Below, piece after piece: positions 1 through 64,000 of a DNA stretch of 64,000 nt. The position numbers and the translations under genes are program-made. Positions within the stretch are counted from its first letter, which is position 1. Each line of letters starts with the position of its first letter. A model generated the notes under the pieces. That model had not been told where the DNA came from. It worked only from the letters and a program-made list of their open reading frames with translations, and ran no database searches. This DNA comes from Tridacna crocea. Lineage: Eukaryota > Mollusca > Bivalvia > Cardiida > Cardiidae. Location: assembly GCA_943736015.1 (NCBI GenBank), contig OX031065.1, positions 32,626,427-32,690,426 of the forward strand, given 5' to 3'.

Positions 1-476
1 AAATCTTGTGTGATTCACAAAAGTACTTAAGAAGGAATAGGCTGAAATCTCCATTTCTTTACCAAAACCTATTGGATTATCCCTTTAAGAATTGTCTACA
101 ATTTTGCTGTAAATGAGCCCAGAGGGGCTCTCTGAAAGAACTTGATCTTGTACAAATTACATTTGTGCTTCTATAATTATGGGCCATCAGAGACCTTGCT
201 TTGCTAGCAATCTACAAACCCCTTCACCCTTAACCCATTACCATACTATCCAAGTTTGTGTATGGTCCCCTGATAGATAGCATTTCAATACATTGTATTC
301 AACTCTATACCACTCAGAATTTTTAGTCACTCCACATTGAAAGCACTAACATGCAGACTTGCTAATATTGACTTAATCATGTGACCAGCATTGGCTTATT
401 TTGCAAAAATCTTTTCTGGTCTTTCAGTGACAAATCCTGTAGTATGAGCCATTGTCATCTGTCCAGTTCAATTCTT
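1..476. other. Unassigned AT-rich sequence
   Basis: I see no gene or complete element. A short match to the MITE terminus (TTAACCCATTACCATACTATCC-like) begins near 229 but is not followed by a recognisable body, so it is at most a fragment. Confidence 0.4.
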
Positions 477-710
477 TTAAACCTTTAGCCTATAAGGCAT
501 TTCTATGGTATCTCTAATTGACCCTAAATAACATCAACGATGAAGCTGTTTCCAATGTGTATAATTATGACACCTTTTGATAGCTTAGAAAACATTGTGA
601 CAAAAAAGTGAAATTGCTCGTCACAAGCAATTTCACCTTTTGCCACAATGTTTTGCAAAGGCTCCTACAAGCAATGCATAGAAATGACTATCTATGGAGT
701 AAAGGGTTAA
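477..710. mobile_element. TTAA MITE, CTCGT-core subfamily
   Basis: The copy is bounded by TTAA at both ends (TTAAACCTTTAGCC at the left, GTAAAGGGTTAA at the right). Its central palindrome lies at about 589-655, with the core GCTCGT-C-ACAAGC and arms AACATTGTG and CACAATGTT. Compared with the main family the palindrome bases differ, but the two arms still complement each other. It matches the copies at 8891-9118 (inverted) and 24194-24413, sharing the outer arm TTTCTATGGTATCTCTAATT. Confidence 0.85.
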
Positions 711-742
711 TATGGATTGGTGTAAAGATATTGCCTGAAAAA

Positions 743-990
743 GAGCTCTAAATGTATTTCCTAATAGGCAGTGGGAAATCACCGATCTTAAGGCCTTACT
801 CTTTAACTTCAACCTGCCAACTCATGCAGTAGATTGGTTACCTTTTACAGCAAAGTGTATAGGAATCAGTACAGGCTCCTGAAAATGGGCAGAATTCATA
901 AAACAGGCAAACACTGAACTGTTTACATTACATTCAGGGGATGTCACTCTCATGGTATCTTAAGCAAATTAAAAAGCAAATTGATGTAAT
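743..990 (+). pseudogene. Decayed protein-like open stretch, family unknown
   Basis: One forward frame reads through a protein-like sequence containing ALNVFPNRQWEITDLKALLF and, after one in-frame TGA near 880, continues with KWAEFIKQANTELFTLHSGD before stopping at TAA. There is no clear splice donor inside. The amino-acid mix looks more like real coding sequence than the surrounding AT-rich DNA, but I cannot name the family. It could be a decayed transposon ORF, a pseudogene exon or chance. Confidence 0.2.
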
Positions 991-1330
991 TTTTTATGAT
1001 AATTCATTGTCAGTTTTTAATAATTTGAACAGAACAGTCATCCCGACTGGTTCTGTGTCATGCATAGGTAATTTGAAAATCCTAAAAAAAGCCTAATTTA
1101 CATATTCATATCACCTAACCACTGTTTACTTTATCAAATCAAAAGCAGAAGTGTTTTGAATTGCATCAGTTAAGAATAACAGATATGTCTTCATTAATGA
1201 TAAATTATTTTCAATATTCATATCTTGAAATAATAAAGCACAATTTTCCTTCAAGTTTCCTTCATTAAATCTGTATTCTTCATAAAACCAATATTTCCTG
1301 TTTGTCAAATGAAGGTTGTCTGCTGTGGTA
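991..1330. other. Unassigned AT-rich sequence
   Basis: No convincing gene, repeat or site was recognised between the decayed open stretch and the TTAA element that begins at 1331. Confidence 0.4.
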
Positions 1331-1877
1331 TTAAAGGTGGCCCTTCAGAATTTGGGACGAAAATTTTACAAAAATACAAAAATATCATCCTTATACTCCC
1401 AAAGCCTTATAATCGTCATTCATAAAACCCCAGCAGTCGAAAACCATCCGACATTACGAGAAATTAGAGATTTACTACGGCCAAGGTTGACATCGACGGG
1501 AAACACGTTCTATTTTTACATGAACACCTCGCTGATTTACATACTGGAAAAACACAGACGAAGCTTCAAACATAGCGTCCGAAGAAGATATTATGAAAAA
1601 TAATTACATGTTTGTTATGTAATGGAATTTAAGCCTCATTAGTCACGTGCCACTCACTTAACATTCCCACAATGCATTTTTTTGTTTTTGGCGCGAAATC
1701 TAAAAATAGCTTAAGAGGCTATGCAGCCTTTTAAGGGAATACCATCAAAAAAAATTTTTTTGGTAATTTTATTATTCTTAATTATTGATGATTTGTATTG
1801 TTTTCTCATATAAATTTCAGTGATATATATATTTTTTGATTTGGTGTGATGTGAAATTTCTAAGTACCCACCTTTAA
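1331..1877 (+). mobile_element. TTAA-flanked 547-bp non-autonomous element (family G), copy 1
   Basis: The element starts TTAAAGGTGG and ends CCACCTTTAA, giving a TTAA duplication and a short inverted terminus AGGTGG. Two further copies occur in this window, at 33252-33995 (inverted) and 58147-58688, with the same order of landmarks: GGGACGAAAATTTTACAAAA near the left end, a TACTCCCAAAGC motif, AAATCTAAAAATAGCTTAA in the middle and TAGCCTTTTAAGGGAAT before an AT-rich tail. An open frame (1316-1603) covers the left half and is largely preserved in the second copy. The superfamily is unknown; TTAA targeting suggests piggyBac- or Kolobok-type mobilisation. Confidence 0.8.
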
Positions 1878-2046
1878 ACTCTGCCTGAAACAAAAACTAC
1901 GGTGCTTAAATCATTTTCTGAAAATAGAATTTATACGTTTACCATTTTTCGAAATTTTAAGAGTTAATAAGGTACGATGGCAGATTCCCTTCACCTCTAG
2001 TAAACATGGTAGCTTGACCTAGAAACTTTTGTCTGAAAAACGTGAC

Positions 2047-2274
2047 TTAACTCATTACCAAACGACAAAATTTTAGTTTGTCCAAAGCGAAAGCATTTGC
2101 AGACGACAAAATAAAAAGTGATCCGAAATTTGAAATTTGTTTTGTGAAAGGTAGAAAACATTGTGGGAAAAGGAGAAAATGCTGGTTACCAGCATTTTCT
2201 CCTTTTCCCACAATGTTTTCTAAAGGCTTTTTCTCAGGATCGTCAAAAGTACGGATTGTGTGGTAATGGGTTAA
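2047..2274 (+). mobile_element. TTAA MITE (main family), reference copy
   Basis: This is a well-preserved 228-bp copy. It runs from TTAACTCATTACCAAACGAC to GGTAATGGGTTAA. The order is TTAA, a TIR of about nine bases, a left arm with GCATTTGCAGACGACAAAAT, the central palindrome at about 2155-2221 with the odd centre GCTGGT-T-ACCAGC, a right arm with GGATTGTGTGG, the TIR and TTAA. It has no coding capacity and is non-autonomous. The TTAA target fits piggyBac- or Kolobok-type transposases, but no transposase source is present in the window. Plus orientation for this family is defined by this copy. Confidence 0.92.
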
Positions 2275-2338
2275 GGTTTGACAGCAACATTTATTGTAAC
2301 TTCACATACAACAGTATGACAGTATTGGAACATAATAA

Positions 2339-2600
2339 ATGATTGTGAGTTCATTCTCTTGTAGTAAATTTTTGTCAAAATTAAGTACCACATTACCAGT
2401 GAAGACCATCCTACATGCCATTCACATACTTTGTAACACACAAGTTTGCCTCAACTGGATTTCGAACCCACAACCACCAAGTCACAAGTCAGATATGCTA
2501 ATTGCTCACTTACAGGGCTGGGCTCTATATATAACAAGAGTAATCTCTCTACCAGATAACACAGTTCCAGACTTGGCCAAATAAGAAGCATATACAAGCA
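2339..2600. other. Possible degenerate tRNA-related SINE head, minus strand
   Basis: Around 2459-2475 the + strand reads GGATTTCGAACCCACAACC. Its complement resembles a tRNA B-box (GGTTCGAAATCC) preceded by GTGGG. No clear A-box or full cloverleaf can be drawn, so this is at most a decayed SINE head. Confidence 0.2.
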
Positions 2601-2646
2601 ATTTAGATGTGACTGAGATGATGGAATTTGTCTCCTAATGATGAAA

Positions 2647-2875
2647 TTAACCCTTTCCCAAACAATCCCTGGTTTTTACGGGTCTGAAAAAGTAGCCTTT
2701 TGAAAACATTGTGGGAAAAGGAGAAAATGCTGGTAACCAGCATTTTCTCCTTTTCCCACAATGTTTTCTACCCTATCATAGACAGAAATCATCTTTTCAG
2801 CAAGAGTTGAATTGTTGTCTGCAAATGCTCTAAATTTGGTCTAGTCCAAAAATTTGTCATTTGGGAAAGGGTTAA
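2647..2875 (-). mobile_element. TTAA MITE, TTTCCC-end variant
   Basis: It runs from TTAACCCTTTCCCAAACAATC to TTTGGGAAAGGGTTAA with a near-perfect central palindrome at about 2702-2770. Both termini carry TTTCCC instead of the usual ATTACC, so the two TIRs changed together. The right TTAA is shared with the next fragment. Confidence 0.92.
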
Positions 2876-2988
2876 GGTGGGAAAACGTGAAAATGATGGG
2901 TATTAGCATATATTCATTTTCCAACTGTGTTTGGAAAGAAAACTTCCTCAGTATCTTTACAAGGTAAGGTTGTGTGGTAAAGGGTTAG
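2872..2988 (+). mobile_element. TTAA MITE fragment sharing the preceding TTAA
   Basis: The fragment begins at the TTAA that ends the previous copy and finishes GGTTGTGTGGTAAAGGGTTAG. It keeps a diverged palindrome half and the right arm, and lacks the left arm. Confidence 0.6.
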
Positions 2989-3082
2989 AAAGTTCTCAGT
3001 CAGTATTCCCTGGCTGTCCCTTCAGATGATCCGATAATATACAAGGGAAAACAGCTGATAGTCCTTGATGACAAAAAAATAT

Positions 3083-3215
3083 TGCCTTTTACCACACATT
3101 AATTTTTCTGTCTTCAGTTTTAAGGACTATGATGCGAGTTGCCTTTGAAAACAGAGAATACAGTGGAAAATGATTATAACCAGCATATTCTCATTTTCAT
3201 GAGGTGTTTTTACTT
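3083..3215 (-). mobile_element. Degraded TTAA MITE remnant
   Basis: The remnant shows CCTTTTACCACACATT, then CCTTTGAAAACAGAG and a diverged core ATAACCAGCATATTCTCATTTTC. The right half is missing. Confidence 0.45.
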
Positions 3216-4580
3216 GTAAATCCTTAAAGAAATCCTATCAGGGCTTTTTTTAGGGTTTGGGGAAGACACTGGTAAAAAAAACCCAGGCAATAAAGGCCTT
3301 ATTTGGCAAAAATTTACTGTCTGGCTATATATGTTGGTGTACATAATTATATATACAATGTGATATACATTATACATTATATACCATCAATAGAACTTTC
3401 AAATATGAATCTTTACAGAAACACTGAAACATATGAAAGCGAATTAAACTTTTGAACTCTCAGGTACCGATCAAACTCTCAGTTTCATGTAAAAAAGGTT
3501 GGAGGATGATGATACCCATTGTGTACTTTCTAATTCTTCCATACTTACACTGTCCGAACTAGGATCCTTGGCAACCCATTGCCTACTCTCAACTGTTCCA
3601 TAGCCTCTAATCCACAATTCATCGGATTTTGACCTAGTTTGGAATCCAAAAAAAGGATTGAGATAAGTTTTGTTATCGTTCGTGTAAATCTAACTAGGTC
3701 TTCCAGAACATCACATGATAACATTGCATCTCATAAGTGCTATGATGTAGTAGACAGGACTACTGTTTACACTTCCAATATTATATCATTGCCAAGTAAG
3801 ATTGTTCATTCTGTATCTGTTTTCTTGTTTCGATGTATTAAGCTCTTCCTGTATTAATGATAAACAAATAAGTGATAATCAGCGTTGTGTTTTTTTGTTT
3901 ACAATGTTGATCAGCTTGGTTTTCCAAACCTAGAATAGGGACAAAACAATCAAGTGACTATGAAAGTTTTTGTTTCGCCACATTGAATTATCACATGGTG
4001 TTTACAGTACTATTACATCACTGGGGAGATTTATGTCGAAAAGTCAGCTAAATGGTGGTGATCATGGATGTAAACAAACAGGTAATGTGGCATGGTAGGA
4101 CCTGTTCTAGTTTCAGAATTCTTTTTCTGCCTTTGACTAGAACTTTTACAAAACACACCTTTACATATCATTAAAGTAATAAAAATCGCCATATTTTCAA
4201 ATGGTAAAATTTATTGTACGAAGAGCCCTTTTTACATTTGGATGCTAGTGAGACCTTAAACATTGGTCGTTTTTGCAGTCAATCTTTCAGTTTAGTAGTG
4301 GGTTTATTAACTAAATCTTTGTACAATAATTAGTATTACAGAAGGGAAAGTTGATTTCTTTAGGGAAAATTGATTTCTTGGAGGAAAGCTACATTTTTAG
4401 AGAAAATTTGCTGAGTGGAAGATACCAACTATCGACATAATTTTCTTACAATATTTGATTCACATTTAATTGGAGTATGGGAAAGCTTAGTTTGGCAAAG
4501 GGTTAACCCCTTTAGGCATGTTCACATGGTTTAATTTAGGCCCTAAGAAGGTTGCAAGGCCTACACTATGTTCTTGCTAA
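3216..4580. other. Unassigned sequence
   Basis: AT-rich sequence with no supported gene. A MITE-like terminus GGCAAAGGGTTAACCCCTTTAG lies at about 4494-4515, which may be two abutting eroded ends, but no body can be traced on either side. Confidence 0.35.
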
Positions 4581-4584
4581 ACCA

Positions 4585-4690
4585 CAGACTGCTTTCCCAC
4601 AATCATTGTGAAAACAATGATCAGGAGCAAGCGTGGAATAAATCCAATTGTGATGACTGTCATCAATCCTTCAAAGAAACTGGCCAAGCT
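4585..4690 (-). repeat. SINE body fragment
   Basis: Read on the minus strand, GATTGATGACAGTCATCACA is followed later by CACAATGATTGTGGGAAAGC. This order matches the bodies at 39255-39505, 41248-41393 and 52985-53262. The tRNA head and the tail are absent. Confidence 0.5.
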
Positions 4691-4808
4691 AAGAGTAAAA
4701 CCAGATACCTCTTAGCCTCAAATCATGTATGTTATTGACTGCACTATCAGCTTCAGCAAGCATGAAAAAGGAGTCTTTTGAAAACATTTTTCAACTTACG
4801 GATTGTTT

Positions 4809-4817
4809 GGTACAGAG
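4809..4817. repeat. Target-site duplication GGTACAGAG, left copy
   Basis: These nine bases are repeated exactly at 5221-5229 on the other side of the element. The site itself looks like the end of an old TTAA MITE (GGATTGTTTGGTA...AGAG), so the element landed in a MITE terminus. Confidence 0.8.
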
Positions 4818-5220
4818 CATCTTCGCTAGCCAAGGTTACGATCACTACGTGGATCTTACCTTGGCTGATTGAGCCCGATTTCGAGATTCCTGCGATGCGC
4901 CCTCTGTTGGATGCTGATTATTACCCCCCTTTACATCATATTTCTAAAAGCCAATGAAATATCGTTGTACAAATCGCTTACAAATACACATGAAACAATA
5001 AGCAGACATCCACATGGGTTTCCATGTTTACCGTCTATTCGAAAGGTAGCAACCTTATTCTATTTTTATCAAAGATGAAATGCTACGAGTGATTTCATTT
5101 GTTGGAGTTAACAGCTGGCTGCATCCAATGAAAAAGTGTATCGGGGAAATGTAAAAATAAAGCTCTATCCGCCAAGGGTAGAGTAGCATAGTGAATCGTC
5201 AGCCCTGGCTTGCGAAGATG
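4818..5220 (+). mobile_element. 403-bp TIR element with 9-bp duplication (Mutator-like?), copy 1
   Basis: Its ends are CATCTTCGCTAGCCAAGG and CCCTGGCTTGCGAAGATG, inverted repeats with a few mismatches. Perfect 9-bp duplications GGTACAGAG flank it. Landmarks are TACGTGGATCTTACCTTGGC near the left end, TTACCCCCCTTTACATCATA, and CCGCCAAGGGTAGAGTAG near the right end. Related copies lie at 32226-32600 and, inverted and more diverged, at 48770-49310. Nine-base duplications are typical of the Mutator superfamily, so MULE-like is the best guess. No transposase is encoded. Confidence 0.85.
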
Positions 5221-5266
5221 GGTACAGAGATAAAGAGTGGTATTATGTTAAACCCCATTTTCACCA

Positions 5267-5482
5267 TCAACTCTTTACCAGACGACAATATTTTAGCCTT
5301 GTCCAAATTGAAAGCATTTGCAGATGACAATTTCATTGTGCTATTTCTTTGATAGGGTAGAAAACTTTGTGGGAAAAGGAGAAAATGCTGGTTACCAGCA
5401 TTTTCTCCTTTTCCCACAATGTTTTGCAAAAGGCTTCTTCCTCAGGGTCATTAAAAGTCGTCATTGTGTGGTAAAGGGTTAA
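5267..5482 (+). mobile_element. TTAA MITE (TCAA at left end)
   Basis: It runs from TCAACTCTTTACCAGACGAC to GGTAAAGGGTTAA with a near-perfect palindrome at about 5352-5420. The TTTACC state is present at both ends. The left arm carries GATGACAATTTCATTGTGCT, a variant shared with the outer nested copy at 45679. Confidence 0.88.
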
Positions 5483-5559
5483 TTCATTTATAATACTTGT
5501 GGCTAGGGCACCAATCTATGTATTTCCGTAATTTTTCTTTATATATATACAATATCCTA

Positions 5560-5650
5560 CCCAAGCTACTGTTGTTGCTTTCCCGCATAATCATTATTGA
5601 AAAATGATCGGCTATGATAGAGGTATGAGTACTTTCACAACAACTATCAT
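5560..5650 (-). repeat. SINE body fragment
   Basis: On the minus strand ATGATAGTTGTTGTGAAAGT is followed by GATCATTTTTCAATAATGAT and TATGCGGGAAAGCAACAACA. This is the same body order as the SINE pieces at 39255 and 41248. Confidence 0.5.
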
Positions 5651-5876
5651 TAACCCTTTACAAAACAACACAAACAAGACTAGTCCAAATTGGTAGCATT
5701 TGCAGACAACAAAATTAATGTGACCAAAAAATTAAAATTTGTTTTCGATAAGGAAGAAAACAATGTGGGACAAGAAGAATTGCTGGTTACCAGCATTTTG
5801 TCCTTTTCCCACAATGTTTTCAGAAGGTTTCTTTCTTAGGGTCGTGAAAACCAGGGATTGTTTGGTAAAGAGTTAA
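5650..5876 (+). mobile_element. TTAA MITE
   Basis: It runs from TTAACCCTTTACAAAACAAC to GGTAAAGAGTTAA. The core GCTGGTTACCAGC is kept, but the left palindrome arm has drifted (GACAAGAAGAATT). Confidence 0.85.
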
Positions 5877-5908
5877 TCAATGGAAAACAATTAACCAAAC
5901 TTTGGGAT

Positions 5909-5978
5909 TCAAACCAAAAACATCCTGATTTCAAATCCTGTATATGACAAACTGAGTCACCCAGGCAACTTTTATCCC
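5909..5978 (-). repeat. Possible tRNA-derived SINE head remnant
   Basis: Read on the minus strand, a GGGTGACTCAGTTTGTCA stretch (A-box-like) precedes GGTTTGAATCCC (B-box-like) by a tRNA-like distance. The stem arms do not close, so this is a remnant of a tRNA-related SINE rather than a tRNA gene. Confidence 0.25.
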
Positions 5979-5979
5979 A

Positions 5980-6508
5980 CTGTTTTTAAAAGCCTACTTT
6001 TGGGCCACAAAAATGCAGTCATTTGGTAACAGGCCAAGATAGCCTGCATGGTAATGGCTTGTCAGAAAACATTTTACCTTTGTTTTGGAAGTTGAGAAAG
6101 ATGGAATACAACATCATTTGCTTTGCAAGCAGAAATTGATCTTACTCAAGTAACTTCAGTCTCTGATACATTGGGATAGATCATTTGTAATTTAGAAACT
6201 ATTGTGGAAAAGGGAAACTAATTTTTTTTTTTTAAACTTGTTCATTACCTAATATAACCCTGTAGGAGTAATGGTGTTTCTTTAGTTTTTCCTCTACACT
6301 CCAAAACAATTTTTGCTTCCAAGGTAATTTGAAAAGCGGATTAAGCACACTTTTTGTTTCTTGTGTAGATTATAAAGCTGACAATTCTTTATAGAAAGAA
6401 TGTGGAAAACTAACGAAAACTTAGGATGAACATCATGTAAATGATTGTGCTACATCATTATTTTGTACAGGTGCTTCTCCTTGTTTGACTGGAACTAGTG
6501 TGTAATGA
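5980..6508. other. Unassigned AT-rich sequence
   Basis: I see no gene, SINE or MITE with support here. It would be intronic if the exon at 6949 is real. Confidence 0.35.
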
Positions 6509-6737
6509 TTAACTCATTACCAAACGACAAAATTTTAGACTGGTACAAATTGAAAGCATTTGCAGACGACAAAATAAAGGTGACTAAAAAATTGAAATTT
6601 GTTCTGGGAAGGGTAGAAAACACTGTGGGAAAAGGAGAAAATGCTGGTTACCAGCATTTTCTCCTTTTCCTACAGTGTTTTTAAAAGGCTTCTTTCTTAG
6701 GGGCGTCAAAAGTAGGGATTGTGTGGTAATGGGTTAA
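6509..6737 (+). mobile_element. TTAA MITE, CACTGTG/CACAGTG arm variant
   Basis: A 229-bp copy from TTAACTCATTACCAAACGAC to GGTAATGGGTTAA. The outer palindrome reads AACACTGTGGG on the left and TACAGTGTTTTT on the right. The A-to-C change from ATTGTG to CTGTG is mirrored in the other arm. Confidence 0.92.
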
Positions 6738-6948
6738 GTAAATATTTGTTTATTGTGTGAAGGGAAATGACTAACAAAAATAAGAAAGTTATTCCTTATA
6801 ACTTTTTTCACCATTTCTGTTACTTTTGCAGACATTAGAATACACAAGATACAAATTCTAATCTTTGATCAATACTGTCTGCCTTTTTATGAATTCTGAC
6901 AAAAACAAGATTGAAATTTCAATTTTTTGTAACTTTTCACTTGTACAG

Positions 6949-7157
6949 AATATGTCCATTTTTTTAATTTGGTTGATCTTTGTTTATTCATCAAGGACAC
7001 TTCCAGAGGCTTGTTACTTATTAAAGAGAGATACTGCATCAAACAGGGCAATCACACCAATCCTAAATTACCGGTATTACATGCTTTGTTTGAAGATACT
7101 GTGAAATGGGACTTGGGTCTAAAATTTCATCCAAAAGACTATAAGAATTTATTTTAG
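6949..7157 (+). CDS. Possible terminal coding exon, unknown protein
   Basis: An open forward frame ends at TAG 7155-7157 and looks protein-coding: it contains SRGLLLIKERYCIKQGNHTN and ends in VKWDLGLKFHPKDYKNLF. Two acceptor sites are possible. One is CTTGTACAG ending at 6948 (exon entering mid-codon). The other is the pyrimidine-rich TTTATTCATCAAG ending at 6995, giving phase 0 and starting at the GACACTTCC codons. The T-rich stretch before 6996 translates poorly, which favours the second. No AATAAA signal is seen before 7330. I do not recognise the family. A decayed transposon ORF is the alternative. Confidence 0.4.
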
Positions 7158-7328
7158 CAGGCCAGATTCAAGTATTCCCAGAAATGTTACAAGTGTAAGG
7201 CAAACCTACTTTTAAGAGCTGTTTCGGCTGACTTGTTTATTTGGTCCTGTAAGAAAGTTATTTTATTACATAACCTCCCTTGTTTTCAGTGTAATATACC
7301 CATTACAAATTTTCTTATCTTACACTAA

Positions 7329-8420
7329 GGTCACAATGTGAAACTGCCACCTACCAATTTTTAGACATCGGTGGATTCTTAAAATCAAATGCCCCCGGCC
7401 GATTTTTTTGAGAGTGGTCATAAATAACTGCCAGTAAAAGGCCACCTGGCGGGTTACGGGCGGTGCCAGGCAGTTTCTTAAGTTCGGGGGTGTGGGGCGT
7501 CATTAGGGTGTCGGCCGGTGGCAGTTAGGTGACAGGCCGTCAGCCGTCAGATTTTACCTGTCACCGCCGGCGACCTGGCAAACACCGACCATTTACAACT
7601 GACACCGGCTGGCGTTCGGGCGTTCGAACTGTCACCGGCAGGTGCCCGCCCAAAAATCTGACGGCGGGCAGCAGGCTGGTTTATATATAGCTAGATTGCT
7701 CTCGTATCACTACAAAGTGTTCATCATTATTATTAACCAAAAGATAAATGGATCTAATTTTTAAAAAAAAATTCCTTTCAACAAGTTGCCCCCTAAAGGC
7801 AAGTGGGGGGCAGGACAAAGCGCCAGCACTGAAGGGCAGGAGACCAGATCTCAACCCAGCAATACGCAAGTGTCTGAGTCGCTCTGGTGCTGTTAGAGTC
7901 GCCATGACGACAATTTTTTTATTGTGAATAGCCTCTGACTTATATTCAGGGGCCCGGGAGTCGGCACTCGGCTGATCGCCCTCCTGGCACCTACTCTGCT
8001 TTCCAATCTCTGCCCTGCCGCCAGGAGATATTTTGAAATCACATGGGGGCATGACTGTAGCAGGCCGGATTCTGGAGAGTGGCAGTTAGTTCCTACCAAT
8101 AGCCGGCCGAAGATCGAAGGCCCCCGAACCCCGTGACGACCGAGTAAAAATCGCACTGCAGCCCTTCTGCCACTTGATAGCCACCGCGCGACTATGCGAA
8201 ATGCGAAATGTGCCTGCCCAGCGCCATGGCGACAGGCACAAATGGAAAAAATCGGCCGGTGGCAGACAGATTTATAACTTTTTCTTAAAACTTCAGCGGC
8301 GGCATCTAAAATGCCGCCTGCAGCCTGCCGATTATGCTTGCCACCAAGCTGCCACTGGCTGAATTTGAGAGAAAACTGGCAGTTACCACGCTGGCAGGCA
8401 GCATTTACTGAATTGTGACC
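7329..8420. mobile_element. GC-rich TIR-bounded island, about 1.1 kb (Harbinger-like architecture?)
   Basis: GGTCACAAT at the left end and ATTGTGACC at the right form inverted termini, each followed inwards by CTGCC-type sequence. Both arms are dense in short GC-rich motifs on both strands (GCCGGTGGCAG, CTGCCACC, GGCGGGCAGCAGG), in sharp contrast to the AT-rich surroundings. The middle has a minus-strand AATATAAG box and ATGGCGACTCTAACAGCACC. This resembles the plan of the element at 30160-31379, where motif-dense arms surround a core with a promoter-like start. A target duplication is not clear (left TAA, right GTA), and no transposase is seen. Confidence 0.6.
7681..8052 (-). other. Open frame inside the GC-rich element core
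   Basis: A 123-codon frame crosses the core of the element, including an internal ATGGCGACTCTAACAGCACC. A TATA-like AATATAAG lies within the frame, upstream of that second ATG. No domain is recognised and another frame is open over the same bases. It may be the residue of a lost first exon of the autonomous parent, or chance in GC-rich DNA. Confidence 0.2.
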
Positions 8421-8890
8421 GTACTATTACACATGTGTGATATCACATTTGTGTGACATAATTCTTGACATCAGTTTGTACGCATTTCATACAAGTTAAT
8501 GGATCTCATGTAAAATACTGCGGGTGCATTTATGAATGTTTTTCCATCATTTAATCTATTTTTGTGAAATACCGTTATGTGATTAAAAAAAAAATGTGAC
8601 ATTCATGGACTTTCTAGATAGAATTTTATTAAACTCGTCTGGGAAAATGTTATTAAGCTCACCAAAGGGTTGCTTAATAACATTTCCCTAGACTCGTTTA
8701 GTGAAATCTTATCTCAAAAGCCCACTCATGTCAGATCCTATATATCTCTAACAAAAACAAGATTTTGGACTAGACCGTTGTATTAGTAACAGCAGACGAC
8801 AAAATCTGCTTTTAAAAATATGTAGATAATGTACCCAGAATCCAAATTGCATTCTGGGAAAAGAGGATTCGATGCAAGCCTACTATCTTT
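8421..8890. other. Unassigned sequence with a short inverted repeat
   Basis: No gene is seen. At about 8646-8695 GAAAATGTTATTAAGC is followed by GCTTAATAACATTTCCC, an imperfect hairpin flanked by (AG)ACTCGT-type ends: AACTCGTCTGGGAAAATGTT and AACATTTCCCTAGACTCGTT. Confidence 0.4.
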
Positions 8891-9118
8891 TATACCTTTA
8901 CTCTATGAATACTCATTTCTACGTATTGCTTGTAGGAGCCATTTGAAAACATTGTGGCAAAAGGTGAAATTGCTCGTCACGAGCAATTTCACCTTTTGTC
9001 ACAGTATTTTCTATGCTATCAAAAAGTGGCATATACACATAAGAAACAGCTTCATCCTTTCCGTTATTTAGGGCCAATTAGAGATACCATAGAAATGGCT
9101 TATGGCCTAAAGGGTTAT
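8891..9118. mobile_element. TTAA-type MITE, CTCGT-core subfamily (inverted relative to 477)
   Basis: The ends are eroded to TATACCTTTACTCTATGAAT and GGCCTAAAGGGTTAT. The core GCTCGT-C-ACGAGC has arms GTGGCAAAAGGTGAAATT and AATTTCACCTTTTGTCAC, nearly complementary. The outer arm AATTAGAGATACCATAGAAA is the complement of the left arm of the copy at 477. Confidence 0.82.
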
Positions 9119-9297
9119 ACCAAACAACTTATCACATAAATATAGATGTAGTAAATTCACGTTGTGCTACTACCAACTAAATTATGAAGTAGAATGTTCT
9201 TTGCACATGCAGAAATTAACCAGAGGCAAAATGACTAGACCCATGTCTGCCTGCTCAGACTGCAAGGTCACCTTGGTTGATGCTGTTTGCAGATACA

Positions 9298-9526
9298 TTA
9301 ACCCTTCCCCAAACAACAAAATTCTAGACTAGTTCAAATTGAAAGCACTTGCGGACAACAAAACAGATGCAAGTCAAAAATTAAAATTTGCTTCCAGACG
9401 GGTAGAAAACATTGTGGGAAATGGAGAAAATGCTGGTTACCAGCATTTTCTTCTTTTCCCACAATGTTTTCAAAAGGCTTCATTGTCAGGCCTGTAAAAC
9501 CCAGGGATTGTTTAGGAAAGGGTTAA
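9298..9526 (+). mobile_element. TTAA MITE, TTCCCC/GGAAAG ends
   Basis: It runs from TTAACCCTTCCCCAAACAAC to TTTAGGAAAGGGTTAA, with an intact core GCTGGTTACCAGC. Both termini deviate from TTACC in a matching way. Confidence 0.9.
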
Positions 9527-9573
9527 ACCCTTTTTTCACAGAGTATGGCTTACCTTTTTGTTTTCAATTTCAG

Positions 9574-9669
9574 GCAACATGGATGCAAGCCCGGTGCCCA
9601 GGAGCCCAGTTCCAGGGAAATGGAAAAGAAAATCAGGCTCTAACCAATCTGCTAGTCCTAAACTTGAAG
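9574..9669 (+). CDS. Possible first coding exon, unknown protein
   Basis: A pyrimidine tract TTTTTGTTTTCAATTTCAG ends at 9573, and a consensus donor AAG|GTAAGT follows 9669, so the 96 bases look like a spliced exon. The ATG at 9579 opens MDASPVPRSPVPGKWKRKSG, a Ser/Pro/Lys-rich, disordered-looking N-terminus of 30 complete codons, and the exon ends in phase 1. It sits between two MITE copies but matches none of the repeats. An upstream non-coding exon is implied by the acceptor. The next coding exon was not found, so the intron would be long. I do not recognise the protein. Confidence 0.5.
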
Positions 9670-9774
9670 GTAAGTGTAAACTTTTATCTTCCCCTAGCAT
9701 TAGAAGAACCCATCAAAACCCAAGATCAGACTGCATGTCCCATGCTGTCTGATCTTGATCTAATTGTCTAAAAC

Positions 9775-9996
9775 TTAAGCATTTTTATCACACAATAAAA
9801 AATGTTCAAATTGAAAGTATTTGAAGACATTTTGAATGTGGTACAACTAGTGAGATTTGTGTTTGAAACAGTAGAAAATAATGTGGGAAAAGGACAAAAT
9901 GCTGGCTACCAGCATTTTTTTTCCTTTTCCCAACAATGATTTGAAAGGCTGTCATACATTGGGTTGTAAAATACAGGATTATTTTGTAAAGGTTGA
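9775..9996 (+). mobile_element. Degraded TTAA MITE
   Basis: It starts TTAAGCATTTTTATCACACA and ends TTTTGTAAAGGTTGA. The core GCTGGCTACCAGC and GGGAAAAGGACAAAAT are still clear. Confidence 0.75.
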
Positions 9997-10010
9997 AAGA
10001 AGTTACAGAC

Positions 10011-10186
10011 TTTTCTCATTACCAACAAAATTTTAGGCTTGTCCAAATCGAAAACATGTTTTGTGAAGAGTAGAAAACATTGTGGGGAAATGTTGTTTAC
10101 CAGCATTTTCTCCTTTTCCCACAATGTTTTCTAAAGGCTTCTTTCTCAAGGTCGTCAAAAGTAGGAATTGTGTGGTAATGGGTTAA
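10011..10186 (+). mobile_element. TTAA MITE with shortened left palindrome arm
   Basis: The left end TTTTCTCATTACCAACA is eroded and the right end is GGTAATGGGTTAA. The left palindrome arm is cut to GGGGAAATGTTGTTTACCAGC while the right arm is complete, so a deletion ends near the palindrome centre. Confidence 0.82.
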
Positions 10187-10210
10187 AATATCCATTTCAT
10201 TTGACACTTT

Positions 10211-10396
10211 CAGGGTTTTAGTCTCACAGTTCCATATAGGGGTCCTGGGTGCTCGACTTCTATGATTATGGTAATCCTGGCTTAAAAATTGGGGAGTCCC
10301 TTGGTTGTAAAAATATGAATAAAAAAGAGTTTTGGTAGTCCCGCTTCCCTATTTCTGTGTGCAAGATGCAGAAAATGTGCATCTGTTTAAACCCTT
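10211..10396 (+). mobile_element. Short deletion derivative of the CAGGGTTTTA element
   Basis: It begins CAGGGTTTTAGTCTCACAGT and ends TGTTTAAACCCTT. Its left 90 bases match the start of the 1539-bp element at 27290 (ACTCGACTTCTATGATTATG, GGCTTAAAAATTGG). Its right part matches that element's end (TCCCCTATTTC-like, GCAGAAAATGTGCATC). About 1.35 kb of internal sequence is missing relative to the long copy. Confidence 0.75.
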
Positions 10397-10975
10397 TGTA
10401 GTTCAAGGCACAGGTTTAACCATACTTTATATTTCTCCTCCTAACCCCCATATCTCTCTCTCTCTCACAAACTTTACTTATCCCCTGTCTCATTGTTTTC
10501 CATGTTTGCTGTCTTTATATGTTACACTGAAAACTATGTTTGATGAAATAAAAATATTCCAGCACTAATCAAAAACAGGGAGAAGGGGAAACATCTCAAC
10601 TGTCAAGGGAAACTACTATTGCAGTGCAATTGTGATTATTAAAATACAGAATTAGTGCTCTTTACGTCTGTCAATGATGGATTGAAAAATAAGAAAAACT
10701 GAAAGAAATACTTAGCTGTCCACTTTTAAATATCAGAGCACTGAGTTAATGAATTGTCTATTCTGTATGGAATCAAGCTTAAATTTTGCCATTTCATACA
10801 GCATTGTAGACCAAGGATTAGACTGGATGTTCTGTGCAGAAGACTGGTTCAAAATTTGACCGAACAATTTTATCTTAACCTGTATCCTGTTGAATTGCCA
10901 AGATGAAATTTTCAATTTGATAGAGTAGAAACCCACATATTGCTATTTCAAAGTTTTGTTTTAGGGAATAATGTC
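10397..10975. other. Unassigned sequence with a (TC)n tract
   Basis: A short TCTCTCTCTCTC tract lies at about 10452-10466. No gene or element boundaries are recognised. Confidence 0.4.
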
Positions 10976-10977
10976 TC

Positions 10978-11045
10978 CCTATCGGACGGTGTAGATCCAA
11001 GATCAGACTGCATATTCTGTGCCATCTGATCATGATCTTCACTGT
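10978..11045. repeat. Short imperfect hairpin, ATCAAGATCAGACTG family
   Basis: GGTGTAGATCCAAGATCAGA is followed after about 20 bases by a roughly complementary ATCTGATCATGATCTTCAC. The same inverted-repeat design is best preserved at 43198-43258. Confidence 0.5.
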
Positions 11046-11117
11046 CTGCAAAAGGTCAGTGAGTCACGCTTAGCAGCCAAAGGGTTAACTATCAACTTAT
11101 GTCAGCTTCTACAATGT

Positions 11118-11346
11118 TTAACCCATTACCACACAATCCCTACTTTTGACGCCCCTGAGAAAGAAGCCTTTTGAAAACACTGTGGGAAAAGGAGAAAATG
11201 CTGGTAACCAGCATTTTCTCCTTTTCCCACAGTGTTTTCTACCCTTCCCAGAACAAATTTCAATTTTTCAGTCACTTTTATTTTGTCGTCTGCAAATGCT
11301 TTCAATTTGGACCAGTCTGAAATTTTGTCGTGTGGTAAAGAGTTAA
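11118..11346 (-). mobile_element. TTAA MITE, CACTGTG/CACAGTG arm variant
   Basis: It runs from TTAACCCATTACCACACAAT to GGTAAAGAGTTAA. The palindrome reads GAAAACACTGTGGG and CCCACAGTGTTTTC, fully mirrored. The two TIRs differ in state (ATTACC against TTTACC). Confidence 0.92.
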
Positions 11347-12590
11347 ATATATTTTCTACTAACTACTGTACTCCGATTGTACTCTGTGTGGGTTCAGTTT
11401 TTGCCGCAATTTCAGATCACCTGCAGGGTTCATTCTAGAGCACACCCTTGTGCCATATAGGTGCATATTTTTCATCTTTGGCACATAAAAAATTTTACCA
11501 AGGGGCTAATGCGACCCAAGGTTTTCATTATGTGTTTATTCAATGATAGGGATTCGTTCTCGAATTCAGACTAATTGAAGAATCAAGTGCAGCCAAAATA
11601 TGACAGGTGAAATGTTATGAGGGCTGTTACTTGTTATTTCTGTAGGTGTGTCACCGATATCATCTGCTCAAAAGCAGGCATATATCTTCTTTGAAATCCT
11701 GATAAAACTCTATATAAAACTGCTTCCATCATACAGCAGACTGGCCCAGATAACCGAAGACATAATATCAAGATAACTCTGAAAACCAAATTTCTAAGAT
11801 TTCCATTGACAGTTTCCTCCCTTCATCACTGAACTAAAACTGCATATCAGTGCTTTGGAATTATTATCAGTTATGATTTTCTCCCATATCTGGGCCCCTC
11901 TTTGAGTTGGAAAAATTTATTGTGGTAACCAGGCTGCTTGTATCGTTATCAATTCTTGCAAAACTAGAAGTCTCCTTTTTCAGCAATGTTTGAAAGAGAT
12001 ATTTTTCATATCCTCCGTGTATGATTTTCATTTTAGAACCAGGTGTTTAGAAGGTGTTCAAAACCGAACAATAGACTCCTTGTCTAGATGGCTTCTTCAT
12101 GATAAGTTCAAACATTTTTTTTTCTGATTTTGAAAACGGAGATTCTTTAATTGAAGATTCTGTTTCAGAAGATTACTTCCGTTTCAAGGTCATAAAGTGT
12201 AAAAGTCATAAAGTGTAATGAGGACAGAGGAACATTCCAGATGATTCTACTCCTTTTTATCCTTCTGCCAACGAGGGGTTCAAATATGCTTTGCAAAAAA
12301 TGAATGCCCTTTCACTTGAATGATGTGCAAGTCTTTTTGCAGACACTTGTCAAACTGAAAAACCAGCTCAAAACCAGAGTTTGTCTTCAGCTTTAAAAGG
12401 AGCAGAACACCCTTTGTACATGTCAGTTTGGGGTTTGAATTTATTACAATGGGAAATTAGTATTGCATCCTCAATATACTTGAAATTATCTCCCCATTTT
12501 CTGTAACCAAGCTCAATTTTGTGCTAGATCATGCCATACAAAGATTTGATGACAGAAAATTCAAAAGTGTTCTTCAAATACATGTCCTTT
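11347..12590. other. Unassigned sequence
   Basis: No gene is supported. A forward protein-like stretch around 12089-12200 (AAACGGAGATTCTTTAATTG region) and a reverse one near 12250-12480 both contain stops. These might be remnants of a decayed ORF. A direct repeat GTCATAAAGTGTAA occurs twice near 12190-12220. Confidence 0.3.
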
Positions 12591-13290
12591 TAGCTCACCT
12601 GAGCACGAAGTGCTCATAATGAGCTATTGTGATCGCACTGTGTCCGGCTTGTGTCGTGCGTCGTCAACTTTTTACTTGGTGCACCTTCTAGATACCACAT
12701 TTTCAGTCCCATACTCATGCAATTTGGTCAGAATGTTTGTTTCAATAAAATCTTGGGCAAGTTAAAAAAATGGATCATGTCTGGTGAAAAACTAGGTCAA
12801 ATCTTAGAAAAATCTTGTGTCAGCATTTTCTATCCAATAATCCTGAAAGTTGGTCAGAATGCTTCACTTGGTGATATCTCATACGAGTCTGAAAATGGGT
12901 CATCTCAGGTCAAAAACTAGGTCACCAGGTCAAATCTTAGAAAAACAATGTGAATGTTCTAGAGGCCACATTATCAGCTGAACACTCTTAAATAGTGTTG
13001 GAATGTTTGTCTTGATGATATCTCAGACAGTTTCGAAAATGGGTCATGTCGTGTCAACAACTAGGCCAAATCTTAGAAAAACCTTGTGTTCCCTATAGAG
13101 GCCATTCTTTCATTCCAACATTCTTTAAAAGTTGGTCAGAACGTCTGTGTTGATGATATCTCAGATAGTTCAAAAATGGGTCACTAGGTCAAATCTTAGA
13201 AAAACCTTGTGTACGGTCTAGATGCCTCATCTTCAGTCTGATACTCTTCAAACTTGGTTAGAATGTCCCTTTTTGTGATATGTGACCAAG
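12591..13290 (+). mobile_element. Truncated Helentron-like element with minisatellite
   Basis: The 5' end TTTTAGCTCACCTGAGCACGAAGTGCTCATAATGAGCT folds as a hairpin and is followed by a GTGTCCGGCTTGTGTCGTGCGTCGTC segment. About four diverged units of roughly 120-150 bp follow, with landmarks GGTCAGAATGTTTGT, GATGATATCTCAGA, AAAATGGGTCATGTC and AAATCTTAGAAAAACCTTGT. The same unit in reverse builds 50723-52269. The 3' hairpin is missing, so the copy is truncated. Confidence 0.75.
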
Positions 13291-13299
13291 GGTCCAATG

Positions 13300-14271
13300 G
13301 CGCTCGGCTGCTGTTGTCGGGGAATCAACTTTCTAACAGTGAGGTAGAGGCAGTCTTAGCCCTCGGCCACATAAAAACGTGTTTGCAAGGTCAGGGATCC
13401 AAGTCCCTGATTATTAAGAAACAACACTGAAGTCCAAGTGCAGTTCCATAATGATGTCTTTATTTAAGTTGTAATAGTATTAATTTTGTGGATCACCTTT
13501 CAATATTATTTAATTTATTGTACTTAAAACATTTTCAGATTTAGACAAGCACTGATAAAATTATGTTTAGATTGTAACTCTCTCAATTCAAAGTTTCTCT
13601 GATTTAGTCTAATTAAGTGTGTAACTGTTATGTCAAAAGTGTCTCTACATGAAAAACTACATATTTTATATTACTTAGAAACATAGTCACTAGACCAATG
13701 AAACTTTACAATTTTAAGTAACCAATGAAATATACAAGGGAAATTAACCAATAGATATAAAGTGATTAACATTGGGTTTCACCAGAGGCAAGCTATGGTT
13801 TCACACCTAATCTAATATGGTGACAAAAGATTAGATCTTAACATTCCAAAATCAAAGGTGCTAAGAGCAAAATCTTATTACAAAGCAGACTTGATTGATA
13901 AAAGAAATTAAATGATTAGATCTAAAAGATGTAAAAACATGTCCAGTAAATCTTAACAATTGGGATAAAAATGCCAAACTGCATCAAAATCCTGTGTATT
14001 AAAACATAATAGACTTGACAAAAGTAGATCTCCAAGAAAGATTAATTTCTTGTGAGGAAAAAGGGAAGTTTTAACAATTATGCAATATAATCTAATATTT
14101 TGCATATAAAACAAAATATTAGATTAATTGCTAGGTTACAGATATCTCAAAAGAGTTTGAGGGTGGGACGAATCACCGAAATACCACCGAAACACTGAAA
14201 TATCCCATTTTTGTTTATAAACCATAAAGATTACAAATTTAAATACGAAAGTTTTGCCTTTTTGTATTTTT
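13300..14271. other. Unassigned AT-rich sequence
   Basis: No gene or boundary recognised. A local inverted repeat, ATAATCTAATATTTTGCATA against ACAAAATATTAGATTAAT, lies at about 14087-14127. Confidence 0.4.
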
Positions 14272-14716
14272 TAGCTCACCTGAGCACATAGTGCTCAGGT
14301 TGAGCTATTGTGATTGGTCGTCTGTCCGTCTATCTGTTCATAAACACTTACTAAATCAAAGCGCTGAAGGCACTGTTGTGGCGGTTGTCCGGTTGATCTT
14401 GAGTTTTTGGTCAGGCAGACAAGCTGACTCCTTTTATATCGCCCAATCATAATATGGGGGATATAAGTTTTGAGCTTCAACAGCTAGGAAGTTATGGCCT
14501 GGACTGGACAAAAATTCCATCTGAATATCAACAAATGGCAATAACACAAAAAACATGAATGGCAGTTTTGGTTCTTATGCACTGCACTTTTCCATAATGT
14601 GTTCTGCCAATGTATGAAGTTTCAAGTTGATAGCTTTTATTGTTTGAAAGCCCGGGTGAAAAATTCGAGGTGAAACGATAGACAGAGTGATGGACAAGGT
14701 GACCCCAGCATTACCC
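14272..14716 (+). mobile_element. Helentron-like element 5' portion, different body
   Basis: The 5' hairpin TTAGCTCACCTGAGCACATAGTGCTCAGGTTGAGCTATTG is strong and is followed by GTCTGTCCGTCTATCTG. The body is not the minisatellite of its neighbours (it contains GTGGCGGTTGTCCGGTTGAT and ATATGGGGGATATAAGTTTT). It ends with GACAAGGTGACCCCAGCATT and polypyrimidine-type sequence. This shows the same 5' end joined to another cargo. Confidence 0.6.
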
Positions 14717-14929
14717 CCTAAAAATTTGCTTGCTGTGGGTATTACAAAACAGGTAAAACAGTTTTGCTTATCACCTGGTACATGTATTTATTTAAATGTA
14801 AACTATACAGTAACAAATGTCAGAAATATTACCCCCATGACTATAATTTTTTTTCAAGTTCAACTTCACCGAGCACAAAACTTCAAATAATAATAATTAA
14901 AAAAAAACCAGAAAATTAGACATTATTCT

Positions 14930-15208
14930 TTCCAGTTAATCAATAACACATTCACTGGACCTAAGCTTAGTCATTCTGTTTAACCAGATGTGTCAACACT
15001 AACAAAAAACAACTGCATTTTCCAAGCAAAATTGCATTTTTGTCCATATTTTCATTTAGGCCTAATAATCTTGGATATTTCTTCGAGGTAATCATGCATA
15101 TTCCTACCAAAATTGCATTTTTGTCAATGTGTTCACCTGAATAATCCTGAACATATTTTTTAAGGTAATCAGTAACGCATTTATTGAATCTAAACTTCAT
15201 CATTCTGC
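14930..15208. repeat. Diverged tandem repeat, about 150-bp unit, array A (left part)
   Basis: Two units carry the order TAATCAATAACACATTCACT, then AACACTAACAAAAAACAACT, then GCAAAATTGCATTTTTGTCC and a TAATCTTGGATATTT-type end. The pattern continues beyond the MITE inserted at 15209-15409 and recurs at 16270-17190. Confidence 0.7.
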
Positions 15209-15409
15209 TTAACTCTTTACTAAATGACAAAATTTTAAACCAGTCTGTGTTGAAATACTTTGCAGACAACAAAATAAATGTGACTTAAATATTCATTTTT
15301 TTTTGGAAAGGGTAGCATTTTACCAGCATTTTCTCCTTTTCCAGCAATGTTTTCAAAAGGCTTCTTTGTTAACATCTTTAAATGTCGGGATTGTGTGGTA
15401 AAGAGTTAA
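15209..15409 (+). mobile_element. TTAA MITE lacking most of the left palindrome arm
   Basis: It runs from TTAACTCTTTACTAAATGAC to GGTAAAGAGTTAA. The left arm is reduced to AGGGTAGCATTTTACCAGC while the right arm CCAGCATTTTCTCCTTTTCC is kept. It is inserted in the 150-bp tandem array. Confidence 0.85.
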
Positions 15410-15665
15410 AAAATGTATCGACACAAATAAAAAACAACTGTATATTACAAGCAAATTTGATTTTTTGTCAATGTTTCCATCTTAAACTTGAGACAGATGA
15501 TTGTGAAATTCTGCACAAGAACATAGTTCTTCACAATATGCATATTAAGTCATCAGCAAAAATTTTACAGATGTACATCCAAGTAAACATTGTGTCGTTG
15601 AGTTTGGAAAACAAATTGTTTCATTAGCCTGATAACATGTATCATGAAATATACATGGAGGTGCT
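15410..15665. repeat. Tandem array A terminal segment
   Basis: This continues the 150-bp repeat and then a unique-looking end (AGTTCTTCACAATATGCATA ... GTTGAGTTTGGAAAAC ... ATGTATCATGAAATATACAT). That end is repeated at about 16980-17190, so the whole array with its edge is duplicated. Confidence 0.7.
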
Positions 15666-15689
15666 TACTGAACAAAACTACTGTAAGTG

Positions 15690-15905
15690 TAAACAATCCC
15701 TGGTTTTTACAACCTTGAAATAGAAGTCTTTTGAAAGCATTTTGAGAATGGAGAATAAGCCGGTAACCAGCTTTTTTCTAATTTCCCCACAATGTTTTCT
15801 ACCCTGCTGGAAATGAATTTCAATTATTTAGCAACATTTACTTTGTTGTCTGCAAGTGCTTTGAATTTGGACCATCTAAACTTTTGTTGTTTGGTAAAGG
15901 ATTAA
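15690..15905 (-). mobile_element. TTAA MITE, left end truncated
   Basis: It starts inside the arm at AAACAATCCCTGGTTTTTAC and ends GGTAAAGGATTAA. The core GCCGGTAACCAGC and both arms are diverged. Confidence 0.75.
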
Positions 15906-16269
15906 TTATTCGCCTACAATAGTCGTGCAATAACCTGTTGGCATGTAAAAGAGCTACTAAACAAAATATCCAGCTTTAAGATTGAACAACTTTAAAACAG
16001 TATGTCCCAGATCTATTGACCAAATGGCATTAACTAACTACTCAATGATCATCATGCTGTTAGTAAATTAAATAATCTGTATATACACATAAGGAATACA
16101 ACAGTAAATACCCATTGATTTAAAGTACTCAAGACCAACTCTGAGCCTTGTAATTACACAAATCTGTCAAAACAAACTACAGGTCTCAGTAGTTTTTTTT
16201 TGTTCTCCGATCTATGCTTTTTACTATCAGGTGACATATGTCAACGTGAACAACAAAAAGTAACAGCAT

Positions 16270-17195
16270 AATATTATTCAATGCTAAACTGCATTTCTGT
16301 CCATGTTTTCACCTGAATAATTTTATCACCTACAATTTTACAAGTTTTGGCAAGAATGCAGCTTTTTACTTATGCTTTCCAATTTGGTAAAGACATCAAT
16401 GTAGACTAAAATCTCACACGATCAAATATGTACAGACTAATTTGCAAATATCTGCAGAAGTTGCTGAATATGTGATCTGCTTGACCTAATTGAAGCATTT
16501 TAAGAATAACATCAGCTCGCTGAAGCTTCCCTCTTTGATTAAAACTTATAACAAGACAAAAATTAGACACTATTGTTTTCTGGTAATCAATGACCCATTT
16601 ACTGAATCTAAGCTCAGTCATTCTGTTAAAAAGATATGTCAACAGTAACAAAAAGCAACTGTATATTTCAAGCAAAATTGCATTTTTGTAAATGTTTCCA
16701 CCTTGATAATCCTGATATATTTTCCATGTAATCAATAATGCATCTACTGAATCTAAGCCCAATCTTTCTGTTTTAACAGATATGTCTGACACTAACAAAA
16801 AGCAACTGCATACTTTTAGCAAAATTGCATTTTTGTCAATGTTTTCAGTACATAATCTTGAGAGATTTTTTTCGAGGTGGTCAATAATGCATGTACTGAG
16901 TCTATGCTCATTGAAACATTCTGTTTGAAAAAAATGTAAACACTAACAAAAAACACTGCATATTTCAAGTAATTCTTTTTTGTCATTGTCTTCACCTAGA
17001 AATCTTGAGACATATGATTTGGAAAATCTTCACAATAATATAGTTCTTCACGTTACCCTTATTTAGTTATCAGCAAAAATTTAATCCCATGTACATTTAA
17101 GGAAACATTGTATTGTTGAGTTTGGAAAACCAGTTGCTTCATTAGCCTCAGTACATGTATCATGAAATATACATAGAGATATTTGTCTCTGACGT
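16270..17195. repeat. Diverged tandem repeat array B, about 150-bp unit, with duplicated edge
   Basis: At least four units contain AACAAAAAGCAACTGCATA, AGCAAAATTGCATTTTTGT and ATCTTGAGA-type motifs, ending with the same edge as 15410-15665. The 138-codon minus frame here is only a reading of this repeat. Confidence 0.72.
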
Positions 17196-17459
17196 TTCCA
17201 CAAAAATATATAAAAACTGTTACCTAAAATCAATCTTCAATTCTTAAGTTCAAAACACACCACTTAGTATCTCCGTAAACTATTTATTGATAAGTTAATC
17301 TTAATTAGTGCTTAGAGATTTATATTTACAATTTAAACCAGTCAAGTGAAACCACAGGATTTTGTCCATTTCACTGTGGTACACAAGCATTTCGGTCAAG
17401 AAAAGATGCATACTGAAATCACTCAGAAGAAACACAGAGTAAAATGTTTTTAAGACTGT
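17196..17459. other. Unassigned sequence
   Basis: No element boundaries or coding signals recognised. Confidence 0.4.
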
Positions 17460-17648
17460 TTAACTCATTACCACACGACAAAATTTTAGGTTTGTCCAAA
17501 TTGAAACCATTTGCACACAACGAAATAAATGTGACTGAAAATTTGAAATTTGTTTTGTTACCAGAATTTTCTCCTTATCCCACAATGTTTTCAAAAAGAG
17601 TTCTTTTCCAGGGTTGTCAAAAGTAGGGATTGTGTAGTAATGGGTTAA
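17460..17648 (+). mobile_element. TTAA MITE with deleted left palindrome arm
   Basis: It runs from TTAACTCATTACCACACGAC to AGTAATGGGTTAA. The left arm and most of the palindrome up to its centre are gone (TTTGTTTTG joins directly to TTACCAGAATTTTCTCC), leaving a 189-bp copy. Confidence 0.88.
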
Positions 17649-18232
17649 CATACAAATCTTTGTGCACAATATCAGTAATGCTGCAGAAAGCTTTTAACAA
17701 GACACCCATGCAAAGCTGATTTCCCAGCATACATGGTAGGCAAAAGTAAATACTGGCAGATAACTCTCAACTGAGACAAACTTTTTTGCATAACAATGAC
17801 AGGCTGAAAGTTCCTGGTCATATTAAGACACAGAGAAATCTAAAATTAACAAAGACCAGAAACTGGCCTTTAGATTAATAACAATATGTAAGATTAAATA
17901 ATTATTTTTTTCATACACGGTCAAGGAGATCAAAATGTCAAGAGTCTCATCAAAGCTGTTGTTCAACCATTTAAGAATTTTCAAGTGACTTTGCATAAAT
18001 GTTCATAATGGAAAATATAGCAAGCAACCCTGGGGAATACTACTGTAGCTTACCCGATTACCATACAATAAGTATTTGTCAGCCGCAAATGCTCTAAATT
18101 TGGGAAAGTCATAGGTTTGTGATTGTTAAATGAGTCAAAGAATTCTTAATTATTGGGTACAAACATTCATGAACACTTTTTGCACAGCAGAGCCTCCAAT
18201 GAATCACACTGGAGTATGATTCGAATACTCTG
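17649..18232. other. Unassigned sequence with a MITE trace
   Basis: At about 18053-18137, GATTACCATACAATAAGTAT, GCAAATGCTCTAAATTTGG and a TTAAATGAG end suggest an internally deleted MITE. Nothing else is recognised. Confidence 0.35.
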
Positions 18233-18461
18233 GTAACCCATTACCACACAATCCCTACTTTTAACGACCCTGAAGAAAGAAGCCTTAGAAAACATTGTGG
18301 GAAAAGGAGAAAATACTGCTAACCAGCATTTACTCCTTTTCCCACAATGTTTTCTACCCCTCTCAAAACAAATTTCATATTTTCAGTCACTTTCATTTTG
18401 TCGTCTGCAAATACTTTTGATTTTGACAAGTCTAAAATATTATCGTTTGGTAACGAGTTAA
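18233..18461 (-). mobile_element. TTAA MITE
   Basis: It runs from GTAACCCATTACCACACAAT to TTTGGTAACGAGTTAA, with the palindrome at about 18290-18358 carrying single mismatches (ATACTGCTAACCAGCATTTA). Its end GGTAACGAG matches the empty-site sequence rebuilt for the 30160 insertion. Confidence 0.9.
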
Positions 18462-18496
18462 ATGACTGAAAACAGTTCATGTCCACTTGAAAATAT

Positions 18497-18714
18497 TTAA
18501 CCCATTACCACACAATCCTTACTTTTGACACCCCTGAAAGAAGCCTTTTGAAAACATTGTGGGAAAAGGAGGTAACCAGCATTTTCTCCTTTTCCCACAG
18601 TGTTTTTTGCCCTTCGCAAAACAGATTTGAAATTTTCAGTCACTTTTATGTTGTCATCTGCAAATGCTTTTGATTGGGACAAAGTTAAAATTTTGTCGTT
18701 TGGTAATGAGTTAG
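18497..18714 (-). mobile_element. TTAA MITE with deletion reaching the palindrome centre
   Basis: It runs from TTAACCCATTACCACACAAT to GGTAATGAGTTAG. The left arm goes GGGAAAAGGAG directly to GTAACCAGC, so the inner left arm next to the centre is missing while the right arm is whole. Confidence 0.9.
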
Positions 18715-19159
18715 TATGAAAGCATTGTGAAAAAAGAAGCATTTACTCAGACAACCAAATCATGTTTCCTGTCATGTTTCCGGCTTTAGTTACAAAAATA
18801 TAAAAATACAACAAAAGTGGGACTTACCAATATGAAAAATAACAATGCTTACTGCAGTCTAAGTATTGTTTCAAATGGATAACTTCTTATTCATAATATG
18901 ACAACATTTGAAAAAATATTTAGAAGAAAAACAATATCATCTATAAATACTAATAAAAAACTATTGTACAAAAAGCATTCTATACATCTCTTTAGTCTGA
19001 TTTTGGTATGGTCTTTCTGGTCTGATCCTCTTTCTATACCATTTCACCTGTTTCCAAACAGCAGCTTGAATCTGTTTGGTATCCACAATGTCATGTTGAT
19101 CATAGCCAATACCTGTGAATATGTACATATATTATTGAGCCATGATCTATAAAAAAAAA
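18715..19159. other. Unassigned AT-rich sequence
   Basis: No gene or element recognised. Confidence 0.4.
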
Positions 19160-19420
19160 AAGGAGCTGCAACTGCAAAAAGAATAGACCCAGGTCAGCCT
19201 GTGTAGTCTGCCCAGGGTGACAGACATGGGCCCACAATGTTTGCCGTTTGAATATCTTCTGTATTTCCATGGACCAGTCTACTTCATGATTCAGTTGAAT
19301 GTTAGACAAAATGGAGTTTATAGATCCATAATTATTTGATGCCTTGCTTGGTATAATAGATCAAAGAAATGCATTAAGTCTCTTTTTCATAGAGCATGGC
19401 CAATATCTTGACAAATATTT
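19160..19420. repeat. Dispersed repeat also seen at 34230-34430
   Basis: AGGTCAGCCTG, TATTTCCA(T/A)GGA and TGATGGC/TGCCTTGCTTGGTA motifs occur in the same order at 34250-34410, followed in both by GCATTAA. The element type is unknown. Confidence 0.45.
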
Positions 19421-19529
19421 ATCTTTTTGTGTTTATGCCATGTGGTGAAACAGTGCCAGATTACTAAATGAGTGTATGTGATATTAATGATTTTCACAAT
19501 TTGAAATGAAATGCTCATTATTATCTACT

Positions 19530-19645
19530 TCATTTAACCTGACCCAGGTAACAATCATTTACATAAATCAATATTCTATTTTTATCCTCAGCATTGGTCC
19601 AGAATGGTCAAGGAAATATTTCACACAGTTTACGCATATCAAAGC
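19530..19645. repeat. Dispersed repeat also seen at 49314-49432
   Basis: TTTAACCTGACCCAGGTAAC, ATCATTTACATAAATCAATA and AATATTCTATTTTTATCCTC recur in order at 49314-49432, directly beyond the right end of the inverted 9-bp-duplication element there. Confidence 0.5.
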
Positions 19646-19977
19646 TTTACCTACTAGATATGTTGATCTAAAACTTTCAGTGCAGGACACTTTCTCATTT
19701 TTCACACCATATTTTAATACCATGAAAAGTAAAATCATCAGCCTATGAATATGGCATTTCAAGTTAAGTCCTGCATATATTTCCAGTTCAGAAGAACCTA
19801 TAATTTCACGTTGCTAATGAATGAATATTTTTCCTGTGCAGAAGGCAAAACCTATTTTCGACTTGTACAAACAAAAAGTTACAATAAGTCATGCTATTAG
19901 TCACTTTGTCAATAGGTGTTTATAACCAAGAGTAGTCACAATTTTAAGCAAAGTTTACCTGATATAAGACATCTGAA

Positions 19978-20040
19978 TTGTCATCTGCAAATGCTTTCAA
20001 TTTGAAAAAGACAATTTCGAATTGTGTGGTAAAGGGTTAA
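19978..20040 (-). mobile_element. TTAA MITE end fragment
   Basis: Only the outer arm remains: TGTCATCTGCAAATGCTTTC, AATTGTGTGG and the end GGTAAAGGGTTAA. Confidence 0.6.
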
Positions 20041-20868
20041 AAAATACAGCATGCATCTAATTTACATAATTCAAGGGTTTAGAAAAATGAATCTAATAAT
20101 TCCTTATAGCCAAAAAATGAAGACAGCTGATCATTTTGAATTTCAATTTCATTTTGCCTCCCTATCTCAGAGCATTAATTATTATTTTCATGAAAAAAAG
20201 GTTTAAAAATATAAAACCTTCAGTATTTTGCCATGTTTGCCTGCTTAGCTGCTATCTGGGTTGATTTCCTTAGAAAGTAATTCAATTGCACCTCCCAAAT
20301 TGCTCTTCCATATTCTTTATATTTGCATCACTAGTGGCTTCAAAAAGCAGCCAGGAAGTTGTCCAACCAGGTTATCAATCATGGCTGTAAAAAAAATGTT
20401 TTTACAGAAATACAGTTCATTGCATTACAATGTATTAGAATTACCTACCACACAGTGAAAAAATTCAAATTTCAGTCTTTGGTCATAAAGACAATGAAAA
20501 TAACAAATTATATATGATCCACCAGTCTGCCCAGAAATTCTGTAATTGTTTTATGTTGCTTGTAAACACTTGTGAAAATATTCCACCAAAATTGCAAATT
20601 TTCCATAGAATGGGTTTTGTTGCCATTTTCAAATGTAGCTGGCAGACCTCTGAATTGGTATGTTGTTTCACAGTCACAAACAAGAAGTAGATGGAATTCT
20701 GAGGAGAATTTGCAATTTACAAGGGCCTGATTTAGTTTTTAGAATTTAGTTTTTATTTAATTTATCCAATCAAACTGATCCTGCAACTTCAATAAAACAA
20801 CTGCCACAGTACATATTTTCTATATTTTGATGTTTCCCCACCCAAAATGGTTTGTAACAAGACCCTCT
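20041..20868. other. Unassigned AT-rich sequence
   Basis: No coding signal, SINE or MITE recognised. Confidence 0.4.
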
Positions 20869-21096
20869 TTAACCCATTACCCCACAATCCCTACTTTTGA
20901 CGCCCCTGAGAAAGAAGCCTTTTGAAAACACTGTAGGAAAAGGAGAAAATGCTGGTAACCAGCATTTTCTCCTTTTTCCACAGTGTTTTCATCCTTCCCA
21001 AAACAAATTTCAATTTTTCAGTCACCTTTATTTTGTCGTCTGCAAATGCTTTCAATATGAACCAGTGTAAGATTTTGTCCTTTGGTAATGAGTTAA
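20869..21096 (-). mobile_element. TTAA MITE, CACTGTA/CACAGTG arm variant
   Basis: It runs from TTAACCCATTACCCCACAAT to GGTAATGAGTTAA with the palindrome at about 20923-20990. Its last TTAA is the first TTAA of the next copy. Confidence 0.92.
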
Positions 21097-21319
21097 CTAT
21101 AACCAGAAGACAAAATTTTTATAACTGGTCATAATCGAAAGATGTTGCAGACAACATAATAAATCTTCAAATTAGTAAAATTTGTATCAAAAAGGGTAGA
21201 AATTATTGTGTAAAACAAAGAAAATGCAGGATACTATTATTTTCTTCTTTTCCCACAATGTTTTTCATAGCTTTTTTTCTTTAGTGACCTTAAATGCAGG
21301 AATGAATGATAATTGTTAA
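21093..21319 (+). mobile_element. Degraded TTAA MITE sharing the preceding TTAA
   Basis: It begins TTAACTATAACCAGAAGACA, retains GAAAATGCAGGATACTATTATTTTC-type core traces and TTTTCCCACAATGTTTTTC, and ends GATAATTGTTAA. Confidence 0.75.
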
Positions 21320-21443
21320 AAACTTCTCTTCACCGTAACAGAAAAATCAGGCCTGAGTTAATTAGGTAAAATTTGGTAAAGAGTAGAGAAATATATTCTA
21401 TTGCAGAAAAAGTGAGTCAGACACATGTACATGGATTGGTACT

Positions 21444-21672
21444 TTCACTCATTACCAAACGACAAAATGTTAGGTTTGTCCAAATCTAAAGTATTTGCAC
21501 ATGACAAAATAAATGTGACTGAAAATTTCAAATTTGTTTTGTGAAGGGCAGAAAACATTGTGGGAAAAAGAGAAAATGCTGGTAACCAGCATTTTCTCCT
21601 CTTTCCATAATGGTTTCTAAAGGCTTCTTTCTCAGTGGCGTCAAAAGTAGGGATTGTGTGGTAACGGGTTAA
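21444..21672 (+). mobile_element. TTAA MITE
   Basis: It runs from TTTCACTCATTACCAAACGA to GGTAACGGGTTAA, with an intact core GCTGGTAACCAGC. Confidence 0.9.
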
Positions 21673-21850
21673 GCAAATAACTAAGGTACAACAAAATTTA
21701 CAAAGATAAAAAGAAAATATGATAGATCTTAATTACCTGAACTCAGTTCCATCCCTCTTGACATGGTGGGTCATATGGGTCACATTATTTATCATAACAA
21801 AATTCACATTTCACAATTAAGTATCCACTGTGTCCTTTCTATATTTCTCC

Positions 21851-22160
21851 TCATTGTTTTCGAAAGAACATCGAATTTAACCTACGTCGGCCAACCTTCA
21901 AACTATAACCTGTCGAGGCAACTTCAACATGATCACAAGCCTCAGGCAAACGATCCACAAGCATAGTTATGCCAGTCAAAACTGATCTCGGGGTAAGACT
22001 GGGCAGCCTTTCTTTCTGTTTTGCATGAATCGGCCTTAATTGTAGAGTCGCGAAATTGCATGACAAACTTCTGCACCGGAAGTCTCAATCTCCGAGCAGA
22101 GTTGTCGTTCGTTACTCTCACCGTGCGAGAGAGTGCGGAAGTCTTAGAAAAAAAATTGTT
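21851..22160 (-). promoter_or_regulatory. Possible promoter and 5' exon, minus strand
   Basis: On the minus strand, two GACTTCCG ETS-like motifs (22077-22085 and about 22136-22143) and a pyrimidine-rich CTCTCTCGCACGG lie just upstream of an ATG at 22061. That ATG opens a 39-codon frame starting MQFRDSTIKADSCKTERKAA. Another frame from a TTG start is open to 21851. The region is free of recognised repeats. No clear donor is seen, so this is only a candidate. Confidence 0.2.
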
Positions 22161-22529
22161 TTTTTTTTATTTTAGATCTATCGGTTACATTAATTGACAA
22201 AACACCTATAAAATATTTATATTCTTCATAAAGTATCATTGTATATTAAAACGAAATAATGCTAAAGATGATTTAATCATGCCGTGTCCGGCGGTAAATG
22301 ACGTGAATGCCCGACCATCCTGTGCAGCTTACCGAGGCAATTCGATTGTTACAAGTACGTATATACCGACATTAGCCGATGTTTCAGAATGCAATAACAG
22401 TTGGCCAACCTTCACTGTCTCTTAGAATGCATTTTTAAGCATAAAATCAATCACTATCAACACTTCTTTATTCAGTAAAATTAGTTTAAGCCGTCTTCTT
22501 TAGAAGCAGTAGCTTATTTGGTGGACTAC
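22161..22529. other. Unassigned, relatively CpG-bearing sequence
   Basis: No element recognised. CpG dinucleotides are more frequent here (GCCGTGTCCGGCGG, ACGTACGTATATACCG-like) than in the neighbouring AT-rich DNA, which would suit a promoter or CpG-rich decayed element. Confidence 0.3.
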
Positions 22530-24190
22530 TTTTTATGGAGTTAACTGAAATTTTATGGCGGTTATTAGGTATGTTCATAACCGAATCATAGGCAATGAGT
22601 TTGGTTTTTAGACTTATTTATTTTTCGAATTTTGTTTCGAATTTTGGATTTTTTTTTTCGAATTTTGGAATTTTCGTTGACTCTGTGGCGACAACCGCCA
22701 CAAAAATCTTCTCCTCTGAAACAGCCCATCAGATTTCAATGAAACTTCACAGAAATGATCCTTAGGTGATGCACTTTCAGAATACTGCAAAAATTTGAAT
22801 TCCATGAAGAACTCTGGTTGCCATGGCAACAGAAAGAAAAAGCTTTAAAAATCTTGCCCCTAACCGTAATGGCTAGAGCATTCATATTTGGCATGTAGCA
22901 TCATCTAGTGGCCTTCTACCAAAATATTTCAAATTATGGCCCTAGTGTTCAAAATGGCCCTATTTTATGGGTAATTGGATTTACTTAGAGATAAAGAAGA
23001 AAATTTTTAAAAATCTTCTTGTCCCAAACCGTAAGGATTAGAACTTTCATATTTGGCATGTAGCATCATCTAATGGCCCTCTACAGAAGTAATTCAAATT
23101 CTGGTCCTAGTGTTGAAAATGGCCCCATGTTGTGGGTTTTCGGATTTCACATAGAGATAAAGAAAGAAGTTTTTGAAAAATCTTCTTGTCCCAAAGCGTA
23201 AGAGCTAGAGCTTTCATATTTGGCATATAGCATCATCTAGTGGCCCTCTACCAAAGTACTTCAAGTTATGGCCCTAGTGTTGAAAATGGCCCTATTTTGT
23301 GGGTTATTGGATTTTACATAGAAATAAAGAAGGAAATCTTTAAAAATCTTCTTGTCCCAAACTGAAAGGGCTAGAGCTCTCATATTTGGCATTTAGAATT
23401 ATCTGGTGGCCCTCTACCAAAATACTTTAAATTATGGCCCTGATGTGAAAATTAGCCCTATATTGTTGGTCTCAGATTTCACATAGAGATTTTGCCCTTG
23501 AATGAGAAAAAATGCTTTATTTGACTTTGATTACTTTGTAGCATCTACAAACATCAACCAATCAGCACCAAACTTGGTCAGAATACATAGAATATATAAG
23601 ATCTTGGATGAATTTTGTAATGGGTATAATTCGACGAAAAGGACTGGAGTTATTTGCCCTTGAATTATAAAAACTACTATATTTGACATTGTTTACACTC
23701 TTGCATCTATAAATATCAACCAATCAGCACCAGACTTGGTCAAAATGTATATGGCTATAAGATCTCAGATTAGTTTGTTTATGGATCTAATCATACCAGA
23801 ATGACAAGAGTTATTTGCCCTTGAATGAGAAAGTTCTATAGAATAGTTCCTTGTCCCAAGCATAACTTTGTCATCTCCAGTCCGATTGACTGAAAACTTA
23901 GCATTTTGTGTTTGTTGCAATAATAGTGCAGTGTGAAAGAATCTTAACTCTACTTCCTACTGTCTGTGAGTTATTTCTGTTTGACCATCATTTTTACAAT
24001 ATTTTCTGCCTGTCTGGAATATATCTTTGTCATCTCTAGCTGAACATCTTCAAATTTTATATGCATGATTTAAGAATTACGAAATGAAGAGCACAATAAC
24101 CAGAAGTCTTCCTATAATGAATTTTGAGTTATTCGTCCTTTGACCTTCATTTTTACAGCATTTCTTGCTTGTACGGAGCAAAACTTTGTC
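22530..24190. repeat. Composite minisatellite region with roughly 150-165-bp units
   Basis: Three successive unit types can be seen. The first, at about 22840-23490, has four to five units with CATATTTGGCATGTAGCATC, ATCTAGTGGCC, GAAAATGGCCCTATTTT and CATAGAGATAAAGAA. The second, about 23500-23830, has units with TTTGCCCTTGAATGAGAAA and CATCAACCAATCAGCACCA. The third, about 23850-24190, has units with AACTTTGTCATCTCCAG and CATTTTTACAGCATTTC. The left edge contains GACTCTGTGGCGACAACCGC, which recurs inverted at the very end of the window. The style matches the cargo of the Helentron-like elements. Confidence 0.7.
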
Positions 24191-24193
24191 ATC

Positions 24194-24413
24194 TTAACCG
24201 TTTAGGTATTTCTATGGTATCTCTAATTGACCCTAACTAACAGCAAGGATGAGGTCATTTCTCTTTGTATATGACACCTTTTGATAGCATTGAAAACATT
24301 GTGGCAAAAGGTGAATATCCTTGTCACGAGCAATTTCACCCTTTGCCACAATGTTTTCCAAAGACTCATACAAGCATTGCATAGAAATGAGTATGTATGG
24401 AGTAAAGGGTTAA
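24194..24413. mobile_element. TTAA MITE, CTCGT-core subfamily
   Basis: It runs from TTAACCGTTTAGGTATTTCT to GGAGTAAAGGGTTAA. The palindrome GTGGCAAAAGGTGAA...TTTCACCCTTTGCCAC has a disturbed centre (CCTTGTCACGAGC). It shares the outer arm GGTATCTCTAATTGACCCTA with 477-710. Confidence 0.88.
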
Positions 24414-24503
24414 GTAGGAATGACTGAAAATATAATATGCTTTTTTGTTTCAATATTTGGAAGTGCACAATCTGGTCAAAAGTCCTAAATTCCTTTTGGT
24501 TTA

Positions 24504-24731
24504 TTAACCCATTACCACACAATCCCTACTTTTGACACCCCTCAGAATGAAGCCTATAGAAAACATTGTGGGAAAAGGAGAAAATACTGGTAACCAGCAT
24601 TTTCTCCTTTTCCCACCATGTTTTCTACCCTTCACAAAACAAATTTCAAATTTCCAGACACCTTTATTTCATCGTCTGCAAATGCTTTCAATTTAGACCA
24701 GTCTAAAATATTGTCGTTTGGTAATGGGTGA
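24504..24731 (-). mobile_element. TTAA MITE
   Basis: It starts TTAACCCATTACCACACAAT and ends at an eroded GGTAATGGGTGA, with a palindrome with few mismatches at about 24559-24625. Confidence 0.88.
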
Positions 24732-24841
24732 TTGGTAAAAGCTGAGTGTTGTTTGGTTAAAGGTTACACTGGAAGACTAATTGGGAAGGTGTTCCTTTTG
24801 GCATTCTATGGGGCTCCCTCAAGAAACCTCACACTCAAATA

Positions 24842-25114
24842 GGGTTATTACCAAACCACAAAGAATTAGAGCTTCCCATCTTGACAGCATTTCCAGGCAA
24901 CAAATTGTGGCTCATAATCCAATATCTTATAAAAGAAAATACTACAAAAGGAGCCTTTGATAAAATTCAGTTTACCAGACTTTGTCCTAGGGATTGTATG
25001 GTAAAGGGTGAATTAGTAAAACCATTCTCATATAATGACATCTGTCTTCCAATGTTTTCTTAAGCCTCTTTTCCTAGAGTTGTTAAATGTTAGAATTGTT
25101 TGTTAAAGGATTAA
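24842..25114 (+). mobile_element. Two degraded TTAA MITE remnants in tandem
   Basis: The first runs from GGTTATTACCAAACCACAAA to GGGATTGTATGGTAAAGGGT (about 24842-25010) with the palindrome largely lost. The second, to 25114, keeps only CCAATGTTTTCTTAAGCCTC and the end TTGTTAAAGGATTAA. Confidence 0.55.
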
Positions 25115-25134
25115 AAAAGCCAAAGACCCCCCCA

Positions 25135-25428
25135 TATGCATTATGACTGCAACATGATTCAATTCTAAGGGACAATGGCAGAGAATCTTCATCTTCGTGG
25201 AAGTGCCCGGTAAACAACTTCTTGATGGAACATGCTAGACAAACAAAAGTTGAAGAGATGATGGAGGAAGCAGATACCATCTCCTGTTTCCTGTGCAACT
25301 GTCTCTTTTTTGCATTAACCATAGAATTTATAGGCATCATAAATAGAATGATTGTGGATGGAAATCTAGGATCATCTTGGAAAATATTGACCGAATTCTG
25401 GTGTTATCTGCTGAAATCTGTTTTATAA
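25135..25428. other. Protein-like open stretch on both strands
   Basis: The forward frame from about 25150 includes FLMEHARQTKVEEMMEEADT and SCFLCNCLFFALTIEF. The reverse frame over the same bases includes KKLFTGHFHEDEDSLPLSLR. The segment matches no repeat here. No convincing splice pair defines an exon, and I cannot choose a strand or name a family. Confidence 0.2.
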
Positions 25429-25557
25429 AATCAAAGCCTCTTTACAACTTGTGGTGCTTTTGAAAACCATATGAAGAATACATGAATCTGTAGCCTGACC
25501 TTGGATCAATACTGTCTCTGTACTTACTCATGAATGGAAGTTTTTACTTTCCACATC

Positions 25558-25648
25558 TAACCCTTATCACTTTACCAAACAATACCAGGTGAATATTAAA
25601 GCTTTCAAACAAATTTTGTGAGGAGAAAATGCTGGTAACCAGCATTTA
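25558..25648. mobile_element. TTAA MITE half, cut off by a Helentron-like insertion
   Basis: CTAACCCTTATCACTTTACC and TTTTGTGAGGAGAAAATGCTGGTAACCAGCATTT are present. The sequence then switches at the palindrome's right arm to TAGCTCACCTGAGCATGAAG, the 5' end of the next element. Confidence 0.65.
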
Positions 25649-27110
25649 TAGCTCACCTGAGCATGAAGTGCTCAAAGTGAACTTTTGTGATCTCCCAATG
25701 TCCGTCATGTATTGTGCGACCTGCATCCTGCGTCGTCTGTCGTCCCCAGTTTCTTTAAACATCTTCTCCTCTTAAACCACCATGCCAATTTTGATGAAAC
25801 TTAGCAGGGATGTTCCTTGGGTGAAGCTCTACCAAACTCTTCAAGACATTGAATTCCACCCGTAACTCTAGTTGCTATGGTAACCAAAAGGAAAAAAATA
25901 GCAAAATCTTTGAAAATCTACTCTGAAACTAGAAGGCATAGAGCTTTGATATTTTGTATATAGTATCTCCTAGTAGACCTCTACCAAGTTACTTCACATG
26001 ATGTCCCTGGGGCCAAAACTGGCCCCGCCCCTTGCATCACAAGTTTGACCATTGGAACAAAGAAGGGAAACTTTAAAATTCTTCTTCTCTGAAATTGGGG
26101 GGAGTAGAGCTTTCATATTTGGTATGTAGCATCTCCTAGTGGACCTCTACCAAGTTTAAAAAATGTGATGCCCCTGGGGTCAAAACTGGCCATGTCAAAG
26201 GGGTCACAAGTTTGAAACATAGAAACAAAAAGAGGAAAAATTTAAAATTCTTCTCCTCTGAAACTGGAAGGCGTAGAGCATTGATATTTGGTATGTAGCA
26301 TTTCCTAGTATACTTCTACCAAGTTTGTTCATATAATGCCTCTGGGGTCAAAACTGGCCTTGCCCTGGGGGTCACAATTTTGAACAATCAAACAAAAATG
26401 AAAAACTTTAAAATCCTTTTTTTCTGAAACTAGATGGTGTAGAGCTTTGATATTCGGTATGTAACATCTAAGTGGACCTCTACCAATATTGTTCATATGG
26501 AGCCCTTTTGATCAAAAGTGGCCCCTCCATAGGGATCAAAGGTTATAAAAAAGGAACAATGAAGGAAAACTTCAAAATTCTTCTTCTCTGAAACTGGAAG
26601 GAGTAGAGCTTTGATATTTGGTATGTAACATCTAGTAGTAGACCTCTACCAATTTTTTTCATACAATGCACCTAAGTTCCAGACTAGCCCCGCCCAGGAG
26701 GTCACAAGTTTGAACATGGGAACAAAAAATGAAAACTTTAAAATTCTTCTTCTCAAAAACTAGAAGGTGTAGAGCTTTGATATTGATGAAACCAGAAGGT
26801 CATAGACCTATGAGGTGTGTGAAAAACATATAAATGTATAATACAATATGGCCAACCTATTCCTATATTATGAAAGGTAATTTAGTTTTATCCTTTTTAG
26901 ACATAAATCCCCTTTGATATTTGGTATGTAGCATGTCTTAGTGGACTTTTACTAAGTTTGTTCATATGATGCCACTAGGGTCAAAACTGGCCCCGGCATA
27001 GGGGTCACAAGTTCGAAACATAGGAACAAAGAAGGAAAACTTTAAAATTCTATGGCGAGCTTTGATATTTGGTATGCAGTCTGTCCTGCTTTCAAAATGC
27101 GAAATCTATT
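25649..27110 (+). mobile_element. Helentron-like element with about eight 165-bp units, 3' end not seen
   Basis: The 5' hairpin GCTCACCTGAGCATGAAGTGCTC is followed by GTCCGTCATGTATTGTGCG and CTGCGTCGTCTGTCGTCC. The units have the order GTAGAGCTTTGATATTTGGT, CTAGTGGACCTCTACCAA, GGGGTCAAAACTGGCC, GGTCACAAGTTTGAA and AACTTTAAAATTCTTCTTCT. The array is interrupted near 26790-26920 by unrelated sequence. No 3' hairpin with CTTGTT or CTAG was found, so the copy is probably truncated. Confidence 0.75.
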
Positions 27111-27283
27111 TTTTTTTCCTCTGGAAAAGAAATGGTAATTGAAATAATTAACAGAGGAACATTCATTGATCATTACTTAATATTACTGTGTCCTTATTTT
27201 TTCAAAATTTTGGTACATTAGCAAGAGAAATAACATACATTTAGATCTATTCTATACTTTTGTTCTTTTTGCAAATACAGTCT

Positions 27284-27289
27284 AGTAGT
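27284..27289. repeat. Target-site duplication AGTAGT, left copy
   Basis: It is identical to 28829-28834 on the other side of the CAGGGTTTTA element. Confidence 0.7.
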
Positions 27290-28828
27290 CAGGGTTTTAG
27301 TCTGACAGTTCCTTTTGGGGGTCCTTGGGACTCGACTTCTATGATTATGGGAGTCCTGGCTTAAAAATTGGGAGTCCTTTGGACAAATTTGAATACCAAT
27401 ACCAATTATTTTTCCATATAATTATTTTAATTTCCAAACAAGTTAAATAAAAAAAGAAATATTTCAAGCATCTGTAGACGACCACTCCCGTCTGCTATGG
27501 AATAATATCTATATTTCATTTCATAAAACATTTTTTTTCACTCATAAATGGAAATATAGCTTCCATTTATTGCTTTATACAGAGATTTGTGTAAATTCAC
27601 TGTTTAAATTCATTATTACAGAATGATGAGAAGATAGCTTTAAGTCTCCTTGATCGGACGATGCCACGCTGCTCATTGTAGTGTCATGGATTTTCACGTT
27701 TTTTTAGTGATCAATTTTTTCTTGACAATTCAATTTTGGAGAATTATTACTACATGAGTTAACATCGGTTGTCAGTTTGAATAGCAAGTAACTTAAAAAT
27801 CTGTCACTTTACATTAGATAAGAAGAATAATACCTTTGTTACTCTGTCATACATGACTCGCAAACTTCATTATCATCCCCGTGTCCTTCGCATTTTATAC
27901 TTAGCGTGTTTGGCCCATATTTCTGCCGGATGCGCGCAAGCTAGGTGATATGAAGCTCTAGACGATAATTTCATGGGTCATATTGACATTTAGCCAGATA
28001 TTTTTCATTGTCAAAGACAGGTCATTTCAAAATTCCAAGTGTCAAAACCAGGGCTCAGGGATCAAATAAGTGTGCCGAGTTGTCAAGTTTTGTAAAGACA
28101 TCCATAGACAATTATTTCTTTCTTATTTTTCCTATCAATTTTCATGTTTGTTATCCACTAGTCTATGTTTAATCGAAGATTGTGATTAATCATAGTCACA
28201 AAACCAAGAATTCAAGTTTAGGCACCAAGCGAGTTCAAGAACCGACTACAGTCGATTCCGGGATTTCTCAATCGATTATCGGAAGCCAAAACCATCTGAC
28301 TTTTGACTTTAGTCGATCATTGGCCCACTACTAGTTTTCAGACACTATTTTCAATGCTGCGTCAGCACAAACAACCTTTAGGGGCTCGGTCTAAATCACA
28401 GATAACGAGCCGGCCACTTTCGTAGATTATGAAAGTCAAAATTAATGTTAATTTTCGGCAGACGCTATACGTTTATTTTTTATCAATATTTCTTTACTTT
28501 TGAAAAGAATTACCGTAAAAAAAACTTTTTTTGTTGAACTGTTTTAGCCTACCTATTTTTGATCAGGTTGTCGAGAATGCTGGGTTTTTACACGGTACCG
28601 CACTTACGGTCCGATAAGCTGCAGTACGTTTTGGGTACTATTATTCACGCTCGACAAATTTTATCTTTTGGTATCAGTTACTTCGTAGGGTTCTCAATTG
28701 TCAAACCTATATCCAATGACAAAAAAATAAGAATTGCGTCCCAGGGACGCAGTAGCATAAATTTTGGGAGTTCTGCTCCCCTATTTCCGCGTGCGAGACA
28801 CAGAAAATGTGCGTCCGTTAAAACCCTG
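27290..28828 (+). mobile_element. 1539-bp TIR element with 6-bp duplication (hAT-like?)
   Basis: It begins CAGGGTTTTAGTCTGACAG and ends GTTAAAACCCTG, a 10-bp perfect inverted terminus, and is flanked by AGTAGT on both sides. The left 100 bases (GGGACTCGACTTCTATGATT) and right 110 bases (CAGAAAATGTGCGTCC) match the short copy at 10211-10396. The interior holds a polypyrimidine tract, AT-rich DNA and a 95-codon frame at 28559-28846 that runs through the right TIR and is not recognised. CAGGG ends suggest a hAT-type element, although six bases is shorter than the usual 8-bp duplication. Confidence 0.78.
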
Positions 28829-29010
28829 AGTAGTTATCTGAAGTAGTCTAGTAAAAATTTCACATTGCTGGTCCACTGGTCCAGTTGAAAAAATTGTAAA
28901 TGTCAAACAAACCTGGTGGTAAAGAGTTAAGTGAAGTTGAACTGTCGACCCGGTTGAAATTTGAAATTTCGGAAGCTTTGCTCTAGCCTATCACATTTTG
29001 TTTGGAAGAG

Positions 29011-29240
29011 TTAACCCTTTACCACACATTGACGACTTTTAAGGACCGTAAGAAAGAGGCCTTTTGAAAACTTTGTGGGAAAAGGAGAAAATGCTGGTAA
29101 CCAGCATTTTCTCCTTTTCCCACAAAGTTTTCTACTCTATGTAGAAAAAAAATGCATCATTTGAGCTACTATGAAATTATCGTCTGTAGATGCTTTCGAT
29201 TTGGATAGGTCTACAATGCTACTGTGTGGTAAAGAATTAA
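29011..29240 (-). mobile_element. TTAA MITE with perfect CTTTGTG/CACAAAG palindrome
   Basis: It runs from TTAACCCTTTACCACACATT to GGTAAAGAATTAA. The palindrome reads GAAAACTTTGTGGG and CCCACAAAGTTTTC. The CATTGTG-to-CTTTGTG change is mirrored exactly in the other arm, one of the clearest compensated variants. Outer arms are diverged. Confidence 0.93.
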
Positions 29241-29416
29241 GGAACTTGATAGATTTTTTTTCACACAAAATAAGCAGTTTTTAGAACAAAATAGAAAGCA
29301 ATAATTGTTTTGTAACAACAAAATTCATGGTCTTGTCCTTACAGAGAGGAAACATTGCCTTGACAACAGCAAAATTATTTGTAACCATACACTTAACGTA
29401 CTATTACGGCAGGCTA

Positions 29417-29644
29417 TTAACTCATTACCAAACGACAATATTTCAGGCTTGTCCAAATTGAAAGCATTTGCAGAAGACAAAATAAAAGTGACTGAAAATT
29501 AGAAATTTGTTTTGTGAAGGGTAGAAAACATTGTGGGGAAAGGAGAAAATGTTGGTTACCAGCATTTCTCCTTTTCCCACAATGTTTTCTAAAGGCTTTT
29601 TTCTCGGGGTCGTCTAAAGTAGGGATTGTGTGGTAATGGGTTAA
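29417..29644 (+). mobile_element. TTAA MITE
   Basis: It runs from TTAACTCATTACCAAACGAC to GGTAATGGGTTAA. One base is lost from the right arm (AGCATTTCTCC), leaving a bulge. Confidence 0.92.
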
Positions 29645-29946
29645 ACTAGAAGTCCCATGTTTTCCTTATTCTGAAGAAGGATATTTGCAAACATTTCTTT
29701 TTTGCGGATGACGATTTTTACCCTTCAAAGGTTCATATTGGCATTGGAACAACATCTGGTTTGCTTCATGCAAAAGTTTAAATTGATCAATCTAAAATTC
29801 TATGGATTGGAAATTGCTGAAATAACCTTTGATTATGCAGTTAGTGTTGACATTTTGGGAAACACATGTAGTTGGACAGCCATAATGTTTGCTGTGGAGG
29901 GGGATTGTAGAAATATAGTACAATTTATGTGGGTATTAGTATGAAT
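29645..29946. other. Unassigned sequence
   Basis: An 80-codon forward frame (29702-29944) covers most of this gap. It has no recognisable domain or splice sites and matches no repeat. Confidence 0.3.
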
Positions 29947-30156
29947 TTAACCCATTATCAAACAATCCCTGGCTTTTATGAGTCCGAGATAGAAGTCTGT
30001 TGAAAAAAATGTGGAAAAAGGAGAAAATGCTGGTTACCAGCATTTTCTCCTTTTCCCACAATGTTTTCCACTCTCAAGTTTTAGTTTTTGAGTCACATTT
30101 AATTTGTCATTTGCAAATGCTTTCATTTTGGACCAGTCTAAACTTCTGACGTTTGG

Positions 30157-30159
30157 TAA
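30157..30159. repeat. Target-site duplication TAA, left copy
   Basis: It is repeated as TAA at 31380-31382. Comparison with an uninterrupted MITE end shows that only one TAA belongs to the host sequence, so this is a true 3-bp duplication. Confidence 0.88.
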
Positions 30160-31379
30160 AGGCCGTGTCACACAGCCATTGACGTATAAATTTCGCACGA
30201 TTTACGCATAAAAATTGAAAAATCTGGATTTATACGCGGCGATAATAGAAAACTTGGTGGTTATACGTGAAATTTTGACCGATGAATCACGCAAGAACGA
30301 CGCGGAAACTACGTATAACTTACGCATGAAACACGAATACACCGCGCAAAGAACACGCATATCCACGGAAAAGCCATTTTTCTAGATAGTGAAACACGCA
30401 TGATCACGTAAGAAATTCGTATGATTTACGCATGATTCCCGCAAAGCACGAATGAATAGCGCATGCTCCGCTTAAAGATCGCGTATGTTTTACGCATGAA
30501 TCGCGCATGTTCCGCGCGTGCTCCGCATCTGCAACTTGTGTATAAATTTGTCGCCTCCGCTGCATTTCTTCACAAACCACTGATCGTCATTTCTCATCTC
30601 CACCATCAATCTGTCGTAGATCCCAAGTTCGAATCTTCTCCCATGCCTTCTTCTCCTCCTGTGGTTCAGGATCTGCTGGAGCTGGACCAGTTGGTTGTTG
30701 TGTTGCTAAAGGAGGAAGGCAAGAACTTCTCTGTGTTGGGGATTCATGGTCTTCTCTCTTGGATGGCATACGACAGAAATGTGAACTCATGGACGGCATG
30801 ATGGAGACTGATGCAGCGGTCCGAAATCGACCGGTTTATATACCCTGTCCCCATACGCGTTTCTTGCGTGAAGCATGCGTGATTCAAGTGTAAATCTAGC
30901 GTATTTCATCTGTTTTTATAAGTGATCCATGCGTAATGTTTGTAGTTTTTTAGCGGTATACGCGACATATAAGTGGTACATCTGCGATACATGAGTGTTA
31001 TATCCGTGAAAGGTTCGTTAAACATACGCGGACAAACGTGGAATGGTCGTGAAAATTGCCCACTTTGCGTATGTATCGCGTACATACGCGTATGAATTAC
31101 GCACGAATTACGTAAGAACTACGTAAAAACTACGTAAATGACGCATAGATCGCGTAAATCTAAACAGTCGAAAAATTTTGTGCAGCTCAAAACCGTTTTC
31201 GCGTATGTCCACGTATGCTCACCCTGGACTCCACTCGCTGCGCACAGAGACGAATGAAATGCGCATGAAAAACGTATGAATTACGTATATCGCACATATA
31301 TTGCGTATCTCCGCATATGCCTCAAATTTTATACGTAGTTTATGCGTAATTTATGCGTAAGTGCTGTGTGACACGGCCT
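30160..31379 (-). mobile_element. PIF/Harbinger-like non-autonomous element, 1220 bp
   Basis: The termini AGGCCGTGTCACACAGC and GCTGTGTGACACGGCCT are a perfect 17-bp inverted repeat flanked by TAA, the TWA target typical of PIF/Harbinger. Both arms are saturated with variants of TACGCATG, ACGTATAA and CGCGTA on both strands. The core at about 30540-30860 is different in composition and, on the minus strand, carries a TATATAAA box and an ATG-initiated frame. No DDE transposase is present. Orientation is given by that internal frame. Confidence 0.88.
30587..30850 (-). other. Retained promoter and first-exon remnant inside the Harbinger-like element
   Basis: On the minus strand GGGTATATAAACCGG (TATA box, about 30832-30846) lies roughly 45 bases upstream of ATG 30799. 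That ATG opens a 70-codon frame starting MPSMSSHFCRMPSKREDHES and containing a Pro/Glu-rich stretch and KKAWEKIRTWD. The layout fits a deletion derivative that kept the autonomous parent's promoter and the start of one of its proteins (Harbingers usually encode a transposase and a Myb/SANT-type protein). I cannot assign it to either. Confidence 0.4.
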
Positions 31380-31386
31380 TAACGAG

Positions 31387-31614
31387 TTAAACCTTTACTT
31401 TGAACAATCTCATGTTTTAATAACCTTGAGGAAGAGGGGTTTTGAAAACATTGTGGGGAAAAAGAGAAATTGATGGTAAATAGCTTTTTTCCCTTTCCCA
31501 CAATGTTTCTATCCTTTCACAGACAAATCTCATCATTTGAGCTGCATTTTATTTGTCGTCTGCAACAGGTTTAATTTTGGTGACGAAAAGGTTTTTGGTT
31601 TGGTGAAGGGTTAA
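31387..31614 (-). mobile_element. Degraded TTAA MITE sharing the preceding TTAA
   Basis: It runs from TTAAACCTTTACTTTGAACA to TTTGGTGAAGGGTTAA. The core is diverged (GATGGTAAATAGC), but both AACATTGTGGGG and CCCACAATGTTT remain. Confidence 0.8.
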
Positions 31615-31682
31615 GGCTTGGGCCTAATGGCATCAAATTTATTATCTGAGGAAGGCTTGGTTTTCTGAGAGAGGAAAAAGTT

Positions 31683-31916
31683 TTAACCCATTACCACACA
31701 ATCCCTACTTTTGTCTACACTGAGAAAGAAACCTTTAGAAAACATTGTGAGGGGAAAGGAGAAAATGCTAGTAACCAGCACATTGTTTTCCTTTTTCCAC
31801 AATGTTTTCTACTCTTCACAAAACAATTTCAATTTTTTTCAGTCACTATTATTTGTCTTCTGCAAATGTTTCCGATTTGGACAAGCCTAAAATTTTATCG
31901 TTTGGTAATGGGTTAA
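31683..31916 (-). mobile_element. TTAA MITE with rearranged right palindrome arm
   Basis: It runs from TTAACCCATTACCACACAAT to GGTAATGGGTTAA. The core GCTAGTAACCAGC is followed by ACATTGTTTTCC instead of ATTTTCTCC, so the right arm has been partly replaced. Confidence 0.88.
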
Positions 31917-32216
31917 TAGTTAATGGCATTATCCATGTACCTGCTTGGGGAAATATTTTTATGCAAAATGCCCCCACTAAACCAAATATTGTGGAAGAGT
32001 CTTTAAAAAAAGTTGATTAATTTTGATCTTTCTTCTGATCTTAGCTCTACATCAGAAATTATGCATAATGCAATCACCCAAACTGAAATATTAAATTTTG
32101 CAGTTGATATACTAGACAATGGCTCAAATGACAGAATGCAGAAAACATTTTTGAAAACAGAATTGACTTGCACTTTTTCTCTTTTTCTGTATTGTTTGTG
32201 GTATGAGCAAGAATGT
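31917..32216 (+). other. Protein-like open stretch with a candidate splice acceptor
   Basis: GATCTTTCTTCTGATCTTAG (ending at 32043) is a good acceptor shape. The frame after it includes STSEIMHNAITQTEILNFAV and DILDNGSNDRMQKTFLKT, and a possible donor GTATGA follows GTTTGTG near 32200. Upstream, in another frame, lies HVPAWGNIFMQNAPTKPNIV. It is unique sequence between two elements. I do not recognise a family; exon, pseudogene and chance all remain possible. Confidence 0.22.
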
Positions 32217-32225
32217 GACAGCATG

Positions 32226-32600
32226 CATCTTCGTGAGCCAAGGTTACGACCACTGCGTGGATCTTACCTTAGCTGATTGAGCCCAGTTTCAAGATTCCTG
32301 CGATGTGCCCTCTATTAGATGCTGGTTATTACCCCCCTTTACATCATATTTCTAAAAGCCAATAAAATATTGTTTTACAAACCGGTTACGAATACACATG
32401 AAGCGAAAAGCAGACATCAATGTGGCTTTGCATGTATACCCTCTATTTGAAAGGTAGCGACCTTATTCTATTTTATCAAAGATGAAATGCTACGAGCGAT
32501 TTCATTCCTTGCAGTTAGAGCTGGCTGCATCCAATGAAAAAGTGTATCGGGGGAATGTAAAAATCAAGCTCGATCCGTCAAGGGTGGAGTAGCAAAGATG
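32226..32600 (+). mobile_element. TIR element with 9-bp duplication, copy 2
   Basis: Its ends are CATCTTCGTGAGCCAAGG and GTAGCAAAGATG. It is flanked by GACAGCATG (32217-32225) and GACAGCATA (32601-32609), a 9-bp duplication with one change. The body aligns in order with 4818-5220 (GCGTGGATCTTACCTTAGC, TTACCCCCCTTTACATCATA, GTCAAGGGTGGAGTAG). Confidence 0.85.
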
Positions 32601-32844
32601 GACAGCATAATGAGCAATTTAGATGCAATATCAGACTTCATGTTTTATGCAGTCTGATCTTCATACTTGTGAGCCACACAAGCATTTACATTTGTGTAGG
32701 CACTTTTATCCTTAGGCTGGCAACTTGCTAAAGCCAACTCCAGGCACTTTGTCAGTCTGTATTGAGATCAACTAGCTTTCAAGTGCAGTCCGATCTTGAA
32801 CCTACATCACCGAGTAAGGTGAGATTTGTTTATTGTTTTCATAA

Positions 32845-32942
32845 AAGACCCAAGGAATGGGCGGATAGGTGCACTGGTCAGTGCAATACAACTGAAACAT
32901 GTTGAAAACAGTGTTAAACACCATAAAACTTTTCACCATATT
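32845..32942 (+). repeat. SINE tail fragment
   Basis: It contains GGATAGGTGCACTGGTCAGT, GCAATACAACTGAAACATGT and ends GTTAAACACCATAAAACTT, the same tail as 39255-39505. Confidence 0.6.
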
Positions 32943-32954
32943 AGAACATTTTAA

Positions 32955-33146
32955 ACAAATTTGTGGTAGAAGGCTTTCAAAAATATTGAAGAAAATGCAG
33001 GTAACCACAATTTCTAACAATGTTTCCTATCCTTTGAAATAGAAATGTCTTGATGAAAGGAACAGTGAATCTGTCATCCACAACAGTTTACTACTTTCAG
33101 TTTTGACTGTTCTGAAAATTATATCGTCATGTAAAGAGTTATGGGT
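32955..33146 (-). mobile_element. Degraded TTAA MITE remnant
   Basis: It keeps TTTGTGGTAGAAGGC, GAAAATGCAGGTAACCACAA, ACAATGTTTCCTATCC and an end TAAAGAGTTATGGGTTAA. Confidence 0.5.
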
Positions 33147-33251
33147 TAAATAGTGTTTCATAAAAACTCTTGGAGTTACCACTCTGAAACATACTGTTGA
33201 CCAGACTCTTTTAGTGCTAAATATATGAGCCATGGTCTGGAAAATGGGGGC

Positions 33252-33995
33252 TTAAAGGTGGGTTTTCACATCCCATCAAATGGGAAAAATATATATCACT
33301 GAAATTTATATGAAAAAACAGTACAACTCTCAACAGTCAGGATCATAAAATTACAAAAAAATATTTTGTTGATGATATTCCCTTAACCCTTTACTCCATG
33401 GATACTCATTTGACACATCAACAACAGAAAGCTTGTGAAAACATTGTGGGAAAAGGAGAAATTGCTCGTAACAAGCAATTTCTCCTTTTCCCACAATCTT
33501 TTCCACTCAGTCAGATATTTGTATCCTCATTTGTCCATATTTTTGACATCATATCTTTATTTGCTGCTGAAATGGAAGAGCCTCAAATTGGCATATCAGG
33601 TAAAGGAGTAAAAGGCTATGTAAGTCTCTTAAGCTATTTTTAGATTTCTGGCCAAAATAAAAGCATTATGGGAATATTAAGTGACTCACCTGTGACTAAT
33701 GACGCTGAAATTCCATAACATAACAAACTCGTAATTATTTTCCATAATGTCTTTTTTGGAAGTGTTTGAAGCTTTGTCTGTATATTTCCGGTATGTAGAT
33801 GAGCGAGTTGCTCATGGAAAAATAGACTGTGTTTCCCGTCAGTGTCGACCTGTGCCGTAGTAAATCTCTACTTTCTCTTGTTGTCAGATGGTTTTCGACT
33901 ACTGGGGTTTTATGAATGAAAGCTATAAGGCTTTGGGAGTATAAGGATGATATTTTTGTAAACTTTTCGTCCCAAAATCTGAAGGGCCACGTTGA
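33252..33995 (-). mobile_element. Family G TTAA element, copy 2, interrupted by a MITE
   Basis: It starts TTAAAGGTGGG and ends GGGCCACGTTGAA, aligning on the minus strand with 1331-1877 and 58147-58688. A CTCGT-core MITE (33383-33612) sits in its CCCTTAA|AAGGCTA site; the other copies read TAGCCTTTTAAGGGAAT there, so the pre-insertion TTAA is known. The open frame on the minus strand (to 33735) parallels that of copy 1: both keep SLYSQSLI, IHKTP, VENH and SLIYI. Confidence 0.85.
33383..33612. mobile_element. TTAA MITE, hybrid core (GGGAAAAGGAG with CTCGT)
   Basis: It starts TTAACCCTTTACTCCATGGA and ends GGTAAAGGAGTAAA (one T lost from the right TTAA). The palindrome uses the main family's outer arms (GTGGGAAAAGGAG) but the other subfamily's inner AAATTGCTCGTAACAAGC. 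It is inserted into family G copy 2, confirming TTAA targeting. Confidence 0.88.
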
Positions 33996-34224
33996 AGCCT
34001 CTACCAAACAATCCCTGGTTTTTACGACCCTGAAATAGAACTCTTTTGAAAACATTGTGGGAAAAGGAGAAAATGCTGGTAACCAGCATTTTCTCTTTTT
34101 CCCGCAATGTTTTCTACGCTGCTCCGGGAAACAAATTTCAATTTTTGAGTTACATTTGTTTTGTCGTTGGCAAGTGTTTTCAATTTGGACAAAGCTAAAA
34201 TTTTGTCATTTGGTGAAAGGTTAA
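33992..34224 (-). mobile_element. TTAA MITE abutting family G
   Basis: It begins at the mutated junction TTGAAGCCTCTACCAAACAA and ends TTTGGTGAAAGGTTAA. The palindrome is near-perfect at about 34049-34115 with the right arm TTTTTCCCGCAATGTTTTC. The junction with family G is one shared TTAA-derived tetranucleotide. Confidence 0.85.
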
Positions 34225-34229
34225 TGCAT

Positions 34230-34431
34230 TTCCAAAAAGTACTGATTTAGGTCAGCCTGCACGGTTCGCAGTTGGACTGACCTGAACTGAAACTTTTCAC
34301 TATGTGTCAATTTTCAGTATTTCCAAGGAGCAGTTTACCTCACAGCTAAGTTGGTTGCTGAAAAAAGGTGGATAATAATGAATCCACAAGTATGTGATGG
34401 CTTGCTTGGTACCATGGATCACCCACATGCA
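34230..34431. repeat. Dispersed repeat also seen at 19160-19420
   Basis: The order AGGTCAGCCTG, CAGTATTTCCAAGGAGCAGT, TGATGGCTTGCTTGGTA and GCATTAA matches the earlier copy. Confidence 0.45.
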
Positions 34432-34664
34432 TTAACCCTTTCCTCCATATAATTATACTCGTTTTAGCACAATGAAGAAAACAGCTTTATGAAAACATTG
34501 TGAGAAAAGGTGAAATTGCTCAAAATGAGCAATTTCACCTTTTCTCACAATGTTTTCTATAAAGTCTGTATCTTAAAACCCACTAGTAGCAACATTTTAG
34601 TTGTTGTCTTCAGCTTCTTTGAATTTGGGACGGTCTCAAAATGGTGTATTAGGTAATGGGTTAA
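34432..34664. mobile_element. TTAA MITE, CTCAAAATGAG-core variant
   Basis: It runs from TTAACCCTTTCCTCCATATA to TTAGGTAATGGGTTAA. The palindrome reads GTGAGAAAAGGTGAAATTGC and GCAATTTCACCTTTTCTCAC, fully complementary although several bases differ from every other subfamily. It shares its right TTAA with the next copy. Confidence 0.9.
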
Positions 34665-34890
34665 CTCATTACCGAACGACAAAATTTTAGGTCTGTCCAA
34701 ATCGAAAGCATTTGCAGACGACAAAATTAAAGTGACTGAAAATTTGAAAATTGTTTTGTGAAGAGTAGAAAACATTGTGGGAAAAGGAAAAAATGCTGGT
34801 TACCAGCATTTTCTCCTTTTCCCGCAATGTTTGCTAAAGACTTTCTTTCTCAGGGGCATCAAAAGTAGGGATTGTGTAGTAATGGGTTAA
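34661..34890 (+). mobile_element. TTAA MITE sharing the preceding TTAA
   Basis: It runs from TTAACTCATTACCGAACGAC to AGTAATGGGTTAA, with the palindrome at about 34768-34834 and small mismatches. Confidence 0.92.
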
Positions 34891-35936
34891 ACCCTTTTTT
34901 GCTGAGCATAGCTCATAAATTGACCACTATCCACAACTGAATCAAATACGCATTCCACTAAAGGGAAAACATAGTTATTATATATTATGCATTTAACTAA
35001 TCAACCACATGCCATAGAACCAAGTTCAAAGTGTACATTTTGTGCAGTCTGAACTTAATCTATGCCATCTGCCAAAGCTCCTAATTTTTGTTTTGGTACA
35101 ATAAAAGTTTATCGTTGCAATATTTTATGATGAAAACATGCCTAGGACTTTTGATGCAAATATGTGTATAACAATGGCTTTATTTTTCTTATATATATCT
35201 TCACTGTCTATATAAGCAGTGAAATATTAAGTCAGAGCTACAAGGGTTAAAACACAAATGAAAATGTCAGTGGACAAAATGCCTTTTTGTTCAGATCCTG
35301 AGGGAGAAAAACTATCATTTGCTCTTTAGCAACAATCAGACACATCAAATTTCTCAATTAAATATTTATACCTTTTGATTAGAAAGTTGGTTTTTTACCA
35401 GCTATTCAGCTTTGTGCTTACCGTTATACTTGTCAACACTTTTTGACATCATTCTGAGAAATACAAAAAATGTATGAAAACAGTGTGACATAAAATAGGG
35501 GCCCAACAAAAACCTTTACAATTTTGTCCAGTTTTGGCACAAGTTGTCTGGGTTCTCTGCTCTCCAAGTTATTTCCTTGACACACAAATTTTTACATTTT
35601 GACACATATTTTACCTAAATGATTCTTTAAAATTTTCTGAGTGCGGGCATGGGACACGATGCAAGAATGAGTCTAAAGTTTTTTGCAATGCATTGATTAA
35701 TGTCTCCAGATCCAGTTAATTGACCATTCTGCCGATTTTGATTGACAAGTCTTCCAAAGTCTTATGGGCCAATGAAAAAGCAGCATTAGGCGTCATGTAA
35801 ACAAAAGAGTCTTACTCAATTTGTTATACACATGTGATAATTTGATTGTGTCTTTTTAATTATCAAAACAGCTACTATATAGGCCTGAATAAAACTGAAA
35901 TAAATGCTCTTTCGTTTTGTATTCAATGCCATTTTT
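34891..35936. other. Unassigned AT-rich sequence
   Basis: No gene or full element. A fragment of the short ATCAGACTG-type repeat (TTTTGTGCAGTCTGAACTTA) lies near 35038-35060. Confidence 0.4.
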
Positions 35937-36748
35937 AGCTCTACTGGCTTTCAGCCAGCAGAGCTTATGTCATGGCATGGTTTCCGTCGTCTGTCCGTCC
36001 GTCTATCTGTCCGTCCGTCCGTTAGTCTTTTTCTTGTTTACGCGATAAAGTCTTCATTTCTGGTCAGATTTTCGTGAAACTTACACAGTTTGTTTATCTC
36101 ATCGATAGCTTTAACCCTATTGATTTTGAAAAAAATCTGACAAACAGTATGGGAAAAGTTGCCATTTCAAGTTTAAAATTTCCATTTCTTGTTTACGCGA
36201 TTAAGTCTGTATTTATGGTCAGATTTCCATGAAACTTTCAGAGTGTGTTTATCTTATCAATAGCTTCAACCCTATTGATTTTGAAAAAAATCCAACAAAC
36301 AGTGTGGGAAAAGTAGCCATTTCAAGTTGAAAACTTTCATTTCTTGTTTACGCGATAAAGTCTTCATTTTTGGTCAGATTTCTGTGAAATTACACAGTTT
36401 GTTTATCTCATCAATAGCTTTAAGCCTATCGATTTTGAAAAAAAACCCGACAAACAGTACGGGAAAAGTAGCCATTTCAAATTGAACAATTTCATTGCCT
36501 GTTTGCATGATAACATATTTATTTGTGATCAGATTTTTATGAATTTTTCAGCTTGTTTATCCCGTCAATAGCTTTTTAACCCTTTTGAGTTTGAAAAAAT
36601 TCAACAAACAGTAATGGAAAAGTAGCCATTTTGAGTTGAAAATGTCAACATTTTTGTCTTTTTGCGTAATGAATTCCTATGTATGCTTTATTTAAAAGCA
36701 AACTCTCTGCCAGTAGAGCATATTCAGGCCCTTCAGGGCCTTCTAGTT
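35937..36748 (+). mobile_element. Complete Helentron-like element, CTACTGGC type, short
   Basis: The 5' end AGCTCTACTGGCTTTCAGCC continues into AGCAGAGCT, forming a hairpin. A GTCCGTCCGTC microsatellite follows, then about four units of roughly 155 bp with CTTGTTTACGCGATAAAGTC, GTGAAACTT, CACAGTTTGTTTATCTCATC, ACCCTATTGATTTTGAAAAA and GTAGCCATTTCAAGTTG. The 3' end has the hairpin AGGCCCTTCAGGGCCT followed directly by TCTAG and TT. Hairpin plus CTAG and T-T flanks fit Helitron/Helentron termini. No Rep/helicase is encoded. Confidence 0.85.
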
Positions 36749-37089
36749 TGGTTATCTTGTCAATTGTTAGAATGAATTGGTTTCAGGGATCCATTATTTA
36801 TGTAATGACTAAATTAGTACAGCAACCCTCCCCTCCTCCAGTTGCCAGAGCATGGTTAAGTCATTTGCTGGAGCACAAGAATGTAGGTAAAAATTTCACA
36901 GGTAAAAATGTTAATCTAGCACAGAGCTACCATTTATTTATAATCCATCATTGTGACAAAAGAAAAAAAAATCTTTTCGCTCCAGTCAATTTCTATACCA
37001 TACATAATTAAAACAGTGTGTTTCAACCTTTTATCAAACCTACAACTGAACTATCCTGGGTGGCTACAACATTTTCACCAGATTATTAA

Positions 37090-37185
37090 GATAATTAATA
37101 CATCTGATATTTTTACCTATGACATTATTACATCTAGCATATTTACCTCTGGCATTTTTACCTCTGACATTATAATATCCCCCAC
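37090..37185. repeat. 15-bp minisatellite, left block
   Basis: Repeats of about 15 bases of the form TTTTTACCTCTGACA run here and resume at 37563-37690. The interruption carries a GTCTGTCC-rich repeat and a long poly-G. Confidence 0.75.
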
Positions 37186-37194
37186 CCCCCACCA

Positions 37195-37560
37195 CAAATA
37201 AGTGGAGGGGAGGTATACAGGGATCACCATGGCTGTCTGTCCTTCCGTCTGTCTATAGACACAAATTTGTCTAGCGAAATACTCAGTTTTTCAGGTAGTG
37301 AACTCAAATTTACACACTGTGTTCTTACGATATATATGAAGTTGTGTATGTGCAATTTTCATGACCCTGCTGCTATTTGTTGCAGAGTTATCTCCCCATG
37401 AACTTTTTTCAATGCTTACTTTTGTACTAAACCATTCTGCATGGTGACAAGCACCTGTATTGTGAAGCAGCTGGTTGGCAGGGGGGGGGGGGGGGGAGTT
37501 TGTGGGGTTATAATCATGGTTGGTGATACCTTTAGTTACATCTGGTATGTTTACCACTTT
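37195..37560. repeat. Unclassified repeat segment with poly-G interrupting the minisatellite
   Basis: AGTGGAGGGGAGGTATACAG, GTCTGTCCTTCCGTCTGTC and a Helentron-style leader are followed by a 17-base or longer poly-G at about 37481-37497. The piece separates two blocks of one minisatellite, so it was probably inserted. Confidence 0.5.
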
Positions 37561-37562
37561 GA

Positions 37563-37690
37563 CTCAAACATTGTTACCTTGGCATTTTTACCTCTGACAT
37601 TTTTACCAATGACATTATCATATCTGGCATATTTACCATTTATACTGACATTTTTACCTCTGGCATTATTACCTCTGACATTTTACCGCA
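37563..37690. repeat. 15-bp minisatellite, right block
   Basis: It continues the TTTTTACCTCTGACA-type repeat with some variant units (ATTTACCATTTATACTGAC). Confidence 0.75.
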
Positions 37691-37748
37691 CACCTAGCAG
37701 AAGCAGAGCTCCAGATAAGAGGAAGTGATGCATTTCTAGATCCATTAT

Positions 37749-37842
37749 TTCTCTTCTGAATCCTATGTTGTGGGTACTCATTAGAATCATCTTGATGAGA
37801 CGATTCTAATGAGTACCCATAACATAGGGTTTAGTGGAGAAG
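37749..37842. repeat. Long isolated hairpin
   Basis: TGGGTACTCATTAGAATC is followed after a short loop by GATTCTAATGAGTACCCA, 18 perfect pairs. CCTATGTT and AACATAGG add outer pairs, and CTTCT and AGAAG lie further out. The stem-loop is pre-miRNA-sized, belongs to no repeat seen elsewhere in the window and sits directly beside a Helentron-like 5' end. Confidence 0.8.
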
Positions 37843-37854
37843 TATTCATATTTT

Positions 37855-39150
37855 TAGCTCTACTGGCTTTCAGCCAGCAGAGCTTATGTCATGGTGTGGT
37901 TTCCGTCGTCCGTCCGTCTGTCTGTCCGTCCGTCCGTCTGTCCGTCTGTTAGTCTTTTCTTGTTTACGCGATAAAGTCTGCATTTCTTGCCCGATTTTCG
38001 TGAAACTTGCACAGTTTGTTTATCTCATCAATAGCTTTAACCCTATTGATTTTGAGAAAAATCCAACCAACAGTATGGGAAAAGTAGCCATTTCAAGTTG
38101 AAAATTTCAAATTCTTGTTTACGCGATAAAGTCTGCATTTGTTGACCGATTTTCGTGAAACTTGCACAGTTTGTTTATCTCATCAATAGCTTCAACCCTA
38201 TCGATTTTGAAAAAAATCCAACAAACAGTATGGGAAAAGTAGCCATTTCAAGTTGAAAATTTCAAATTTTTGTTTACGTGATAAAGTCTGCATTTGTTGC
38301 CTGATTTTCGTGAAACTTGCACAGTTTGTTTATCTTATCAATAGCTTCAACCCTATTGATTTTGAAAAAAATCCAACAAACAGTATGGAAAAAGTAGCCA
38401 TTTCAAGTTGAAAATTTCCAATTCTTGTTTATGCAATAAAGTCTGCATTTGTTGTCTGATTTTCATGAAAATCACACATTTTGTTTATCTTATCAGTAGC
38501 TCCAACCCTATTGATTTTGAGAAAAATCCAACAAACAGTATGGGAAAAGTAGCCATTTCAACTTGAACATTTTAAATTCTTGTTTAGGCGATAAAGTCTG
38601 CATTTGTTGCCTAATTTTCGTGAAACGTGCACAGTTTGTTTATCTCATCAATAGCTTCAACCCTATTGATTTTGAAAAAAAATCCAACAAACAGTATGGG
38701 AAAAGTAGCCATTTCAAGTTGAAAATTTCAAATCATTGTTTACGCAATTAAGTCTGCATTTGTTTCCTGATTTTCATGAAAATCACACAGTTTGTTTATC
38801 TTATCAGTAGCTTCATTCCTATTGATTTTGAGAAAAATCCAACAAACAGTATGGAAAAAGTAGCCATTTCAAGTTGAAAACTTTTAATTCTTGTTTAGGG
38901 GATAAAATGTGCATTTGTAATTAGATTTTTGTGAAACTTGCACAATTTGTTTATCTCAATTATAGCTTCAACCCTATCTATTTTGAAATAAATCCAACAA
39001 ACAGTATGGGAAAAGAAACCATTTCAAGTTGAAAATTACCAATTCTTGTTTTCGTGACAAAGTATGCATTTCTTGTCAGATTTTCATGAAAAAGCAAAAT
39101 CGAATTCTCTGCCAGTAGAGCATATTCAGGCCCTTCAGGGCCTTCTAGTT
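37855..39150 (+). mobile_element. Complete Helentron-like element, CTACTGGC type, long
   Basis: It has the same 5' hairpin (AGCTCTACTGGCTTTCAGCC) and 3' hairpin plus CTAG (AGGCCCTTCAGGGCCTTCTAG) as 35937-36748, but about seven minisatellite units of roughly 157 bp instead of four. A GTCCGTCTGTCCGTCC microsatellite sits between the 5' hairpin and the units. Unit number is the main difference between the two copies. Confidence 0.88.
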
Positions 39151-39254
39151 AAACTTTGAAATCAAAATCACTCCCTCTATCTGGAGCTCTGAGAAGCATC
39201 AATTGTGTGTTAAGTGCCAGAAAAACTGAGAAGCATGAGAACAAGGGGTCATGG

Positions 39255-39505
39255 GTTTTTCCCTGGCTAGCCTAATTTCCTTCTGAGGAATGGTGATAGT
39301 CGTTGCAACAGGATTCATTTTTCCCACTGCTGACCATCGTTTTGACGATGCTTATGTGGGAAAGCAGCAGTGGCTTGGAAAGAAATTTGTTTGGTGTACT
39401 GGTGAAAAAACTCTAGGAAATTTTGGATAGGTGTACTGGTTGCCACTATTTAACTGAAATAATGTTGAAAATGGCATTAAGCACCATAAAATCAATCAAT
39501 CAAGT
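39255..39505 (+). repeat. SINE body and tail
   Basis: TGGTGATAGTCGTTGCAACA, CCATCGTTTTGACGATGC, TATGTGGGAAAGCAGCAGTG, then GGATAGGTGTACTGGTTGCC and the tail GCATTAAGCACCATAAAATC with (AATC)n. The tRNA-like head is absent or too diverged. Confidence 0.68.
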
Positions 39506-39650
39506 GACAAAGAAAATACTGGTGCCATCAGTGTGTCAGTGCTTTGATTGAATGACAAGATTAATTTTCAGGTGGAAATATCTATGACATGCACATACAT
39601 CATTAGGGAAACAGGTGGTCTATGATACCTGCTATACATTTCCTTAACCC

Positions 39651-39879
39651 TTAACTCATTACCAAACGACAATGTTTTAGACTAGTCCAAATTGAAAGCG
39701 TTTGCAGACGACAAAATAAAAGTGACTGAAAATTTGAAATTTGTTTTGTGTAGGGTAGAAAACATTGTGGGAAAAGGAGCAAATGCTGGTTACCAGCATT
39801 TTCTCCTTTTCCCACATTGTTTTGTAAAGGATTCTTTCTCATGGGTGTCAAAAGTAGGGATTGTGTGGTAATGGGTTAA
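39651..39879 (+). mobile_element. TTAA MITE, array member 1
   Basis: It runs from TTAACTCATTACCAAACGAC to GGTAATGGGTTAA, the most conserved copy of this array. It shares its right TTAA with member 2. Confidence 0.92.
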
Positions 39880-40102
39880 TCACACAATCCTCGGTTTTAG
39901 CAACCCGGTTTTAGCAACCCTGCGGAATAAACCTTCAAAAGCACTGTTGCATACAGAGAAAATATTGGTAACCAGTACTTTCTTCTTTACTCACAATGTT
40001 TTTTCTGCAGCAAAGAAAAATCACAGCCACCTTTTAATTTGTAATTTGGAAATGCTTAGAATTTGGACCAATCTGAAATTTTTGTTGTGTGGTAAAGGGT
40101 AC
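39876..40102 (-). mobile_element. TTAA MITE, array member 2 (degraded)
   Basis: It starts TTAATCACACAATCCTCGG with a short GGTTTTAGCAACCC duplication, keeps ATATTGGTAACCAGTACTTT and ends GGTAAAGGGTACAC. A further ACACAATCCTTGTTTTTACT stub lies before member 3. Confidence 0.78.
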
Positions 40103-40132
40103 ACAATCCTTGTTTTTACTCTGTACTAAAAT

Positions 40133-40366
40133 TTAACTCTTTACCAAACGACGAAATTTTACACTGGTCCAAATTGAAAGCATTAAATTTTGCAGGCAAC
40201 AAAATCAAAGTGAATCAATTTTGAAATTTCTTTTTGGGAGGGAAGAAAACATTATGGGAAAAGGAGAAAATGCTGGTTATCAGCATTTTGTCCTTTTCCC
40301 TCAATGTTTTCCTAAGGCTTCTTTCTCAGGTTGGTTAAAAGTCGGGATTGTGTGGTAAAGAGTTAA
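40133..40366 (+). mobile_element. TTAA MITE, array member 3
   Basis: It runs from TTAACTCTTTACCAAACGAC to GGTAAAGAGTTAA, TTTACC at both ends. A small insertion (AAATTTTGCAGG) lies in the left arm. Confidence 0.9.
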
Positions 40367-40579
40367 TGATAAAATGATAGACTGACCCAAATTGAAAAGA
40401 TAATGCAGACAGCAAATCATTTCTTCCTCAAATAGTGAGATCTGTCTTGGATAGGATAGAAAACATTGTGGGAAAAGGATAAAATGCTTGTAAGCAGCAT
40501 TTCTCCATATCCCACAATTGTTTCAAAAGGGTTCTCCCCAGTGGTAATCAAAACATGGGGTCATTTGATAGAGGGTTAA
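40363..40579 (+). mobile_element. TTAA MITE, array member 4
   Basis: It starts TTAATGATAAAATGATAGAC at the TTAA shared with member 3 and ends ATAGAGGGTTAA. The core is diverged (GCTTGTAAGCAGC). Confidence 0.82.
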
Positions 40580-40584
40580 TGACC

Positions 40585-40817
40585 TTAACCCTTTGCCAAT
40601 ATATCCCGGTTTCATCATCCTGTAGAAGGGGCCTTTTAAAAACATTGTGGGAAAAGGAGAAAATGTTGGTAACCAGGATCTAGTCCTTTTTCCACAATAT
40701 TTTCTCCCCTATCAAAGCAAGATTGTGCCATTTGAACCACACTGAAATTGTTCTCTGCAAAATTTAATGCTTTCAATTTGGACAAGGCTACCATTTTGTT
40801 GTTTTGTAAAGGGTTAA
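40585..40817 (-). mobile_element. TTAA MITE, array member 5
   Basis: It runs from TTAACCCTTTGCCAATATAT to TTTTGTAAAGGGTTAA. The right arm AGGATCTAGTCCTTTTTCC has drifted. It shares its right TTAA with member 6. Confidence 0.88.
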
Positions 40818-41049
40818 ATCTTTTCCAAACGAGAAAATTTTAGACCGGTCCAAATTGAAAACATTTGCTGATGACAAAATAAATGTGACTGAAAAATTGA
40901 AATTTGGTTTTAGAAGGGTTGAAAACATTGTGGTAAAAGGAGAAAATGCTGGTTACCAGCATTGCCTCCGTTTCCCACAATGTTTTCAAAAGGCTTCTTT
41001 CTCTGGGTTGTTAAAAGTCGGGGGGGGGATTGGATGGTGAAGGGGTTAA
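40814..41049 (+). mobile_element. TTAA MITE, array member 6
   Basis: It runs from TTAAATCTTTTCCAAACGAG to GGTGAAGGGGTTAA, with a poly-G expansion near 41021. It shares TTAA tetranucleotides with both neighbours. Confidence 0.9.
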
Positions 41050-41247
41050 CTCTTTACCACACAATCCCAAGTTTTAATGAACCTGAGAAAGAAGCCTTTT
41101 GAAAACAGTGTGGGAAAAGGAGAAAATGCTGTAGAAAGCAGCATTTTCTCCTTTTCCCACAATATTTTCTAATCTTGATTCTTATCTAGGACAAATTTTG
41201 CTCACATTTAATTTGTTGTATACAACTGAGTTAAATTTGCTTCCAAA
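41046..41247 (-). mobile_element. TTAA MITE, array member 7, right end truncated by a SINE
   Basis: It starts TTAACTCTTTACCACACAAT. The palindrome centre is changed to GCTGTAGAAAGCAGC while the arms still pair. The outer right arm ends at ACTGAGTTAAATTTG, where SINE body begins. Confidence 0.85.
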
Positions 41248-41393
41248 CCATCAGTGAAACATGGTCAGTGCTGGGAGAGGAATGTTGCAGTGACTATCAT
41301 CAATCTTGGGGAAAAAAAACAGACCCAGTCGGGGTTTGAACCAGGGAGCCTATTTTCAAGTGCTGTACACTACCGACTGAGCTACCAGAACTT
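41248..41393 (-). repeat. tRNA-derived SINE head and body
   Basis: On the minus strand TGGTAGCTCAGTCGGTAG (A-box, tRNA-like) is followed by GGTTCAAACCCC (B-box) at tRNA-like spacing. Next come TTGATGATAGTCACTGCAAC and a CACTGACCATGTTTCACTGA segment that matches the bodies at 39255 and 52985. This is an RNA-polymerase-III-type SINE of the tRNA class, cut off at both sides by older MITE sequence. Confidence 0.78.
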
Positions 41394-41405
41394 TGCCTAT
41401 GAAAG

Positions 41406-41475
41406 GGCAGAAAACACTTTTTGAAAAGGAGAAAATATTGGTTCCTAGAGTTTTCTACTTTTCCCATAGTGTTTT
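41406..41475 (+). mobile_element. TTAA MITE core fragment, cut by a Helentron-like 5' end
   Basis: AAAAGGAGAAAATATTGGTTCCTAGAGTTTTCTACTTTTC and CATAGTGTTTTT are the diverged palindrome. The next bases are the AGCTTCACTGGC hairpin. Confidence 0.6.
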
Positions 41476-42904
41476 TAGCTTCACTGGCTAAAGGCCAGCG
41501 GGCTTATGTCATGGCCCGTTGTCTGTCTTGCATCTGTGTGTGTGTAAACTTTTATTTCAAACATCTTCTTCTCTTAAACTACACACCCAATTTTGATGAA
41601 ACTTCACAGAAATGATCCTGCCATGGTCCTCTTCAGAATCCCTTGAAAGAATTTTATTCCTTTAAAAACTCTGGTTGCCATGGCAACAAAACTGAAAAAA
41701 AAATGAAAATTTTTAAAAATCTTTTTCTCTGAAACCATACGGCCTAGGGCTACCAAATTTGGCATGTAGCTTTATCTAGTTGACCTCTACTAAGTGACTT
41801 CAAATAATAGCCCTGGGGTCAAAATTGGCCCCGTCCCAGGGGTCACAAAATTTATATGGGCTTACATAGGGAAAACTTTAAAATCCTTCATGTACCTAGC
41901 CATAGGGCTACCAAATTTGGCATGTATATTTATCAACTGGTTGTCTGCCAAAAGTGCCCAAATGATAGCCCCGGGGGTGATATTTGACACAGCCCCAGGG
42001 GTCACAAGTTTTATAGGGGCTTATATAGGGAAAACTTTAAAATCCTTGTGGTACCTAGCTATAGGGCCTAGGGCTACAAAATTTTGCATGTATCTTTATC
42101 AAGTGGTTGTAAACCAAGATTGCCCACGTGATAGCCAAGGGGTCAAATTTGGCCTGGCCCTGGGGGTCACAAGTTTTATATAGACTTACATCGGGAAACT
42201 TTAAAAACCTTCTGGTATCTAGCCATATGGCCTAGGGCTACTCAATTTTACATCTAGCTTTATCTGGTGGTTGTCTACTAAAGGTGCCCAAATTAAAGCC
42301 CTGGGGTTAAGTTTGGCCCTGTCCTGGGAGTCACAAGTTTTACATGGGCTCTTATTGGAAATAAAAAATCTACTTGTACCTAGCCATAAGGCCTAGGACT
42401 ACCAAATTTTGCATTGTAACTTTATTTAGTGGGCCTCTACCAGGAGGGCCCAAATTGTAGCCTTGGGGTCCAGTTTGTCCCTACACCAGGGGACACCTGA
42501 GGTCACATGTTTTAAATGGGCTTTTGCGGTGAAAACTTTCTAAGTCATCATGTTACGAACCATAATAAAGACTAGGGCTATTAAATTTAGCCCTGTCTCA
42601 TGGGTTTCATGATTTACAGGGCCTTTTATTGAGAAAACTTTGAAAATCTTCTTCTTTATAACCGCACATTTTAGAACTGTATGGGGCTTTATCTTGTGGA
42701 CCTCCACCAGGATTCAAATAATTATAGCTTTACGGTCAAAATTGGCTTTGCCTGGGGGTCACAACTTTCTTGTAGGATTAGATAGAAACATTTTTGCATG
42801 TCCTCAAGTTTGAAACCAATTGGTCAATTATTGTAATGTTTGGCTTGTGGTGTTTTAACTTATTAGCGAGTGGAGCCATACAGGGCCATCATGGCTCTCT
42901 TGTT
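41476..42904 (+). mobile_element. Complete Helentron-like element, CACTGGC type
   Basis: The 5' hairpin AGCTTCACTGGCTAAAGGCC is followed by a short leader and about seven diverged units of roughly 160 bp: CCTAGCCATAGGGCCTAGGG, TACCAAATTTGGCATGTA, GTGCCCAAATGATAGCCC and GGGGTCACAAGTTTTATA. The 3' end is the hairpin AGGGCCATCATGGCTCT followed by CTTGTT. The 129-codon frame at 41794-42183 is only a reading of the units. Confidence 0.82.
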
Positions 42905-43189
42905 GAAATTGTTCTTGAATTGGGGTGAAAACCAAAGAGCTTTGAATGTTTTATCTCATTTGCAAAAAGATTTTTCCATGTTGTTATACGCCGATTGCAT
43001 TATTTTATGGCCTCAGTCGTCCCTCTGTCTGGTCGTCAGTTGGCAATTTTTCATGTGCTCAACTCTTCCTACAGTTTTTGTTGGAATAGGTTGGAACTTA
43101 GCACAATGGATCTCTGTTTGCATTCTTGATATTAACCCATTTCAAGGAAAAGCTCCTTTGGGCATATATGCGTATATGCTCACTGACCT
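42905..43189. other. Unassigned sequence
   Basis: A 111-codon frame from 42870 crosses the 3' hairpin of the preceding element. No family is recognised and it is probably a chance frame. Confidence 0.4.
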
Positions 43190-43197
43190 TTTGCTGC

Positions 43198-43258
43198 CAG
43201 TGTAGATCAAGACCAGACTGCACAAAATGTACAGACTAATCTTTGATCTACACTGCCC
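43198..43258. repeat. Short hairpin repeat, best copy
   Basis: CAGTGTAGATCAAGACCAGA is followed after about 20 bases by CAGACTAATCTTTGATCTAC and ACTG, an imperfect inverted repeat. Related pieces are at 10978, 45287, 49540, 53990, 54836, 57386, 60632 and 62380. Confidence 0.7.
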
Positions 43259-43361
43259 TACACGGACATATTTTCACCGTGAAATACCTTTAGAACAGCA
43301 AATCTTGAGTTTGTTACTATCGACTAACAAGTTTCATTTCTTGTATTCAGCAGGATAATGG

Positions 43362-43590
43362 TTAACCCTTTACTAAACAATCCCTGGTTTTTACGACCCT
43401 GAAATAAAAGCTGTTTGAAAACATTGTGGGAAAAGGAGAAAATGCTGGTAACCAGCATTTTCTGCTTTTCCCTCAATGTTTTCTATTCTTTGAAAGTAAA
43501 GTTTCAATTTTTGAGTCATGTTTATTTTGTCATCTGCAAATGCTTTCAGTTGGGACAAGTCTAAAATGTTGTCGTTTGGTAAAGAGTTAA
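43362..43590 (-). mobile_element. TTAA MITE
   Basis: It runs from TTAACCCTTTACTAAACAAT to GGTAAAGAGTTAA. The palindrome has single mismatches (TCTGCTTTTCCCTC). Confidence 0.92.
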
Positions 43591-43661
43591 GATAATTTAT
43601 TATTCTGTTATGTTGTATAATTTACCAACAGCAAGAATATAAGAAAATACCTGAAGTATTT

Positions 43662-43765
43662 TTAACTCTTTTATCACATGCCGAAAGCTTTCTTCCTTTT
43701 CCCACAGTGTTTTCATATTCCTTCTGTCTCAGGTTCCTTGAAACTGTGGATTGTTGGATGAAATG
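43662..43765 (+). mobile_element. TTAA MITE, internally deleted
   Basis: It starts TTAACTCTTTTATCACATGC and jumps to TTCCTTTTCCCACAGTGTTTTC, then GGATTGTTGGATGAAATG. The left arm and the palindrome centre are missing. Confidence 0.6.
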
Positions 43766-44251
43766 CCAAAACAACTTTGAATACCTTTCATTTTCTCAAA
43801 GAATGAAAGTATTTGGAATGGCCTCATAATCTTGATGCAGACAGACCTGAAAATTTATAAACAAAAAACTGCATACTTGTAAAGATTCTCTGTTGTACCT
43901 TTTTCTCAGAAATAATTATGAATTTCAACAGTTATTTCAAATTCCAAGTAACATTATTTATCACCATAAAAAGTTTTTATCTTACTTGAAAATATTCACA
44001 ATCAGCAAAATATTTCTTATTTCTGGGAAAAATGATTATTTTTGTAATCTCATTCTGTCCAAAATATTTATAATTTCTTAGAAAGAAGTCTTTATCTTAG
44101 TTGTAAATTCTTAAGATCTAGTCAGTCAAAATTACTGTTCCATTATTTCCAGGTGACTATAAAATTTTATGGTTACTTTTGTTTATGTACATAAATACCT
44201 GGATAATGCACACAGCATGCATGTTGACGCTTGATCTTTACTCTCTGCTAT
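43766..44251. other. Unassigned AT-rich sequence
   Basis: No gene or element recognised. Confidence 0.4.
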
Positions 44252-44384
44252 ACAGCGAAATATTAGACTGAAAAAAGGAGCAGTAGCAGAAAAAAAGATA
44301 GATGTGAGTCAAACACAATTCCTCTATTGAAGTTTGGTTATGGCAGGGTAGAAAATTGTGGAAAAAGGAGAAAATACTAATACA
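44252..44384 (+). mobile_element. TTAA MITE left-half remnant
   Basis: AGCGAAATATTAGACTG, GATGTGAGTCAAACACAA, GGCAGGGTAGAAAATTGTGG and AAAAAGGAGAAAATACT are a truncated left half. Confidence 0.55.
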
Positions 44385-44398
44385 CACAATCTGGTATC

Positions 44399-44627
44399 TT
44401 AACTCTTTACCAAACAACAAAATATTAGACTGGTCCAAAATGAATGCCTTTGTAGACAAAAAAATAAATACGACTAAAGAATTGAAATTTGTTTTAGGAA
44501 GAGAAGAAAACATTGTGGGAAAAGGAGAAAATGCTGGTTACCAGCATTTTCTCCTTTTCCCACAATGTTTTCTAAAGGCTTCTTTCTTAGGGTCATCAAA
44601 AGTAGGGATTGTCTGGTAAAGGGTTAA
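44399..44627 (+). mobile_element. TTAA MITE
   Basis: It runs from TTAACTCTTTACCAAACAAC to GGTAAAGGGTTAA, with a perfect palindrome at about 44507-44573. It shares TTAA with the next copy. Confidence 0.93.
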
Positions 44628-44845
44628 GGACCCTAATAGAGAAGGCTATTGAAAAAATAGTGGGGGAAAAAAAGGAGAAGATGCTGGTTAGTAGCATTTT
44701 CTCCTTTTTCCCATATATTTTCAATAGCATTCTCCATCAGGCCCTTAATATGCTGGATTGTGTATTTCTCCTTTTTCCCACTATGTTTTCCAAACCCTTC
44801 ACAATCAGGGATCTGAAAATATAATATCATGTGGTAAAAGGATTC
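44624..44845 (-). mobile_element. TTAA MITE with partial right-arm duplication
   Basis: It starts TTAAGGACCCTAATAGAG. The core is GCTGGTTAGTAGC. After the first right arm, TTTCTCCTTTTTCCCACTATGTTTTCC appears a second time near 44763-44793. It ends GTGGTAAAAGGATTCAG. Confidence 0.72.
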
Positions 44846-45252
44846 AGATTCGGTATAAACCCAATGACATTTTCAGTCTTCTAAGGGCCTTTATCAAGAT
44901 TATAGCCTTGGAATCTTAAGTTTTACATAGGCTTATGAAGAGAAACTTTAGCCATAAAGCCTAGGGCCACAAAAGTATTTATCTATGGGGCCTTTCTTTA
45001 CTAAGAATGTCAAAATCGTAGCCCTAGGGGTGAATATGATCTCATCCTGGGGGGTCCGAAATTTTACTTGGCCTTACACTGTGAAAAGTTTAGAATTGCT
45101 GTTGTTACTAACCATAAAACCTAGGGCTACAAGTTTGAGCCTAATGGGTCTAGTGTTCGATGCCAATTGGCCAAGTATTGTAATGTTTGGCATGTAGGGT
45201 TTTTTGCTTATTAGTCAGTGGAGCGATACAGGGCCATGTTGGTCCTCTTGTT
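44846..45252 (+). mobile_element. Helentron-like 3' portion, same type as 41476-42904
   Basis: It has diverged units with TAGGGCCACAAAAGTATT, ATCGTAGCCCTAGGGGTG and TTTAGAATTGCTGTTGTTAC. The end GGAGCGATACAGGGCCATGTTGGTCCTCTTGTT is the 3' hairpin. The 5' end is absent. Confidence 0.68.
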
Positions 45253-45678
45253 GTTGAATATCTGGCAAAGCAATGAACAGTGTAGATCAAAGATCAGACT
45301 TGCACAGTATGGTGGTTTTATTTACAGTGCCTCTTCAATTTCAATAAGAGTCGGCTAAAAAGGCATATCATGTGCATTCTGATCTGTTTTCACTGCACTC
45401 AAAAACACCATAGATCATCAACAACAGGGTAAAAATTAAATTATCAGTAAGGTACTGGCAGGACATCAGTTGAATTCTGCAGTCTGCAAATCTGGCTTTA
45501 TCAGTTTTCTCGAGATCAAAAAATGTATGGAAATAAACACAAGTTATGTAATAAACTGCTTCTTCACAGAAGCATTGATAGAGCAGATATTTTATCCATC
45601 AAACAAAATGGCTTTATAATGGTTGTTATTCCATTATATTACCTATGGCACCTATCTCATGTCAGATATCTCATCACA
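45253..45678. other. Unassigned sequence
   Basis: A piece of the short AGATCAAAGATCAGACTTGC repeat lies at about 45287-45310. Nothing else recognised. Confidence 0.4.
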
Positions 45679-46115
45679 CCCTTTATCCTTTACAAGACAA
45701 CAAAATTTTAGCCTTGTCCAAATTTAAACCTCATTACCACACAAGAAAATTTTAGACTGGTCCAAATTGAAAGCATTTGCAGAGTACAACAGAAAGGTGA
45801 CTCAAAAATAAAAATTTGTTCTGGTAAGGGTAGAAAACACTGTGGGAAAAGGAGAAAATGCTGGTTACCAGCATTTTCTCCTTTTCCCACAGTGTTTCCA
45901 AAATGCTTCTTTCTCAGGGGCGTCCAAAGTAGGGATTGTGTGGTAATGGGTTAAAGTGTTTTCAGATGACAATTTCAGCGTGGCACAAATGGTGCTATAT
46001 TTCTTTGACAGTGTAGTAAACATTGTGGGAAAAGAAGAAAATACTGCTTACAAGCATATTTCCTTTAACCACAATGTTTGCAAATACAGTGTCTTCCAAA
46101 GTGTGAAAAGTCTCC
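45679..46115 (+). mobile_element. Outer TTAA MITE interrupted by a second copy
   Basis: It starts TTTATCCTTTACAAGACAAC and TTTTAGCCTTGTCCAAA, is interrupted at a TTAA (45724-45954), then resumes as GTGTTTTCAGATGACAATTT and TTCTTTGACAGTGTAGTAAA through a diverged palindrome. Without the insert, the left arm reads as in the copy at 5267-5482. The right outer arm is lost near 46115. Confidence 0.82.
45724..45954 (+). mobile_element. Inner TTAA MITE nested in another MITE
   Basis: It runs from TTAAACCTCATTACCACACA to GGTAATGGGTTAA, with perfect CACTGTGGG/CCCACAGTG arms and core GCTGGTTACCAGC. The outer copy supplies the TTAA. Confidence 0.92.
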
Positions 46116-46753
46116 ACATTCTGTGCAGTCTGATCTTAATCTAAAATGGCGGAAAAGCCAATTGTACATATTCAAGGCATTTTCACAGTTAAAATATAGT
46201 ATAGGTGTGTAGCTGCAAATTTTGTCTCAGGAAAAAGTGACTTAAGAGAGAAAAATAATGAGAAAAATATGTGACTGTTCACACGCAAAAATCTCGCTAC
46301 TGCGAAAAGTGTCAACCCTGGTCAGACTGTGCAAACAGGATCAACACTTTTTGCTTTTATAATATTTTCTGTATGAAAAGTTGTAACTCTACCTGATTTT
46401 ACAATCAATTTTGAACTATCAACTTCAATTGAGCTGCACTATTGTTTATCAGTTTACATCTAACTGATGAACGGAATTCCCAGATTGTACCTTTTGGCAT
46501 GTTAGGTCACATACAAGTAAACTGTGGAAAAGGTAACTCCATCTGATAGGAGGAAATTAGAATTAAATGTCACAAACGAAGTTCTGCAAACTATTTACTA
46601 GTATAGGTATATCCTGTTTACTCTTTACCATAATTATGTACATCCTGTTTACTGTCTATCAAACTGATACAGTCATGTTAAAAGCAAAAAAAAAGCACAC
46701 TAGTCTTGCCAGACTTGAACAGATTGCCAGAGCTATAGTAGTAGCCACACTGT
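46116..46753. other. Unassigned sequence
   Basis: No gene supported. A fragment GTGCAGTCTGATCTTAATCT of the short hairpin repeat is at about 46121-46142. Confidence 0.4.
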
Positions 46754-46983
46754 TTAACTCTTTACCTGATATGCCAATTTAAGGCTCTTCCATTTCAGCA
46801 GCAAATAAAGATATGATGTCAAAAATATGGACAAATGAGGATACAAATATCTGATTGAGTGGAAAACATTGTGGGAAAAGGAGAAATTGCTCGTTACGAG
46901 CAATTTCTCCTTTTTCCACAATGTTTTCAAAAGCTGTCTGTTGTTGATACGTCAAAACGAGTATCTATGGAGTAAAGGGTTAA
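46754..46983. mobile_element. TTAA MITE, hybrid core (GGGAAAAGGAG with CTCGT)
   Basis: It runs from TTAACTCTTTACCTGATATG to GGAGTAAAGGGTTAA. The palindrome joins the main family's outer arms with inner AAATTGCTCGT-T-ACGAGC. It is the inverted relative of 33383-33612 and shares its right TTAA with the next copy. Confidence 0.92.
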
Positions 46984-47200
46984 CTCTTTACCAAACGACA
47001 AAATTTTAGACTGGTCCAGATTGAAAGCAAACAACAGAATAAATGTGACTCAAATATTGAAATTTGTTTTGAGAAGGGAAGAAAACATGGTGGGTTAAGG
47101 AGAAAATGCTTGTTACCAGCATTTTCTCCTTTTCCCACAGTATTTTTGATAGGCTTCTTTCTTAGGGTTGTTAAAAGTCGGGACTGTGGTAAAGAGTTAA
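46980..47200 (+). mobile_element. TTAA MITE sharing the preceding TTAA
   Basis: It runs from TTAACTCTTTACCAAACGAC to GGTAAAGAGTTAA. The left palindrome arm has a run of changes (ATGGTGGGTTAAGGAG). Confidence 0.9.
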
Positions 47201-47229
47201 TAGGGATATTAGACAAAAAAGGACCTTTT

Positions 47230-48680
47230 TAGCTCACCTGAGCACAACGTGCTCAAGGGGAGCTTTTAGGATCACCCAGTGTCCGTCGTCCGTCGTGCGT
47301 CGTGCGTCGTGCGTCGTCCGTCGTGCGTCGTCAACAATTCTTTAAACATCAACTCCTCCTAAACCGCTGGGCGGATTTTGACCAAACTTGGCAGGAATGT
47401 TCCTTGGGAGGTCCTCTTTAAAAATTGTTCACAGAATTTGATTCCATCAAAAACTCTGGTTGCCATGGCAACCAAATGGAATTTTTTAGCAAATTCTTTA
47501 AAAATCTTCTCCTCTGAAACCGCTGGTCGGATTTCGAAATAATTTCACAGATATGTTCCTTGGGTGACCCTTTTCAAAAATTGTTCGTGAAATTTTGATT
47601 GGTCAAAAAATGTGGCTCTGGTGAATGGGGGCTTCTTGCACTATACAGAAATGAAGGAATTCTTTAAAAATCTTCTCCTCTGAAACCGCTGATTGGATTT
47701 TGAAATAATTTCACAGATATGTTCCTTGGGTGACCCTTTTCAAAAATTGTTCGCGAAATTTTGATTGGTCAAAAATAGTGGCTCCGGTGAATGGGGGCTT
47801 CTTGCACTGTACAGCAATGAAGGAATTCTTAAAAAATCTTCTTCTCTGAAACCGCTGGCCAGATTTTAAAATAATTTCACACAGATGTTCCTTGGGTGAC
47901 CCTTTTCAAAAAGTGTTCGCGAAATTTTGACCCGTCAAGAAACATGGCTCTGGTGAATGGGGGCTTCTTGCACTATACAGAAATGAAGAAATTCTTAAAA
48001 ATTCTTCTTCTCTGAAACCGCCCGCCAGATTTTGAAATAATTTCACAGAGATATTCCTTGGGTGTCCCTTTTCTAAAATTGTTCGCGAAATTTTGATTGG
48101 CCAAGAAACATGGCTCTAGTGAATGGGGGCTACTTGCACTAGATGGAAATGAAGAAATTCTTGAAAATTCTTCTTCTCTGAAACCCGTGGTCAGATTTTA
48201 AAATAATCTGACAGAGATGTTCCTTGGGTGACCCTTTCCAAAAGCTGTACATATAATTTTGATCCGTCAAGAAACATGGCTCTTGTGAATGGGGGCTACT
48301 TGCACTATACGGACATAATGAAATTCTTTAAAATTCCCTTTTCGAAACCCCTGGTCAGATTTTGAAATAATTTCAGAGAGATGTTCCTTGGGTGACCCTT
48401 TTCAAAACTTGTTCGTAAATTTTGATCCATCAAGAAACTTGGCTCTCGTGGATGGGGACTACTTGCTCTTATACAGAAATGATGAATTCTTAAAAATTCT
48501 TCTTTTTGAAACTGATGGTCAGATTTCGAAAAGACTTTTACAGGTGACCTTTTGAAAATTGCTTGGCAAAATTATAAATTTGGTTCCAATGTTTCAGCGC
48601 TTAAAAAAAAAAAAAAAATAGACTACGGTCATCTCAATAATTCAGGTGAGCGATCCAGGGCCATCTTGGCCCTCTTGTTT
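47230..48680 (+). mobile_element. Complete Helentron-like element, GCTCACCTGAGC type
   Basis: The 5' hairpin AGCTCACCTGAGCACAACGTGCTCAAGGGGAGCT is followed by a GTCGTCCGTCGTGCGTC microsatellite and about eight units of roughly 155 bp: CTTCTCCTCTGAAACCGCTG, GATTTTGAAATAATTTCACA, GTTCCTTGGGTGACCCTTTT and GTGAATGGGGGCTTCTTGCA. A poly-A tract precedes the 3' end AGGTGAGCGATCCAGGGCCATCTTGGCCCTCTTGTTT, a hairpin plus CTTGTT. After it comes AGCTTTGTGATAGTGCTGTG, which looks like the start of another copy. Confidence 0.88.
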
Positions 48681-48769
48681 AGCTTTGTGATAGTGCTGTG
48701 TCCATTGTTCATCATTAATCTAATCTTTTGACTAGATGTCACCAGTTATTATCTGCATCATTCAACCAA

Positions 48770-49310
48770 TCTTTGCTAGCCAAGGGTTACGATCCACTAC
48801 ACTACTCTACCCTTGGCGGATCGAGCTTGACTTTGATAATCGCCCAATACACATTTTCATTGGTTGCAGCTAGCTCTAAATGCATCAAATCACTGGTAGC
48901 ATTTCATCTTTTATTAAAATAGAACAGGATCGCAATAAAAATAGAAGGTAAAAGTGAATGTGTATCTCTGTGGATGTGTGCAGGATCTGTAATGATTTAT
49001 TACGGAAAAAAACATAGACGAACAATAATTACATAAAGTTTCAATGTGACCAATCAATTACATATATCAGGTGTTTTAGGCTATATCCCAGCACCTGACC
49101 ATGGAATGTCGAAGTATGTTTGTGGTTATTGTTTCATGTTGAATTAATGTATTCATAAGCGGTTTCTAAAACGACGTTTGATTGGCTATAAGAAATATGA
49201 TGTAAAGGGAGATAATAAGCAGCATCCAATAGGGGGCGTGTCATGGGAATCTCGAAATTGGGCTCCAAGGTAAGATCCATGTAGTGATCGTAATCTTGGC
49301 TCGTGAAGAT
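48770..49310 (-). mobile_element. Longer, inverted relative of the 9-bp-duplication element
   Basis: The + strand start, CTTTGCTAGCCAAGGGTTAC and CTACTCTACCCTTGGCGG, matches the complement of the right end of 4818-5220. The end GTAAGATCCATGTAGTGATC then CTTGGCTCGTGAAGAT matches the complement of its left end. The middle is longer than in the other copies and no duplication is visible. Confidence 0.72.
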
Positions 49311-49313
49311 AAA

Positions 49314-49432
49314 TTTAACCTGACTCAAGTAAAAATCATTTACATTAATAAATATTCTATTTTTACCCTCGGTATCACTCGCCATATGTCTCGAATGGTC
49401 TAAGAATTATTTTGTGCAATTTACGCCAATTT
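49314..49432. repeat. Dispersed repeat also seen at 19530-19645
   Basis: TTTAACCTGACTCAAGTAAA, ATCATTTACATTAATAAATA and GAATGGTCTAAGAATTATTT parallel the earlier copy. Confidence 0.5.
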
Positions 49433-49567
49433 GTCTTTAGCTAATTGTATAGGTTTATTGAAACTTTCCGGTCAACTAATAAAAGCTAATATTGCAATTT
49501 CAAAGTTACTTCTGGGGGAAAATATCTCCTCATCAGACAGTGTATATCCAAGATCAGACTGCATGTT

Positions 49568-50126
49568 TTGTGGGCTTATATAGGGGAAACTTTAAAATTC
49601 ATCTGGTACCTAGCCATAGGGTCTAGGGCTACCAAATTTGGCATGTGTCTTTATCAAGTGGGTGTCTACCAAGAGTACCCAGATCTACCAAGAGTACCCA
49701 AATTATAGCCCTGGGTTCAAATTTGGCCCTGACCCAGGTGGTGAAAACTTTATAAATCTTCTTGTTACTAACCATAAATAAAACCTAGGGCTTAGAATTA
49801 ACTCTCATGGGTGTCATATTTTACAGGGCTATGTATCGAGGAAAATTTGAAAATCTTCTTGTTTTATAATCGCACATTCTAGACCTGTATTATTCGGTAT
49901 GGGGCTTTATCTTGTGGCCTCCACCAGGATTCAAGTAATTTTATAGCGCTGTGGTCAAGAACGGCTTTGCCTGGGGGTGATAACTTTCTCATAGGATTTT
50001 ATAGAAAAAAGAAATGTATATCTTCAAGTTTGAAACAAATAGGCCAAGTATTGTAATGTCCGGCATGTAGTGTTATTAGTTATTAGCCAGTGGAGTGATA
50101 CAGGGCCATCATGGCCCTCTTCTTTT
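49568..50126 (+). mobile_element. Helentron-like 3' portion, same type as 41476-42904
   Basis: It has units with GTACCTAGCCATAGGGTCTA, CCAAATTTGGCATGTG and a short duplication ATCTACCAAGAGTACCCA. The 3' hairpin AGGGCCATCATGGCCCT is followed by CTTC instead of CTTG. No 5' hairpin is present. Confidence 0.7.
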
Positions 50127-50722
50127 TAAATGCTTCTGTTTCAATGTCATTGACACTCAGGATTGTATTGTATAGGATTCAAGGTACATCAGGTTCATTA
50201 GGTACTAAATAGGTCGACTTGAATCACTCTGTGGTCTGATAATTTCCTTCAGATTGTTGTTTTTGAGCTGCAATTTCAATGGAAAACCTATGATACTTGC
50301 CAGAAAAATTAATTGGACCATTTATCTGGCCTTATCCTCAGTTTTTGAAGTTGGTGCTCTTTAAATTCCAGTGCAGGTAAATTCCAGTGCAGGTAAGCCT
50401 ATCTCCAAAATGCGTTACATTTCACTTTTATCAATTTGTTTGTAATGTATAAGTTTACAAAGTGCAGATAAAAATATATGCTTGTAGGTTTACAAAATGC
50501 ATGTGAAATATCCTGTTTAATATTCTGTCTGAAATACATTTTTTTGCAAACACTACCTAGCTTTCTTTTGGTATTTTTGGTCATGCTTGTTTTTAGTTTG
50601 TCTACACACAGCAATGTTTTGTGATCTTTGAAAATCATGTGATGCATTCATCACTTGATATAAAGACAGCATCTGATTGGTCAGCATACTTAGACACCAC
50701 CAAACAACACCCAACAGAACAA
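50127..50722. other. Unassigned sequence
   Basis: AT-rich. A short direct repeat GTAAATTCCAGTGCAGGTAA lies at about 50375-50398. No gene seen. Confidence 0.4.
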
Positions 50723-52269
50723 AACAAGAGGGCCATGATGGCTCTGAAATCGCTCACCTGAGTCCATTGACCAAACATGAACCATTGACCAAACATGAAC
50801 CTTTTTCAATCTAGTTTCCTAGTGACCTAGTTTTTTATCAGACATTACCCATTATCAAACACTTTTGAGATATCAATAAGACAAACATTCTGACCAAGTT
50901 TCACAAGTTTCAGTTGGACTGAAAATGTGGCCTCTACAGCGTACAAAAGGTTTTCTAAGATTTTACCAAGTGACTTAGTTTTGGACCCGGCAATTACCCA
51001 TTATCAAACCTTTGAGACATCACCAAAACAAATATTTTGACCAAGTTTGAAGAGTATCAGGCAGAAAATGTGGCCTCTAGAGTGTACACAAGGTTTTTCT
51101 AATATTTGATCCAGTGACCTAGTTTTTGACTCCACATGACCCATTTTCAAATTCATTCAAGGTATCATCAAGAAAAATATCATGAACAAGTTTCAGGAGT
51201 ATCAGACTGAAAATGTGTCCTCTAGAGCAAGGTTTTTATAACATTTGACCTATTGACCTAGTTTTTGACCCAACATGATGCATTTTCAATCTCATCCAAG
51301 ATATTATCAAGGCAAACATTCTGACCAATTTTCAAGAGTGTTGGACTGAAAATGTGGCATCCAGAGTGTATACACGATTATTCTAAGATTTGACCTGGTA
51401 ACCTAGTTTTTGACCCAACATGACCCATTTTCAAGCTCGACAGAGATATCATCAAGACAAACATACTGACCAACTTTCAAGAGTTTTGGACTGAAAATGT
51501 GGCCTCTAGAGCGTACATGGTTTTTCTAACATTTGGCCTAGTGACCTAGTTTTTTAACCAGACATGACCAATTTTCAAACTCATCAGAGATATCAAGACA
51601 AACATTCTGACTAACTTTCAAGAGTTTTGGACTGAAAATGTGGCCTCTAGAGCATACACAAGGTTTTTCTAAGATTTGACCTAGTGACCTAGTTTTTGAC
51701 CCGACATGACCCATTTTCAAACTTACCGAGATATCATCGAGGCAAACATTCTGACCAAGTTTCATGAGTATCGGACTGAAATGTAGTCTCTAGAGCGTAC
51801 ACAAGGTTTTTCTAAGATTTGGCCTACTGACCTAGTTTTTGACCCGACATGACATATTTCCGAACTTGTCCGAGATACCATCGAGGCAAACATTCTGACC
51901 AACTTTCATGACTATTGGACTGAAAATGGCCTCTAGAGCGTACACAAGGTTTTTCTAAGATTTGATCTAGTGACCTAGTTTTTGACCTGACATTTTATCA
52001 AGGCAAACATTCTGACCAACTTTCATGAGTATCGGACTGAAAATGTGGCCTCTAGAGGGTGCACAAGGTTTTTCTAAGATTTGACCAAGTGACCTAGTTT
52101 TTGACCCGACATGACCCAATTTTGAACCCCCTCAAGATTTGATCGAGGCAAACATTCTGACCAAATTTCATGAGTACCGGACGAAAAATGTGGCCTCTGG
52201 AGCATACACAAGGTAAAAAGTTGATGACGGACGATGGACACAGCACTATCACAATAGCTCACTCTGAGG
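50723..52269 (-). mobile_element. Complete Helentron-like element, inverted, about ten minisatellite units
   Basis: On the + strand it begins AACAAGAGGGCCATGATGGC (complement of the 3' hairpin plus CTTGTT) and CGCTCACCTGAG. It continues with about ten units of roughly 143 bp (GACCTAGTTTTTGACCCGAC, ATGACCCATTTTCAA, AAACATTCTGACCAA, GACTGAAAATGTGGCCTCTA, ACACAAGGTTTTTCTAAGAT). It ends GACGGACGATGGACACAGCA and CAATAGCTCACTCTGAGG, the complement of the 5' leader and hairpin. It is the complete form of the truncated element at 12591-13290. Confidence 0.85.
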
Positions 52270-52445
52270 ACTTCAGGACTTTGGTGGTTTTGGTGAGCAA
52301 AATGTTTGCTAGGGGTAGAATGGCCTTTACGCTTAATCCTGTACAATCAGTATCATCAATCCAATTGCCTCAACTTTGCCGATTCTATAACAACTTCTAC
52401 TTTTGTTTGTATCAAAAACATTTTCAGCAGTCCAACAAGTAGTCC

Positions 52446-52656
52446 TTAACCCTTTCCCAAACGGCAAATTTTGGACCAGATCAAATTGAAAGCATTTTGC
52501 AGATGACAAATTAATAGTTTCTAAAAAGATGATTTTTCTATGTGATAGGGTAGAAAACATCGTGGGTTACCAGCATTTTCTCCTTTTTCCACAATGTTTT
52601 CAAAAGGCTTCTATTCCTGACCCATAAAAACCAGGGATTGTTTGGGAAAGGGTTAA
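52446..52656 (+). mobile_element. TTAA MITE, TTTCCC ends, left palindrome arm deleted
   Basis: It runs from TTAACCCTTTCCCAAACGGC to TTTGGGAAAGGGTTAA, TTTCCC at both ends. The left arm goes AACATCGTGGG directly to TTACCAGC, so a deletion ends at the palindrome centre. It shares TTAA with the next copy. Confidence 0.9.
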
Positions 52657-52864
52657 CCCTTTACCAAACAATCCCTGGTTTTTACGACCCTGAGATAGAA
52701 ACCTTTTGAAAACATGGTGGGAAATGCTGATAACCAGCATTTTCTCCTTTTCTCACAATGTTTTCTACCCAGCTGGAAACAAATTTCAAATTTAGAGTAG
52801 TTATCTACTGCAAGTGCTTAAAATTTGAACCAGTCTAAAATTTTGTTGTATGGTAAAGAATTAA
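52653..52864 (-). mobile_element. TTAA MITE sharing the preceding TTAA
   Basis: It runs from TTAACCCTTTACCAAACAAT to GGTAAAGAATTAA. The left palindrome arm is shortened to GTGGGAAATGCTGATAACCAGC while the right arm is complete. Confidence 0.9.
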
Positions 52865-52984
52865 CCAGATTACAAAATTTTAGATTAAATTTTTTTTTTT
52901 TTATTTTAAAGACATGTGCAGATGACAAATTAAACATGGCTCAATATTATGTGAATTTGCTTAAAATTACAGAGGAGAAGGCAT
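52861..52984 (+). mobile_element. TTAA MITE left-half remnant cut by a SINE
   Basis: It shares TTAA with the preceding copy (TTAACCAGATTACAAAATTT), then GTGCAGATGACAAATTAAAC and AGAGGAGAAGGCATGC. SINE sequence replaces the rest. Confidence 0.55.
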
Positions 52985-53262
52985 GCTAGGTAAAAGAAAA
53001 AGAGAGCAGCAAGACTTGAAACCTGGGATTGCTGGTTGGAATTCCCCACTCGGGCAGGTTTTTGTCCCAAGACTGATGATAGTTATTGTGACATATGCTG
53101 ATCACTGTTTCAGTGACTGGTATGTGGGGAAAAAGGCAGTGGTTTTGAAAGAATATTATGCAAAGTACTTGATGAAGGAACTACAGGAAAGCATGGATAA
53201 GTGCAGTTGCCAGCCACAATATATCTGAAATAAAGCTTAAAATAGCGTTTAAAACATTATAC
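52985..53262 (+). repeat. SINE with decayed tRNA-like head
   Basis: GCTGGTTGGAATTCCCCACT is a decayed B-box region, followed by ACTGATGATAGTTATTGTGA, GATCACTGTTTCAGTGAC, TATGTGGGGAAAAAGGCAGT, GATAAGTGCAGTTGCCAGCC and the tail end GAAATAAAGCTTAAAATAGC. The 81-codon frame 52983-53228 is only a reading of this SINE. Confidence 0.68.
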
Positions 53263-53710
53263 AAACAAAGTTTTTCAGGGGTATGGTAAATTGATAAAAT
53301 ATACGAACCAAGTTTTCAAGAGGAACATTCAATAAAACAACAAAAATTTCCAGGAAAGGGTCAATATGATTTCCAGAAACTAGTAACTACCAGTAGTGTG
53401 CTCTCAGCTATTATAATCCTCCTGTTTTAAAACCCAAAGGCAGCTAGCTACAGCTATCTAGAATGCATCATATATTTTTTTCAGCACAAAACACTAAATA
53501 TAGAACTATGTACTAATACCATATTTCATGTGTCAATTTTCAGAAATGTTATAGGTAAAGAAATGTCGTAATTTAAGCTGGGCGGAATTATTTCCCGTCA
53601 CAGTGAATATTTTCCTCCTGCCGAATATCTGAAACAAATCTTGAGATCACTAGTTTTAAAAGTGGCGTTCGTTGACAAAATTATCAGAGGAAATATACAT
53701 GTATAATTTT
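53263..53710. other. Unassigned sequence
   Basis: No gene or repeat recognised. Confidence 0.4.
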
Positions 53711-53859
53711 TTTCATCAGCTTGTGTTTAATATGGGGAAATATTTGCCTCAAGATGGAAAGGTCCATGAAATAACAAGTGCCGTATGGCACAAGTTATTT
53801 TCGCATACCTTTCCCTTTTTCCGCAAATATTTCCCCCTATTAACCACAAGCTGATGAAA
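53711..53859. mobile_element. 149-bp palindromic foldback element
   Basis: TTTCATCAGCTTGTG at the left and CACAAGCTGATGAAA at the right are perfect 15-base termini. Further in, GGGGAAATATTTGC pairs with GCAAATATTTCCCC, and the centre ATAACAAGTGCC-GTAT-GGCACAAGTTAT closes the fold. It is therefore almost wholly self-complementary. Only one copy is seen in the window. Confidence 0.82.
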
Positions 53860-54227
53860 TAAACTCTATTTAGTACAGCTCAGCATCAATCATTACAACA
53901 AGCAAGCAAAGCCGTTATCAACAGTTTACTGATGGGGATAAAGTAACCCTTGGGACTCATTTTACACAATTTATTGCCTTTTCAGCGAGTGCAGATCAAG
54001 ATCAACTGAATAAAATGTTTAGTCTGATCTTTGAGCACCACTGAAAGACTTGTTTTATTTCTCAGAGAGGTTTGATTCTGGATTGTGATAATTATGAAGA
54101 AATTAGTGTGTGTCTGTAGAGATTATCAAGCACTCAAGGCCCTCATGCTTCAAAACCAAATGCTAATGCTTTAGCTAAAAAATAACATAATTAACCCTTC
54201 ATTATCATATCATGAGATTTCACTACC
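53860..54227. other. Unassigned sequence with a short hairpin repeat copy
   Basis: GTGCAGATCAAGATCAACTG and TAGTCTGATCTTTGAGCACC at about 53990-54048 are a diverged copy of the 43198 hairpin. No gene seen. Confidence 0.5.
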
Positions 54228-54456
54228 TTAACCCATTACCACACAATCCCTACTTTTGACGACCCTGAGAAAGAAGCCTTTAGAAAACATTGTGGGAAAA
54301 GGAGAAAATGCTGGTAACCAGCATTTTCTCCTTTTCCCACAATCTTTTCTCCTCTCTACGAAACAAATTTCAAATTTTCAGTCACCTTTATTTTGTCGTC
54401 TGCAAATGCTTTCGATTTGGACAAACCTAAAATATTGTTGTTTGGTAATGAGTTAA
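54228..54456 (-). mobile_element. TTAA MITE
   Basis: It runs from TTAACCCATTACCACACAAT to GGTAATGAGTTAA with a near-perfect palindrome. The left outer arm reads TTTTGACGACCCTGAGAAAG, close to the family consensus. It shares TTAA with the next fragment. Confidence 0.93.
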
Positions 54457-54648
54457 GAAAGGAGGATTTGGAAAACAATGTGGGAAAAGGAGAAAATGCT
54501 AGGAACCAGTATTTCCTCCTTTTTCACAATGTTTTCTACCATATCAAAAGACAAAATCGTTATTTGAGCAACAAATTATTTCTTGTCTACAAAATTTAAT
54601 GCCTGCATTTCAGTCAGCTCCAAAATTTTGTGATTTGGTAAAGAATAA
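54453..54648 (-). mobile_element. TTAA MITE, left end shortened, sharing TTAA
   Basis: It starts TTAAGAAAGGAGGATTTGGA, keeps AATGCTAGGAACCAGTATTT and ends GGTAAAGAATAAAT. Confidence 0.72.
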
Positions 54649-55321
54649 ATAAAACCTCAAATCTTGCCAACTGTTACAGCTGGGCATCAACAGTTAAAAA
54701 GTTACAGTACCTGAGTGAAGCTGTTATTGGTGATGAACCGTGTGGCACTGTACACATGAAATGGACATTCTCAGTTTGTCTTAAGTTTGCATGTATCGAA
54801 ATTTCAAGGTTGTTTCATCAGAAGATCTGGCATCCTAGTGGACAGGATAGATCCAAGGTCAGACTGCACTTACAGGGCTGATCGAGATCCATGCTGTCTG
54901 CAAAAAGCAACTGTCTATGTTCAGTTCATGAATGTTGAAAAGTGTCCCTTCAGTTTCAGTTAATTTATGTCTGTCAGTTAACATCACCTGCTGCAGGCAA
55001 ATTGGAACACTTCTAATGGCTCTGAGTTTTATGGAGGTTTATGGTATCTATGAAAATTGTCATATATGATCAATTGTCAGGAGGTTTTCTCTGTGTGATA
55101 AATAAGGATTAGTTTAAGTTTGATGTCATAAGTGCTAAAGAGAGATAACAATTTTAGGGAGACTTGATTTCACATATCAGAATCATCATAGAGGATTATG
55201 AGATCTGTATGAAACGGGGAATATTTAAGTTTTTTCACTTCAATATCTGTTTGATAAGTGTTTGTGATAAAATTGATTTTTTTTCCCAATTTTCAGGAAA
55301 ATAATGTGGGCGTCTCTAGTT
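54649..55321. other. Unassigned sequence with a short hairpin repeat copy
   Basis: GATAGATCCAAGGTCAGACT and ACTGCACTT at about 54845-54872 belong to the short hairpin repeat. No gene recognised. Confidence 0.4.
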
Positions 55322-55543
55322 CACTGTTTCCCAAACAATCCCTGGTTTTTACGGGTCTGGAATAGTAGCCTTTTGAAAACATTGTGGGAAAAGGAGAAAA
55401 TGCTGGTTACCAGCATTTTCTCCCTTTCCCAAAATATTTTCTACCCTATCATAGACAGAAATCATCTTTTCAAAAAGAGTTGAATTTTGCAAATGCTTTG
55501 ATTTTGGTCTAGTCCAAAAGTTTGTCCTTTGTGAAAGGTTTAA
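55322..55543 (-). mobile_element. TTAA MITE, TTTCCC variant
   Basis: It starts CACTGTTTCCCAAACAATCC (TTAA eroded) and ends TTTGTGAAAGGTTTAA. The palindrome at about 55375-55443 is well preserved. Confidence 0.85.
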
Positions 55544-55574
55544 ATTTTTAATTCTATAAGCCTTTCAAATACAG

Positions 55575-55730
55575 CCCTGTGCTTTATTTCAATCCTAGGT
55601 ACAAAGGCTTTTAAAAATATTGTGAAAAATCAGAATCTGCTGGTAATCATGTTTTCTTCACCTTCAAAAGATAAATTGGAAATGTTTGATTTGATATATT
55701 GTGTGAATGCTTTTAGTTTTGACCAGTTTC
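55575..55730 (-). mobile_element. Degraded TTAA MITE remnant
   Basis: CTAGGTACAAAGGCTTTTAA, ATATTGTGAAAAATCAG, CTGCTGGTAATCATGTTTTC and GTGTGAATGCTTTTAGTTTT are a diverged copy abutting the next one. Confidence 0.55.
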
Positions 55731-55912
55731 ACTCATTACCAAACAACAGTTCTTTCGGCTTTTCCGAATTGAAAGCATTTGCAGACGACAATATAAAAGT
55801 CACTGAAAACTTGAAATTTGTTTTGTGAATGAAAGAAAACATTGTGGGAAAAAGGAGAAAAGGCTTCTTTCTCAGGGTCGTCAAAAGTAGGGATTGTGTG
55901 GTTATGGGTTAA
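55727..55912 (+). mobile_element. TTAA MITE with right palindrome arm deleted
   Basis: It starts TTTCACTCATTACCAAACAA and ends GGTTATGGGTTAA. AACATTGTGGGAAAAAGGAG is joined directly to AAAAGGCTTC, so the palindrome centre and right arm are missing. Confidence 0.88.
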
Positions 55913-56105
55913 AATTTTATTGTCTGGTCTTAGAAGAAGATTTCTGAAAACATTGTGGAAGAAGGAAAAAAAACCAATATTTTCTCCTTTTCCCTCTGTT
56001 ACTTTGTAACAGGCAAATCACATCATTTATGCCATATTTAATCAGTCATCTGTAAAGGCCTTCGATTTGAAAAAGATTAAATTATGCAATCTGGCGAGGA
56101 GTTGA
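55909..56105 (-). mobile_element. Degraded TTAA MITE sharing TTAA
   Basis: It starts TTAAAATTTTATTGTCTGGT, keeps AACATTGTGGAAGAAGG and ATATTTTCTCCTTTTCCC, and ends GGCGAGGAGTTGAG. Confidence 0.65.
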
Positions 56106-56148
56106 GGGATCATTATATTTTGCCCTTATTTCATTCTTTGAGATCTAA

Positions 56149-56374
56149 TTAACTTATTACCGACAAAATTTTGGGTTTGTCCAAATCGAAAGCTATTGCA
56201 GACAACAAAATAAAAGTGAATGAAAATTTGAATTTGTTTTGTGAAGGGTAGAAAACATTGTGGGAAAAGGAGAAAATGCAGGTAACCAACATTTTCTCCT
56301 TTTCCCACAATGTTTTCTAAAGGTTTTTTGTCTCAGGAGGCGTCAAAAGTAGGGATTGTGTGGTAATGCGTTAA
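56149..56374 (+). mobile_element. TTAA MITE
   Basis: It runs from TTAACTTATTACCGACAAAA to GGTAATGCGTTAA. The core is GCAGGTAACCAAC with single mismatches. It shares TTAA with the outer copy of the next nest. Confidence 0.9.
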
Positions 56375-56807
56375 TACAGAGTGTCAGCTGCCCTGTAAGA
56401 GAAGGCTTTTGAAAATATGGATAAAGGAGAAAATTGCCAGTAACCAACATTTCTTCTGTTTCAGGCAGTGTATACTACCCTATCAAATACAGAAATATCT
56501 GTTTAACTCATTATTAAACAACAATATTTTAGGCTTGTCCAAATCGAAAGCATTTACAGATGGCAAAATAAATGTAACTGAAAATTTAAAATTTGTTTGG
56601 TGAAGGGTAGAAAACATTGTGGGATAAGGAGAAAATGCTGGTTACCAGCATTTTCTCCATTTCCCACATTGTTTTCTAGAGGCTTCTTGCTCAGGATCGT
56701 CAAAAGTGGGGATTGTGTGGTAATGGGTTAAGCTGCATTTTATTTTGTGATCTACAATTGCATTCGATTTGGTCCAGTCCAAAATTTTGTCATTTGGTAA
56801 ATGGTTA
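56371..56807 (-). mobile_element. Outer TTAA MITE interrupted by a second copy
   Basis: The left half TTAATACAGAGTGTCAGCTG, GGCTTTTGAAAATATGG and AAAATTGCCAGTAACCAACA is interrupted at 56503-56731. The rest follows: GCTGCATTTTATTTTGTGAT, CATTCGATTTGGTCCAG and the end GGTAAATGGTTAA. In uninterrupted relatives (31387-31614) the arm reads TTTGAGCTGCATTT, so the TTAA used as target arose there by mutation or was present in this copy. Confidence 0.85.
56503..56731 (+). mobile_element. Inner TTAA MITE nested in another MITE
   Basis: It runs from TTAACTCATTATTAAACAAC to GGTAATGGGTTAA, with the core GCTGGTTACCAGC and near-perfect arms. Confidence 0.92.
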
Positions 56808-57200
56808 AGTGCAAGGTGTTTATTGCTTGAAATTGATTAACAGAATCGCCATGAAGGATGAAATCAGCATTTTTTATATAAAAAAAAGTCAGTGATTTTG
56901 TTTTATTGTATACCATGATAAATTCAGGAACATGACTGTTATCGGATTGAGATTTTACAGAACAAAACAGTGGCTTTTAAGATGCATAAAAGTTATTTGA
57001 TAATTTCTGTATAATTATTCAGTGTGCAATCATGGACTATGAAGCTAGTATGTTTTGTTAATAAGGTCATTAAGTCTGCGGATGGAAAAAGTGCTTTTGT
57101 TTGTCTGTGGGAAAATATTGTTTTTTTGATGACTGTTTGGTCTTTGGAAGTAGTTCCAGGCTTGTTTTTAGGTTGCTGGATTTAAAGTAAATAAAGTAAC
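56808..57200. other. Unassigned sequence upstream of a candidate first exon
   Basis: No repeat is recognised from about 56830 to 57200. No TATA box or other core promoter is obvious. Confidence 0.35.
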
Positions 57201-57276
57201 ATGAACACTAACACGCTGTTTTCTCTCGGAGAAATATCCAATCTGAAGGTTCGGACACGGAAAGTTCTACAGCAAA
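57201..57276 (+). CDS. Possible alternative first coding exon, unknown protein
   Basis: An ATG at 57201 opens MNTNTLFSLGEISNLKVRTR followed by KVLQQ, and a strong donor CAAA|GTAAGTACT follows 57276. This gives 25 codons ending in phase 1. The candidate exon at 9574-9669 also ends in phase 1, so both could splice to the same downstream exon beyond the window, as alternative starts of one gene. The stretch matches no repeat in the window. The start is chosen because it is the only ATG upstream of the donor in this frame. No family recognised. Confidence 0.35.
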
Positions 57277-57486
57277 GTAAGTACTAACATTTTTTTTTTT
57301 TTACTTTTTTTAAAAATTGTACATTAGATTTTTATCTTGTGAACCTTGAAAATCAATAGAACTGCTATAATAGCTTTTATCGGCCTGTGTAGATTAAGAT
57401 TAGACTGCACGAAACGTAGTCCACATGGTCTGTTGTGTTAAAACATCCAGGAAGATTGGTGTTAAGTCTGAGATCTATGATGTCAC
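57277..57486. other. Intronic-type sequence with poly-T and a short hairpin repeat
   Basis: A poly-T tract follows the donor, and GTGTAGATTAAGATTAGACT at about 57386-57405 belongs to the short hairpin repeat. Confidence 0.4.
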
Positions 57487-57743
57487 CTTAACCCTTTACC
57501 ACAATCCCTAGTTACCTACTACAATCCCTAGTTTTAAGTAACCCGAGTGGAAAGAACTTTTGAAAACATTGTTGGAAATGAAGAAAATGCTGATTTGTCG
57601 TCTGCAAATGCTTTTACCAATATTTCGGCTGCCAGTATTTTCTCCTTTCACCACAAGGCTTTCAAAGTCTTCTCCTCCTTTATTAAAACTCATGATAGTG
57701 TAATAAAGGATTTTAAAGAATTAAAACTTTGTAGTGTGTTAAA
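57487..57743 (-). mobile_element. Rearranged TTAA MITE
   Basis: It starts TTAACCCTTTACCACAATCC with a tandem CTACAATCCCTAGTT duplication. It has AAAACATTGTTGGAAATGAAG and then ATTTGTCGTCTGCAAATGCT displaced before the right palindrome arm (AGTATTTTCTCCTTTCACC). Internal pieces are reordered relative to the consensus. Confidence 0.65.
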
Positions 57744-57857
57744 ATCCTGAGATTGTGATTGTCAATTTATTGCGCTATGGATATTGCAGTAATGGCCACA
57801 TTGCTTGATCAGTCAAAGCTTGAACAGCAAAAATAAAGATAAAAATCTTGCATCGTT

Positions 57858-58087
57858 TTAACCCATTACCACACAATCCCGATTTAGACAACCCCGAGAA
57901 AGAAGCCTTTGGAAAACATTGTGGAAAAAGGAGAAAATTCTGGTAACCCTGAATTCTCCTTTTCCCACTGTTTTCTACCCTTCCCAAATCAAATTTAAAT
58001 TTTTTGATTTACATTTATTTTGTCGTCTGCAAATTAATGCTTTCAATTTGGACTAGTCCAAAATTTTGTTGTTTGATAAAGAGTTAA
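57858..58087 (-). mobile_element. TTAA MITE
   Basis: It runs from TTAACCCATTACCACACAAT to TGATAAAGAGTTAA. The core is diverged (ATTCTGGTAACCCTGAAT) but still pairs partly. Confidence 0.88.
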
Positions 58088-58146
58088 GATGACAAAGGAT
58101 GTACATATTATAAATACCCTCAAAAAGTAAAAGTTTTATCCTGTAG

Positions 58147-58688
58147 TTAAAGGTGGCCTTTCAGATCCTGGGACGAAAATTTTACAAAAGTACAAAAAAA
58201 TCATCCTTATACTCCCAAAGCATGACAATTTTCTTTCGTAAAACCCGGTAGTCAAAGACCATACGACAACAAGAGAAATTAGAGATTCACAACAGCCCAG
58301 GTCGACACCGACGTGACATACGATCTATTTATACATGAGCAACTCGCTCATTTATATACTGGAAATACACATTCGAAGCTTCAAACATAGCGACCGAAGA
58401 TGACATTATGGAATATAATTGCATGTTTGTTATGTTTTGGAATTTAAGCGACCATTCGTCACGTGCCAGTCACTTAACATTCCCACAATGCTTTTTTTAT
58501 TTTTGCGGCGAAATCTAAAAATAGCTTAAGGGGCTACGTAGCCTTTTAAGGGAATGCCATTTAAAAAAAAAATGTAATTTCGTGATTCTTAATTATTGAT
58601 GATTGGTATTGTTTTTTTCATATAAATTTTAGTGATATATATATTTTTTTATTTGGTGTGATGTGAAAAATGTAAATACCACCTTTAA
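58147..58688 (+). mobile_element. Family G TTAA element, copy 3
   Basis: It runs from TTAAAGGTGGCC to ACCACCTTTAA, 542 bp, colinear with 1331-1877. The left-half frame seen in copies 1 and 2 is disrupted here. CATGAGCAACTCGCTCAT at about 58335-58352 is a small internal palindrome. Confidence 0.85.
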
Positions 58689-60202
58689 AGAGGCTTTTTA
58701 GATTTTTTTTTAAACTTCAAATTGCAATTATAAGACCAACATCTATAAATACAAGAAAATGTACTTTGAATCTAAAGGGACTGAAAATATACAACTTCAT
58801 GCAGTCAAGGGTGTGAATTTGGTAAGCAAAAACTTGGGTTGGTCGCTCTGCAATGGTTAACTGTCTATTTTTATGAGATTAAATATGATACCATTTATAT
58901 GAATATGATGCATGTAAGTGATGTGCATGAGTCATCTTGGGACATTTTCACAAATATTTATGAAAATCTGGTGCAAAATCTTTAGATACTGTACAGAGTC
59001 TACAGAGCCTATCAAGGGAATGCCACTAAGAAATATTTTTTTTATCATTTTTCCTCTTTTCTTTACTAATGGTTTGGCAGCTGTAGCCCTGCTTAATTCA
59101 GTGACAAATAATTTTCTAATGCTTGATAAGATTATAAGAACAGCCCCCATTAAAGTTTCAGAATTCTGTCAGTTCAGTTATTACATAATTATGAAGCAAG
59201 TGTATCATCGCATAGCAGTAATAACTACCTTGCCTGATCAGTCATTTAGAAATTCCGCTACCAAAGCATCAGAAAATGATTACAGCTGTAATGATACCCT
59301 AGAGGTTAATTTCACATAGCTATGTGCAGAAATAACTTGGCAAATCAAAGTGTAGGCAGTACTATTAGAGGGCACATAGATAAAGCATAGAATACCATAA
59401 CTTTTGTATTTAACCCCCTCCTATCCCCATGAGCTAGCTTGTAACGAGTGGTTGCACCCTCAATAGTGGTCAAATAGGAATAGGTTTGGAGGGTATTACA
59501 GTTGGGTATCTAATCAGGAAGTTTGTTGTACTGATAAAAACTGTCAGAGTACAAAACTTTTTTTAGGAAAGAAATAAAAGGCATTTTTTTGAGAAAAGAG
59601 AAATTCAAATCCATATTATTGATGGTTTTATGGGAGTAAAGGAGAAAATGTCTGCTTCTTGATACTACTGTACTTTTTCCTGGTGTACCTTTCTCTGAAT
59701 TGCCTACATGCTGAGCTTAGGTAAGCTAGCATCAAGTTTGAAAACAAGTGTAGGGTTCTGCATAAATTTACAATTTGAGTATATATTTGCAAAACTGTTC
59801 GACAGTTGATACTTTCAGGTAAAGCAGGTATTGTAATTAATGTCTGTATGTCATTATGATGCCAATTAATTTGCGATCCCAATTTATTTGCCTACATCTA
59901 CTTAGTTTAGCTAAATCCCTGGGGCTGTATTCACCAACCTTTCTTAAATTTGTATCATTAGTTAACATGTTAACATCTATTTCTCCTATTTTCTCCCTAG
60001 CAGATGTTCCATGTCCTACATTCTTTGTGTAATATATGTTGTTATTAATTAATAATAATGCTATGAATATGTAGATATTCAACGCAATAAAGATATGTAG
60101 GTATGTATGCATTAGTCTAATTCTAGATTTAAAAAGCAAGAAAATATTTTAATTGCTATCCCATTTGGTTTGGTCTTATAGTTATTTCAATAATGGTTTT
60201 AT
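58689..60202. other. Unassigned sequence
   Basis: No element boundaries. A segment near 59006-59045 (CCTATCAAGGGAATGCCACT) resembles the TAGCCTTTTAAGGGAATGCC motif of family G. A 133-codon forward frame (58918-59319) is not recognised and has no splice sites, so it is not called as a gene. The sequence around 60030-60075 is very AT-rich. Confidence 0.35.
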
Positions 60203-60431
60203 TTACCCTTCACCAGATAATCTTGAAGTTAACAACTCTGATGAAGAAGTGTTTTGAAAACATTATTATAGGAAAGGGAAAATGACGGAAATCATTTTCT
60301 GCTTTTCTTCCATAATGTTATCTGCCAATTCAAAGACAAATCCCAAATTTTGAGCTGAATTTAAGATTTCTACAAACACTGTCAATATGGACCAGACCAA
60401 AAATTTTGCCCTAGAGCTGCTAGAGGGTTAA
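60203..60431 (-). mobile_element. Diverged TTAA MITE
   Basis: It starts TTTACCCTTCACCAGATAAT, keeps GTGTTTTGAAAACATTATTA and ATGTTATCTGCC, and ends GCTAGAGGGTTAA. The core is nearly lost (GACGGAAATC). Confidence 0.68.
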
Positions 60432-61089
60432 AGTCCAAGTAATGCCAATTTCTTGAGAAAATAACCAAGGACACTTTGTTTTGAAATCTCAAATCAATTT
60501 TTGTCATTAAGAAGATACCATCTTGTACAAATATTTAAATATTGCCAAGTGCTCAGAGTGCTGTGATGAAATAAGAGACAGCTAGCTAATCTCAACAAAG
60601 GCATACACCACTAGTGTTGCAAGTGCTGCCGGTATAGATCAGGATCAGATCATGCGCATAACAAGCAGCCTGATCTTATATTGACACTGCCTAATATCTT
60701 TTTTCTACTACTATAATTACAATACCCTGTCTGTTTTGGAAATAATCATGGTGTAAAGAGTAACACAGACTTTAATCCTTTACCAATCAGTCCCAAGTTT
60801 TAACGAACAATATTTCAATCTCAACTGAAGAAAGTTGTTAAAAGGTTTCACAGGCACTGGTCCTCAGATCTTGGTCTGTCAGATAATGGCATTGTCATTT
60901 ATTTTCTTGTCTGAATGGTAGATGTAAATTAGCCAGAATTTTGAATATTTAACATTTTTTCTTTGGTTACTACAGTTTTAGACTAAGATTTACTATTAAT
61001 AAACTCTGAGACTGGTACCATTTTTTTCCTGTTAGTTCCCCACACTTAAATTAATACTCCCCCAGATTTTTTTCTGACTAGTTGCAAAT
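60432..61089. other. Unassigned sequence with repeat traces
   Basis: A short hairpin repeat copy (GGTATAGATCAGGATCAGAT) is at about 60634-60690, and a MITE end fragment (TTTAATCCTTTACCAATCAG) is at about 60772-60810. No gene seen. Confidence 0.4.
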
Positions 61090-61305
61090 TAGGACAAAAT
61101 TGTAGACTGGTCCAAATTGAAAGCACTTGCAGATGACAAATTATATGTAACTAAAAAATTGAAATTTGTTTCCAGCAGGGTAGAAAACATTGTGGCAAAA
61201 AGGGGAAAATGCTGGTTACCAGCATTTTCTCCTTTTCCCAGAATGTTTTCAAAAGGCTCCTATTTCAGGGTCGTAAAAAGTAGGGATTGTGTGGTAAAGA
61301 GTTAA
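61090..61305 (+). mobile_element. TTAA MITE, left end truncated
   Basis: It starts inside the arm at AGGACAAAATTGTAGACTGG and ends GGTAAAGAGTTAA with the core GCTGGTTACCAGC. It shares TTAA with the next copy. Confidence 0.88.
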
Positions 61306-61453
61306 ATGATGCTAATAAAGAAGAAGGCTTGAAAACATGATGACCAGCATTTTTTCTTTTTCCTGCAAGGTTTTCTACTCTTTCAGTCATTTGCCAACTG
61401 CAAGAGCCTTTAATTTGGACAAGTATATAATTTTGTCATTTGGTAAAGAGTTG
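61302..61453 (-). mobile_element. TTAA MITE with left palindrome arm deleted, sharing TTAA
   Basis: It starts TTAAATGATGCTAATAAAG, jumps GAAAACATGATGACCAGC to the right arm ATTTTTTCTTTTTCCTGC, and ends GGTAAAGAGTTGG. Confidence 0.72.
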
Positions 61454-61651
61454 GTAAATGGTGTAGGAGAATGCTGAGCATGTATAATGTAGAGTTACTA
61501 GAGGCAAATTATACTCTGTAAATTAACCCTCTAAATAGAAATAATTACCAGTGTTTAGCTGGTATTTATTTCTGCATTCTTGTTAGGTCATAAATAAGTT
61601 GGCTTCTTTAAAAAAAGAAGCCAGGAGAGGTCAGCATCAATGTTTTTGAAA

Positions 61652-63120
61652 TACAGTCAAATCTGAGTTAGCGGTCATACCTGAACAGTGGCCGATCTAT
61701 CGACAACGGCCACTCGAATCCCCCCCCCGTGCAATTTTCTTCTTTAATTGCACTGTGTATAGCGTGATAATGTGAAATGCAGCCAGCGGTCACATTATTT
61801 GGCCGGGATCAACAGTATATCACACCTAAACAAAGGTCAGCCGACACATCACACGACCTATAATTGTCGGATAGGCTTATTGAAAATCGATAATTAACAC
61901 TTTACTGTAGTTATTGATTTTTCGTTGCCTTAATGTCTTTTCTTTTTCTGTTATCCCGGCGACGACGGCATAAATACTGTTGAAAAATTACTTACACGCA
62001 TCAAGTCAAGTAAACCATGTTTATTTTTTACTATTACATTTCGGCTACGAGGATTTTTTGCAAACAGCCGAACTAATTTTCTGCTGACTATACAAAACAT
62101 GCGACACAACTGCCCAGGTGTTCATGAAACAGCCATTACTTAACTCGGGGTAAAACTGTCGTAAATGTGTACAACAAACGTCTGTATTACAACCCTCTTG
62201 CTTAGAATGACTTACACGTTATGTCATAGATCTACCCCAAATCAAAATTTTACTGCAAACACGTGTGTACCTGTGACAGGCATAATATCACGTTGATGGA
62301 CGGCTTGTTTTATATTTGGGTCGTTCTAATATTAAATTTGGTGATGACAAGACGGCGGATTTCAGCGTGTTGTTGGACGGTGTCAGACTAAACAGAACTT
62401 GCAGTCTGATCTTTGATCTATCTCATCCAGTTGAACAATGACTTAATCTCGTATTAAAAAGCAACTTTTCGAAGTCGCACAAGATTGAATAGATGCCGAA
62501 ACTTAGATCTACTACCATTTTGACCCTTCACGCGTGTTCTAAAAATAGATGCAAATTTGTCCGAGTCAACACTTTTTATTTCGGACACACTGTAGGACGT
62601 CAATGTAAAACGCGTCATTTCAGTTATAATAAACGACTCGAGCTCTAAACAATAGATCTGTTTCCTTCTGTCACAATATATCGGCACATATGCGGAAAGC
62701 AGTCTTGTTTTCCTAAGTGACCAAGACATGTGAGAAAGGGTAGCTTCGGAAGTCTGAGCAGTTTCAAAGCAGCCGACAATTCTGAAAACATCGTCGTATA
62801 TTTTACGGCTTAAAATTTGACTGTAAACTGTGACTATAGGATTAAATAATAAGGATGTAAATCGTAAATAATTACACATCTTTTAATTGATAGGCTCGAG
62901 ACTGGCGATCAGATTATCAGATAAATGTCATAAACTTTACACCCTTTACACTCGATATGATACCTGCATACTTGTCATCGATCGATTCCCGTCTTATGTT
63001 ATTTCATACCAACGGAATTATATGAATCCACAGCAAGTACTGTGAACAGCAGCCAGTTTGTGTACAGCAGCCAATTTGGGCACATCCATTTACTGGCTGC
63101 TGTACACAGATTTGACTGTA
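61652..63120. mobile_element. TA-flanked TIR element, about 1.47 kb
   Basis: CAGTCAAATCTG starts at 61654 and its exact complement CAGATTTGACTG ends at 63118, each flanked by TA, the target of Tc1/mariner-type elements. The left end carries GGCCAC-rich sequence (CGACAACGGCCACTCG) with a poly-C tract. The right end holds three alternating copies of a CTGGCTGCTGTACAC-type motif that can fold (63037-63107). No transposase motif is seen. A short ATCAGACTG-family repeat lies near 62380. Confidence 0.75.
62454..62879 (-). other. 141-codon open frame inside the TA-flanked element
   Basis: This is the longest frame in the window, starting at ATG 62879 with MCNYLRFTSLLFNPIVTVYS and ending FRHLFNLVRLRKVAF. 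It is Ser/Arg-rich and fairly protein-like, but it has no DDE/D motif, zinc finger or other domain I recognise. It may be residual transposon coding, an unrelated captured sequence or chance. Confidence 0.25.
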
Positions 63121-63825
63121 GTTTATTGGCTTCCAAGTTCAATATACTTTGGTACATATAAACAAACGAATGAAAAAGCCGCCATGTAGAAACCTCATTA
63201 TGCTTTACATGACGGTCATTTGACCTTCTGGTCGCGTCTTCAAGTTGCATGTTCTTATCCTATGGTCTTCTTTCTCTTTTTAACAAAATATTTTTCTTCT
63301 ATTTGGAATATTTGCTCAATAAAAAAAACTACAATTATTAGAGAGGTTATTTGCAGTCACGGCAAATTACTAAATTAAATATTTTCTGAAATTTGTCATT
63401 TATAAAAATAAACAACGTCTATTTTCTGTTTCGTTTTTTTTTTATTTCACTTTATTTACAAAACCATGACGAAACAGACTGTGGATCAGAACAATTACTT
63501 TAGAAGAAATAGAATTTGACAGCTAATTCTCTGGCAGTCTGCCTTTTAAACTCACCACTGTTGCAGAGGTATGATGACCTCTCCAATGAACAGAAACATA
63601 TCTCAATAGAATTAGCTTGACTTTTTTTTTGGGGGGGGGAGGGGGGGGAAACAGATCTTTTCTAAAGGATAGCTAACTGTTTTTTGTTTCTCAGAAATTT
63701 GTATCATGAAACCTTTTTTTCTGTCTTTCAAATAATAAGCAGTAACGTTATGATTATTGGCTAATGTGTATGATGTAATTACATTGTCTACCACTCATCC
63801 AAATGTCACTTTTCATTTCAAAATT
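63121..63825. other. Unassigned sequence with poly-T and poly-G tracts
   Basis: A TTTTTTTTTGGGGGGGGGAGG stretch sits at about 63620-63650. No gene or complete element recognised. Confidence 0.4.
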
Positions 63826-63974
63826 CACCTTATAACAAAATTTTAGATTTGTCCTAATTGCAAGCAATTATATACTAAAAATTAAATGTAGCTTAATTAA
63901 TTCATGGAATTTGCCTTTGAAAGACTAGAAAACTCATTGGGAAAAGAAGAAAATGCTAGTTTCATGCATTTTTG
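63826..63974 (+). mobile_element. Degraded TTAA MITE cut at the right
   Basis: ACCTTATAACAAAATTTTAG, GACTAGAAAACTCATTGGGA and AAAAGAAGAAAATGCTAGTTTCATGCATTTT are the left half and core. The sequence then switches to the GTGGCGGTTGTCGCC repeat. Confidence 0.6.
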
Positions 63975-64000
63975 TGGCGGTTGTCGCCACAGAGTCAACG
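63975..64000 (-). repeat. Start of a GCGGTTGTCGCCAC repeat, continues beyond the window
   Basis: TGGCGGTTGTCGCCACAGAG and TCAACG are the complement of 22675-22702. In the earlier place this sequence borders the minisatellite region, so another such element probably starts here. Confidence 0.5.

Follow-up and report, generated by a model that had tools for sequence, protein, structure and literature searches.

A 64-kb stretch of Tridacna crocea DNA, which is the window of this study, is crowded with TTAA-ended MITE copies of about 229 bp, and an earlier note had described their central palindrome as staying self-complementary while its bases vary between copies. This was confirmed, and the variants shared between copies were mirrored on the two arms. 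The question raised by this locus is what keeps the arms matched.

Structure and abundance of the MITE family

The MITE consensus comprises 229 positions, which hold at most 76 codons, so the element is short and, judged by this length, without coding capacity. Its centre is a palindrome of 67 bp (33+1+33). A profile built from 25 window copies gave 76 non-overlapping matches in the window, and the 59 copies covering enough of the palindrome centre were tabled; five of these have a perfect palindrome with all 33 positions paired. TTAA was present no more than 8 bp from 66 of the 74 ends of the 37 full window copies. Terminal inverted repeats, read from the consensus, match at 14 of the 17 outermost positions. 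The earlier statement that the outer arms are not complementary therefore does not hold for the outermost 17 bp.

In 19 arbitrary 10-kb stretches (190 kb) 94 of 198 matches were near-full copies, indicating high copy number and uniform length, and the MITE made up about 18% of the sampled DNA. Counted over both strands, 1.05 Gb of sequence contain 196,770 exact occurrences of the 33-mer palindrome arm, and the number of near-complete copies in the genome is estimated at half a million. The consensus alignment kept 237 of the 315 matches that span the core. A search of the open-access literature yielded no publication on this MITE. Small size, lack of coding capacity, terminal inverted repeats, TTAA ends and very high copy number are all shared with TTAA MITEs of the piggyBac type. 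Unlike in known TTAA MITEs, the central palindrome is here the best conserved part, and its changes are mirrored.

A TTAA target site and ends starting with CCC characterize the piggyBac superfamily, while Kolobok and Sola2/3 are other superfamilies with TTAA sites. The right end of the MITE consensus starts with CCC and the left end with CTC or CCC. The genome contains 118 matches to PF13843 (DDE_Tnp_1_7), and no autonomous partner with the ends of the MITE was found in the eight piggyBac-domain loci examined among them. Five of the eight (L030, L031, L033, L034 and L035) have their own TTAACCC-type ends, and the MITE-like ends beside L030, L031, L032 and L035 are parts of whole or partial MITE copies. 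Locus L034, a piggyBac element with TTAACCCTCTAGA ends, was not supported as the partner; its related palindrome sits in two inverted copies of a different element that lies inside it.

Table 1. MITE copies and matched parts in the window, with pairing of the central palindrome
Feature	Coordinates	Strand	Palindrome	Pairing	Basis
MITE copy, A1	2047..2275	+	2154-2220	perfect, 33/33	pairing table, fold (-37.2 kcal/mol)
MITE copy, A1	2647..2875	-	2702-2768	perfect	pairing table
MITE copy, A1	44399..44627	+	44506-44572	perfect	pairing table
MITE copy, one-sided T7 change	5269..5482	+		32/33 in profile alignment	
MITE copy, C8/C8' haplotype, two one-sided changes	6509..6737	+	6616-6682	31/33	
MITE copy, C8/C8' haplotype	11118..11346	-	11173-11239	perfect, 33/33	
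MITE copy, C8/C8' haplotype	45726..45954	+	45833-45899	32/33	
MITE copy, T7/T7' haplotype	29011..29239	-	29066-29132	perfect, 33/33	pairing table, fold
Matched part, T26+C31 (GCTCGT core) haplotype, left position 31 is T	33385..33513	-	33437-33503	31/33	
MITE copy, T26+C31 haplotype	46755..46982	+	46862-46928	32/33	pairing table, fold
MITE copy, A13+T21+T26+C31+A32 haplotype	34433..34663	-	34491-34557	32/33	pairing table, fold
Matched part, C14+T21+T26+C31 haplotype, outer arms diverged	8933..9025	-	8945-9011		
Matched part, C14+T21+T26+C31 copy, decayed	24279..24412	+	24291-24357	28/33	
C14-type element, TTAA at both ends	477..708	+	about 588-655, with slips	28/33	read from sequence
MITE copy, A1 type, three one-sided changes	61076..61304	+		30/33	

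Mirrored changes in the palindrome

The examples named earlier hold, namely C8/C8' at 6509, 11118 and 45726, T7/T7' at 29011, GTGGC...GGTG in the decayed palindromes at 477-708 and 24279, and GTGAG...GGTG at 34432. The outer arms of the element at 477-708 are unlike those of the main family, and the profile match covers 569-667. Twenty-four of the tabled copies, hand-picked for few gaps and 22 of them distinct, were used in a shuffle test. Changes on both sides occurred at 8 pairs and in 20 cells, compared with 3.0 and 3.7 in the shuffles; none of 500 shuffles reached these values, and the number of cells dropped to 1-4 when the partner position was slid. Among 176 of 231 distinct copies from the window and the fetched stretches, 93 identical mirrored changes were observed, while 27.7 were expected for independent arms. 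The covariation proposed in the earlier note is thus present in excess of independence, but most of it looks inherited in symmetric haplotypes.

Ordinary hot spots present on both arms do explain most of the G>A and C>T cells. They were rejected for five transversions and for the transition T8C by the counts in a set of 158 copies, which omits loci L001-L008 (fetched by exact arm) and copies with over 3 gaps or over 10 changes per arm; the listing is confined to variants that occurred five times or more on one arm. G31C occurred in 16 left and 13 right arms and in both arms of 10 copies (1.3 expected). The corresponding values were 17, 17 and 13 for A26T (1.8 expected), 9, 10 and 6 for A21T (0.6 expected), 7, 8 and 4 for G14C (0.4 expected), 6, 6 and 3 for A7T (0.2 expected), and 24, 29 and 19 for T8C (4.5 expected). 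Position 6, an example of the cells that hot spots explain, was changed in 16 left and 16 right arms of the sample and in both arms once, with 1.65 expected. Eight variants (A7T, T8C, G14A, G14C, A21T, A26T, G31C and G32A) were set aside as diagnostic before the rest were summed. Mirrored variants common to at least three copies were found at six positions (7, 8, 14, 21, 26 and 31), and these are mainly inherited haplotypes.

Conservation of the core between subfamilies

The consensuses of five clusters (166 copies) differed by a mean of 0.231 in the outer arms and 0.036 in the palindrome, and the palindromes were identical in 6 of the 10 consensus pairs. With six clusters (187 copies, loci fetched by exact arm included) the differences were 0.216 and 0.030, and none of the 33 pairs was asymmetric in any of the six consensuses. 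One cluster, with 70 copies, had 0.0108 singletons per base in the outer arms versus 0.0148 in the palindrome, while all variants together came to 0.1093 versus 0.0490. Of the 162 columns outside the palindrome (outer or terminal), 22 had a variant in about 20% or more of these copies; of the 67 palindrome columns 2 did, namely position 8 and its partner, a mirrored pair. Since singletons are no rarer in the palindrome than outside it, the core does not mutate at a reduced rate, and it is the common variants that have been filtered. The symmetry of the consensuses, together with the depletion of common variants in the core, indicates that both sequence and symmetry are kept in the propagating lineages.

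Inside clusters the palindrome divergence was 0.32-0.65 of the outer-arm divergence. These ratios count against selection through mobility and were attributed to substructure among the outer arms.

Shared ancestry, which the earlier note had set against its own proposal, seems to account for most of the mirrored changes. As the only cause it would require a few founders with cores symmetric by chance, with neither constraint nor copying, and this is unlikely. The occurrence of mirrored variants in discrete haplotypes agrees with it, as does the clustering of copies mirrored at position 14 described below. However, the outer arms, unlike the core, have diverged by a mean of 22-23% in spite of equally frequent private mutations in the core, and both the sharing of mirrored variants at six positions and the scattered centre flips described below argue against it. 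Because ancestry leaves the symmetric founders and the conserved core beside diverged outer arms unexplained, constraint on the core in source copies is supported.

Conversion between copies could contribute in part to the conservation of the core. That conversion between loci homogenises the core across subfamilies is very unlikely, although identical cores do occur on very different outer arms and some copies look chimeric, their left and right arms resembling different subfamilies (e.g., in the cluster mirrored at position 14). Arm distances in 130 copies correlated across the core with r 0.62, compared with r 0.53 for the halves of the left arm, and singletons were not depleted in the core. 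A hot spot of recombination or exchange at the palindrome was not supported, as distances correlate across the core as well as within the left arm.

Changes after insertion

On a tree of the outer arms with 134 tips, 13 mirrored co-changes were placed on terminal branches, compared with 11.2 (sd 3.2) in permutations. With slid partners the number was smaller (0-6), but this null is the lower one, as an identical base change has to occur at a different position. Internal branches carried 6 mirrored co-changes, compared with 2.1 (sd 1.2) in permutations, among 34 left and 41 right changes, so that most changes there were one-sided on this poorly resolved tree. The two arms decay almost independently after insertion.

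Exact genome-wide counts gave 125 mirrored doubles for C>T at position 6, with 41.4 expected, and 269 for G>A at position 14, with about 89 expected when right-only counts were substituted for left-only ones. The excess over independence is thus about threefold at both positions, compared with a ratio of 1.19 (80 versus 67.1 expected) for a single non-mirrored control pair, in counts of exact 67-mers that leave the orientation unfixed and swap left and right where the centre is flipped (several of 100 fetched copies). The mirrored doubles were spread over many outer-arm backgrounds. With one right-flank type, 49 copies mirrored at position 14 were counted and about 13.6 expected; 13 of the 33 examined resembled one cluster (clustering permutation p 0.33), and a second cluster comprised 3 of 20 copies. 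Without the first cluster, which was picked by eye, we estimate the excess at about 1.8-fold, which corresponds to roughly 2% of the mutated copies. The excess of mirrored doubles arises partly via mini-subfamilies.

Four listed places mirrored at position 14 are spaced by about 5 kb on C4 and may be duplicates. The same may apply to two examined copies with identical outer arms.

The centre base

A stood in place of the usual T at the centre of 22 of 158 copies, which is seven times the rate of T>A at other T sites (1.95%, p 8e-13). C and G were also raised at the centre (6 and 3 of 158 copies), and the comparison of A versus C against other T sites gave p 0.01. Copies with a perfect GCTGGT/ACCAGC core had 74 T, 5 A, 4 C and 1 G at the centre, a weaker signal than that of the whole set with rate control. 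The copies with A were scattered over backgrounds (outer-arm clustering p 0.33, 166-copy set), a pattern expected from inversion of the spacer in a hairpin or cruciform.

Template switching at a hairpin or cruciform in source elements, during replication or gap repair, would copy a change from arm to arm and maintain symmetry without selection. That this is the main cause is possible but not probable. The centre A and the threefold excess of mirrored doubles agree with it, and template switching between inverted-repeat arms is reported to lead to homogenisation and spacer inversion (PMC8604942). However, copying alone would keep the symmetry and let the sequence drift, yet the core sequence is conserved between subfamilies. 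Private changes on terminal branches showed no mirrored excess over permutations, and in one flank type the position-14 excess shrinks once the eye-picked cluster is left out. Because of the centre-base inversion and the excess of scattered mirrored doubles, arm copying is supported as a minor process.

Folding of the palindrome

All four window palindromes that were folded with DNA parameters, including that of copy 2047..2275, gave one single hairpin of 67 nt. Transcripts of this stem might be selected as sources of miRNA- or siRNA-like small RNAs, and the Made1 MITE is reported to have given rise to a human miRNA family (PMC1784062). This explanation is quite unlikely here; no Rfam match at gathering level was present in the window, and mobility is the simpler explanation for a perfect stem in a mobile element of many copies.

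Discussion

The palindrome is probably, though by no means certainly, a symmetric site that acts in cis and is maintained by selection on the mobility of the MITE, with cruciform-templated copying as a minor process. The earlier note had offered a functional fold or arm copying; the former survives as constraint on source copies, and the latter in a minor role that is visible in the centre flip and the scattered doubles. The MITE would represent a TTAA-targeting, non-coding DNA transposon family whose dyad-symmetric core of 67 bp may be needed in cis for spread. The core would most likely be a symmetric site for a protein that binds as a dimer or multimer (for instance a transposase supplied in trans), or an extruded hairpin. 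The putative protein would read both arms, and selection would act on the core via mobilisation. Occasional copying from arm to arm may supply ready-made mirrored alleles, which would then pass the same selective filter. No binding protein for the core was found.

The ends of piggyBac and piggyBat contain palindromic sites bound by two C-terminal domains of the transposase (PMC11707139). A symmetric cis site in a TTAA transposon has a precedent in such a dyad-symmetric element, which a transposase dimer reads. Those sites, however, measure 14-19 bp and lie near the ends, whereas the candidate site of the MITE is 67 bp long, central and nearly perfect. The stem-loop at the 3' end of DINE-1 in Drosophila, a MITE-like element, resembles the core in that the stem sequence varies between species and stays self-complementary, which the authors took as compensatory change (PMC2374699). 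The DINE-1 stem comprises 7-11 nt near the 3' end and was compared between species, whereas the MITE has 33 pairs within one genome, and its mirroring was tested against ancestry and private mutation. Homogenisation and spacer inversion, as predicted by inverted-repeat template switching (PMC8604942), fit the centre flip and the residual doubles, but the process is minor here and stands beside a conserved core sequence.

It is also conceivable, if doubtful, that the site repairs itself, each mobilisation passing via a hairpin or cruciform where either arm can serve as template for its partner. If so, damage to one arm would be erased or mirrored, the centre would flip, and a symmetric site would be renewed in the spreading copies.

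Tens of thousands of exact copies allow selection on source copies to be told from mutation of dead insertions, two processes that are easily confused in studies of MITEs. The results suggest that this MITE requires a symmetric site at its centre, while cis requirements are usually sought at the ends. The family, which alone makes up nearly one fifth of the sampled DNA, is at the same time a natural record of hairpin-templated mutation on the scale of a genome.

Abundance and organization of the MITE family

The genome comprises 1.05 Gb in 31 contigs, 18 of them large, and the window lies at 32.6 Mb of contig 10. A profile made from 25 window copies was run on the window and 27 fetched genomic stretches and gave 315 non-overlapping matches. 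The consensus of the MITE was 229 bp long, with TTAA ends, a terminal inverted repeat of about 17 bp and a 67-bp palindrome, the core, at positions 108-174. The 19 arbitrary 10-kb stretches (L009-L027) contained 198 matches, 94 of them near full length, and coverage per stretch was 3-33% with a mean of 18%, a large share for one MITE family. Extrapolated from 0.02% of the genome, there are roughly half a million near-complete copies. Exact counting over the whole genome gave 98,648 forward and 98,122 reverse occurrences of the 33-base arm, and the perfect 67-mer with a central T occurred 26,428 times.

TTAA was present within 8 bp of 66 of the 74 ends of the 37 full window copies. In the window, 15 of 75 neighbouring match pairs abutted within 5 bp, a count that includes a few pairs of fragments of a single copy. 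Several abutting pairs were oppositely oriented, and it appeared as if the TTAA at the end of an older copy had served as the insertion site of a newer one. Four pairs are tabulated among others, together with a second palindromic family (CCTATGTTGT...GGTACTCATTAGAAT) and further repeats. Some other palindromes of the fetched stretches resemble repeats known from bivalve genomes.

Coordinates of repeats, palindromes and piggyBac loci (L, fetched stretches)
Stretch	Position	Feature
Window	34433-34889	Abutting MITE pair
Window	40586-41239	Abutting MITE pair
Window	46755-47199	Abutting MITE pair
Window	52447-53000	Abutting MITE pair
Window	37762-37828	Second palindromic family
L013	92-158	Second palindromic family; C/T variant mirrored between this and the L017 copy
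L017	3109-3183	Second palindromic family
Window	35969-36578; 37895-39125; 47492-48455; 22874-27004; 41745-42492	Repeats in tandem or in clusters (periods of about 155 and 166 bp)
L023	379-528	Long palindrome, perfect across 150 bp, starts TTAATTATAAAATAAACAC
L011	421-548	Long palindrome (arms of all four 63-91 bases)
L018	7299-7484	Long palindrome
L021	5952-6092	Long palindrome
L030		piggyBac locus, own TTAACCC-type ends
L031		piggyBac locus, own TTAACCC-type ends
L033		piggyBac locus, own TTAACCC-type ends
L034	456-4119	piggyBac element, own TTAACCC-type ends (TTAACCCTCTAGA)
L034	932-1240; 3111-3363	Inverted copies of an inner element; related palindrome GAAAACATTGTG complete only in the first
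L035		piggyBac locus, own TTAACCC-type ends

Symmetry and conservation of the core

The earlier note had claimed that the core keeps pairing while its bases change, and this was borne out: 24 window palindromes, chosen by hand and 22 of them distinct, had 20 cells changed on both sides, vs 3.7 after shuffling and 1-4 with slid partners. Among 158 copies, T8C, A26T, G31C, A21T, G14C and A7T (numbered along the arm) occurred jointly well over independence, and the variants remaining without these six, G14A and G32A gave 22 joint occurrences vs 12.9 expected. The mirrored variants occurred as symmetric haplotypes, namely C8; T26+C31; C8+T26+C31; C14+T21+T26+C31; A13+T21+T26+C31+A32; and T7. A distant relative read from the sequence of a piggyBac locus had arms of 33 and 32 bases with mirrored differences from the main arm, including positions 23-24.

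Outer arms were fetched for 20 copies of each of five classes (mirrored-6, mirrored-14, non-mirrored double, perfect and left-only-6), and one core was common to several subfamilies whose outer arms differed strongly. Clustering by outer arms gave six clusters of at least 4 copies from 187 copies, and five from the 166 that remained when those fetched by exact arm were left out. All pairs were symmetric in the six consensus cores; in the smallest cluster one position was called by a bare plurality. Between subfamilies the cores diverged by 3.0-3.6% and the outer arms by 21.6-23.1%. Within the largest cluster, of 70 copies, the core had 0.0148 singletons per base and the outer arms 0.0108, variants seen at most 3 times were about equal (0.0294 and 0.0341), and the frequency of all variants in the core was under half that in the outer arms (0.0490 vs 0.1093); only position 8 and its partner carried a common variant among core columns. 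A low mutation rate as the cause of core conservation was rejected, core singletons being at least as frequent as outer-arm ones. We interpret this pattern as purifying selection that acts on those copies from which further copies arise.

Mirrored changes in individual copies

On an outer-arm tree of 134 tips, mirrored co-changes numbered 13 on terminal branches vs 11.2 (sd 3.2) permuted, and 6 on internal branches vs 2.1 (sd 1.2). Slid partners gave 0-6 and 0-2, respectively; this null is lower, since it demands an identical base change at another position. Exact genome-wide counts have far more power than the tree, and the mirrored excess in them is limited. C>T at position 6 was found 1,157 times on the left only, 946 times on the right only and 125 times on both sides (41.4 expected). 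G>A at position 14 was found 1,532 times on the right only and 269 times on both sides vs about 89 expected, if the left-only count equals the right-only count. One non-mirrored pair was counted, left position 6 combined with right position 14, and it occurred 80 times (67.1 expected).

Within one right-flank type (5,540 perfect and 274 right-only copies), 49 copies were mirrored at position 14 vs about 13.6. Thirty of the 49 were read, and 29 of these with four earlier copies gave a pool of 77 copies in which 33 were mirrored. Of these 33, 13 grouped together by eye and had a left arm of their own kind; a permutation test on the whole set showed no significant clustering (p 0.33). Another cluster was formed by 3 of the 20 mirrored-14 copies of the earlier class sample. 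The 13-copy mini-subfamily (among L136-L165, L064 and L070), mirrored at position 14, seemed to combine the left arm of one subfamily type with the right arm of another. With these 13 removed, the position-14 excess, measured against a background scaled by 1.19, was about 1.8-fold; this would correspond to about 2% of the mutated copies.

The centre base

Between the 33-mers of the 158 copies, read in arm orientation, the single centre base was T in 127 copies and A in 22; C (6) and G (3) were rarer. T>A at other core T sites amounted to 1.95% of 2,516 site reads, and the excess of A at the centre had a p of 8e-13. On the outer-arm tree, whose poor resolution inflates such counts, 14 centre T>A changes were placed; other T sites averaged 2.45 and reached 4 at most. 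A-centred copies did not group together when compared by their outer arms (p 0.33). They showed no clear build-up with age as judged by core mutations (0-2, 2/30; 3-5, 8/47; 6-8, 2/30; 9-11, 4/13; 12-14, 1/9; 15-17, 0/4), and the centre signal was weak in copies with a perfect inner core (5 A, 4 C, 1 G and 74 T). Centre T>A fits an inversion of the spacer, as template switching or cruciform inversion predicts.

piggyBac loci and a possible role of the core

The genome contained 118 piggyBac-domain matches. In the eight loci read, five of which had their own ends, no piggyBac element carried the ends of the MITE; the MITE-like ends beside four of the eight were part of whole or partial MITE copies. 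The L034 element had a 496-aa frame from the first start (open frame 591 aa) and four TGTTGCA-N4-TGCAACA-like palindromes, two toward each end.

At piggyBac-type ends, a short palindrome is bound by two C-terminal domains (PMC11707139), a precedent for the recognition of a symmetric site by a transposase dimer. Most likely, the core acts in cis as a symmetric site whose retention is required for a copy to be mobilised. A change in one arm would weaken this site, and a lineage carrying it would survive once the other arm changed to match. Alternatively, a hairpin event may copy the change to the other arm, a route that the centre flips make plausible. The constraint on the core would work through mobility, via some protein.
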